From a virus, in IMG/VR virus record IMGVR_UViG_3300036770_006686, positions 1-39,125 of that record: a stretch of DNA of 39,125 nt, one strand, 5' to 3'. Shown in pieces: positions 1 through 39,125 of this stretch. The notes under the pieces were generated by a model that saw only the letters and a program-made list of their open reading frames with translations, made no database searches and was not told the origin of the DNA. A program made the position numbers and the translations under genes. Position 1 is the stretch's first letter. The number at the start of each line of letters is the position of its first letter.

Positions 1-94
1 AGGCATACAATATAAATGGGACGGTGAACAGTGGTTGAAATCATTCGAAGGAGAATACACAGTCGGTTATTGGAGACTGGATCTCAACGCCTGA
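1..94 (+). CDS. C-terminal end of an unrecognised protein (partial)
   Basis: An open frame enters from the left edge (codons from base 2) and ends at a TGA at 92-94. The visible 30 residues are rich in aromatic and acidic residues (YKWDGEQW, GYWRLDLNA). The next gene starts 10 bases downstream on the same strand, so it probably belongs to the same transcript as the Nudix-like and chaperonin genes. The fragment is too short to assign a function. Confidence 0.55.
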   Translation, partial: GIQYKWDGEQWLKSFEGEYTVGYWRLDLNA

Positions 95-104
95 TAAGTA
101 ACAG

Positions 105-491
105 ATGCAGAAACGTGCAGGATTACTCTATCTTTGCAAATCAACACAGCGTATTTTACTGATATTAGAATCAGAAAAATGGACCGTCCCCACTTTTGCG
201 AGAGAAAATTCTCTACTTAGAGATGCAGAATTGATTTTGGATTCTTATTCTCAGGGAAAAATTGTTCCTATCGAACTTTATCTGTCTCAGGACAACGGGT
301 TCGAATACGGAACTTATATATGTTTAATAGAATGCGAATTTACAGCACCGATAAATGTATCCTATTCTTGGTGCCATTTAGATAATCTGCCCAAAAATTT
401 ACATGTAGGGTTGAAGTCTACATTAAATAATCAGATAATTAAAGCGAAAATCCAAACAGTACTGGAATTAGAAAATGTTAAAGCAAATTAG
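105..491 (+). CDS. Degenerate Nudix-fold protein
   Basis: This 128-residue protein resembles phage Nudix hydrolases in overall layout. It has an N-terminal strand pair (RAGLLYLCKSTQRILLIL), a W-x-x-P turn (WTVP) where the Nudix loop normally begins, and a C-terminal DNLPKNLHVGLKSTL segment of the kind seen at the end of T4-like phage Nudix proteins. The catalytic Nudix box (GX5EX7REUXEEXGU) is not recognisable: the stretch FARENSLLRDAELILDSY lacks both the glycines and the REUXEE core. Hydrolase activity is therefore doubtful, and a binding or structural role is possible. No strong Shine-Dalgarno is visible. The gene overlaps the next one by 17 bases. The fold assignment is inferred from motif layout only. 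Confidence 0.6.
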   Translation: MQKRAGLLYLCKSTQRILLILESEKWTVPTFARENSLLRDAELILDSYSQGKIVPIELYLSQDNGFEYGTYICLIECEFTAPINVSYSWCHLDNLPKNLHVGLKSTLNNQIIKAKIQTVLELENVKAN

Positions 492-765
492 TAAATCTGA
501 TAGATTTCAAAGCGAGGTACTTCGGTACAACTCAGTAATAGATCAGATGCCGGACGGGCTTGAAAAAACCGAAATCAAAAATTTAGTCAAAGAACTTTCG
601 CTGCAGGTAAAAAAAATGGATGATATGCATGTCGAAATGATATTCACCCGTCAATTGCCATCTCTGGGTCAAGAGTTTAGAGACAAAATTCAAAATCTTA
701 GAAAAGAATTAGACAAAAAAATTAAATATCAGGAACAAAAACTTATGAGGAAAAATCATGGCTGA
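475..765 (+). CDS. Small charged helical protein of unknown function
   Basis: This 96-residue protein was not recognised as any family. It is almost entirely charged and helix-prone. The last third (RDKIQNLRKELDKKIKYQEQKL) looks like a short coiled coil, and there is no membrane segment or signal peptide. It overlaps the Nudix-like gene by 17 bases and the groES start by 8 bases, so it is almost certainly translated from the same message. The tight coupling to groES suggests a role near the chaperonin or in the same late expression programme, but nothing in the sequence shows a function. No clear ribosome-binding site precedes the ATG at 475, which fits translational coupling. Confidence 0.7.
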   Translation: MLKQISKSDRFQSEVLRYNSVIDQMPDGLEKTEIKNLVKELSLQVKKMDDMHVEMIFTRQLPSLGQEFRDKIQNLRKELDKKIKYQEQKLMRKNHG

Positions 766-1048
766 AATTATCCCTATCAGAGATAACTTAGTAATCAAAA
801 AAATAGAAGAACCTCTTAAAACAAAAACAGGCTTGGTGATTTCTGATGACGCCAAGGAGAGGCCTACACGAGGAGAAGTGCTAGCTACCGGTGAAGGCAA
901 ATTTACAGATGACGGAACACTTTTGCCGATGACTGTTAAAAAAGGGGATGTAGTTTTGTATCCGAAATACGCAGGACACCCTATAAAACTAGATAATGAA
1001 GAGTATCTAATTTTAGAAGAAAAAGAAGTTCTTGGAATAGTAAAATAA
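758..1048 (+). CDS. groES: Phage-encoded co-chaperonin GroES (Cpn10)
   Basis: At 96 residues this has the normal Cpn10 length and the full family pattern: the PIRDNLVIKKIEE start, a mobile loop around residues 18-30, TRGEVLATGEG, the KKGDVVLYPKYAG segment, and a C-terminal EEYLILEEKEVLGIV strand. In the family, GroES caps the GroEL ring and encloses the folding client. The mobile-loop tripeptide reads LVI where E. coli has IVL, so the GroEL-binding contact is kept but altered. A GAGG sits about 9 bases before the ATG, inside the end of the preceding gene. groEL follows after 12 bases with its own ribosome-binding site. It is the lid for the adjacent phage GroEL and may also act with the host ring. 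Confidence 0.95.
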   Translation: MAEIIPIRDNLVIKKIEEPLKTKTGLVISDDAKERPTRGEVLATGEGKFTDDGTLLPMTVKKGDVVLYPKYAGHPIKLDNEEYLILEEKEVLGIVK

Positions 1049-1060
1049 ACGGAGACATAC

Positions 1061-2731
1061 ATGGGAAAAATGATACCTAGAGTAGTAGTAATGGGACAAG
1101 ACGCCAGAGAACGTATTATTCACGGCGTTAACGTTTTAGGAGATGCAGTTAGAGCAACATTAGGGCCGAAAGGCCGGAATATTGTAATTCAAAGAGTATT
1201 TGGTGCTCCGCATGTGACCAAGGATGGCGTAACTGTTGCTAAAGAAATTTTCTTAGAGGACAAGTTAGCAGATTGCGGTGTGAGAATGATCAAACAAGCC
1301 GCACATCAAACTTCCAACGATATCGGAGACGGTACCACTACTGCAACAGTATTGGCGCAAGCTATGATTAGAGAAGGTATGAAATATGTCACTGCCGGTA
1401 TTAGTCCTATTAATTTAAAAAGAGGCATTGATAAAACAGTAAGTGAAATAGTTTCTCATTTAGATCAAATGAGTAAAAAGTGTGAAGATCAAAAAACTAT
1501 ATCTCAAGTAGCCACAATTTCAGCGAATAACGACACAGAAATGGGTAATTTAATTGCTGAGGCGTTGGTTAAGGTGGGTAAAAATGGTGTCGTGACTGTA
1601 GAAAATGGAACTACTCTCAAAGACGAATTACAAATGGTTAACGGATTTTCTTATGAACAAGGATTCTTATCTCCGCACTTTATAAACTCGGATAAAAATA
1701 AATGCATTTTAGAGAATCCGTTGATATTAATCTGCGATCGACCGATTTTAAATATGAACGATGCTCTCCCTATCTTAGAAAAGTTAGTGGAAACTAAAAG
1801 ACCTTTCTTAATAATGGCAGAAACCATAGAAACAGATGTTCTAGCTACTTTAGTGATTAACAATGTCCAAGGAGCAATACGAACATGTGCTGTGCGCTCT
1901 CCGGATTGGAAGGGATATAAACGAAGTAGGTTGTGTGAAGATCTAGCTGTGCTTACTGGTGGGAAAGTTATTTCAGACGCTACCGGTAAGAGACCAGAAA
2001 CCGCAGAAATATCCGATTGCGGAACTTGTAATAGAGTAGAAATTACTGAATTTACTACGACAATAATAGGCGGTCATGGAGACAAAGACAAAATATCCGA
2101 TAGAATAAAACAGATTCAAGAATTTCTAGATTCCGGTGATCATGACGGGTATTTCACTGACGATGATCATAAACAACGCATTGCTAATCTATCAGGCGGT
2201 GTAGGAATCATCAAAGTAGGGTATGCTACAAAGGTAGAACTCGGCGAGAAAAAAGACAGAATAGATGATTCTATACACGCTACTAAAGCTGCGATTGATA
2301 CTGGAATCGTTCCTGGCGGCGGCGTGGCGTATCTTAGAGCCAAACAGAAGATGAAAACATTTACTACAGGTAATGAAGAACAAGATGCTGGTGTGAAAAT
2401 TGTTCTGCGATCGTTAGAAGAACCTTTGCGCCAAATCTCTTCAAATGCCGGCGATAGTCCAGATGTTGTTATTAACAAAGTTCTCGAAAATCATGACGAG
2501 TTTGGGTACGATGCAAGTAACTCAACTTTTGGTAATATGTTTGATATTGGTATCATAGATCCAACTAAGGTGGTGAAAACTGCACTTATAAATGCAGCAA
2601 GCGTAGCAGGACTGTTACTAACTACAGAAGGAGCTATCTACGAAGATGAAACCGAGCAAGATTTAACTGTACTAGGCCCGTCACCAGCTGCTGGTCAAGG
2701 ATTGGCTCCGCAGTTAGAAAGAACGTTATAA
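1061..2731 (+). CDS. groEL: Phage-encoded chaperonin GroEL (Cpn60)
   Basis: This 556-residue protein is a full-length Cpn60, the ATP-driven double-ring folding chamber. Visible family signatures are the nucleotide-binding GPKGRN near 35-40, GDGTTTATVLA at 89-99 with Asp90 equivalent to the E. coli catalytic Asp87, SGGVGIIKVGYAT, the RIDDSIHATKAA segment holding the second ATPase aspartate (about Asp403), and PGGGVAYL. It differs from bacterial GroEL at the apical segment usually read as KAPGFGDRRK, here RSPDWKGYKR. It also carries an extra acidic insertion around SGDHDGYFTDDDHK, and its tail ends APQLERTL without the usual GGM repeats. GGAG lies 8 bases before the ATG at 1061; an alternative ATG lies three codons on. 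Likely clients (inference) are phage virion proteins. Confidence 0.95.
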   Translation: MGKMIPRVVVMGQDARERIIHGVNVLGDAVRATLGPKGRNIVIQRVFGAPHVTKDGVTVAKEIFLEDKLADCGVRMIKQAAHQTSNDIGDGTTTATVLAQAMIREGMKYVTAGISPINLKRGIDKTVSEIVSHLDQMSKKCEDQKTISQVATISANNDTEMGNLIAEALVKVGKNGVVTVENGTTLKDELQMVNGFSYEQGFLSPHFINSDKNKCILENPLILICDRPILNMNDALPILEKLVETKRPFLIMAETIETDVLATLVINNVQGAIRTCAVRSPDWKGYKRSRLCEDLAVLTGGKVISDATGKRPETAEISDCGTCNRVEITEFTTTIIGGHGDKDKISDRIKQIQEFLDSGDHDGYFTDDDHKQRIANLSGGVGIIKVGYATKVELGEKKDRIDDSIHATKAAIDTGIVPGGGVAYLRAKQKMKTFTTGNEEQDAGVKIVLRSLEEPLRQISSNAGDSPDVVINKVLENHDEFGYDASNSTFGNMFDIGIIDPTKVVKTALINAASVAGLLLTTEGAIYEDETEQDLTVLGPSPAAGQGLAPQLERTL

Positions 2732-2747
2732 TGAGTTAATTTTATAG

Positions 2748-2778
2748 AAAAAAAGCAGAGGTAAACTCTGCTTTTTTT
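2748..2778. terminator. Bidirectional intrinsic terminator between groEL and the tail-chaperone gene
   Basis: A perfect 6-bp stem, GCAGAG (2755-2760) with CTCTGC (2766-2771), closes a 5-base loop. It is flanked by seven A residues on the left and seven T residues on the right, so it gives a U-run in both directions. It sits in the 45-base gap between two convergent genes, groEL and the minus-strand gene ending at 2777, and would stop transcription from both. Confidence 0.9.
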
Positions 2779-3214
2779 ATGGCTTTTGTGGCCAGCTTGG
2801 ATCCCAAGGAAATGCTTGTTGATCTGTTAAATCTCTTAGATCTTGACGGTATTTGTCCCATGCCGCAATTTCCTCTTCGGTCATTTTAGCTCTTCTTGTT
2901 GGGAATTCTGTCCAATCACTTTCTAATAATAATTGATTTCGTTTGGCGATAACTTTTGCTTCAACATCGGATTGCTCGGCCGGCTGAGTTATATACCACT
3001 CTCCAGTTCCATGTCTAGGTTCTCCAAACTCGCCTTTGGCAATTCTTTCATACATTTCTCTAGCGAATTCGTCTTCTGATCTAGGATGAGCGTGGAAAGG
3101 ATGAGGATTCACACAGCCCTTAAACAGAATGTGACACCAAAATTGTTCAACGCCCATAACATGACAAATTTTAGTTACACTCTGAACATCGTTTATAGTG
3201 AATTTTTTACTCAT
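2777..3214 (-). CDS. Phage tail assembly chaperone-like protein
   Basis: This is a 145-residue protein. Its C-terminal half, from about residue 88, carries the conserved pattern of the phage tail assembly chaperone family (Pfam Phage_tail_APC type): AKRNQLLLESDWTEFPTRR, then AAWDKYRQDLRDLTDQ, then FPWDPSWPQKP. In phages this domain accompanies tail-fibre or tail-tube genes and is thought to help assembly. The N-terminal 85 residues are rich in His, Cys and aromatic residues (MGVEQFWCHILFKGC, PHPFHAHP) and were not recognised. The gene has a strong AGAGGAG ribosome-binding site and a GATAAATA box 31 bases upstream, so it looks like an independent late transcription unit. It ends in the shared terminator opposite groEL. 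Confidence 0.75.
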   Translation of the reverse strand: MSKKFTINDVQSVTKICHVMGVEQFWCHILFKGCVNPHPFHAHPRSEDEFAREMYERIAKGEFGEPRHGTGEWYITQPAEQSDVEAKVIAKRNQLLLESDWTEFPTRRAKMTEEEIAAWDKYRQDLRDLTDQQAFPWDPSWPQKP

Positions 3215-3245
3215 TATTTCTCCTCTGAACCACTCAACTACAAGT

Positions 3246-3253
3246 TATTTATC
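3246..3253 (-). promoter_or_regulatory. T4-type late promoter box (GATAAATA)
   Basis: On the minus strand these bases read GATAAATA, one mismatch from the T4 late consensus TATAAATA. The box lies in the 39-base gap upstream of the tail-chaperone gene, 31 bases before its ATG, followed by a good AGAGGAG ribosome-binding site. An identical octamer precedes the 2724-residue virion gene, which supports a real recurring element. Confidence 0.6.
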
Positions 3254-3850
3254 CTAAATTTTCTTTTTCCAACCCAAACTTGGTCTCTTATCAAAAGCAA
3301 AATCGGGATAAAAAGGACCATTTTTGTTAATATAATGAAAAAATCCTTGTATCTGATAGCTCTTTTCGGGAGCAACAAACGGGTCTCTCCAATGCTCAAC
3401 TTCACATCCTTTATATATGAGCAAATCTCCAATATTTTGTATTACTTTAATTTCCGTTTGATTACGACCCTGGACGTACATAGACCATCTAAGATCTGGA
3501 AGATCTGAGTAGTTGTATCCGAAACACACCGTGGTGCTAATTTCGCAACTTTCACGATCTTTATGTTTATCTAGTGTCATGCCAGGTCTATATACTCTGT
3601 AATAGGAATAGGTCGGACATAATTCTAAACCGGTGTTTTTTTCCATGTAAGGCTGTAAAAAGTGCAACATTGTTTCCATTAATGTATCTGCATAAACAGA
3701 ATGCGCACCTTTTACTTGATCATCACTTGCATCAAATTCTGTTGATTCTTTCAACAAAGCATATGATGTGATTATCTTACACAAGAATTTAGGTATAATT
3801 TCCGGTACATGTACATACCCGTTATTAATAAAATATTCTACATTATTCAT
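3254..3850 (-). CDS. 2-oxoglutarate/Fe(II) oxygenase-like protein (Ox A)
   Basis: This 198-residue protein has the double-stranded beta-helix pattern of non-haem Fe(II) oxygenases. YRVYRPGMTLDKHKDRES provides the HxD pair (His96, Asp98), and GDLLIYKGCEVEHWRDPF provides the distal His153 followed by an arginine two residues later. Such enzymes couple 2-oxoglutarate decarboxylation to substrate oxidation, usually hydroxylation. The full set of iron ligands is present, so activity is plausible; the substrate is unknown. It is the last gene of a four-gene minus-strand run (Ox C, DUF6065-like, Ox B, Ox A). Its ATG overlaps the Ox B stop as ATGA, pointing to translational coupling. Confidence 0.85.
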   Translation of the reverse strand: MNNVEYFINNGYVHVPEIIPKFLCKIITSYALLKESTEFDASDDQVKGAHSVYADTLMETMLHFLQPYMEKNTGLELCPTYSYYRVYRPGMTLDKHKDRESCEISTTVCFGYNYSDLPDLRWSMYVQGRNQTEIKVIQNIGDLLIYKGCEVEHWRDPFVAPEKSYQIQGFFHYINKNGPFYPDFAFDKRPSLGWKKKI

Positions 3851-4635
3851 TTAAATGGTGGTCCTAGGCTCCAAGCCACTAAACTATATCTCGTCCCGGA
3901 CGTAACCGGAGTTACCTGATGTATTACATGAGACGGAAAAACTACTATAGATCCTCTTGGTCTAATTTCCTTACAAGTATGATATCTATTATCCCCTCTA
4001 TGGGGCCCTAAATCGAATCTAAGGTTACCCCCTTTATAAGTTTTAGGATCCGACAAACTCAATGTCATACTCAATTTTCTAATTTTCCCTATCATATTAG
4101 GATTAATCGTTGCGGTCATGTCTTCTGGCATTTGATTTCCGAAAGTATCAAGTGCTGGATTTCCGAATTCATCAATATGTAATTTATCTTCTTCGGGATT
4201 AAACTGACGATAGGGCTTGCTCTGTGAGTCTGCATGCCAACCGTAGAATTGTCCTTTGTCGTATTTCGTAAATTGTAAATCTTCAGTGAAATTCCAATCA
4301 AAATTCCAACCTGCATTTTTATTTGCTTCGTGTATGAATGGCCAAATTATTTCATAAATCTTTCTGTCATTAAGCCATGAAACTTTAGAGTCTCTGACAT
4401 AAACTTTATCTAAATCCACACCCTGTCTTTTTAAAGCCTGTTGCGATTTAGAATTAGAAGGCATATCGGAAACCTTGGTTTTTTGTTTCCATCCTCCCAC
4501 GGATCCTAGAGATATTTCTTCTCCGAATTTTTTTTCTTGCTCGACCATTGATTCTATGCCTGCTTCTATAATACTGTCGCAGATGTGATCTGGTATAGCA
4601 GATTTAAAAAACCAATAATAATATTCAAGTACCAT
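3847..4635 (-). CDS. 2-oxoglutarate/Fe(II) oxygenase, prolyl-hydroxylase-like (Ox B)
   Basis: This 262-residue protein matches the PKHD/prolyl 4-hydroxylase-like oxygenases common in T4-like marine phages. The start YYYWFFKSAIPDHICDSII is typical of the group. The active site is complete: His134-x-Asp136 in YGWHADSQ, His239 in FPSHVIHQVTP, and the 2-oxoglutarate-binding Arg249 in SGTRYSLVAW. An unusually long loop (about 140-185, RQFNPEEDKLHIDEFGNP and following) sits between the HxD and the next core strand. No Shine-Dalgarno precedes the ATG; instead a TTAAATA sequence lies 4 bases upstream. The gene ends in an ATGA overlap with Ox A. The substrate is not deducible, but this is one of the most clearly intact oxygenases of the island. 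Confidence 0.9.
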   Translation of the reverse strand: MVLEYYYWFFKSAIPDHICDSIIEAGIESMVEQEKKFGEEISLGSVGGWKQKTKVSDMPSNSKSQQALKRQGVDLDKVYVRDSKVSWLNDRKIYEIIWPFIHEANKNAGWNFDWNFTEDLQFTKYDKGQFYGWHADSQSKPYRQFNPEEDKLHIDEFGNPALDTFGNQMPEDMTATINPNMIGKIRKLSMTLSLSDPKTYKGGNLRFDLGPHRGDNRYHTCKEIRPRGSIVVFPSHVIHQVTPVTSGTRYSLVAWSLGPPFK

Positions 4636-4702
4636 AATATATTTAAGTCAAATTACGATGGTGATCTCAGCATCGATGATTACGCTATTAGGAAAGTCAT
4701 TT

Positions 4703-5488
4703 TTAAGAATTATCAAAATTATCTCTGATTAATTTTTTTGCTTGATCCTTAAAAGTTTTTCCGTCTCTGTTATAACTTTTTTTACATAGGTACTGCCATG
4801 CAGAAGTTATATATCTATCCTTATCGGTGGCCTGCTCGATTCTAAGATCGACATCTAATTTTTTAGGGATCGGAATGTACTGACACAGTGGTGTTCCTGC
4901 TTTGATGAGAACCTTTTCATTTTTTTTGTGCCACATGAGTTGTACGTTTACTTCGATGGACGAATCTCCGTCTAAAATTCCGTGCACCGCTGTAAAAATA
5001 TTATGATCAGGATACGGTATAGGAATCTGGAGTAATGCAATATCTGGAGACATTGATACCTTCCATCTAGTATTAACTTTAATTACTGTAGACAAGGTAT
5101 CTTGTCTGAATGGCATAAAATTATAAAGTTGATCTTTCGAATGTCCGTCTATGTACGGCTGATTGTCTAATTGATAATTAACCGGACATTCCCATTCAAA
5201 TATACCTCGTTCGTTGCTATCGTTTCTAGTGGTAATCACGAAATCGATCGGTGCCGGGACGATAAACCCGACTTTAAATAAACCCAAAATTCCTGGACAT
5301 TTACTTACAGTATTGAAACTTTTTGTTACTTCAGTGTTATTTTTTACTGCGTCCCGATAATCTAAGGCTGCTTGGCGAATCCAATCTGTTCGTAATTCTT
5401 TAGTTTGAATTATAGGGTGAACCGATTCGACACCGGGCATCAGATTGGTAAATCTAACAAAAGGTTTCTTTTTTTTAAAAAACATCAT
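4703..5488 (-). CDS. DUF6065-like protein, copy 1
   Basis: This 261-residue protein has no assigned function. It shares a layout with the protein at 16551-17288. Each has a KCP motif in the first half (SKCPGILG here), a PAPIDF/KAPFDL strand, a second-half LLQxxxP segment with aromatic residues, and an ending of the form hydrophobic strand, then VLIKAGTPLCQYIPIP here versus IVIKKGDALSYYRFI there. The pattern resembles the uncharacterised DUF6065 family as I know it; this is a recollection, not a search. The fold looks all-beta. It lies between Ox B and Ox C, and its start overlaps the Ox C stop, so it is co-translated with oxygenases. Its sister is sandwiched between two halogenases, so the family tracks this chemistry. 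Confidence 0.6.
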   Translation of the reverse strand: MMFFKKKKPFVRFTNLMPGVESVHPIIQTKELRTDWIRQAALDYRDAVKNNTEVTKSFNTVSKCPGILGLFKVGFIVPAPIDFVITTRNDSNERGIFEWECPVNYQLDNQPYIDGHSKDQLYNFMPFRQDTLSTVIKVNTRWKVSMSPDIALLQIPIPYPDHNIFTAVHGILDGDSSIEVNVQLMWHKKNEKVLIKAGTPLCQYIPIPKKLDVDLRIEQATDKDRYITSAWQYLCKKSYNRDGKTFKDQAKKLIRDNFDNS

Positions 5489-6096
5489 CTAAAAACGGCT
5501 CCATGAACATGTCCGATTACAATATTTTTTGTTCCGCTTAAAACAGGTTTGATTCTGTATGTCATGAATGAAGGAAAAACAATTATACTTCCTGGCTCGT
5601 TTAAATCAACCGACCCCGGGTCTAAATTAAGAAATTCTAATTCTCCTCCGGTGTATTCGTTTTGATTAGAAAGATTAATCACGTAAGAAAGTTTTCTAGA
5701 CGGTGCAGCAGGATTTAAATCCATATGCCACTCGTAGTAATCATTAACTTCGTATTTAAAAATTTGCGGATAATCTTGATCAATTATTCCAAGCAAATTG
5801 AAGTCATACACTTCGGTGTTGATTGTTTTTGTTGCAAGCCTAATGTCGTTAAACGGAAAACCTTCGAGATCCCCCCTTAATTTTTGTCGCAAACATTTAT
5901 GTAAATTTTCGTCCCCGGTGACCTTTATCGGTAACCAAAGTTCTTCTATACATTCTTTCAAAATAGATAAACATTGTTCTTCGTTGAATAGAGAACTTTT
6001 GTTTATAGACGATATTTCTAGCGAAGCCATTTTTGTCTGCAAAAATTCAGAACTTTGTCCAAAATCCTCATCTTTAAAATCTTCTATTTCAGCCAT
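5485..6096 (-). CDS. 2-oxoglutarate/Fe(II) oxygenase-like protein with altered active site (Ox C)
   Basis: This 203-residue protein aligns in pattern with the C-terminal core of Ox B. HxD is present (His124, Asp126 in YYEWHMDLN), as are the GGELEFL strand and the final HVHGAVFR. The distal iron ligand is missing: where Ox B has FPSHVIHQVTPVTSGTR, this protein has FPSFMTYRIKPVLSGTK. The expected histidine is Tyr180 (codon TAC, one base from CAC) and the 2-oxoglutarate-binding arginine is Lys190. The reading frame is otherwise intact, so it is either catalytically dead but retained, or uses a different metal site. A CGGAG ribosome-binding site lies 8 bases before the ATG. It heads the minus-strand run and is divergent from Ox D. 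Confidence 0.85.
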   Translation of the reverse strand: MAEIEDFKDEDFGQSSEFLQTKMASLEISSINKSSLFNEEQCLSILKECIEELWLPIKVTGDENLHKCLRQKLRGDLEGFPFNDIRLATKTINTEVYDFNLLGIIDQDYPQIFKYEVNDYYEWHMDLNPAAPSRKLSYVINLSNQNEYTGGELEFLNLDPGSVDLNEPGSIIVFPSFMTYRIKPVLSGTKNIVIGHVHGAVFR

Positions 6097-6141
6097 TGCG
6101 ATCTCCGTTTCATAAGTTAAAAAAGTACTTTAGAATTTTAG

Positions 6142-6151
6142 TAAATATTTA
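6142..6151. promoter_or_regulatory. Candidate divergent late promoter (palindrome TAAATATTTA)
   Basis: A perfect 10-base palindrome, TAAATATTTA, lies in the 66-base gap between the divergent genes Ox C and Ox D. Each strand therefore reads a TAAATA core like that of T4 late promoters (GTAAATA on plus, CTAAATA on minus). It is 11 bases before the Ox D ATG. In AT-rich DNA such a sequence may arise by chance, so this is tentative. Confidence 0.3.
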
Positions 6152-6162
6152 GTTGATAAAGT

Positions 6163-6783
6163 ATGCATAGAATAGATATTATGAAAAGCTACATTCCCGA
6201 TTTGGTTGAATCCACAGTTAGTTTAACTGTATTAGAAAAGACTCATATTGAAGAATTTGTGCTATCTCACCAATTTCCCTGGTATTATCAGGGTCAACAA
6301 ACTTTTTATGAAAATAAAAATTTTATCCCAGCGGACGTAAGACCGCATATTGAGTACGTTAACTCTCCTTTTTTTAGTCATACTTTACTCATACGATCAG
6401 AAAATCCAATCGATCACCATTCGAGAAAAATAAAAGAATTTAGTGCTCATTACGAATTCTTTTTTGAAATTTTTCATCGTTGGACCGTAGAAAATAATAT
6501 CAATTACACTAAAATTTTTAGGGCAAATTTAAATCAAACATGGTTTAATGGTCATTTGCATACCGAACCGCATCTAGATCACGAATGGTCTCATAAAAAT
6601 TTTATAATGTATCTTACTGACTTTGACGAAGGGCAAACTATATTATTCTCTGATGACTTTCAAACACTATTTTATCTGACGCCTAAAAAATATACAGCAA
6701 TATCTTTTAATTATAGATATCATGCTCACCGATTTCCTAAAGTCGGCCAGAGAAGAGTAGTTTTTGTTGTGACTTATATATAG
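6163..6783 (+). CDS. 2-oxoglutarate/Fe(II) oxygenase-like protein (Ox D)
   Basis: This 206-residue protein has a small phage 2OG oxygenase pattern shared with Ox E and Ox J: a start region with HQFPWYY, then FRANLN, the HxD pair in EPHLDHEW (His137, Asp139), the LTDFDEGQTILF strand pair, LTPKKYTAISF, the distal His187 in YHAHRF, and RR at 197-198 for 2-oxoglutarate. All key residues are present. The ATG at 6163 gives 206 residues; an ATG at 6181 (MKSYIPDL) is an equally good start, as neither has a strong ribosome-binding site. Hal1 follows after 9 bases, so the oxygenase and halogenase are co-transcribed. The substrate is unknown. Confidence 0.85.
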   Translation: MHRIDIMKSYIPDLVESTVSLTVLEKTHIEEFVLSHQFPWYYQGQQTFYENKNFIPADVRPHIEYVNSPFFSHTLLIRSENPIDHHSRKIKEFSAHYEFFFEIFHRWTVENNINYTKIFRANLNQTWFNGHLHTEPHLDHEWSHKNFIMYLTDFDEGQTILFSDDFQTLFYLTPKKYTAISFNYRYHAHRFPKVGQRRVVFVVTYI

Positions 6784-6792
6784 AAGGAATTT

Positions 6793-8313
6793 ATGAAACT
6801 AATTATCGTAGGAGGCGGAACCGCGGGATGGATCACAGCTTTAATGGCATGTAAAAGATTTCCTGACCTTGATATCACTGTGATAGAATCGAGCGAGATA
6901 GGAATAATAGGTGTGGGAGAGAGTACCACCGGCGAATTTACAAAATTTATTTCCAATTTCTGGCACGACTTTGGCTGCGATCATGACGAGTTTATGAAAG
7001 AAACCGGCGCCACTATTAAATACGGAATCTTACACAAGAATTGGAAAGGTAATAATGATTCTTATTTCGCTCCTATTGATGGGAGCTATACGTCTAATTT
7101 AATCCCTGATGCTTTTTTAGCCCACCTAGTAACTAATAATCTTAAACCCTTATATCCAACGGCAAGTCGCTTGGGGTATCTTTATGAAAATAACAAAATT
7201 AATTATAGTAAAACCAAAAATCAATTCTCGATAAGATCACATGCGATGCACATCGACGGAAATAAAACAAGTGCTTATTTAAAAAAGATTGCTTGTAAGA
7301 ATAAAAACGTAAAAGTTGTAGACGGAAAAGTAGCCGATGTAACATTTAATTCTTTAGGCTTTATACAGAATTTAATTCTTTCGGATAATAGAATTATCGA
7401 AGGAGATTTTTTCATCGACTGTAGCGGTTTTTCTAAAGTTTTAATTAGTAAGTTTAAAACTCCATGGTATTCTTATAGGCAAAACTTACCTTTAAACAGC
7501 GCATTGCCTTTCCAGACAAAATATAAAGACAAAGAATGTCCCGAGCCCTTTACAACTGCATGGGCCCAAGATTCTGGCTGGATGTGGACCACACCATTGG
7601 CCGATAGAAAAGGTAACGGTTATGTATTTTTTGATTTATGTTCGAGTCCGGATCAAGCACAAAAAGAAATAGAAGATAAATTGAATCAAAAAATAGATCC
7701 GATTAAGTTATTGAAATTTGAAGCAGGGCGTTTTAAAAATTCGTGGAATAAAAATTGTTTAGCTATAGGATTTAGTTTTTGTTTTTTAGAACCATTAGAA
7801 GCAACTGCTATTCATTCTATAATAATTCAAGCCTATACTTTTATTTTTGAATACCTTAAAATATCTTTAGTAGAAACAGTAAATGAAGGATCTATAAATT
7901 TTTACAATAAAAGAATCAATCATCTTTACGACGCTTTCCGAGATTTTATTGTGCTTCATTATTTAGGAAAAAGATCAGATACTGTATTTTGGAATTTTTA
8001 TAAAAACGAATGTGTGATTCCGGAGCGTGTTAAACATTTAATTGAAATGTCTTCTTGTAGATTTCCTACTATGTATGATTTTGAAATCTTGAATGGTACT
8101 GTAGGATGGCCTTTGTATTCTTACATATTAACTGGCTTAGATTTGATTCCTAAAAGTGTCGCTAGAGATTCTTTAGAAGTGACGATGCCAACCGGCATTA
8201 ATTTAAAAGATGCTGCTAGAGAAGAATACATAAGAATGCAAGACATGTGGAAAGCCGAATCTCAAGATTTTTATACTTGCGAAGAATTTTATAAAATATT
8301 TTATAGGAAATAA
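6793..8313 (+). CDS. Flavin-dependent tryptophan halogenase-like protein (Hal1)
   Basis: This 506-residue protein has the length and motifs of the PrnA/tryptophan-halogenase family. It has the FAD-binding GGGTAGW at 7-13, GVGEST at 40-45, Lys76 in TGATIKYG (aligned with catalytic Lys79 of PrnA), FFIDCSGF, and EPLEAT with Glu336 aligned with PrnA Glu346. Family members use FADH2, O2 and halide to make HOCl, which is guided to an aromatic substrate. The diagnostic WxWxIP is WMWTTP (263-268), so the isoleucine is replaced by threonine. The residue after the catalytic glutamate is Ala rather than Ser. AAGGA precedes the ATG. It is followed after 2 bases by Hal2, its closest relative here, suggesting tandem duplication. 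The substrate could be free tryptophan, a peptide or something else. Confidence 0.9.
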   Translation: MKLIIVGGGTAGWITALMACKRFPDLDITVIESSEIGIIGVGESTTGEFTKFISNFWHDFGCDHDEFMKETGATIKYGILHKNWKGNNDSYFAPIDGSYTSNLIPDAFLAHLVTNNLKPLYPTASRLGYLYENNKINYSKTKNQFSIRSHAMHIDGNKTSAYLKKIACKNKNVKVVDGKVADVTFNSLGFIQNLILSDNRIIEGDFFIDCSGFSKVLISKFKTPWYSYRQNLPLNSALPFQTKYKDKECPEPFTTAWAQDSGWMWTTPLADRKGNGYVFFDLCSSPDQAQKEIEDKLNQKIDPIKLLKFEAGRFKNSWNKNCLAIGFSFCFLEPLEATAIHSIIIQAYTFIFEYLKISLVETVNEGSINFYNKRINHLYDAFRDFIVLHYLGKRSDTVFWNFYKNECVIPERVKHLIEMSSCRFPTMYDFEILNGTVGWPLYSYILTGLDLIPKSVARDSLEVTMPTGINLKDAAREEYIRMQDMWKAESQDFYTCEEFYKIFYRK

Positions 8314-8315
8314 TA

Positions 8316-9893
8316 ATGAAAATTGTAATAGTGGGCGGCGGAACCGCTGGTTGGGCAACTGCATTGATGGCTGCTAAAAGGCATCCTAACCACGAAATCA
8401 CCGTAATCGAATCGTCTAAAATTGGGGTGATAGGTGTAGGAGAGAGCACCACTGGAAGAATGACTGATGTTTTAAACAATTTTAGATATGATTACGGCTG
8501 CGATCATAATGAATTTATCGCAGAAACCGGCGCCACATTGAAATATGGAATTCAACACAAGGGTTGGACCAAGAACATCGATGATTACTATATTGGCCCT
8601 ATAGATGGTAGCTGGACCAGTGATAAGAGACCCGATGTTTTATTTGCTTATGGGTTAAACAAGCTGACAGACAAAGAGCTAATAAAGGTTTCTCTTTGCG
8701 GTTATTGGACATATCACGGATACAGTAATTTTAACAAAGAAAATAAAGATTTTGTATCATTAGGTGATGCAAGTGGATTTACTTCTTCTTACAGGCATGC
8801 GATGCATGTCGATGCACATTTAGTAGGTCAGTATTTCAAAAAGGTTTGTTTACGAAATGATAACGCTAAACACATTGATACTGAAGTAGTTGATGTTGTA
8901 CTAAATTCGACCAATGGTTTTATCAAAGCGCTAGTGCTGTCATCAGGCGAAATTATTGAGGGCGATTTTTTTATAGACTGTACAGGATTTAAAAAGCTAT
9001 TAATTAATAAACTGGGCGCAAAATGGGTTAGTTATCAAAAATATCTTCCTGTTAATACCGGTCTACCTTTTCAACTGAAATATCAAGAAAACGAAATGCC
9101 CAAACCATATACCACTGCATGGGCTCAAAAATTTGGGTGGATGTGGCAAATACCATTAATGGATCGAATTGGTTGCGGCTATGTTTTTTCAGACGCATTT
9201 ACAACAGTTGATCAAGCTCACAAAGAGATTGAACAAAAACTGGGGCGAGAGATAGAACCTATCAAAGTAATAAAATTTAACACGGGCAGGCAAGAAGAGT
9301 CTTGGATAAAAAATTGTTTAGCCATTGGTTTAAGTTCAGCATTTTTAGAACCATTAGAAGCCACATCTATTCATACAACGATAGTTCAAGCTGATCGTTT
9401 TGTTATGGAGTTTCTAAAGAATACATTGGAGGATACCGTTAACGAGGGATCTATAAACTTATTCAACAATCGAACCGCTCAAATTTTCGACGACACAAGA
9501 GATTTTATCGTTTTACATTACATGGGAGATCGAGACGATAGTGAATTTTGGAGATTTATAGGTACAGGAGTTACTCAAACTGATTTTGTTAAGAATATTC
9601 TATCAATGTCAAAGTCTAGATTGCCGACTGCGAATGACTTTCCATCGTATGCAGGATCTGCAGGTTGGCCATTGTACAGCTATGTATTAGCGGGAATTAA
9701 AAAACTCGATAAAGAAAAAGTAATCAACGAACTTAATTTTGAAGTTCACTCAAATCAAATTAAAAATTTAACAGTCGAGGCATTTCATGACTTACAATAT
9801 AAATGGCATAAAGATATGAAAAACAATATGACCTATGACGAATTTATAAATTATTTTAGAGAATTGAGAAGAGTAAATGGCATATCTAATTAA
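8316..9893 (+). CDS. Flavin-dependent tryptophan halogenase-like protein (Hal2)
   Basis: This 525-residue protein carries the complete halogenase signature set: GGGTAGW at the N terminus, GVGESTTG, Lys76 in TGATLKYG, FFIDCTGF, canonical WMWQIP at 275-280, and EPLEAT with Glu348. It is clearly paralogous to Hal1; both share long stretches such as the CDHxEF and KETGAT/AETGAT regions, TTAWAQ, and IHxTIxQA. It is the copy of that pair with the standard WxWxIP, so it is the better candidate for an active halogenase. AGGAAATA precedes the ATG, which lies 2 bases after the Hal1 stop. Its 3-prime end overlaps Ox E by 17 bases. No flavin reductase gene is adjacent, so reduced flavin must come from elsewhere. 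Confidence 0.92.
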   Translation: MKIVIVGGGTAGWATALMAAKRHPNHEITVIESSKIGVIGVGESTTGRMTDVLNNFRYDYGCDHNEFIAETGATLKYGIQHKGWTKNIDDYYIGPIDGSWTSDKRPDVLFAYGLNKLTDKELIKVSLCGYWTYHGYSNFNKENKDFVSLGDASGFTSSYRHAMHVDAHLVGQYFKKVCLRNDNAKHIDTEVVDVVLNSTNGFIKALVLSSGEIIEGDFFIDCTGFKKLLINKLGAKWVSYQKYLPVNTGLPFQLKYQENEMPKPYTTAWAQKFGWMWQIPLMDRIGCGYVFSDAFTTVDQAHKEIEQKLGREIEPIKVIKFNTGRQEESWIKNCLAIGLSSAFLEPLEATSIHTTIVQADRFVMEFLKNTLEDTVNEGSINLFNNRTAQIFDDTRDFIVLHYMGDRDDSEFWRFIGTGVTQTDFVKNILSMSKSRLPTANDFPSYAGSAGWPLYSYVLAGIKKLDKEKVINELNFEVHSNQIKNLTVEAFHDLQYKWHKDMKNNMTYDEFINYFRELRRVNGISN

Positions 9894-10521
9894 AAACGTC
9901 GGGGAAGAAATTTTAGAAATTTCGAATGTTATTCCCGAAAGCTATCAAGAAAATATAATTTCTAAAATACAAGGCATTAATCATTTTCCATGGTTTTCTC
10001 TGCATAAAATCGGGCACCCTGATTTTTTTTCTAAAGGTGAATCGGTTCCCTACACAGATACTAACATTACTGACGAAGTTGGGTTTTTTCATATGGTATT
10101 TGACGGAAAAAATTTCTCTCCGTTCTTTGATTTCTTTTACCCTATCCTAACATTTTTAGAAGAAAAAGTTTCTATAAAGGTAAAAAATTTGTTAAGAATA
10201 CGTATTCGATACACACATCCTTGCAGCAATCATTCATTATCTAAGTATGCACCACCACATGTTGATTATCCTTCGTCCAATCCGTATTATACTTTAATAT
10301 ACTATGTTGAAGACAGCGACGGGGATACGATTTTATTTGATAAATTTTACGATGAAACACAAGAATACAATCCTCTAGAGGATTATAAATTTAAAGAACT
10401 ATACAGATTTACTCCTAAGCAAGGTTCCGCTATATTTTTTAATGGCCATAGATATCACTCCGGAAATTATCCGGTCAACTATTCTAGTAGGATAGTAATT
10501 AATTTTGATTTCGAAATATGA
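9877..10521 (+). CDS. 2-oxoglutarate/Fe(II) oxygenase-like protein (Ox E)
   Basis: This 214-residue protein belongs to the same small oxygenase group as Ox D and Ox J. The core shows the HxD pair in APPHVDYP (His128, Asp130), IYYVEDSDGDTILFD, RFTPKQGSAIFFNG, the distal His194 in HRYHSGNYP, and Arg205 in SSRIVINF. All iron and co-substrate positions look intact. The GAGAAGAG ribosome-binding site lies inside the end of Hal2, which it overlaps by 17 bases, and its own stop overlaps the Ox F start as ATGA. This places it in one tight Ox D-Hal1-Hal2-Ox E-Ox F transcript. The role is probably hydroxylation; the substrate is unknown. Confidence 0.88.
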   Translation: MAYLIKNVGEEILEISNVIPESYQENIISKIQGINHFPWFSLHKIGHPDFFSKGESVPYTDTNITDEVGFFHMVFDGKNFSPFFDFFYPILTFLEEKVSIKVKNLLRIRIRYTHPCSNHSLSKYAPPHVDYPSSNPYYTLIYYVEDSDGDTILFDKFYDETQEYNPLEDYKFKELYRFTPKQGSAIFFNGHRYHSGNYPVNYSSRIVINFDFEI

Positions 10522-11174
10522 ATCACTCATTTGAAAATTATGTTATAGTAAGAGAAAACTATTTCAACGACCCTGACCTAATCGTGGATCTATCTAAAAC
10601 ACAGGCATATAAGAGAGGAACGATATACCCTGGCATGCGGACTGGAAATTTACTCGAAAGTCAGGATTTTGAAACAAGGACATTCGCCAGGCACTTTGCA
10701 GAACGATTAAGTTTTGATGTTTTTCCTACTATAAGTAATTTTACGATTTCTGTATATTTTCATCAAAATGAAGTTTACGAAAACGAAATTCTTAACAAAG
10801 GATGGATTCACAATGATGATTCTTTATTAGCCGGTTTGGTATATTTAAATAAGGACGAAGAAGATTTTTGCACAGGAACATCTTTTTTTAATGAAATTGG
10901 AAAAGAGAATCCTGAAGATGAAAAAGCAAGAAAAGAATTTAATTTAAATTTAGAAGTATCAAATCAGTACATACTGAGTCTAAAAAATAATTGGAACCAG
11001 TTTACAGAAACCGTAAAAGTTGGAAATAAGTATAATCGATTATTGGCATATGATGCTAAAATGTTTCATAGACCAAATAATTATAAATTAAAATCAAATA
11101 ATCCTAGATTGACTCTACTATTTTTTATTTCTAAATTTGATTATATAAAACACGAATGGTCAAACAAATATTAA
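10518..11174 (+). CDS. DUF6445-like Fe(II) oxygenase-type protein (Ox F)
   Basis: This 218-residue protein is of a different subtype from its neighbours. It resembles the uncharacterised DUF6445 group in having a His-x-Asp site in GWIHNDDSLLAGLVYLN (His98, Asp100), a GTSFF strand, a variable helical insertion at about 125-160, then KYNRLLAYDAKMFHRPNNY with a possible distal His184, and NPRLTLLFFI with Arg197. The order matches a 2-oxoglutarate/Fe(II) oxygenase core, so I count it as a probable member. The family name is from memory and the activity is inferred. It closes the plus-strand run. Its stop overlaps the convergent Ox G stop in the palindrome TTAA, leaving no room for a terminator. 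Confidence 0.7.
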   Translation: MNHSFENYVIVRENYFNDPDLIVDLSKTQAYKRGTIYPGMRTGNLLESQDFETRTFARHFAERLSFDVFPTISNFTISVYFHQNEVYENEILNKGWIHNDDSLLAGLVYLNKDEEDFCTGTSFFNEIGKENPEDEKARKEFNLNLEVSNQYILSLKNNWNQFTETVKVGNKYNRLLAYDAKMFHRPNNYKLKSNNPRLTLLFFISKFDYIKHEWSNKY

Positions 11175-11782
11175 AAATTAAATGATATAGATATTCGTTC
11201 ATCTTTATGTTCTTGAGTGTTATTTTGCTCAACATAATGCGATAAATGCCCGGGAAACAAGAGTAATAATCCAGGAAAGGGATATATCCAATGTTCAGTA
11301 TTGACTTCCGGATTATCGATTTTTAAATGATTATTTGCAAATTCTTTTTGGATATGATGCATTCTATCATATTCGTTAACTGATCTTACAAATACAATAC
11401 GACCACTATCTGTCGGTACCTGAAGATAAAAAACTCCGGAAAGAAACGCACCGGCGTGAATATGTTCTCTGTTAAAAGTGTTTTTGGGATTAATGTTATA
11501 CCAATAACTCACATTATTCATATTACAAGGTATATTCCATAATTTTCCAACTTCTTTGGCTGCTGGTTTGATAAAATTTTCAAATAAGATTCTTACGAAT
11601 CTATTATCGTAGATTTTGAAGTCTACAGTTTGAAAACCACCGACATTACTTTTTTGTACTCTTGTATTAGAGTATATGTTTCTTATATTTTCAACCTCTT
11701 TCAATAAATCGTCTTGGTGCGGCCATTCGATATAAGTAGTAATGCAAGAAGTTTTAAATAGTATTGTTTCTTGTAATTGCAT
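11171..11782 (-). CDS. Putative 2OG-Fe(II) oxygenase, 2OG-FeII_Oxy_5 type (Ox G)
   Basis: This is a 203-residue protein starting at the ATG complementary to 11780-11782. The frame stays open to 12019, but that extension is the antisense of the Hal3 FAD-binding region and reads as low-complexity sequence, so it is not included. The core matches the TIGR02466/Pfam 2OG-FeII_Oxy_5 pattern: REHIHAGAFLSGVFYLQVP with an HxH pair (His107, His109), FPGHLSHYVE with His182, and DERISISFNF with Arg196. HxH in place of HxD is shared with Ox H and Ox I. The start is only 16 bases from the divergent Hal3 start. No Shine-Dalgarno is seen; a TTAAATA lies 5 bases upstream of the ATG. Confidence 0.82.
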   Translation of the reverse strand: MQLQETILFKTSCITTYIEWPHQDDLLKEVENIRNIYSNTRVQKSNVGGFQTVDFKIYDNRFVRILFENFIKPAAKEVGKLWNIPCNMNNVSYWYNINPKNTFNREHIHAGAFLSGVFYLQVPTDSGRIVFVRSVNEYDRMHHIQKEFANNHLKIDNPEVNTEHWIYPFPGLLLLFPGHLSHYVEQNNTQEHKDERISISFNF

Positions 11783-11798
11783 AGGTATATTTAATTCG

Positions 11799-13262
11799 AT
11801 GAATAAAATGGATAAAATTATTGTAGCAGGCAGCGGAACAGCTGGGTTTGTAACGGCACTTATTTTAAAAACAAGATTTCCTCGGTCTGAAATTTCTATC
11901 GTAAGATCTAAAAAAATCGGAATAATCGGTGTCGGTGAAGGATCGACTGAGCATTGGAACGAATTTATGCAATATATCGGGGTACCATTTACATCTGTAA
12001 TAAAATATTGCGATGCCACGTTTAAGTGTGGTATAATGTTTAAAAATTGGAGTGATTTAGACTACATGCATAGTATCGGTCCGGAAAACGAAATTAAAAA
12101 CGGACAGTATCCTATGATTTATGGAAAGCATATCGCAGAAGGAGTGTCAAACAAGTATATGAATCCCAGTTTATCCTGGGAAAGCAAAGTCTATTCTTTG
12201 CATTTAGATCCGAAAGAAGCACCTCCATATAATCAATATCATTTCAATACCCATAAATTAAATGATTTTTTAACTAAAATTTGTGAACTGAAGAATATAG
12301 ATATTTTTGATGACGAAATTGTAGATGTTATTTTAAATGAGCAAGGCGAAATAAAGTGTCTTAAATCTATTGATAAAGAGTATCATGCAGATTTTTTCAT
12401 CGATAGTACAGGTTTTAATAGATTGCTGATTTCTAAATTAGGTGGAAAATGGCAATCTTATAACAAATACCTAAAAATGAAATCAGCAATAGTATTTCCT
12501 CAGCCTTCTACAGATATTTTAAACATGTATACAACAGCCACAGCAATGGATTATGGTTGGATGTTTAACATTCCTGTGTGGGATCGTAGCGGCAACGGTT
12601 ATATTTTTGACAGCGATCACATCACAGCAGATCAAGCCCAACAAGAAGTAGAAAATTTATTAGGAAAAAAAATCGAAATAGGAAAACAAATTAATTTCGA
12701 TCCGGGTGCCTTAGACAAAGTATGGATAAAAAATTGTTGCGCAGTAGGTCTAGCTGCAAGTTTTGTAGAACCTCTAGAAGCATCATCTATCGGTACGAGC
12801 ATACAGCAAGCATTTTTATTGATGCACCGACTTCCTAATTACGATGAAAAAACTATAGAAAAATATAACAGAGCAGTAGAAAATATATTAACTAATATTA
12901 GAGATTTTGTATTTTTACATTACATAACCAAAAAAGATCATAATCAATTTTGGAAAGAAGTTAAAAATATTAGATGGCCAGAATTTTTAGAAGAAAATAT
13001 TCCTAGATGGAGGCATAACTTGCCTATAGCCGACGATTTTTCTCTCGATACCGATTATGTCTTGTTTAGGGACTCCCATTATTTGCAAATTCTTCACGGG
13101 CTTAGATTTTTTAATCGAGAAAGCATTAGAGAAGAATATTCGGTACAACATGAAGCCAATAAAAAGAGAGCCGAAGATTTTATACGAACTACCAGGACAC
13201 AAGAAAAAATTGAACAATCTGTCGACCATAGAGAGTTTATAGGTCGAATAAGAAATCTCTAA
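11799..13262 (+). CDS. Flavin-dependent tryptophan halogenase-like protein (Hal3)
   Basis: This is a 487-residue protein from the ATG at 11799 (MNKMDKIIV); the ATG at 11808 also fits. An upstream ATG at 11742 would run through the divergent Ox G start and adds no family sequence. Halogenase motifs are the FAD-binding AGSGTAGF, GVGEGSTEHW, Lys76 in CDATFKCG, FFIDSTGF and VEPLEASS with Glu327. It departs from the consensus in several places: the dinucleotide motif has Ser and ends in Phe rather than Trp, and WxWxIP is WMFNIP (254-259), so the second tryptophan is phenylalanine. It stands alone between two minus-strand groups: divergent from Ox G with 16 bases between, convergent with Ox H with a 4-base overlap. 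The substrate is unknown. Confidence 0.88.
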   Translation: MNKMDKIIVAGSGTAGFVTALILKTRFPRSEISIVRSKKIGIIGVGEGSTEHWNEFMQYIGVPFTSVIKYCDATFKCGIMFKNWSDLDYMHSIGPENEIKNGQYPMIYGKHIAEGVSNKYMNPSLSWESKVYSLHLDPKEAPPYNQYHFNTHKLNDFLTKICELKNIDIFDDEIVDVILNEQGEIKCLKSIDKEYHADFFIDSTGFNRLLISKLGGKWQSYNKYLKMKSAIVFPQPSTDILNMYTTATAMDYGWMFNIPVWDRSGNGYIFDSDHITADQAQQEVENLLGKKIEIGKQINFDPGALDKVWIKNCCAVGLAASFVEPLEASSIGTSIQQAFLLMHRLPNYDEKTIEKYNRAVENILTNIRDFVFLHYITKKDHNQFWKEVKNIRWPEFLEENIPRWRHNLPIADDFSLDTDYVLFRDSHYLQILHGLRFFNRESIREEYSVQHEANKKRAEDFIRTTRTQEKIEQSVDHREFIGRIRNL

Positions 13263-13855
13263 TTGTAATTAATAGCTACAGAAATTCTAGGATCCTCGTT
13301 GGATCCTGCTTCTACCATGTGTCTAAGATAAGATCGAAAAATTAAAAGTTTACCTTCAACTGCTTCGTACTTGATCCTAGTAAAACTTAGATTATTCTTA
13401 GGCTTAATATTTTTTAAAGGATACATGTCTGGTTCTTTAGGATCTTCAAATACTATAGAACCGGATCCCTGCGGTGCAGAAATATAGTACACTGCACTTA
13501 TGATACTATCATTATGTGTATGAAATTCCTGAAATTGATTTTTTTCTGCAATATTAAGCCATGATCCTCTGATTTTATACTGTGCGGTAGAATTGTGTGC
13601 TTTTGAATATTCGTGAACATGCATATCGATAATGTTCAATAACGGTTTAAATTTTAGATCTCTTGTGAGATCTAAAGTTCCGTGAGTATTATAAGTTCCT
13701 CCGTACCAATCATCACCACCGTTAGGAACTTTATTTTGTAAAGTTAAACAATATTCTTTTAAATTTTGATTTTCGGTATGATCAAGTAAATTATCAACAG
13801 TATATATAGATACCGGAAACCATAGTTCAATTTTTGCTAATTGGCTCATACTCAT
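13259..13855 (-). CDS. Putative 2OG-Fe(II) oxygenase, 2OG-FeII_Oxy_5 type (Ox H)
   Basis: This 198-residue protein is of the TIGR02466/2OG-FeII_Oxy_5 type. LWFPVSIYTVDNL is the typical start of the family. The core has SWLNIAEKNQFQEFHTHND with His112 and His114, SAVYYISAPQGSGSIVFEDP, LLIFRSYLRHMVE with His179, and DPRISVAINYN with Arg190. The conserved strands and the three histidines suggest a functional iron site. It is the last gene of the minus-strand run Ox J-Ox I-Ox H and overlaps Ox I by 29 bases. Its TAG stop is shared in a CTAA with the convergent Hal3 TAA. Substrate unknown; many relatives in marine phages are likewise uncharacterised. Confidence 0.85.
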   Translation of the reverse strand: MSMSQLAKIELWFPVSIYTVDNLLDHTENQNLKEYCLTLQNKVPNGGDDWYGGTYNTHGTLDLTRDLKFKPLLNIIDMHVHEYSKAHNSTAQYKIRGSWLNIAEKNQFQEFHTHNDSIISAVYYISAPQGSGSIVFEDPKEPDMYPLKNIKPKNNLSFTRIKYEAVEGKLLIFRSYLRHMVEAGSNEDPRISVAINYN

Positions 13856-14444
13856 CTGCCCATATATTAAAAGATATTGCGATCCTGTCTTCGCTAGAAC
13901 GATTAAATTCTACTGAATGCTCCAACCATGGTTCAAACATTATCATTTCTCCCTCTTTAGGTGTATATTCGACGTAATGATAGTTATATTCATTGTTGGT
14001 TTTTCTTAATCTTTGAAAAAATGTATTCGTTACTCTTCGTGTACTAACAGGATTATAAAATCTGAGATTACCGCTATTTTCAGGTACCTTTATGTAAAAC
14101 ACTCCGCTTAATATTGCACCAAAATGATCGTGCTTGATAAAAAAAGAGTTAGGTGGATACAATTGCAACCAAGAAGTAATTTCTATAAAACATTTGGGGT
14201 CGTAACCTAATAAATTAAAAAATTCTCGTGTTCTTTGAGATATTTCCTTAGATACTAGATCTGCATTCAAAGATCCTAAAAAGTTTTGATTGTCATAAAA
14301 TGTGGTTTTTAATTCTCCCATTGGCAAATCAGGGATCTCGGTTTTTTGAATATATGTTTCGACTTTGTTTTTTATATCGTTAAATGATTCATCAGATAGT
14401 GTTGTAGTGTAAACAGGGATGGGAAAAATATGATCTAATTTCAT
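13827..14444 (-). CDS. Putative 2OG-Fe(II) oxygenase, 2OG-FeII_Oxy_5 type (Ox I)
   Basis: This 205-residue paralogue of Ox G and Ox H begins with the family-typical HIFPIPVYTTTLSDE. The metal site is in FFIKHDHFGAILSGVFYI (His105, Asp106, His107), with WLEHSVEF (His176) and DRIAISFNIWAD (Arg187). The central LRFYNP and MIMFEPW strands complete the jelly-roll. It starts in an ATGA overlap with Ox J upstream and overlaps Ox H by 29 bases at its end, so the three oxygenases form one coupled unit. The C-terminal extension after the last strand (EYEPISKN) lies in the overlap. Function is inferred from the fold only. Confidence 0.85.
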   Translation of the reverse strand: MKLDHIFPIPVYTTTLSDESFNDIKNKVETYIQKTEIPDLPMGELKTTFYDNQNFLGSLNADLVSKEISQRTREFFNLLGYDPKCFIEITSWLQLYPPNSFFIKHDHFGAILSGVFYIKVPENSGNLRFYNPVSTRRVTNTFFQRLRKTNNEYNYHYVEYTPKEGEMIMFEPWLEHSVEFNRSSEDRIAISFNIWADEYEPISKN

Positions 14445-15037
14445 GACTGAAACAAATTTAAATTAAAAACAATTCTACGATTATTAACTATCGGATTACT
14501 TGCTGTATGATATTGCAAACCGTCGATCCAAACTAATCTATTAGCCTTGGGAGTTACTTGATTTTCTATTGTAAAATCTTTTTGAGCTATGCCTGTTTTT
14601 ATACCGGTCATGGTGTAGTACTGATCGAAAATTCTAGTATCGCCATCGGAATCATTGATATAATATATCATAGTGTGATGTGGAAAATAGTAATCTATGT
14701 GAGGTAAATTGTAATTGATATCTTTGAACCCTATTTTTGGTACTTTCATACTGAATCTAGCTCGAAGAATATCCGATTCCGAAAATCCAAACTCCGTTTC
14801 AATTTTTTTAAAAAATGCCGACATAGTTTCGTATGTAAAACTTCTAACATTCCATTCTCTATCGAAAAGTATATGATTAAATCCGGGCGTTTCTATAGCC
14901 AATGTATCTTCAATATTATTATCTTCAGGGTTTAAAGAAGCATGTTCTATATAGAACCAAGGAAAATCTTTAGACATAACTATGCGTTGAAGTTCTAAAA
15001 AGTCCTTTTGGTTTAAAAAGTTATCTATTACTTTCAT
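14441..15037 (-). CDS. 2-oxoglutarate/Fe(II) oxygenase-like protein (Ox J)
   Basis: This 198-residue protein is of the Ox D/Ox E type. DFPWFYIEHA near residue 30 matches the HQFPWYY region of Ox D. NLPHIDYYFPHHTMIYYINDSDGDTRIFD carries His113-x-Asp115, LVWIDGLQYHTASNP carries the distal His177, and NNRRIVFNLNLF carries Arg187/Arg188. All key residues are present. It leads the minus-strand oxygenase run (J, I, H). A CATAAATA box lies only 7 bases upstream of the ATG and no ribosome-binding site is present, so its message could be nearly leaderless. It is divergent from Hal4, with 53 bases between the starts. Confidence 0.87.
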   Translation of the reverse strand: MKVIDNFLNQKDFLELQRIVMSKDFPWFYIEHASLNPEDNNIEDTLAIETPGFNHILFDREWNVRSFTYETMSAFFKKIETEFGFSESDILRARFSMKVPKIGFKDINYNLPHIDYYFPHHTMIYYINDSDGDTRIFDQYYTMTGIKTGIAQKDFTIENQVTPKANRLVWIDGLQYHTASNPIVNNRRIVFNLNLFQS

Positions 15038-15044
15038 GGCGAAT

Positions 15045-15052
15045 TATTTATG
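15045..15052 (-). promoter_or_regulatory. Late promoter-like box (CATAAATA) before Ox J
   Basis: The minus strand reads CATAAATA, one mismatch from the T4 late consensus TATAAATA, in the 53-base gap between Ox J and Hal4. It lies 7 bases from the Ox J ATG. If T4-like spacing applies, transcription would begin at or next to the start codon. No box of equal quality is seen for Hal4 on the other strand. Confidence 0.45.
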
Positions 15053-15090
15053 AAATTTTATAAGCGATTTAAAAAAAAATAAGTATAGAT

Positions 15091-16554
15091 ATGAAAATTA
15101 AATCTTTAACCATAGTAGGAGGCGGCACAGCAGGATGGCTTGCTGCTGCATTTCTTTCATACAATCATAAAGAGCTTAAGATAAATCTCATAGATAAAGA
15201 CGTACCTACACCAATTGGGGTTGGAGAGGCTACATTGCTTACTTTTAGAGGCTTTTTAGAGGAATCCGGATTCGACATTAGTGAATGGTTTATCGATCTC
15301 GACGCCGGTTATAAATCCGGAATAATGTTCTCTAACTGGTCTAAAAAAGGCCATGATATATGGCACCCGTTTATGAAGGGAAATAGAAATTTAAATGATC
15401 AGATAATGACTTGGGATGCATGGTCTTTAAATCAAGATTTAGATTTTAAGAAATATTGTTTAGGCATGCACGATAGTTCGGTTATTCACAATACCGTTGA
15501 CATGAACAGTATTGAATCATATGCCTATCATGTAGATTGCGGTAAGCTAACAAAGTTTATTAGAGAAAAAATTAAAAATAAAATAAATTTAATTTATTCT
15601 GATGTAGTAAACATTGACAAAACAGAAAATAACATCGAAAGGTTATTTTTAAAGAACGGTCAGATTATCGAATCAGACTTATTCTTAGACTGTACTGGTT
15701 TCTTAAGTCTTTTAAAAGAATCTAAAAAGATAGATTTATCTGATCGATTGTTTGTAAACACAGCAGTAGTATGTCCGATACCTTACAAAAATAGGAAAGA
15801 AGAATTTAAACCGTATGCGATATGCGAAGCAGTTGATCACGGCTGGATATGGAAAATAGGTGTTAATTCGAGAATCGGTTCCGGAATGGTATTTAATCGA
15901 AATATCACAGATATCGATGAAGCCAAACGTTATTTCGTTGATCATTGGGATCATAGAATTTCCGTCGATAATGTAAGACACATAAATTGGGATCCGTTTT
16001 ATGTCGAGGATCAATGGGCCGGCAATATCGTTAGTATCGGTCTAAGCTCAGGATTTATAGAACCATTAGAAAGTACTTCGATAGGGTTAATGACATACTC
16101 TATCGCCATGCTTAGTAATTCTATCAAAGAGTCGTATATTACAGATCTCGATATAAAAGTTTATAATAATAATATGATGTTGACTTACGAGGATTGCATT
16201 GATTTTGTTTCGGCTCATTATGCGAACAATGAAAGAACCAGTGATTTTTGGAATTATGTAAGACGTACATTTGTTCCGTCGTCTAGAATGAATCATCATG
16301 TCGAATTATTATTAGATGAAAATGCTAGCCTTAGGCATTCATCGAGATGGAACTATATGTTCGGTAACGGAAATTGGATTTTGTTGTTGCAACAATTAGG
16401 GTATCCTATCTCCCCAAGAAAAATAAATCTACCCAACGAAAATGTCAGAGAATTTCTTATAAGAAGCTATATCGAACATGAAAAAAATAGGCATATATGG
16501 AGTAGACATCATAGCACAGAAGTGGACAGACTACACGAAACATATAAAAAATGA
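15091..16554 (+). CDS. Flavin-dependent tryptophan halogenase-like protein (Hal4)
   Basis: This 487-residue halogenase-family protein shows GGGTAGW at the N terminus, IGVGEATLLTF, Lys75 in DAGYKSGIMF (PrnA Lys79 position), LFLDCTGF, and IEPLESTSIG with Glu327 followed by the family-typical Ser. WxWxIP reads WIWKIG (252-257): both tryptophans are kept but the proline is replaced by glycine. Hal4 and Hal5 both keep EPLEST, unlike Hal1-3 (EPLEA). The gene begins the last plus-strand run of the island, and its stop overlaps the DUF6065-like gene start as ATGA, implying coupled translation. The ribosome-binding site is weak. The substrate is unknown; the altered motif may change the active-site tunnel or its specificity. 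Confidence 0.9.
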   Translation: MKIKSLTIVGGGTAGWLAAAFLSYNHKELKINLIDKDVPTPIGVGEATLLTFRGFLEESGFDISEWFIDLDAGYKSGIMFSNWSKKGHDIWHPFMKGNRNLNDQIMTWDAWSLNQDLDFKKYCLGMHDSSVIHNTVDMNSIESYAYHVDCGKLTKFIREKIKNKINLIYSDVVNIDKTENNIERLFLKNGQIIESDLFLDCTGFLSLLKESKKIDLSDRLFVNTAVVCPIPYKNRKEEFKPYAICEAVDHGWIWKIGVNSRIGSGMVFNRNITDIDEAKRYFVDHWDHRISVDNVRHINWDPFYVEDQWAGNIVSIGLSSGFIEPLESTSIGLMTYSIAMLSNSIKESYITDLDIKVYNNNMMLTYEDCIDFVSAHYANNERTSDFWNYVRRTFVPSSRMNHHVELLLDENASLRHSSRWNYMFGNGNWILLLQQLGYPISPRKINLPNENVREFLIRSYIEHEKNRHIWSRHHSTEVDRLHETYKK

Positions 16555-17288
16555 TAGAAATAAATTGGTCTTTTATAACTAACTCTGCTGGATCTATAGA
16601 TCATGACAGCCTAATCGAACCTTTATTAGATCAAGATTATGAACCATTAAGTCCTTTAATAAAGGATATAGTAAAAACTAGAAAAGGCGTAGTATATTTA
16701 AAATGTCCGGCTACAACTGATTTTATAAAAAATGTTTTTGTTTTCAAAGCACCCTTTGATTTAACACTAGAGATCGATGTAGATGACAAATCCGGAAATG
16801 GAAAAATTGTCTGCGAAAATATTTCTCAAAACATTTTTTCAAAAATCATAGATACAAGATTTTTATTTGATGATCAAAGAGGAATTAATCCTTATCCTAT
16901 GCTAGGAATAGATTGGATGTTAATGTTCCAATCTAATTACCCTGTGCTACTTCAATCGTTTCCTGCTTTTTTTCATAGGTCGGATTTCGTTAATAAAACT
17001 ATGGTAGTACCTGGCGAATTTGATATAAGCAAATGGACAAGACCAGTTGAGCTTGTTTTTGAAGTAAAAAATCTAAAAGAAAAAATAGTTATCAAGAAGG
17101 GCGATGCCCTTTCTTATTATAGATTTATTTGTGATGATAAAATTAAATTAGTTAAACAACCTACACCTTGGAATGAAAGTCAGCAATGTGCTGAAATAGT
17201 AAATAAATCTAAATTTAGACCATTGAAAGAAAGATATGAAGCACTTTCAAAATTAAAACTGAGTTGCTCTTATGACCATAAAAGTTGA
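16551..17288 (+). CDS. DUF6065-like protein, copy 2
   Basis: This 245-residue, mostly beta protein has no assigned function. Visible landmarks are YLKCPATTDFIKNVFVFKAPFDL (about 60-82), NPYPMLGIDWMLMFQ (about 120-134), MVVPGEFDISKWTRPVELVF and IVIKKGDALSYYRFI (about 184-198). The last block resembles bacterial proteins annotated DUF6065 as I recall them. It is a remote paralogue of the gene at 4703-5488. Translation is coupled at both ends: an ATGA overlap with Hal4 and a 17-base overlap with Hal5. Sitting between two halogenases, it is a good candidate for a partner, substrate carrier or substrate-recognition subunit, but that is inference from position. Confidence 0.65.
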   Translation: MIEINWSFITNSAGSIDHDSLIEPLLDQDYEPLSPLIKDIVKTRKGVVYLKCPATTDFIKNVFVFKAPFDLTLEIDVDDKSGNGKIVCENISQNIFSKIIDTRFLFDDQRGINPYPMLGIDWMLMFQSNYPVLLQSFPAFFHRSDFVNKTMVVPGEFDISKWTRPVELVFEVKNLKEKIVIKKGDALSYYRFICDDKIKLVKQPTPWNESQQCAEIVNKSKFRPLKERYEALSKLKLSCSYDHKS

Positions 17289-18837
17289 CAAAATAATTAT
17301 TGTAGGAGGAGGATCGGCAGGTTGGATGACTGCTGCTTCTCTGGTAACCCAATTAAAAAACAAAGAAATTTATGTAATAGAATCACCAAATATTCCAACT
17401 GTAGGGGTGGGTGAAAGCACTGTGGGAGGTATAAGGGGATGGTTACGAATGGTAGGAATTCGAGACTCTGACTTTATTTCTCATACCGATGCTAGTTATA
17501 AATTGGCCATTAGATTTAATAATTTCTATAATGAAAAAGGTGGAACTTGGTATTACCCGTTTGGAAGACCTTATTTAAAAGAAAATCTCCATGGAAGAGA
17601 CGACTGGTTTATAAAGAAAGCGATCTATCCCGAAACCCCTACAGATGATTATGTGACCTCTATGTATTCTCAAATGGCTTTAGTGCATGCTAACAAGATC
17701 TGCACAAATAATCCGGATTTAGATGGTTTTGATTTTTATAACGACACTGCATTTCATTTCGATGCTGCTAAAATGGGAGCTTGGTTGCGGGATTATCATT
17801 GTATACCAAAAGGTGTAAAATTAATTAGAGATACAGTAAAAGAAATTTACACAGACCAGAATGGAATTTCTAGTTTATTATTAGAATCAGGACAAACAAT
17901 AAATGCAGATCTGTACGTAGATTGCACTGGATTTAAATCTCTGTTGTTAGGTGGTGCTTTAAAAGAACCCTTCGATGATTATCAACATATACTGCCTAAT
18001 AACAGAGCGTGGGCGACCAGGATTCCGTATACCGATAAGGAAAAACAACTAAATTCAGTTACCGATTGCACTGCGTTAGATATAGGTTGGGTTTGGAACA
18101 TACCTTTATGGAGTCGGATAGGAACAGGATACGTTTACAGTGATAAGTATATCGACCCAGTAAGCGCTCTTAACAAATTTAAAAAATATTTGGTCGATAA
18201 AAATCTGTGTATCGACGAAGCAGAATTTCGTGACATCGAGATGCGGGTTGGAAAGCACAAAAGATTATTTGTAAAAAATGTAGTAGCATTAGGTCTAAGT
18301 GCCGCATTCATAGAACCTCTTGAAAGCACAGGTTTATTGACTACTCATGAATTCGCTAGAAGTCTATGTAATATTTTAGTAAGAGATCATGTTAGCCAGT
18401 GGGATCGAGATGAATTTAATCTTAAGTGCGAGGACGAATTTAATTATTGGGTTCAATTCGTATCTATGCACTATGCACTTAGTCACAGGATCGATTCTGA
18501 ATATTGGAGAGACATCGGACAAAAATCGTATGTAGCATTATCTCCTCGGATTAGTAATTTCCAGACTCAGAGTTTATATTATCAAACATTAAATCATAAA
18601 AGTTTTATCAAATTTTTCCAAGACGATGATGGAATAAATTGCCTAGCAGCCGGAATGAATTACAATGCCAACGATATTGTAACCTTAAACAATATATTTC
18701 CGGTTGGTACAGATCTTAAACACGAGTTCGATATCATGATTAGAAAATTAGAATTTAGAAAAAGAAAATGGAAAGAGGCTGTAAAAACAGCCCCTTCATT
18801 ATATCAATTTTTATTGAATAGTTATTTTAATACTTGA
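17272..18837 (+). CDS. Flavin-dependent tryptophan halogenase-like protein (Hal5)
   Basis: At 521 residues this is the most canonical halogenase in the window. It has GGGSAGW near the N terminus, GVGESTVGG, Lys77 in TDASYKLAIRF (PrnA Lys79 position), YVDCTGF, WVWNIP at 273-278, and IEPLESTG with Glu351. EPLESTG is exactly the motif that in PrnA supplies the catalytic Glu346 and the chloride-site Thr-Gly. The family makes a chlorinating or brominating lysine adduct from FADH2, O2 and halide, acting on an indole or other aromatic. It begins 17 bases inside the preceding gene. It ends in an 11-base convergent overlap with the first glycine-rich adhesin gene, marking the edge of the enzyme island. 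Confidence 0.94.
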   Translation: MTIKVDKIIIVGGGSAGWMTAASLVTQLKNKEIYVIESPNIPTVGVGESTVGGIRGWLRMVGIRDSDFISHTDASYKLAIRFNNFYNEKGGTWYYPFGRPYLKENLHGRDDWFIKKAIYPETPTDDYVTSMYSQMALVHANKICTNNPDLDGFDFYNDTAFHFDAAKMGAWLRDYHCIPKGVKLIRDTVKEIYTDQNGISSLLLESGQTINADLYVDCTGFKSLLLGGALKEPFDDYQHILPNNRAWATRIPYTDKEKQLNSVTDCTALDIGWVWNIPLWSRIGTGYVYSDKYIDPVSALNKFKKYLVDKNLCIDEAEFRDIEMRVGKHKRLFVKNVVALGLSAAFIEPLESTGLLTTHEFARSLCNILVRDHVSQWDRDEFNLKCEDEFNYWVQFVSMHYALSHRIDSEYWRDIGQKSYVALSPRISNFQTQSLYYQTLNHKSFIKFFQDDDGINCLAAGMNYNANDIVTLNNIFPVGTDLKHEFDIMIRKLEFRKRKWKEAVKTAPSLYQFLLNSYFNT

Positions 18838-19957
18838 TTATAACAACTCCGCTGGCACCGTTCGCTCCATGTTGCCCGCCACCGCCACCGCCACCAGAAC
18901 TTGTTCCCCCGTGGCCTCCCCTTGCTGTAGGTTGACCATCTTGTCCTGTATTTAGAGATTGCCCTCCACCGATGCCACGTTTCTGTGGACCGCCATATGG
19001 TCCGCTATGGTGAAAGCTACCGCCGCCGCCACCGCCGATGCCTCCCTGGGTACCGTGGTTCCAGCCTAGATGTCCGCCTCCACCGCCCCCACCGCCAAAA
19101 TATAAAGTACCGCCTATTATATCGGTCGCACGTCCGGCTCCACCTTGAGTGGCATTACTTCTAAAACTACCTCGATAATTTTGACGACCGTCTGGTGCCG
19201 ATCCGCCCGGCCCGGCGGCCCCACCACCTGCTCCGCCTTGGTGTGTATTTTCTGTGTCGACATTAAATCTCACCCCTGATCCGCCTGGGTATCCTTGACC
19301 TTCTGTGCCGCGACCGCCGTATTGTCTAGTCCTAGAATCGATTCCATCGCCGGTATTGGATCCGCCTCCTCCAGTACCTCCGCTACGACCGCCCGAAGTT
19401 CCATTATCCATAGATCCAGGACTGCTGTGTATCCAAGATCCGCCACCGCCACCGCCCTGTGCGGTGATTGCTCCAAACACTGAATTGCCGCCATTATATC
19501 CTGCACTGTAATAAGGCAAAGAAGTTCCACCGGTGCCGCCACCACCGACTGTTACTGTGATTGGACTTCCGGCTGATACTGGATAAGCTCTGTTGACTAA
19601 TACTCCGCCACCACCTCCGCCACCGGCCCAATTATATCCGGACCCTCCTCCGCCGGCCACTACAATCACTTGTACTGTTCCGGTGTGTGCGGGAGTAAAC
19701 GAACTTGTACCTACAGTGGTATATAAATGAACGATATTTCCTAAAACATAGCTGGCAGAGTCTCCGCCTGAACCGATCAACCCTTGACTGTAGCCCGTCA
19801 CAGGTCTCCATGCAGTGCCATCAAAAAATTCTAAAGTATTTTGTGAATTCGCTGTATTATATCTTAATTTGCCGGTCGCTCCAGAAGTACTAGAAGTCTG
19901 ATTAGGAAAAGTATTAGCTGTTGTTGTATTAATCGTTGTATTTTTTAAAGTTGCCAT
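18827..19957 (-). CDS. Glycine-rich tail adhesin-like protein, copy 3
   Basis: This is a 376-residue protein in two parts. Residues 1-60 form a short fibre-attachment-like module ending DGTAWRPVTGYSQG, a sequence style common in phage fibres. After GNIVHLYTTVG and a beta segment (FTPAHTGTVQVIVV) comes about 280 residues dominated by GGGG runs punctuated by aromatic, His, Ser and Asn residues, closing with GVVIIKY. The architecture recalls glycine-rich receptor-binding adhesins such as T-even gp38, where polyglycine helices pack as a sandwich and loops bind the receptor. It is the downstream member of three tandem paralogues. AGGAAAA precedes the ATG. The assignment is by composition and context; the receptor is unknown. 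Confidence 0.8.
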   Translation of the reverse strand: MATLKNTTINTTTANTFPNQTSSTSGATGKLRYNTANSQNTLEFFDGTAWRPVTGYSQGLIGSGGDSASYVLGNIVHLYTTVGTSSFTPAHTGTVQVIVVAGGGGSGYNWAGGGGGGGVLVNRAYPVSAGSPITVTVGGGGTGGTSLPYYSAGYNGGNSVFGAITAQGGGGGGSWIHSSPGSMDNGTSGGRSGGTGGGGSNTGDGIDSRTRQYGGRGTEGQGYPGGSGVRFNVDTENTHQGGAGGGAAGPGGSAPDGRQNYRGSFRSNATQGGAGRATDIIGGTLYFGGGGGGGGHLGWNHGTQGGIGGGGGGSFHHSGPYGGPQKRGIGGGQSLNTGQDGQPTARGGHGGTSSGGGGGGGQHGANGASGVVIIKY

Positions 19958-19969
19958 TTTATTTTCCTG

Positions 19970-21103
19970 TTAGTAACGAACAATCACTATACCGCTGCCG
20001 CCTGCACCGGCAAGACCATATGCTCCTCCGCCACCACTGCCGGTATTTGTACCTCCATTACCTGCAGTATAATGGCCCGAACCTTCGCCGCCTGTATTTA
20101 AGGCCATGCCGCCTCCTCGTCCATTACCATGCGGTGTGCCGGGATGTCTAGGACCGCCGTGGGTTTGGGTACTACCGCCACCTCCACCAATTCCGCCAGA
20201 AGATGAAACAGTGCTGTTACCGTGATGCTGTGCGCCACCGCCGCCGCCTCCCCAATACAGTGTATATCCTAAAATATCATTAGCTACGCCCGGTCCACCA
20301 TCTTGTAGTAACCCTTGGCGACAATCGTCTTCTGCACTAAATCCAGGACCACCAGCACCACCGCCACCGCCTGCTTTGTGACTATCTTCGCCTTGGCGAT
20401 TGAAACGCAGACCACTGCCTCCCGGAAACCCTTGTCCTGCTGTTCCTATTCCACCTAAATTAGTGTTTCTGCTATCATTTGGTCCAGTGTGCCCGTTAGA
20501 GCCGCCACCGTTAGAACCGGGACATCCGCCTCCTCCAGAACCTCCCGGACGACCATGTCCGCCATCCCATGTTCCTCCATTTCCGCCGCCAAAAGCAGTC
20601 AGAGGTCCGAATACACTGTTCCCTCCGGGATTCATAGAGTAGCTGTATGCAGGTGGTTGAGCACCCCCGCCTCCTACTGTGATAGGCACACCCGAGCCAG
20701 CGGTAACCGGAAATGCTCTGTTATATATAAATCCGCCAGCACCACCGCCACCGCCTAAGTGAGCTCCGCCAGCACCACCGCCACCCAATACCAATACTTC
20801 TACAGTTCCCGAATGCGCAGGTGTGAATGTATGACTTCCAACAGCAGTAAATAAATGAACCACTCCATTTGCCCTGCCAAGATTAGAACCTGCATATAGT
20901 ATTTCGTTACCGCCGGTACCTATAGATCCCTTGCTAACGCCGGTAATCGGCCTCCATCCGGTCGAATCGTAAAACTCTAATAAATTATTAGCATTATTAA
21001 CTCTTATCATTCCAGCTGTAGCACTAGGTCTTTGGGCGGTACTGCCTTCTGGTAATCGTAGAAAACCTGGTTCATTGAAAGTTGTAGTTTGTAATGTAGC
21101 CAT
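19970..21103 (-). CDS. Glycine-rich tail adhesin-like protein, copy 2
   Basis: This 377-residue paralogue of the genes on either side has the same plan. A head module (FLRLPEGSTAQRPSATAGMIRVNN through STGWRPITGVSKGSIG) is followed by VVHLFTAVGSHTFTPAHSGTVEVLVL, a long polyglycine region (GGGGAGGAHLGGGGGAGG onward), and the end SGIVIVRY. The polyglycine stretches differ between copies mainly at the residues between glycine runs, which is where binding loops would be expected. It starts 9 bases after the stop of copy 1, with its ribosome-binding site TTGAGGAAA overlapping that gap. Local base composition is clearly more GC-rich than the surroundings because of GGN codons. Confidence 0.8.
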   Translation of the reverse strand: MATLQTTTFNEPGFLRLPEGSTAQRPSATAGMIRVNNANNLLEFYDSTGWRPITGVSKGSIGTGGNEILYAGSNLGRANGVVHLFTAVGSHTFTPAHSGTVEVLVLGGGGAGGAHLGGGGGAGGFIYNRAFPVTAGSGVPITVGGGGAQPPAYSYSMNPGGNSVFGPLTAFGGGNGGTWDGGHGRPGGSGGGGCPGSNGGGSNGHTGPNDSRNTNLGGIGTAGQGFPGGSGLRFNRQGEDSHKAGGGGGAGGPGFSAEDDCRQGLLQDGGPGVANDILGYTLYWGGGGGGAQHHGNSTVSSSGGIGGGGGSTQTHGGPRHPGTPHGNGRGGGMALNTGGEGSGHYTAGNGGTNTGSGGGGAYGLAGAGGSGIVIVRY

Positions 21104-21112
21104 TATATTTCC

Positions 21113-22177
21113 TCAATATCTAACAATAACTATGCCGCTACCACCACCACCGTGGTATGATCCTCCGTGAGCACCACCGCCTCCGGTGTTTGCTGCTCCG
21201 TTCCCGCCATACCTAGCATGACTGTCATTGTTTGATGCTGGCTGTCCGGTGTTTAATGATTGACCTCCGCCTCGGCCATTTCCTACTGTAGGAAATCCTG
21301 GCACATAGTGGGCGGCACCACCGCCACCACCGCCAACTCCCCCGTCGCCTCCTCCGCCATCGCAAATATGCGCTCCACTGCCGCCGCCTCCGCCCCAATA
21401 TAAAATTTCGCCTAAAATATCCGAAGCTGCACCTGGTCCGCCGTGAGAAGCCGTTTGTTGATTTTCATCTTGAGCGGCTAAACCAGGACCACCAGCGCCG
21501 CCACCGCCACCACCGTTGTGTGTATTTTCACCGTCGTCGTTGAATCTCACACCTGAACCACCTGGGAATCCTTGGCCAGTTACACCTAAACCGCCATATA
21601 CTCTAAATCTGCTGCCGTCTGCTGACGTGTTTCCGCCACCACCTCCCGAACCTCCGGGGTTTCCTGGCGCTGTCGAATCCCAAGTTCCTGGATACCCTCC
21701 GCCAAAAGCTGTGATCGGACCAAATGTACTGTTGCCTCCGTTGCTGGCAGTATTTCCAGCTGCTCCAGCTCCTACTGTCAGTGATATTCCAGAGCCTGCT
21801 GTCACGGGATATGCTCGGTTGAAAACCATTCCACCGCCGCCCCCACCTCCGGCCCAACTTCGTCCTGTCGCGCCACCACCGCCGACCACCAACACTTGAA
21901 CATATCCTGTATGAGAAGGAGTAAATGTATGACTTCCGACAGTTGTGAATTGATGGACTATTCCGCCACCTAGCACACTGATACTTTGACCTCCGGAGCC
22001 TATACTACCGTTACTGTACCCGGTTACCGGTCTCCAGTTAGTACCGTCATAATATTCTAATAAAGAATAGCTGGTATTGTATCGTAACATTCCTCTAGAC
22101 GGAGAACCAGGTCTCTGAGCCGTAGTTCCCGAAGGTAATGTTATGTCAGTAAATGTGCTAGCTTGCAGAGTTGCCAT
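21113..22177 (-). CDS. Glycine-rich tail adhesin-like protein, copy 1
   Basis: This is the 354-residue first member of the tandem set. The head module is clear: ITLPSGTTAQRPGSPSRGML, then LLEYYDGTNWRPVTGYSNGS, then IVHQFTTVGSHTFTPSHTG, then the polyglycine body with NRAYPVTAGSGISLTVG, ending SGIVIVRY. The shared boundaries with the other copies show that all three arose by duplication. Its ATG overlaps the stop of the S74-type fibre gene, so fibre and adhesin are translationally coupled, as expected if this protein caps or decorates that fibre (inference). AAAAGGT lies upstream. A role in host recognition is likely; structure prediction would test the polyglycine sandwich. Confidence 0.8.
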   Translation of the reverse strand: MATLQASTFTDITLPSGTTAQRPGSPSRGMLRYNTSYSLLEYYDGTNWRPVTGYSNGSIGSGGQSISVLGGGIVHQFTTVGSHTFTPSHTGYVQVLVVGGGGATGRSWAGGGGGGGMVFNRAYPVTAGSGISLTVGAGAAGNTASNGGNSTFGPITAFGGGYPGTWDSTAPGNPGGSGGGGGNTSADGSRFRVYGGLGVTGQGFPGGSGVRFNDDGENTHNGGGGGGAGGPGLAAQDENQQTASHGGPGAASDILGEILYWGGGGGSGAHICDGGGGDGGVGGGGGGAAHYVPGFPTVGNGRGGGQSLNTGQPASNNDSHARYGGNGAANTGGGGAHGGSYHGGGGSGIVIVRY

Positions 22178-23178
22178 TAATTTTTACCTTTTAAAATTTC
22201 GATGTCTTCTTTTAAAGTTTTTATGGCTTCTATCAAATATGCCGTTAATCTTGTATAGTTAATTCCGGTTGCATGACCTTCTAAATCTTTAGTAACAATA
22301 TTAGGAATTACTGTATCTACATATTCAGCTATTAGACCGGCTTCATTCTTTACCGATCCATCGATACGATCATATATATAACCGGTAAGATTTATAATTT
22401 TATCTAATGCTCCTTCTATAGGAACTAAATTTTCTTTTAAGGTAATACTCGAAGTTTCTGAAATTGTAGCAGCTGATAATGTGCCACCTGTAGTTAAATT
22501 ACCTGCATGTAATGTTCCACTAACACCAACACCGCCTGTTACTACCAATGTTCCTGTGCTGGTACTAGATGCTGCAACGTTATCAGTCATCAATATAGAA
22601 GCAGTTGCCTTAGTACCGCTCGAAGTGCCTCTCAGAGTCAATGTTCCCGATGATGCTGCGCTTCCGTACATATTAGCAGCATTAAGAGCTGTGGCAGTTA
22701 ATTCTCCCGTACTAGGAACAAAACTTACATTGCTACGATAGTTAAAAGATGTAACCTGTCCCGATGTTGTGGTTCCAAAATATAAGTAATGCGTAGTTCC
22801 TGATGCACCGGCATCTGCTACTGTTACACCAGCTGTAGTCTGTGCTACCCAACTTAAATTTCCGGAGCCGTCGGTAGCTAGAACATTGTTTAATGATCCT
22901 GCCGAATCCGGAAATGTAAGTGTTCTGTTAGTCGTGGTGCTAGCAGCCGTTCTTAGAACAGTATAATGAGTTCCGTCGGCATCACCTAATCTAAGTTCTC
23001 CGCCTGTAGAACCATTCCCCATAACCATCATGGCTCTTTGCACCTGTGTAATTCCGGTGCCGTTAGGATCTAGTAATAAATTTTGATTTGGCTGCGATGT
23101 TGTAAGCGTATTAGCATCAGCTTGAACCAAGCCAATTTTTTCTATACCTACAGTTGCACCACTAGTTCGTCTTCCCAT
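22177..23178 (-). CDS. Tail fibre with C-terminal S74-type intramolecular chaperone domain
   Basis: This is a 333-residue protein. Residues 1-240 are beta-rich, low-complexity fibre sequence (STGGELRLGDADGTHYTVL, then repeated GTLTLRGT/GTLVVTGG turns). From about residue 243 the Peptidase_S74 pattern appears: SSITLKENLVPIEGALDKI, then GLIAEYVDTVIPNIV, INYTRLTAYLIEAIKTL. This domain trimerises fibres and in many phages cleaves itself off at a conserved Ser-Asp. Here Ser243 and Lys248 fit the catalytic dyad spacing, but Ser244 replaces the usual Asp, so self-cleavage may be altered. A TTGAGG ribosome-binding site precedes the ATG. The gene leads the fibre/adhesin operon with the three glycine-rich paralogues. 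Confidence 0.88.
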   Translation of the reverse strand: MGRRTSGATVGIEKIGLVQADANTLTTSQPNQNLLLDPNGTGITQVQRAMMVMGNGSTGGELRLGDADGTHYTVLRTAASTTTNRTLTFPDSAGSLNNVLATDGSGNLSWVAQTTAGVTVADAGASGTTHYLYFGTTTSGQVTSFNYRSNVSFVPSTGELTATALNAANMYGSAASSGTLTLRGTSSGTKATASILMTDNVAASSTSTGTLVVTGGVGVSGTLHAGNLTTGGTLSAATISETSSITLKENLVPIEGALDKIINLTGYIYDRIDGSVKNEAGLIAEYVDTVIPNIVTKDLEGHATGINYTRLTAYLIEAIKTLKEDIEILKGKN

Positions 23179-23190
23179 GATTTATATACC

Positions 23191-23520
23191 TCAAGCTGTT
23201 GATGTTTCGATACCAAACACTACAACACTTAAGGTAGGTGTTGATGTTGGTGTCTGTACGACAATTAATTTGTTTGCATCTAGTACAATACCAGTTCTTT
23301 CTAGAACACCGTTTGCTACCAAAGACGAATCATACTCTATGTATTCATCTAATCCCGGTGTGCCCGATGATGCTACAGCAATTCTAATACTCGCCGCTGT
23401 TGAGCTTGATCTATTAACCACATTAACCGTAACTACCGCGAAATGATCTGCGGGAACCGTATACAATGTAGTATTGCTTGTAGTAGTTATGTTGGCTGTA
23501 CCTAATCTTCCTGTTGCCAT
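23191..23520 (-). CDS. Small beta-sandwich virion protein
   Basis: This 109-residue protein is rich in Thr, Ser and Val, with alternating hydrophobic strands (TLYTVPADHFAVVTVNVVNRSS, GIVLDANKLIVVQTPTST). It has the same layout as the 110-residue protein at 37634-37966 (a VPADHFAVVTVNVVN strand versus IPTGIRATVIGCNLAN), suggesting a pair of related minor virion or tail-decoration proteins, a type often seen beside fibre genes in T4-like marine phages. A CGGAG ribosome-binding site lies 10 bases before the ATG. A TTTAAATA sequence about 20 bases upstream, at the end of the giant gene, could be a weak late promoter. No enzymatic motif is visible. Confidence 0.65.
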   Translation of the reverse strand: MATGRLGTANITTTSNTTLYTVPADHFAVVTVNVVNRSSSTAASIRIAVASSGTPGLDEYIEYDSSLVANGVLERTGIVLDANKLIVVQTPTSTPTLSVVVFGIETSTA

Positions 23521-23534
23521 TTTTGTTTTCTCCG

Positions 23535-26500
23535 TTAATTATTTAAAAAGTAATTCCAGGCTATTGGATAACCCCTTAGGCCTGCCTTGAATTCAAATGT
23601 TGCGTCCATTTGTATAGTTCCGCCGGTAGTTGTTGTAATTTCTGTTCCTGCGATCTGGATGAAACCAGCAACAATACTATTTACGTTCAGACTCGCACCA
23701 CCGCCACCGATTTGTGCAGCAATATATGATTTTATTGCTCTTTGCGTCGGGACAACACTGTCACTGTTAGCAGTTAAGAATGGATCTGTAGAAAACTCAG
23801 TTACTGTCGCTGAATTTCCACCTAAAGTAATATTTCCCAAAGACAATTCTGACAGACCAGCAATATTAAATGCATCAGCATTTAAAGTTGCTACACCGGT
23901 AGATTGTTCAATAGTAAACAATTCGCCAACCCTAAAGTTACCATCTTGGTCAGTGCTAGTGTAGAATACACGACCTCCGTTATTATCAACGGTTTCGTTT
24001 GCTTGTACAGGCAGCTGAGTTGGTAATCCCGGATAGTTCGTTTCTTCGAAGTTTCCTGTACCAATGTCCAAGAAATCGTGGCCTGTCAATCTAACCTGGC
24101 TATAACGAATTCTGGTTGTAACGCTGGTACCATCAGCTGGGCTATCAAAAGGAGTCATATCCGGACTAATTTGTAAGAAAGCTAATTTAGCTCCGTCATA
24201 CTGACCGCTTAAAGATAACAGGTTGACTAATTTATATACAAAATTTGGTTGTGTGCTCAACACAACATTAGCACCTGGTGAAGGTTCGCCAGACAATCTT
24301 TTAACGGCTAAGAATTTACCTGTTTGGAAATTATCAGCGTATCCGTTGCCTATGTCTAATTCTGCTATCGCCGAATCGTATCCAGAACCCCTATTAACGA
24401 AAGTTGGATTCGCTAATAGTCCATTACCTATACGTACCTGAGTTGGAGCTTCATATAGATTATTTGGATCTGTAATTGTCAGTGTTGGAGCCGCAGAATA
24501 TGCACTTCCTGGCTCTACTATCCTTATGGCGAATATCTTATTATCTGCTACAAAAATTCTAGCACGAGCGGTTGCTCCGCAAATCGCACTAGACGCCGCA
24601 GTAGTAGAAGCACTTGGTATTAAAGCCCACACAGAAGTGTGATTAGGATTGCCGTTAACAGCTACCTTGAATCCTGTTCCGCTGCCCCTAGTAATAGCTC
24701 TGGTAGTCCATAGAAGTCCGTCTTCTGAACTGACCATATTATTAGAAGTCGAATTAGTGGCAACAAAAACGCCTTGGCCGTAACTTACATTAGTTACAGT
24801 TTCGTTTAACCATCCACTAACGTCTGCATCATCCCAGTTATCACCCGCATCGACTGAATAAGCCGGACTTACTGCACCGTCGCTGGATACAGCAATAAAT
24901 TTATTCGATCCGTATGTTAAATCTACCCAAGTTGTGCTGGTCGGCAACGAGCCACCTGCAGACCATGTTACGCCACCGTCATCTGAATATTTGGTAGTTG
25001 TTCCACCAGTGACAATTGCTATCCATCTACCTTGGCCGTATGCGACAGATTGCCATGTACCTGCTCCTAAACTTCCGCCAGCAGTCCATGTTATACCGCC
25101 GTTGACGCTATATGCTGTGGCACCACCGGTTCCGATCACGACCCACGTACCAGGATCTCCACTACCATTATAGTTCTTTCCGTACGCAACAGAAACAGCA
25201 GTTCCTGAAATTCCTGCCCCTAAACTTCCACCAGCAGTCCATGTTACACCGCCGTCGGTAGAGTAAGCATTTACGGTTGTACTTGATGAAACTGCAACTA
25301 AATGCGTAGATACCGGAGTAGCTGTTCCGCTGGTTCCTGTATAACCGACACCTGTATATCCGTTGTAGATAAAATAAGTTCCTACTAAATTAGCAGCCGA
25401 ACCTATGAATGTCCACACAGTATTACCTAAAGAAGTAATTAAGTATCCTCTACCGTTAACAAAGGATCCTGCGGTTTCGACTACAGTAAGATCTCCCGAA
25501 GCCAAACTATTCCAATTTGATGTACCTGGAAGAGCTGTGGCATTCGCTGACCATGTAGTCCCGTTAATCGAAGTATTAGTGTTTTGAGAACCACTTGATA
25601 CTGCAACAAATTTTCCTCCAGCTCCAATACCTTCATACTCGAAGTCTAATATTTCACCGGTACTTGTTACTATTGCTGTAATGGTAATAGTTACGTCGTT
25701 ATCGGTACTAGTTCCACCTAAGCTAGTTCCAGCCAAAGTGATCGTCTCTAATCTTGCATATGCAGAACCGGGATTAACAATTTTAACTGAAGTATATTTT
25801 GTACCTCTTCTTACCACAGTAAATGAAGCACCGGTACCAGAAGCACTTGCAGTTCCACTGATTGAAGTATAAACTACACTAGTAGGTGCATAAATTGCAT
25901 CACTGTATGTTTGTGCAGTTGCCAAGGTCCTTGCTGTCGAACTGTATGTAGGAGAATTAAATGAAGCTCTTGGTTCTACTACGTAGGTTGAAGAAGCATC
26001 AGGAGCCACTATAGCAGTTCCTGGAATGATGTGATCCCAGCCTGCCGATCCTGTGCTTTCTTTATTAACTGTTGCGATTTTAGTTCCTGCGTTGTACGAA
26101 GCAATTATACCATATTGGCCTGCTCCTGTACCGCCAGTTACTAACAATTTCATTCCTACATAAGCTCCGGTAATTTCGTCATCTACCGCAGCCAATGTAA
26201 GTTGTGTTGTAGTTCCTGCTTGTGCAGTATTAGCGTTAGATATGTATCCGAATCCGCCGAGGTTTCCGTCTACCTCAGGAGCGGCTGCACTATCATCGAC
26301 ATTGTCTAATAGTCGTACTTGGAAAACGCCGCCGTCTCTAAATTCGTCTTGTACAACCTCGGCTCCGCTACCGCCTCCCGAAACAGTCCAAGTAGCTTCA
26401 GTGTATTCTTGGCCAGCATTATCAAACTCAAATTGATATATTTCGTTTATATTATCGGTTAATACCGAACCAACACTTGCATCGAAAGCATGATTATCAA

Positions 26501-29500
26501 CAACTGCTACGATCGGTGTTTCGTTAATGTCAAAACCTTCTGCCACGGAACCAAAGTCTCCGTAGGAGTTGTTACCGTTTGTGCCACGGATCCGTCCACC
26601 GTTTTCGGACAAGTATCCAATGTGTGCATAATAACTAAACACAGAAACAAGTTCTGCTCTACCGTTATTTGTAACCCATGCACCAATACCGTCCGAAATA
26701 ACTTGTGTGAAGTCGTTAGATACGATAGAATCGTTACCTCCGTTGTGTAATGCACCATCGATCTTTTGACCGATCGCTGCATAACCAAATGTAGTAACGT
26801 TTTGTACATACGGAGAACGTCCTACGATCCATGCGCGGAAATCGTCCGGACCCCAGCCTGGATCTAGGGAGCAATAAGCGCCTGCTGTAACCCTACGTGT
26901 ACCATATTCGTTTTCAGCAGTTAGGTCTCCGGTCAATCCTTCTAAGGTTTGATTGCGCACACCCGTACCATTTCTTAGATAGTACATGTCTTCTTCTAGA
27001 GATCCAATAACCGCGTTTGCATAATATCTTGCAGATAGCCTAGATTCGTAATTACCTGGATATTGGATATCGAATTTTAAAGCATCTAGATATCGATTAA
27101 CGTCTCTTAAACACAAATCTTCATTGTAATGTAGAAGTACAGTCATTGATCCTGTGTCTGAATTAAGATCAAACGCTGTATTACTATCTCTAGTCAAAGA
27201 AATTTTAAATTCTGTAGAGCTTACAACATTTTGAATGTAATACGTCGTATTTTCAGCTACGTTTCCGAATGTGGTTCCGACAAAACGTATCGCTGCATTT
27301 CTTTGCATCCAGCTAGTATCTGAACAGGTGAAAGTGTCGTTGCCGCCGCTCGAGGCAGTCACTGTATCAGTATATGTACTAGATATCCATGCATCTATTT
27401 CTGCAACAATGTAATTTCTGTTTCTTTCTATTTGTAATCTTGCCCAATCTGCATTACTATTAGAAGTTTGGCATATGGATCCTTCGTTTGTTGCTCCGTA
27501 AATGATATCATCTAATGTTTGCATTAATGATGTAATACGTCCTTGAGCTGTTGTATCGCCACCGACATTAGCTAATGCTTCGGTTTTAGCATTTGTTAAA
27601 GCATCTCTAGTTATTTGTTTTTGTCCGCCGACAAATACATCAGCTGCTGAAGATCTCAAGTACGAATATGCAGATTTTATTGTTTGGAAATTGCTGTCAA
27701 ACATAAAATCAAACATTACCGATTCTAGTATTATTCGCACATCTCTAATACATTTATGTTGTATATAGAATATTTTTGTAACGTCGCCTTGTGTACTTGA
27801 TTCGTTAGGATATATAAAATTGACAGGACCTCCTGTGGACAAACATGAGACTGTAATATTTTCTATATCAACAATATCACCGGCTTCTAACCCGTGGTTA
27901 GTAGTGGTTGTTACTGTGGCAATACCAGTAGATTCGTTGTAAACAAAATTCGAAACAGACAACACAGTTCCATCTGCCCTAGTTACAGTGCCACCCGAGA
28001 CATATGTGTGCGCTAACGGCCCTTTACCTACATATATTTCAAAATCATCATTGGTGATGTTGTTATCTGATACCACAAAGTCTGTATGCCATGCTACTGC
28101 GTTTAAATCATCGATAACATTTTGTACTATTGTTTCCTGGGCTGCATCTAAAGTTTCTGCTGCTGTTATTAACGCTGTAGTAGATGTTACACTATCGGCT
28201 CCATTAGGATAGTTGATAACCTCGAGGTCGATATCTAATCCAGTGCCGTTTGTTAAACTCGATAATGCAGTTCCTCCGAATGTATCAGAAATTTGGAAAG
28301 TATCGGTAGTAGTGGCCACTACCCAATATTTTCTTCCTTTGACTAATCCGTTAGTTGTGATCCTAGGGATTACTGCATCACCTGTGAACATACCGTGTCC
28401 CGCAGATGTTAGTGTATCATTTGTTGCGATAGTTGTGACATTAATTTGAGGAGTCAAGCTTCGTGTGCTGTCTCCTTGTAAAATATCTATAATAATATCG
28501 ACTAAATTTCCGACTTTTTGATTCGCCAAACTTCCTGTAGTTAGATTGGTCGTATCAGTCCACTGTGTCGCAGTATTTCCTGTAGATTTTGTAACCGTTG
28601 TATTAGCAATTATTTGTTGTATTACTGATTTTAGTCTGCCGTATGCATCAACAGTGGCAGCAATTTCACTGCTGTCTATCATTAATGTTGTGGTTGCGTT
28701 CCCGTCAAAATATGCTAGACCAGCAACCAGCGTAGCAAAAGATCCTCCATAGGTTAGATCATAAACCATCGCATCGACTATATAACCCACATCCCTTTTG
28801 CATGCTGTTTTACTGTACTTGACTTCTGGATGATTTTCTGCTATGTAGGCGATTATTTCTGCTTTTAAAAATTCCTTGTTCTCTTTTAATAATTTTCTAG
28901 CATCTTCAAAACCTATAGTGGCTGTTCCTGTTCCTGTACCGACCGCGGCAGCAACAAATGAGTTACCTACTGCATATGTAACACCTACTGTACCAGCAGC
29001 AGTATTCCAATCCGTAGTTCCTAGGCTAGTAATAACATATTCTGCACCTGTTACAAAGGATCCAGCATTGATAGTTGTTCCGAAACCTGTTGGGTCTGCG
29101 GAATTTTCTAAATGAAGGGTTCCTAATCTAAAATCGATTTGATGCTGAATCGTTCTTGTTAACTGTTGTAGATTCTCTCCCTCGGCTGCTTCTGAGAAAG
29201 GTACATTAATATCTTGGGTTTCAATATTGCCTGTGCTTTCAGTAACATTTGCACCTGTTACTATATCTGATATTATTGCAGACAGTCTTCCCAATGCACC
29301 AATGCTGTATTTTGCATCATCCCTACTAATTAAACTACCAGCAGGTCCGGCATTGACCGAACGAACTTCGTCACCAACCAGTGCAGTTTCGGCTGGCACG
29401 ATTATAGGCAACGTTTCTCTATATCGACCGGTTCTGATATTAATTGTATTATTTGGTACGATTCTTTCCGGTATTCTAGAACTATCTTGATCTTCTAATG

Positions 29501-31709
29501 CATTAAGCACTATAGTAACTAAACTTTCTACTGTTGTATAGGCATTAGGTTCTGCTGTATAATCAGCATTTATATATTGCGATACTATAGCTGTAGAATC
29601 ATCGGTTACATTTTGATATATTGTTGTAGGCGATTGATTATTCAACACAGCTTGCACCACATCTAACATATATGTGTATGCTGCTACTCCTTGTTCGTAT
29701 TCGTTAGAAAGAGTTGTATAAGTTTGATTTTCAGATACTGCTGAAAACTCTCCATCTTCACCTAACGCTCCTACAAAACTTTGAGCCGCTGCACGAATTT
29801 TAAGATTACCTCCGTGGCCTAAATCCCAAATTAGTCTATCGACGATAAATCCTACATCGCGCTCGCATTTGTAATCGTTATAATCAAAATCGTACCATAT
29901 ACTTGACGGATCTGGATTTGTCACAGTATATTCTTTGATTTGAGCTCTAATCCAAGCCGTAATTTCTTTTTGTATGAAAGCTCTGTTTAATTCTAACAGA
30001 TGCTGTGCATTTGGATTTCTCGGTCCTTTGTTTACTTGTTCACAAGCGTATCGAATCGTTTTCCATGGCTTGTCTAGACTAATTCCGCAATCTGGATATG
30101 GTCTATCTTCTCCTTGAGTAGATACATAATATACGTGATCAGTCGATCCCCAAGTTACCCATTCTGGTATATTATCGGAACTTACTCTTAATATTTGTCC
30201 TTCTGTTCCGATTGGTAATCTAGTAGGGCCGGCGCCTCCAAAATACACCATATCGCCTACAGTAGTTAGAACTGCTAGCTCGCTACCTACATTTATTACA
30301 TTCCAATAAGTACCCGAAGTATCTAAATCTGGTCGGCTATTAGCAGCACCGCCACCTTGAACACCGATTGTAGATCCGTCGTCTCCTTCTGATCTATGTG
30401 CCAGGATACAAACATAGGCATTACTTCCGTATCTAACGGTATCACCTAAGTTGTATTCGGTATCGTCGGACCATTCGTCCCTCCAAAAGAAACCATTAGT
30501 TAGCTGCGACCAATAATTGGTATTTGGTGGTTCTGCAGACACTGTGGCAATCATTAGACCGGTACCTGTTGAAGGTATGAATGTAGATCCTCCCGATAAT
30601 TCACTTATAGTGAACTCGGTTGAGTTTACTACGGTCTTAACATAATACCTACCACCAGTTAATATACTACCAAAGGTTGAACCGGTAAATCTCACAGACA
30701 TTCCAGCTACCATACCCGCAGTGTCTAGAGTGGTAAATCTATAGGTTATGGCGTCTGTTGCCGAAACTGTATATTGAGTACTTGGACTATCTGTAGTTGC
30801 TAGATATGTATTTCCGTTTAATTTAACAACTTCGCCTATTTTGTAAGAAGAAGTATTAGTCCAGTTTGATTGATATTTTAAATTTTCTCCAAAAAGATCC
30901 CAATCTGCTGTTTCGGTTAACGGGTTTGAATTTTGGTGTAATGTTTTTGCTACGTACTGGTTTCCTCCATAAACAACAATATCACCAGGCTGATACATTG
31001 TTGCACTATTCCAGATAGATTCAAATTCTAAACCTTCTACAAATTGATTCCAATTTAACTCATCTGTGAAAAAACTAACTGCTGCTGTGTGGGGAGTGAC
31101 ACATATCCATAGCCCAGCACCATATTTTACAACATCATTTATTTTATACCTGGTACCTGTAGTCCAGTTGCCTACGAATTCTTGTCCTTGTGTGAATACT
31201 GCCCAGTTGGAAGAATTTATTTCTAGGCCGGCAGAAATGGTAGCGGCAGATGTGTGGTTGGTTATACAAATATAATTGATACCACCGTATCGAACTATAT
31301 CGTTGAATTTATATCTTGTAGATACTGTCCAATCACCTTTCCAATCGAAGCCTTCTGAAAAAGTTTCCCATTTATTTGAATCAGCTTCAAGTCCTAAACT
31401 TTCTGTTGCAGAGGAAGTATGGCCATTTATACATATGTAAATAGAACCGCCGTATTTTACCAAATCTCCTTCTTCGTATTTGGTACTGATAGTCCAGTTT
31501 CCCGTCCATCTTTGACCGTCGCTCATTAAATTCCACTTAGTGGGAGATATGTCAAGATCAGTGTTGAAATCTATATTGGCAGTATGACCTATTTGACAGA
31601 GATAGGTTTTCCCGCCGAATCGCACTACGTCGTCTTTATAATATGTAGTTCCTGAGATCCAGGCCCCTTTCCATACAAATCTTATTCTACCTAATTTAAA
31701 TTCTGCCAT
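23535..31709 (-). CDS. Giant multidomain virion/tail fibre protein (2724 residues)
   Basis: Order of domains seen: seven tandem repeats of about 50 residues at 13-470 with the pattern W-x(6)-Y-x(3)-D-V-V-x(2)-G-x(2)-Y-x-C, like CBM5/12 carbohydrate-binding modules; a pectate-lyase-like start (YYVSTQGEDR, PWKTIRYACEQ) near 525; four helical modules with a C-x-RD[VL] motif near 610, 965, 1315 and 1530; a beta-helix block (IVSNDFTQVISDGIGAWV) near 1640-1735; six Asp-box repeats of the STDGGVTW type at about 2030-2365, fitting a six-bladed propeller; and a C-terminal block from YTSTDQDGNFRVGELF near 2583. It is paralogous to the next gene upstream but enlarged by inserted modules. A GATAAATA box and CGGAG site precede the ATG. 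It is a probable long fibre or baseplate appendage that binds glycans (inference). Confidence 0.88.
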   Translation of the reverse strand: MAEFKLGRIRFVWKGAWISGTTYYKDDVVRFGGKTYLCQIGHTANIDFNTDLDISPTKWNLMSDGQRWTGNWTISTKYEEGDLVKYGGSIYICINGHTSSATESLGLEADSNKWETFSEGFDWKGDWTVSTRYKFNDIVRYGGINYICITNHTSAATISAGLEINSSNWAVFTQGQEFVGNWTTGTRYKINDVVKYGAGLWICVTPHTAAVSFFTDELNWNQFVEGLEFESIWNSATMYQPGDIVVYGGNQYVAKTLHQNSNPLTETADWDLFGENLKYQSNWTNTSSYKIGEVVKLNGNTYLATTDSPSTQYTVSATDAITYRFTTLDTAGMVAGMSVRFTGSTFGSILTGGRYYVKTVVNSTEFTISELSGGSTFIPSTGTGLMIATVSAEPPNTNYWSQLTNGFFWRDEWSDDTEYNLGDTVRYGSNAYVCILAHRSEGDDGSTIGVQGGGAANSRPDLDTSGTYWNVINVGSELAVLTTVGDMVYFGGAGPTRLPIGTEGQILRVSSDNIPEWVTWGSTDHVYYVSTQGEDRPYPDCGISLDKPWKTIRYACEQVNKGPRNPNAQHLLELNRAFIQKEITAWIRAQIKEYTVTNPDPSSIWYDFDYNDYKCERDVGFIVDRLIWDLGHGGNLKIRAAAQSFVGALGEDGEFSAVSENQTYTTLSNEYEQGVAAYTYMLDVVQAVLNNQSPTTIYQNVTDDSTAIVSQYINADYTAEPNAYTTVESLVTIVLNALEDQDSSRIPERIVPNNTINIRTGRYRETLPIIVPAETALVGDEVRSVNAGPAGSLISRDDAKYSIGALGRLSAIISDIVTGANVTESTGNIETQDINVPFSEAAEGENLQQLTRTIQHQIDFRLGTLHLENSADPTGFGTTINAGSFVTGAEYVITSLGTTDWNTAAGTVGVTYAVGNSFVAAAVGTGTGTATIGFEDARKLLKENKEFLKAEIIAYIAENHPEVKYSKTACKRDVGYIVDAMVYDLTYGGSFATLVAGLAYFDGNATTTLMIDSSEIAATVDAYGRLKSVIQQIIANTTVTKSTGNTATQWTDTTNLTTGSLANQKVGNLVDIIIDILQGDSTRSLTPQINVTTIATNDTLTSAGHGMFTGDAVIPRITTNGLVKGRKYWVVATTTDTFQISDTFGGTALSSLTNGTGLDIDLEVINYPNGADSVTSTTALITAAETLDAAQETIVQNVIDDLNAVAWHTDFVVSDNNITNDDFEIYVGKGPLAHTYVSGGTVTRADGTVLSVSNFVYNESTGIATVTTTTNHGLEAGDIVDIENITVSCLSTGGPVNFIYPNESSTQGDVTKIFYIQHKCIRDVRIILESVMFDFMFDSNFQTIKSAYSYLRSSAADVFVGGQKQITRDALTNAKTEALANVGGDTTAQGRITSLMQTLDDIIYGATNEGSICQTSNSNADWARLQIERNRNYIVAEIDAWISSTYTDTVTASSGGNDTFTCSDTSWMQRNAAIRFVGTTFGNVAENTTYYIQNVVSSTEFKISLTRDSNTAFDLNSDTGSMTVLLHYNEDLCLRDVNRYLDALKFDIQYPGNYESRLSARYYANAVIGSLEEDMYYLRNGTGVRNQTLEGLTGDLTAENEYGTRRVTAGAYCSLDPGWGPDDFRAWIVGRSPYVQNVTTFGYAAIGQKIDGALHNGGNDSIVSNDFTQVISDGIGAWVTNNGRAELVSVFSYYAHIGYLSENGGRIRGTNGNNSYGDFGSVAEGFDINETPIVAVVDNHAFDASVGSVLTDNINEIYQFEFDNAGQEYTEATWTVSGGGSGAEVVQDEFRDGGVFQVRLLDNVDDSAAAPEVDGNLGGFGYISNANTAQAGTTTQLTLAAVDDEITGAYVGMKLLVTGGTGAGQYGIIASYNAGTKIATVNKESTGSAGWDHIIPGTAIVAPDASSTYVVEPRASFNSPTYSSTARTLATAQTYSDAIYAPTSVVYTSISGTASASGTGASFTVVRRGTKYTSVKIVNPGSAYARLETITLAGTSLGGTSTDNDVTITITAIVTSTGEILDFEYEGIGAGGKFVAVSSGSQNTNTSINGTTWSANATALPGTSNWNSLASGDLTVVETAGSFVNGRGYLITSLGNTVWTFIGSAANLVGTYFIYNGYTGVGYTGTSGTATPVSTHLVAVSSSTTVNAYSTDGGVTWTAGGSLGAGISGTAVSVAYGKNYNGSGDPGTWVVIGTGGATAYSVNGGITWTAGGSLGAGTWQSVAYGQGRWIAIVTGGTTTKYSDDGGVTWSAGGSLPTSTTWVDLTYGSNKFIAVSSDGAVSPAYSVDAGDNWDDADVSGWLNETVTNVSYGQGVFVATNSTSNNMVSSEDGLLWTTRAITRGSGTGFKVAVNGNPNHTSVWALIPSASTTAASSAICGATARARIFVADNKIFAIRIVEPGSAYSAAPTLTITDPNNLYEAPTQVRIGNGLLANPTFVNRGSGYDSAIAELDIGNGYADNFQTGKFLAVKRLSGEPSPGANVVLSTQPNFVYKLVNLLSLSGQYDGAKLAFLQISPDMTPFDSPADGTSVTTRIRYSQVRLTGHDFLDIGTGNFEETNYPGLPTQLPVQANETVDNNGGRVFYTSTDQDGNFRVGELFTIEQSTGVATLNADAFNIAGLSELSLGNITLGGNSATVTEFSTDPFLTANSDSVVPTQRAIKSYIAAQIGGGGASLNVNSIVAGFIQIAGTEITTTTGGTIQMDATFEFKAGLRGYPIAWNYFLNN
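25317..25472 (-). repeat. Inserted 50-residue module, copy 2 (AGSFVNGRGYLITSLG type)
   Basis: This encodes residues 2080-2131 of the giant protein. It repeats the pattern of residues 882-931: A-G-S-F-V-x-G-x(2)-Y-x-I-T-S-L-G-x-T-x-W, then a VG-x(2)-[YF] turn, then a G-T-G-T-A-T-like end. It interrupts a propeller blade: sequence reading WNSLASGD before it resumes as HLVAVSSS after it, whereas the paralogue at the same place reads CLASGNNRFVAI without a break. The two copies share the bases AACAAAGGATCC or close variants at their start. Confidence 0.7.
28917..29066 (-). repeat. Inserted 50-residue module, copy 1 (AGSFVTGAEYVITSLG type)
   Basis: This encodes residues 882-931 of the giant protein, matching the module at 25317-25472 in pattern and length. 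It lies between a low-complexity linker (HLENSADPTGFGTTIN) and a helix (EDARKLLKENKEF) that leads into the second C-x-RDV module. Similar short AGSFV-type modules recur, as far as I remember, in many marine phage structural proteins; I cannot name the family with certainty. Confidence 0.7.
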
Positions 31710-31728
31710 CTTAAACTCCGATTAGTAT

Positions 31729-31736
31729 TATTTATC
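31729..31736 (-). promoter_or_regulatory. T4-type late promoter box (GATAAATA) before the giant fibre gene
   Basis: The minus strand reads GATAAATA within the 44-base gap between the 1829- and 2724-residue genes. It is the same octamer as at 3246-3253. It lies 19 bases before the ATG and is followed by a CGGAG ribosome-binding site, which is normal late-gene spacing. It probably drives the giant gene and the fibre/adhesin genes downstream of it. Confidence 0.6.
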
Positions 31737-31753
31737 AAAAAACCTACTCTTGG

Positions 31754-34700
31754 TTACAGCTCTCGTCTAAAGCCTCTGTAAAACATAACATGTGATAGCC
31801 ACGAACCGCTCAATCCTGCATCAGGACCTGAAAAATCAGTCACCCTTGGAAAAATTATCCCTAGTCCCGCTGTCGAATCTATAAGGTTTGGTCCAACTTT
31901 TACTGTTCCAGCTATAATGCTCGGTGTTAACAAATCTTCGCCACCGATGTTTAATCTACTTTGTAGATAGGCAATTATTGCTCTTTGCGTAGGAATAACA
32001 TTATTGGAATTTTGTAAAAATAATGGATCCTTAGAAAATTCTCTAATAATTGCTGTAGAACCTACTTGAACTCCGCCCAATCTTAATTCTGTTAAACCTT
32101 CAAGATCAAAGAAATCTGCACTAATTGTAATAATACCCGTTGCCTGCTCTACCGCAAAAAGATCTCCGGCTCGGAAGTTACCATCTTGGTCAGTACTGGT
32201 ATAGAAAACCCTTCCTCCGTTAAATATCTGGACTTCTTTTAGTGGATCTCTTGTAAAATTATAATCTCTGTAAAGTTCGGGATAGTTTGTATCTTCAAAA
32301 CCGCCAACACCTACATCTAAGAAATCGTGTCCAGTAATTCTTACCTGGCTATAGCGTTCTCTAATAACTACTTCCATGTCGTGTTCTAGATAATCATCGA
32401 TCGATAATCTAGGACTTACTTGGAAAGTCGAAATTAATTTTCCATTACCGTCAGTGTCGGTTTCTATATCAACCACTACTGCGGTAAAATACCCAGTGGA
32501 TCCTCCGATATAAAACTGCGCTCCGGGTCCGGGCATTATCTCTAAATTATCTAAAGTTAAAAATCTACCTATAGGAATTATATCAGCGAATCCGTCGCCG
32601 CTGACCGTTATAATTGTAGTGCTGGTTTTGTAGGCCTGACCTTTTTGTATAAAAGTAGGCTGTGCTAAAACACCATCAGCTAATCTCATAATAAATGTAG
32701 CTTCAACTGTGTTATTAGGATCGGTTAATGTTATCACCGGATCAGAAAGATATCCCGATCCTGGTTCCCATATTCTTATAGATCCGATTCCTCCACCTTC
32801 GACCATCGCTCGACCAAGTGCCCTAGCTCCTGTGTATATTCTATTAATATATACACTATTATTAGATGGCGCTACGATCCAAGTAGGTCTGTTATTAGAA
32901 ACAGTACTGTCACCTAGGGTTATATCTGGGTTACCAAATGCTACAGCACCCCATTCTAATGAATTTGCCAATGTTCGCTCGGTCCATACGACTCCATCAT
33001 AGGATGTTGCTGCATAATTTGTAGGTCCAGTAGTAACGTCGTCGCCCACAGTCCTACTACCAGTGTCTCCTACAGCAAAGAATACGCCTTGACCATATTT
33101 AACTTGTTTCCAGTTATGTGCTGTTGATCCGTCTTGGCTAGGCATCGTGGCCGGTAGCCAAAATGCACCGTCAAAACTATAAGCAATGTCGCCGGTAGAA
33201 CTAATAGCTACCCATCTTCGATTACCGTAAGCAATGCTGACCCAATCTTTCGAACTAGAATCTGCTACGACATCCATGACGTGCCAGGTCCATGACCAGG
33301 TATCAGCATCTTGATCATAGGTTCCTTCTGCAACAATATTATTACTGTTGGCAAGTACTATAAATTTACCCTGACCGTAAGCAACATCTACCCATTCGTT
33401 CAATGTTGAATCGCCTGCGGTTGGTAAAGTGATGGAAGTCCATGTCTCACCGTCCAAACTATAAGAACCGGCATTGAGGTTACCAGCGACTGCTAGGAAA
33501 ACGCCATTTCCATGAGCCACTCCATTCCAATTTCTATTGGCTATATTTCTTTGTGTCCAATTTATTCCGTTAGTGCTGCTGGCAGCATTTGCACTACCGT
33601 AGGCAATCGCTACAAATCTATTGTTGCCAGAGGCTAAACATTTCCAATTGCCGTCTGCAGGGAAATCAAAAGGAGACCAAGATTGACCATCAGATGAATA
33701 TCTGCCAAAATGTCCGGTAGATGGCCCTAATATAAATTTTCCGCTATCTGCTATCGGTGTTCCTTCAACTTCAAATGCGATAATAGAATTAGTACTGTCG
33801 TCCGTCGTTGTTAAAACTGATATCGTTATATCATGTTCTATACTCAAACCTCCAAGATTACCGCCATCAATAATAATAGTATCTCCTGGAGCATATCCTG
33901 CACCTCCAGAGGTCATTGTAACGGTATAAGATCTTCCGGTTTTTATTACTGTAAATATGGCCGCTGACGGAATTACTTCAACAGTGTTTCCAGTCCCCGG
34001 AGTCCCGCTTACATTTGTGAATGTCTGAGAAGTTTCTCCGTAAATCGCAGCAGAATACGAATTTGCTATGTCTAAAGTTATTTCGGCTGCGGTAAAACCA
34101 GGATCACTAAAAGTTACTCTTGGTTCTATTCTGTATCTAGTACCAGTAGTTAATATTGGTGCATTAGGAGTGCCGGGTAATATGTTGTCCCACCCGGCCT
34201 GATTGTCGCTTTCTCTGGCCACATTACAAACTTTAGTGCTAGGATTATATGCCGTAATATAACCATACTGTCCGGTACCTTCGCCGCTGACTAAAATTAA
34301 TCTCATACCTAAAATATCGGCTTCTTCAACGGTCTCTGATGTAGCTAGTGTAATCGACGTACCACCACCTCCCTGGGCTTGATTTCCTGCGATTATGTAT
34401 CCGTCACCGTCTATATAAACTTGCGCCTCAAACAACGCATTGTCTCTAAACTCTTCTTGAAGAGCAACTGCTCCTAATCCGGAACTAGTTATTGTATAAG
34501 TTGCTGTTGTGTATTCTTGTCCAGCATTTGAAAATTCTAATGCAAGAATATAGTCATTCACCTCTCCGGCGAAAGCTGCTGCTACTTGTGCTTGTTCGGT
34601 TCTTGTATTGACTTTTGCATACCTAACTACTTCGTCTGGATCAATGCCGTCTGCTACTGCTCCAAAATCTCCGTAGGAACTGTTGCCGTTAGTAGCTCGA

Positions 34701-37243
34701 ATAATTCCTCCGTCTTTGGCAAACATTCCTATATGAGCATAGTATGTAAATACTGAAACAAGCTCTGCTCGACCTCCGTTCTGCACCCATGCGCCGATAC
34801 CGTCAGATATCACCTGAGTGAAATCGTTACTTACAATCGATTTATTTCCGCCGTTGTGTAACAGTCCATCAATTTTTTGACCTACTGCACCGGCGCCAAA
34901 AGTCGTCACGTTTTGAACATAACAGCTTCTTGTTGTGATCCAAACTCTTTCGTCGTCAGGGCCCCAACCTGGATCTAAACTTACAAAGTTTCCGCCAGTC
35001 GGAATTTGATAATCTTCTCCTGGCTGTGCAGCAGGAAGAGCACCATTTAATCCCTTCAATGTACAATTTCTAATTCCTGTTGCATCTCTAACATAAAACA
35101 TGTCCTCTAAAGCAGATCCGATCACTCCATTAGAATAATACCTACCTGCTAGAACAGATTTATAATTACCGCCATATAACAAATCATATTTCCATGCATC
35201 GATAAATCTATCTAGATCTCGTTTACATAGGGTTGTATCAAAATCGTATTCAGGTTCTTCTAATCTTACATATGCGATTACTTCTTCTTTTATAAATTCT
35301 CTGTTATCTTCAAGAGCAGATATAGCTGCTAGAGTATCCGAATTTGTAGAAGCAGTATTAGATCCTGTAACCGAAGGCATTACTCCTTGTCCTTTGACTT
35401 TGAATTCTATGACATCAATAGAAGCAGCTACTAAAGATAGTACCCTGTTTGCTTCGCCTACTGAAGGAACTGCACCAAAATCCTGTTCGAGATCATTTCC
35501 GATAGTTGGAGTTATTGGCTGGCTCAGTACAATATCGTCTAAAATTAAAGTTAATCTTGTTAATCCTAACAGAGTATAATCGACATCGTTAGCAAGTGCA
35601 GCTATTGGTTCATTCGCCCTAATTGTCGTAGAACGAAGTTCTTCTCCTACTACCGCAGTTCGTTTAGGAACTATCAATGGAAGTACTTCTTGATATTCCC
35701 CGCTTGATACAAATACCGTCGTATGACCTTCAAAACCGTCGTCTGCCTGCTCTAATGCGTATCTAACAGTTTTAAATGGTTTGAAATAATTTATTCCCCT
35801 GTTTGGGTCTGTGTTGTCATCGACGCCGTTAGTTCTTACATAAAAAATTCTTTGAGTGCTACCCCAAGTCTTGTATGATAAATCACCTTGATTATTTTCA
35901 ACATATAGTAGTTGGTCAGTATCACCTATCGGAACACGGACATTATTAAAAGTGCTGGTATCCCCGACTTCTTCTCTGCTTAGATTATATGTTAACAGAT
36001 CGCCTACATTGGTTAACCCTGCTCTAGGATCTCCTTGTATTAATAACGTCCAAAACTCTATACCTTCACCGTTGTCCCCGGGAAAGTTATTTTCTGCAGA
36101 AGAATGAACAAAGTTAGCAAACCAGGTATTACCTCTATAATATACAACATCATATAGATTATAATCTTGATTTAAATTCCACGAACCTCTATAATTAAAA
36201 CTAGGAATTACCAATTCCCAATTTGTATCATCTAAGATTTCTAGAGTACTATCATCACCGGCTAATTGATCAACTAAGGCTTTCCATAGAGACCCACCTC
36301 TTAATACTAACTGTCCTTGTTTATACGAATTGCCAAAATTTAAAACTCCAACAAATTTTGTACTATTCGCTAATATTTCCCATCTATAATTGCCATCAGG
36401 AAAACTTATACTTCTGCCAGGGGCATTATTGAAATTATTTTCAATCGCAATGTAACTAATTCCATTATTGTTGACGATATCTCCTACGGCATAATAAACA
36501 GCATTAGACCAGGTAGGGTAAACTTGAAAACCACTCAAATAATTTTCAAATTTTAAATTATCTATTTCGCCAGCAACAGCACTGGATGTGTGTTCTTCGA
36601 TACATTTTAAAAGAGAACCGCCATACTTAACTATGTCATTTAACCTATATCTTTGATTAGATTGATAATTTCCCACATAATGATAGTTTTCAACCAAAAC
36701 ATTCCAAGTTTCACCTACACTATCATCAGTACTATCGGCATTTCCTACTATTATTCCGGAACTTACATCTTCAGAGTCGTGTTCTAGGATACATCGGTAA
36801 GTATATCCGTTATACTTTATAACGTCACCGAAATTATATTTTCTGTTAGGTTCCCAGTTTTTTCTAAATTTTGATCCCGAAGCAAATAATTCCCAATCAA
36901 GTAAATTGTCAATAAAATTGTTAGTTGATCGATGACTGCTTATGCATAGATAGACATTACCGCCTGAGACAACTAATACTCCTGTGTCGTAATATTCGTC
37001 TGGCATCCATGATCCGATAAATTTGTATCCATCTGTCATTTGGCTCCATGCCGGCGATGGAAACGTATCTCCGGGATTAAAGAAATTTTGGTCGTCTGCG
37101 AAAATTGAAGCGGTATGTTGCCTGAGGCACACCCAAGATTTACCTTGGTATAGAACCACATCGTCTTTAAAGTAGGTTCCAGAGTCTCCTCTCCATTCTC
37201 CTCTCCAGGTATATCTAAATCTTGTTATTTTAAATTCTGCCAT
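31754..37243 (-). CDS. Large multidomain virion/tail fibre protein (1829 residues)
   Basis: This is the paralogue of the 2724-residue protein, with the same ordered plan in shorter form. Seven CBM5/12-like repeats span about 12-415 (Y-x-GDVI-KYNGYTYRC style), followed by FYVRTNGVDD and a beta-helix entry with PFKTVRYALEQ near 480. There is one C-x-RDL helical module (TTLCKRDLDRFIDAWKYD) near 675, and a beta-helix block almost identical to the giant's (IVSNDFTQVISDGIGAWV) near 790-880. An Asp-box propeller with motifs such as SLDGETW and SFDGAFW spans about 1165-1450, and the C-terminal block starts at YTSTDQDGNFRAGDLF. It lacks the AGSFV and FCCH-like insertions. An AGGAAAT site precedes the ATG. 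Role is likely an adsorption apparatus or baseplate-linked fibre; glycan binding is inferred from the N-terminal repeats. Confidence 0.86.
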   Translation of the reverse strand: MAEFKITRFRYTWRGEWRGDSGTYFKDDVVLYQGKSWVCLRQHTASIFADDQNFFNPGDTFPSPAWSQMTDGYKFIGSWMPDEYYDTGVLVVSGGNVYLCISSHRSTNNFIDNLLDWELFASGSKFRKNWEPNRKYNFGDVIKYNGYTYRCILEHDSEDVSSGIIVGNADSTDDSVGETWNVLVENYHYVGNYQSNQRYRLNDIVKYGGSLLKCIEEHTSSAVAGEIDNLKFENYLSGFQVYPTWSNAVYYAVGDIVNNNGISYIAIENNFNNAPGRSISFPDGNYRWEILANSTKFVGVLNFGNSYKQGQLVLRGGSLWKALVDQLAGDDSTLEILDDTNWELVIPSFNYRGSWNLNQDYNLYDVVYYRGNTWFANFVHSSAENNFPGDNGEGIEFWTLLIQGDPRAGLTNVGDLLTYNLSREEVGDTSTFNNVRVPIGDTDQLLYVENNQGDLSYKTWGSTQRIFYVRTNGVDDNTDPNRGINYFKPFKTVRYALEQADDGFEGHTTVFVSSGEYQEVLPLIVPKRTAVVGEELRSTTIRANEPIAALANDVDYTLLGLTRLTLILDDIVLSQPITPTIGNDLEQDFGAVPSVGEANRVLSLVAASIDVIEFKVKGQGVMPSVTGSNTASTNSDTLAAISALEDNREFIKEEVIAYVRLEEPEYDFDTTLCKRDLDRFIDAWKYDLLYGGNYKSVLAGRYYSNGVIGSALEDMFYVRDATGIRNCTLKGLNGALPAAQPGEDYQIPTGGNFVSLDPGWGPDDERVWITTRSCYVQNVTTFGAGAVGQKIDGLLHNGGNKSIVSNDFTQVISDGIGAWVQNGGRAELVSVFTYYAHIGMFAKDGGIIRATNGNSSYGDFGAVADGIDPDEVVRYAKVNTRTEQAQVAAAFAGEVNDYILALEFSNAGQEYTTATYTITSSGLGAVALQEEFRDNALFEAQVYIDGDGYIIAGNQAQGGGGTSITLATSETVEEADILGMRLILVSGEGTGQYGYITAYNPSTKVCNVARESDNQAGWDNILPGTPNAPILTTGTRYRIEPRVTFSDPGFTAAEITLDIANSYSAAIYGETSQTFTNVSGTPGTGNTVEVIPSAAIFTVIKTGRSYTVTMTSGGAGYAPGDTIIIDGGNLGGLSIEHDITISVLTTTDDSTNSIIAFEVEGTPIADSGKFILGPSTGHFGRYSSDGQSWSPFDFPADGNWKCLASGNNRFVAIAYGSANAASSTNGINWTQRNIANRNWNGVAHGNGVFLAVAGNLNAGSYSLDGETWTSITLPTAGDSTLNEWVDVAYGQGKFIVLANSNNIVAEGTYDQDADTWSWTWHVMDVVADSSSKDWVSIAYGNRRWVAISSTGDIAYSFDGAFWLPATMPSQDGSTAHNWKQVKYGQGVFFAVGDTGSRTVGDDVTTGPTNYAATSYDGVVWTERTLANSLEWGAVAFGNPDITLGDSTVSNNRPTWIVAPSNNSVYINRIYTGARALGRAMVEGGGIGSIRIWEPGSGYLSDPVITLTDPNNTVEATFIMRLADGVLAQPTFIQKGQAYKTSTTIITVSGDGFADIIPIGRFLTLDNLEIMPGPGAQFYIGGSTGYFTAVVVDIETDTDGNGKLISTFQVSPRLSIDDYLEHDMEVVIRERYSQVRITGHDFLDVGVGGFEDTNYPELYRDYNFTRDPLKEVQIFNGGRVFYTSTDQDGNFRAGDLFAVEQATGIITISADFFDLEGLTELRLGGVQVGSTAIIREFSKDPLFLQNSNNVIPTQRAIIAYLQSRLNIGGEDLLTPSIIAGTVKVGPNLIDSTAGLGIIFPRVTDFSGPDAGLSGSWLSHVMFYRGFRREL

Positions 37244-37256
37244 CTCAATTTCCTAA

Positions 37257-37625
37257 TTATGATGAAATTCCGTCTGGGTAGGAATAACCTTTATTAATTC
37301 GTTGAACAAACATTCCTTCTTCGTCTATGTAATAAAATAAAGATCTTTCATCCCATCTATACTGTGGATAAAATTGATTTTCTTTTACTTTCTCATGATT
37401 CACATCGATACCATCTAGATAGTCTGTACCCACTACAAAACTATCAAAATCCTCTTCCGGTGGCCCTGGTATATTAAGTTCGTATGCATCTCGATCTAAT
37501 ATCTGATCGCTTCGTACTAAAAATAATTCGCCGTCTTCGTTTCTTCTTAATGCATACCAGTATCTAGGACTTTGACCTAATGTATCTTCCGGTGTTCTTC
37601 CAAAGTAGTAATTTGATGTAGCCAT
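37257..37625 (-). CDS. Putative virion structural protein, acidic (unknown function)
   Basis: This 122-residue acidic protein is rich in Tyr and Asp (NYYFGRTPEDTLGQSPRYWYALRR, NQFYPQYRWDERSLFYYIDEEG). No enzymatic motif, signal peptide or membrane segment is visible. It is placed 13 bases upstream of the 1829-residue gene and 8 bases downstream of the small beta-sandwich protein gene, with an ATAGGAAA ribosome-binding site. It therefore belongs to the virion operon, and proteins of this kind in T4-like marine phages are annotated only as structural. A connector or cap role for the adjacent large fibre is possible but unproven. Confidence 0.65.
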   Translation of the reverse strand: MATSNYYFGRTPEDTLGQSPRYWYALRRNEDGELFLVRSDQILDRDAYELNIPGPPEEDFDSFVVGTDYLDGIDVNHEKVKENQFYPQYRWDERSLFYYIDEEGMFVQRINKGYSYPDGISS

Positions 37626-37633
37626 TGTTTTTC

Positions 37634-37966
37634 CTATGATATTTCAACATAACTTATAACTGCATCCACACTAGCTTCTGTATCACTAACAATTCTTAGA
37701 CCAGTTGTTTCGGGCAATATTAATTTTTCACCGTTGGTTATTAGCTTAACGCTAGTATTAGGAGGTATCGGTAATGAACGAACATAAGTAACTTCAGACG
37801 AACTTCCGTCTATTACTTTTACATCTACGATAATCGTATCATACTCTGTAGTATTGGCTAAATTACAACCTATCACAGTAGCTCTAATACCTGTGGGGAT
37901 TTGAATAATATCTACAGGAGTCGTTCCTAAACTTGTTGCTGTTGCTTGTCTAAATACTGTGGGCAT
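37634..37966 (-). CDS. Small beta-sandwich virion protein
   Basis: This 110-residue, nearly all-beta protein includes VDIIQIPTGIRATVIGCN, TTEYDTIIVDVKVI and SLPIPPNTSVKLITNGEK. The layout matches the 109-residue protein at 23191-23520, though overall identity looks low. Because one copy flanks each end of the large paralogous fibre genes, the two small proteins may be matching accessories of the two fibres. The gene is preceded by TAGGATAG at ribosome-binding distance and starts 5 bases after the stop of the fibre gene at 37972-39027. Function inferred only from context. Confidence 0.65.
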   Translation of the reverse strand: MPTVFRQATATSLGTTPVDIIQIPTGIRATVIGCNLANTTEYDTIIVDVKVIDGSSSEVTYVRSLPIPPNTSVKLITNGEKLILPETTGLRIVSDTEASVDAVISYVEIS

Positions 37967-37971
37967 CTTAT

Positions 37972-39027
37972 CTATCCTAAAGTTATGGCATATATAGCTG
38001 CAATTTCGTTAGCTGTAATTTCGTTAACAGCGCCCGAAGCACCTGCAGGTGATGCCCAGTCTGAACCGTCCCAAACTTCTATAGCTTTAATATCTGTATT
38101 ATATCTCATCATCCCTACAACTGCATATGCTGTAGGTCTTTGAACGTCTGTACCTACTGGAGGAACAAATGCATTTGTTCCTCCAATTTTAAAATAACCT
38201 GTTCCGCTATGTATAAAATTACTAACCGCGCCACTAACAACATTGGTGATACTGTTATCCGAAAATCTAAAATTAGCTAATCTAACGCCACCGGTTCCGT
38301 TACCATCTAGATATATGTCTTGATTGGTAGTGCTAAAAATTTCATTGTCCCTAAACATTAAATTACCTACATCAAGCATAGTAATGTTTAGATTATTTGT
38401 ATACAAATTATTAACGTAGACATTTCTCCAACGGTTCGATGAAGAACCAAGATCGTACGTGTTATCTGTATCGGGAATTAGATCGCTCTGTATTCCTGCA
38501 TTTATAGTAATGGTATCTGTTATAGAATCGCCGATGACTATGTTTCCTCCTATAGTCACATTTCCCACGGCGCTGACATTACCGGACACACTAAGGTTTC
38601 CTGTGATATTTGTATTTGACAAAATATCAACAGTGCCTGTACCATTGGCCTGTAATTCTAAAGGAGAGTTTGAAACTTCTGTTGAAATAGTATTGCCGGT
38701 GATCTGTATATCATCGACTACTAATTTTGCTTGGTAAACCACCGCACTAGATCCAAACGGTGTTAAAGTTATTGTAGGTTGGCTGCTACTAATGGTGCTG
38801 CCTAATACAGTTATATTTCCTACATCTAACTGATTAGTAACTTGAAGGTCTGTGGTTCTAGTAGTTCCGGTGATATCTAGATCTACCGTTGGAGAGCTAT
38901 TGCGTATTCCTACTCGAGAATTCACAACATCTAGATATAAAAGGTCAGTCTCGAAGGCTAGATCAACCCCGTCTCTGACAAGATTGGCCTTCAAGAGCGG
39001 ACCAGAAATTCGACCAAGCTGGCTCAT
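37972..39027 (-). CDS. Tail fibre-like virion protein with beta-repeats
   Basis: This is a 351-residue protein. After a start region LGRISGPLLKANLVRDGVDL come repeated short strands with G-N-[IL]-[ST]-[VI] turns (GNLSVSGNVSAVGNVTIGGN, and others), typical of phage fibre triple-helix or beta-solenoid shafts. The middle has DNTYDLGSSSNRWRNVYVNNL, a segment widely seen in T4-like marine phage fibre proteins just before the tip. The end carries RPTAYAVVGMMRYNTDIKAIEVWDGSDWASP, the same kind of module as the heads of the glycine-rich adhesins (RPGSPSRGMLRYN and DGTNWRPVTG). A GAGGAG ribosome-binding site is 7 bases before the ATG. No S74 chaperone domain is present. It is a probable structural fibre or baseplate-linked protein. 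Confidence 0.78.
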   Translation of the reverse strand: MSQLGRISGPLLKANLVRDGVDLAFETDLLYLDVVNSRVGIRNSSPTVDLDITGTTRTTDLQVTNQLDVGNITVLGSTISSSQPTITLTPFGSSAVVYQAKLVVDDIQITGNTISTEVSNSPLELQANGTGTVDILSNTNITGNLSVSGNVSAVGNVTIGGNIVIGDSITDTITINAGIQSDLIPDTDNTYDLGSSSNRWRNVYVNNLYTNNLNITMLDVGNLMFRDNEIFSTTNQDIYLDGNGTGGVRLANFRFSDNSITNVVSGAVSNFIHSGTGYFKIGGTNAFVPPVGTDVQRPTAYAVVGMMRYNTDIKAIEVWDGSDWASPAGASGAVNEITANEIAAIYAITLG

Positions 39028-39089
39028 TTGCTCTCCTCAACACCGTGTTTCACGGGTAACCACCTTACATTGCGGGTTTACCACAGTTT

Positions 39090-39115
39090 GACCATACGAA
39101 AAATTGGTCTTTTTT
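39090..39115 (+). terminator. Possible intrinsic terminator in the right-edge gap
   Basis: GACCA (39090-39094) can pair with TGGTC (39105-39109), followed by six T residues. An overlapping alternative pairing, ACGAAAA with TTTTCGT, also exists. It would stop plus-strand transcription, but no plus-strand gene is seen to its left, so its role is unclear. The rest of 39028-39125 holds the ribosome-binding site of the first minus gene and a small CCGTG/CACGG hairpin. Confidence 0.3.
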
Positions 39116-39125
39116 CGTAATCAAA

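Follow-up and report, generated by a model that had tools for sequence, protein, structure and literature searches.

An island of predicted halogenases and 2OG/Fe(II) oxygenases beside glycine-rich tail genes in a T4-like phage, a candidate virion-decoration cassette

Few viruses in the sea are as abundant as cyanophages and pelagiphages, whose many 2-oxoglutarate (2OG) oxygenase and halogenase genes have so far been put down, untested, to antibiotics, DNA repair or nitrogen signalling. Up to 24 2OG genes occur in cyanophages (S-SCSM1, cited in PMC9964418), and VirX1, the halogenase of Cyanophage Syn10, is reported to iodinate diverse small molecules in vitro (PMC6864650). In the cyanophages syn9 (gp41–gp61), S-RIM44, S-CREM1 and P-TIM40, one or more halogenases, a putative dUTPase-fold protein and several 2OG genes adjoin glycine-rich (Gly-rich) tail genes, as they do in the 39,125-nucleotide stretch of viral DNA analysed here (the window). 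Small molecules are the main known substrates of VirX1 and PrnA-type enzymes, which counts against the reading favoured below. Smaller versions of the island described below are already held by syn9, S-RIM44 and S-CREM1; together with the S-SCSM1 count, they indicate that an earlier note on this DNA, which took single 2OG oxygenases and occasional halogenases as the known state, understated it. These smaller versions have previously been interpreted as antibiotic, DNA-repair or host-metabolism genes, and in the papers that we found the cyanophage 2OG/halogenase clusters are nowhere treated as a unit.

The island consists of 17 consecutive genes at 3254–18837, a count and position that the earlier note had given correctly. 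It is 15.58 kb long, 15,462 of its 15,584 bases (99%) are coding, the widest intergenic gap is 67 bp and start/stop overlaps of 4 bp are frequent. Five predicted flavin-dependent (Trp-type) halogenases and nine predicted 2OG/Fe(II) oxygenases whose metal motifs are intact are accompanied by one 2OG homologue lacking the distal iron His and by two putative dUTPase-fold proteins, arranged (5+10+2) in strand-alternating blocks with GroES/GroEL. The same gene set recurs in related contigs, which excludes chance; the island is real. Revision of two starts placed that of the oxygenase at 11171 at 11782 and that of the next halogenase at 11799 or 11808, so that these genes do not overlap. The predicted features of the island are as follows.

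3254–3850, minus strand: 2OG/Fe(II) oxygenase, PHROG 'ferrochelatase' family phrog_2954, prolyl-4-hydroxylase-like fold (AF2 and Foldseek); HxD/H/R invariant in 56 homologues
3847–4635, minus strand: 2OG/Fe(II) oxygenase (PF13640, E 3e-13); HxD..H..R in 46/47 homologues
4703–5488, minus strand: dUTPase-fold protein (phrog_7084), homologue of syn9 gp43; fold and weak profile match
5485–6096, minus strand: 2OG/Fe(II) oxygenase homologue, distal His lost (Tyr180); PF13640 E 5e-9
6163–6783, plus strand: 2OG/Fe(II) oxygenase (phrog_274, 'DNA endonuclease V'); HxD..H..R conserved
6793–8313, plus strand: flavin-dependent halogenase 1 (PF04820 E 7e-98); catalytic Lys and Glu
8316–9893, plus strand: flavin-dependent halogenase 2 (PF04820 E 3e-99), sister of halogenase 1 in the tree
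9877–10521, plus strand: 2OG/Fe(II) oxygenase; PF13640 E 1.5e-4, below cut-off; phrog_274 E 4e-28; motif
10518–11174, plus strand: DUF6445-type 2OG oxygenase (phrog_1644, 'minor coat protein'; PF20043 E 7e-10); HND..H..R in 26/27 homologues
11171–11782, minus strand: 2OG/Fe(II) oxygenase (PF13759, E 4e-20), HxH motif; start corrected
11799–13262, plus strand: flavin-dependent halogenase 3 (PF04820 E 3e-91)
13259–13855, minus strand: 2OG/Fe(II) oxygenase (PF13759, E 1e-21), HxH motif
13827–14444, minus strand: 2OG/Fe(II) oxygenase (PF13759, E 2e-21; TIGR02466 over cut-off)
14441–15037, minus strand: 2OG/Fe(II) oxygenase (phrog_274, E 1e-31; PF13640 E 0.012); motif
15091–16554, plus strand: flavin-dependent halogenase 4 (PF04820 E 3e-85), divergent clade in the tree
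16551–17288, plus strand: second member of the superfamily to which 4703 belongs (phrog_17480), overlaps halogenase 5; four profile hits in common with 4703
17272–18837, plus strand: flavin-dependent halogenase 5, VirX1 type (PF04820 E 1.5e-105; VirX1 6QGM E 3.5e-100)

PF04820 was matched by all five halogenases in the Pfam search (E 9e-108 to 3e-87, with 1.5e-105 to 3e-85 in the gene-by-gene values above; 287–354 bits against a cut-off of 21). GxGxxG, the catalytic Lys (RebH K79 type) and the Glu (E346 type) are invariant in 5/5, and most homologues retain this Lys and Glu; the WxWxIP motif is exact in halogenases 2 and 5 and reads WMWTTP, WMFNIP or WIWKIG in the others. On the profile matches and the invariant residues the five proteins are predicted flavin-dependent Trp-type halogenases. 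Phylogenetically they fall into four deep clades, each retained in relatives, where the four occur together; the set is therefore not a recent expansion, and recent tandem duplication was dropped as an origin. VirX1 (PDB 6QGM) is the closest solved structure to halogenase 5 and has identical active-site residues, while the syn9 homologue of VirX1, which like the island has a dUTPase-fold partner gene alongside, shares only about 38% identity with halogenase 5. Halogenases 4 and 5 also gave weak profile matches, far under cut-off (E 5e-4 to 1e-6) and mostly over the flavin-binding parts, to the flavoproteins LodB, GoxB and QhpG, which are not halogenases. These enzymes oxidise Trp within a protein, a precedent in the superfamily for protein-bound Trp. 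We recognised no gene for a flavin reductase in the window.

Among the ten 2OG genes, five exceeded Pfam cut-offs (3847, 5485, 11171, 13259 and 13827), 10518 matched DUF6445, 9877 and 14441 matched below cut-off, and 3254 and 6163 gave no significant match in the Pfam search. The facial triad HxD/E (or HxH), a distal His and a 2OG-binding Arg/Lys are present in 9/10, which we accordingly class as predicted 2OG/Fe(II) oxygenases. The exception is 5485–6096, where Tyr180 occupies the distal His position and all close orthologues have Tyr, Phe or Trp. With its triad incomplete, it is classed here as a homologue and kept apart from the active oxygenases, and it is possibly a pseudo-enzyme or an altered site; the earlier note's five halogenases and ten 2OG oxygenases thus hold as families, with nine canonical oxygenases and one altered homologue among the ten. 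For 6163, the 2OG fold is assigned from its 141 profile hits in common with 9877 and 14441. A profile of the 3254 family returned nothing credible against PDB sequences, and its fold was predicted instead: the AlphaFold (AF2) model (pLDDT 92.6) has a prolyl 4-hydroxylase (P4H), 4j25, as its top Foldseek match (TM 0.65–0.69) and 577 PDB matches at E<=0.001, prolyl-4-hydroxylases leading, so that 3254 is predicted to be a double-stranded beta-helix of the 2OG fold despite the silence of Pfam. The PHROG names 'ferrochelatase', 'DNA endonuclease V' and 'minor coat protein' look wrong for such 2OG-type proteins.

The two remaining proteins, 4703–5488 and 16551–17288, had been labelled DUF6065-like, which finds no backing in Pfam: neither matches any family, nor do four aligned homologues at E 1. 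For 4703–5488 the top Foldseek matches are all dUTPases (TM 0.41/0.67), and dUTPase profile matches are weak (E 0.003 or worse); we regard it as dUTPase-like by predicted fold and weak profile match. By eye, resemblance to dUTPase motifs is confined to the surroundings of G-I-L-D and AGTPLCQ.

The island lies between gp15/GroEL and the tail fibres, adjoining three Gly-rich (PF21722) genes. Its flanks hold the following predicted features.

758–1048, plus strand: GroES-like co-chaperonin, from the sequence by eye; a homologue adjoins GroEL in relatives L090 and L091
1061–2731, plus strand: GroEL chaperonin (PF00118 E 2e-71; TIGR02348 636 bits, over cut-off), same place in relatives
2777–3214, minus strand: tail assembly or tail-fibre assembly chaperone-like protein (PF16778 E 5e-13; PHROG tail fibre assembly)
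18827–19957, minus strand: Gly-rich protein 1 of tail adhesin type, a proposed substrate (PF21722 E 1.7e-10; 31% Gly)
19970–21103, minus strand: Gly-rich protein 2 of tail adhesin type, a proposed substrate (PF21722 E 8e-15)
21113–22177, minus strand: Gly-rich protein 3 of tail adhesin type, a proposed substrate (PF21722 E 3e-10)
22177–23178, minus strand: tail fibre-type protein with S74 intramolecular chaperone (PF13884 E 3e-7; PHROG tail families)
31754–37243, minus strand: giant tail fibre (phrog_9851 tail fibre E 1e-147; 102 marine phage records)

The Gly-rich proteins score 41.7, 56 and 40.9 bits against a PF21722 cut-off of 24.3 and are followed by S74/fibre genes, and we class them as predicted tail adhesins. 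The ORF at 23535–31709, next to the giant tail fibre, has a similar repeat-type N-terminus when read by eye. In relative L090 the core virion gene gp15 (T4 tail sheath stabiliser, E 3e-22) lies upstream of GroEL; the window ends before such genes, and this relative places the marine phage in the T4-like group (Straboviridae/Kyanoviridae type). Nothing meaningful was matched with models of anti-phage defence.

Most of the island genes recur in related viral contigs, in unchanged order and at 40–70% identity. The genes are under purifying selection (dN/dS 0.03–0.2), on which ground pseudogene decay was dropped. The set is thus found together at the same site in relatives, not singly at random places, and the island is a conserved, selected unit, as the earlier note had supposed in setting it apart from scattered accessory genes; of its 'dedicated modification pathway' the unit stands, and parallel modifiers fit better than sequential steps. 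A scan of viral contigs with a single protein gave no match, and since the broad halogenase alignment was too diverse for the scan of bacterial genomes the 3254 family was used instead. A tblastn search with a Gly-rich protein matched no phage sequence, probably because the query is lost to low-complexity filtering, and the Pfam model was used in its place.

Of the halogenase loci that have three or more 2OG genes, 44/66 also have a Gly-rich gene, in every case with two intervening genes at the most; among loci with fewer 2OG genes the figure is 7/39 (Fisher p 2e-6). Contig ends account for some of the 22/66 in which none was detected. Within the 11 isolate genomes, a PF21722 gene lies no more than 8 kb from 36 of the 104 2OG genes, where 12.4 are expected (0/20,000 random rotations), and from 8 of the 13 halogenases, where 1.5 are expected (random rotation, p 0.00035). 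Since the loci share descent, all these p values overstate independence. The number of halogenases correlates with that of Gly-rich genes (rho 0.65 in n=35 untruncated loci and rho 0.87 in the n=11 isolates). The adjacency occurs in two layouts, GroEL-island-Gly-rich-fibres in the window and fibres-Gly-rich-chaperone-island-neck in cyanophages, and the same slot, between the Gly-rich gene and the oxygenases, holds other group-transfer enzymes, a carbamoyltransferase in locus L202 and a sulfotransferase in L201. Mosig, S-CAM8 and S-SM1 have Gly-rich and 2OG genes and no halogenase, and loci L098–L108 have halogenase pairs with neither 2OG nor Gly-rich gene nearby, both of which weigh against the reading set out next.

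From the adjacency across lineages and the matching gene numbers, we think it most likely that the enzymes act on Gly-rich tail-tip proteins of the phage itself, as a virion-decoration cassette, and we give this reading about an even chance. It is favoured by the peptidyl-prolyl hydroxylase-like predicted fold of 3254, by the group-transfer enzymes sharing the slot, by halogenase clades that are retained together with low dN/dS, and by an island packed too tightly to hold a scaffold or precursor gene. Late in infection, halogenases and 2OG oxygenases would put halogens and hydroxyls on particular tail-tip residues, most likely of the three adhesin-type proteins next door (18827–22177), before or during fibre assembly and aided by the adjacent assembly chaperone. 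The many paralogues would differ in the residue or in the Gly-rich protein that each one serves, and the dUTPase-fold proteins may be non-catalytic partners of the halogenases. We infer the late expression, the substrate, the modified residues and the effect, which could lie in changed receptor contact, in stability or in evasion of resistance; late expression is without support from the test for T4-type late promoters, TATAAATA occurring 0 times against 6.7 expected.

Away from Gly-rich genes lie 68/104 of the isolate 2OG genes, which fits an assortment of host-takeover enzymes in a variable region, acting on host metabolites or 2-oxoglutarate levels, with a tail adjacency that is positional only. 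T4-like cyanophages are known for variable regions and scattered 2OG genes, and modulation of NtcA through 2OG has been proposed (PMC3037559). The core gene order kept at such divergence, a halogenase number that follows that of the Gly-rich genes and the lack of typical host-metabolism genes in the island make this explanation unlikely; since T4-like genomes are variable at this site, the neighbourhood may still partly reflect tolerated insertion sites. We consider it quite unlikely that the enzymes modify a surface protein or polymer of the infected host, perhaps as a block to superinfection or to alter the receptor: phage adhesin or receptor genes are often near receptor-blocking genes, and the sulfotransferase and carbamoyltransferase at the same slot also act on glycans, but flavin- and 2OG-dependent enzymes are cytoplasmic and would not reach the surface, no signal-peptide or membrane genes were seen on reading the island, and it has no glycosyltransferase. 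Virion fibre, host surface polymer and secreted small molecule were the targets offered by the earlier note; the first gains from the adjoining Gly-rich tail genes, and the last is very unlikely because the island has no fitting scaffold or precursor gene. A halogenated, antibiotic-like product would accord with PrnA, which makes the first pyrrolnitrin intermediate, with the antibiotic role suggested for cyanophage prnA (PMC2984593, PMC9964418) and with the range of VirX1 in vitro; yet in 99% coding sequence made up of halogenase, oxygenase and dUTPase-fold genes we found no scaffold-forming enzyme, precursor peptide, transporter or resistance gene, and ten oxygenases with no other tailoring type are unlike a biosynthetic cluster. 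A RiPP or other small-molecule cluster was dropped on the same ground. Repair or hypermodification of phage DNA, of which repair has been proposed for cyanophage 2OG genes (PMC9146016, PMC3037559) and which the PHROG label 'DNA endonuclease V' recalls, is extremely improbable given Pfam matches to 2OG-FeII_Oxy_3/_5 and DUF6445 and not AlkB or TET/JBP, the predicted prolyl hydroxylase fold of 3254, the site among virion genes and halogenases with no known DNA role.

Virion decoration, if extended, would mean that marine phages use dedicated halogenases and hydroxylases to widen the range of amino acids in the tail-tip adhesins that they make, a generalization that we offer tentatively, at somewhat under an even chance. 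The surface that meets the host would then be varied or hardened by chemical and not by genetic means, the long-puzzling 2OG and PrnA genes that cyanophages and pelagiphages carry would in good part encode virion-modification enzymes, and VirX1-type halogenases would have a natural substrate. The locus and its cross-lineage neighbourhood statistics give a specific and different answer to the abundance of these genes.

Among known systems, the T-even gp38 adhesins are Gly-rich and bear receptor-contacting loops (PMC12892980), which also favours the virion-decoration reading. Compared with VirX1, the window has four additional halogenases of other clades. The cyanophage clusters (syn9, S-RIM44, S-CREM1, P-TIM40) have at most two halogenases, one strand and a neck-side layout. 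In the Pelagibacter phages HTVC008M, Mosig and HTVC033P a 2OG block adjoins a PF21722 gene, as in the window, but Mosig and HTVC033P have no halogenase and HTVC008M has one, by its terminase genes. The gp38 tail-fibre adhesins likewise have Gly-rich motifs around variable loops, a tail location and an assembly chaperone close by. To our knowledge no modification enzymes adjoin gp38 in T-even phages, whereas the Gly-rich genes of the window adjoin the island.

The gene layout bore out the uninterrupted run of 17 genes that the earlier note had described in this linear viral record of 39,125 bases. Coding sequence occupies 15,462 of the 15,584 bases of the island, intergenic gaps do not exceed 67 bp and 4-bp overlaps are recurrent. 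The features discussed below are:

758-2731: phage-encoded GroES-like and GroEL genes, retained beside the island in related contigs
3254-18837: the island, its 17 genes uninterrupted by any other
4703-5488 and 16551-17288: two related putative dUTPase-fold proteins (D proteins)
5485-6096: oxygenase homologue with an altered metal site
18827-22177: three Gly-rich genes of tail adhesin type

All five claimed halogenases matched PF04820, and each carries the flavin motif together with the Lys and Glu required for halogenation; the exact WxWxIP motif is present in two of them. Ten homologues of 2OG/Fe(II) oxygenases were also recovered, as claimed, but the metal motif, accompanied by the 2OG-binding basic residue, is intact in only nine, 5485-6096 having Tyr180 at the position of the family's distal iron His. 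Five of the ten genes exceeded a 2OG Pfam cut-off, while the other five owe their assignment to a DUF6445 match, hits below threshold, PHROG membership, conservation of the HxD/H/R motifs, profile hits in common and, in one case, a predicted fold. Three of the nine motif-complete oxygenases, like nearly all of their homologues, present an HxH variant. In 5485-6096 the loss of the distal His is fixed in all close orthologues (about ten), which carry Tyr, Phe or Trp instead, and the gene is under purifying selection (dN/dS 0.18); its product may partner the nearby intact 3847 oxygenase as a pseudo-enzyme. Judged by motif, fold or profile hits in common, PHROG families 2954, 274 and 1644, to which 3254, 6163, 9877, 14441 and 10518 belong, behave like proteins of 2OG/Fe(II) oxygenase type. 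Their names, 'ferrochelatase', 'DNA endonuclease V' and 'minor coat protein', have spread through many cyanophage records.

The label 'DUF6065-like' given to the two remaining proteins did not hold, as Pfam gave zero matches for either. The AlphaFold model of 4703-5488 (pLDDT 86.4) showed a weak structural resemblance to dUTPases (TM 0.41 by query, 0.67 by target), and the homologue in the isolate S-CREM1 is annotated as 'triphosphate nucleotidohydrolase' in its record. D proteins are present in 14 isolate records, with a halogenase within about 100 bp in every case where positions were compared. Three tandem D genes adjoin the fibre genes in two other contigs (L038 9061-11301 and L142 15840-18047), at the site of the three Gly-rich genes in other phages. 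A 3254-type oxygenase is paired with a D protein in the G+C-rich bacterial MAG contigs L172, L174, L176 and L178, so this pairing exists outside an obvious phage context too.

Most of the island set was found in IMG/VR viral contigs in the same order and with 40-70% protein identity. The first half of this order comprises GroEL, a tail chaperone, the 3254-3847-5485 oxygenases, halogenase 2 and 11171/halogenase 3, and the second half 13259-13827-14441, halogenase 4, D, halogenase 5, three Gly-rich genes, an S74 gene and fibres; single oxygenases and one halogenase have been gained or lost among related contigs. Enzyme genes showed dN/dS values of 0.03-0.2 (Nei-Gojobori), a range that comes from two closer pairs with estimable dS (L091/L092 and L010/L011); in most comparisons involving the window itself, synonymous sites are saturated. 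A quick tree built from 208 viral halogenases split the island's five among four clades, all well separated, with halogenases 1 and 2 as sisters. Each clade contains orthologues from relatives, which indicates that the multiplicity is old and has been retained. A separate group of viral contigs (L098-L108, L122) carries adjacent halogenase pairs from the clades of halogenases 2 and 4, and no 2OG or Gly-rich gene was found near these pairs. In L090, a relative whose genes follow the same order, GroES/GroEL are preceded by genes for a head protein and for T4 gp15, the tail sheath stabiliser (E 3e-22), which places the group among T4-like phages; the giant fibres of the window are similar to cyanophage and pelagiphage fibres. 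The T4 late-promoter core TATAAATA occurs 0 times in the whole window, compared with 6.7 expected by shuffling, and thus the group may use a different late promoter.

The three Gly-rich proteins, with 31% Gly and PF21722 scores above cut-off, are encoded directly downstream of the island and are followed by an S74 tail protein and the giant fibres. The Gly-rich genes have a G+C content of about 52%, against 31-36% in the adjoining island, and at 73-78% relative to L010 they are more conserved than most island enzymes. The tip of the T-even phage fibre is occupied by the Gly-rich gp38, whose loops touch the receptor (PMC12892980). The survey covered non-redundant loci 9 kb or longer, almost all of them retrieved by halogenase search; the window is counted one oxygenase short, 11171 having been displaced by an overlapping ORF that was called too long. 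A Gly-rich gene was present in 44 of the 66 loci with at least three 2OG genes, always with at most two genes between, compared with 7 of 39 loci with fewer (P = 2e-6; this and the P value below are only indicative because the loci have common ancestry). Among the 11 isolate genomes containing a Gly-rich gene, 36 of 104 2OG genes lay within 8 kb of one, versus 12.4 by random rotation (0 of 20,000), as did 8 of 13 halogenases, versus 1.5 (P = 0.00035). Halogenase number also rose with Gly-rich gene number (rho 0.65, n = 35 untruncated loci; rho 0.87, n = 11 isolates). The pairing recurs in two distinct gene arrangements, and also in short contigs that are catalogued as parts of bacterial MAGs. 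In two of the latter, a carbamoyltransferase (L202 1235-2806) and a sulfotransferase (L201 2569-3336) occupy the slot between the Gly-rich gene and the 2OG genes; S-CAM8 has a carbamoyltransferase at the equivalent slot. Both are further enzymes that add small groups.

We favour the reading that the island enzymes modify the Gly-rich tail-tip proteins post-translationally; what the data show are the families of the enzymes, their intact active sites, selection, co-location and the matching of gene numbers. The island would be expressed together with the tail genes, its substrates would be the Gly-rich proteins, and candidate residues are the Trp, His and Tyr conserved in loops such as GGGSW, HLGWN and FHHSGPYGG (NTHQGG is a further conserved loop); the modified tip would presumably confer some benefit on the phage. 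Peptidyl-prolyl hydroxylases are the best match to the predicted fold of one island oxygenase, and halogenases 4 and 5 weakly match the distant flavoprotein relatives LodB and QhpG, which act on protein Trp. The main doubt is that the region is variable and collects unrelated genes, and that 68 of the 104 isolate 2OG genes are located away from Gly-rich genes. Synthesis of a small molecule is argued against by the zero scaffold genes in the island.

Published readings of such genes invoke antibiotic protection, DNA repair, 2OG/NtcA signalling and host metabolism (PMC2984593, PMC3037559, PMC9146016, PMC9964418), and the open-access literature searched yielded no link to Gly-rich tail proteins. 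If confirmed, tail-tip modification would be a new functional reading. The individual pieces are already known, namely VirX1, cyanophage prnA and cyanophage 2OG genes, of which one genome can hold up to 24 (PMC9964418). The island is thus an extreme and new version of known phage gene sets.
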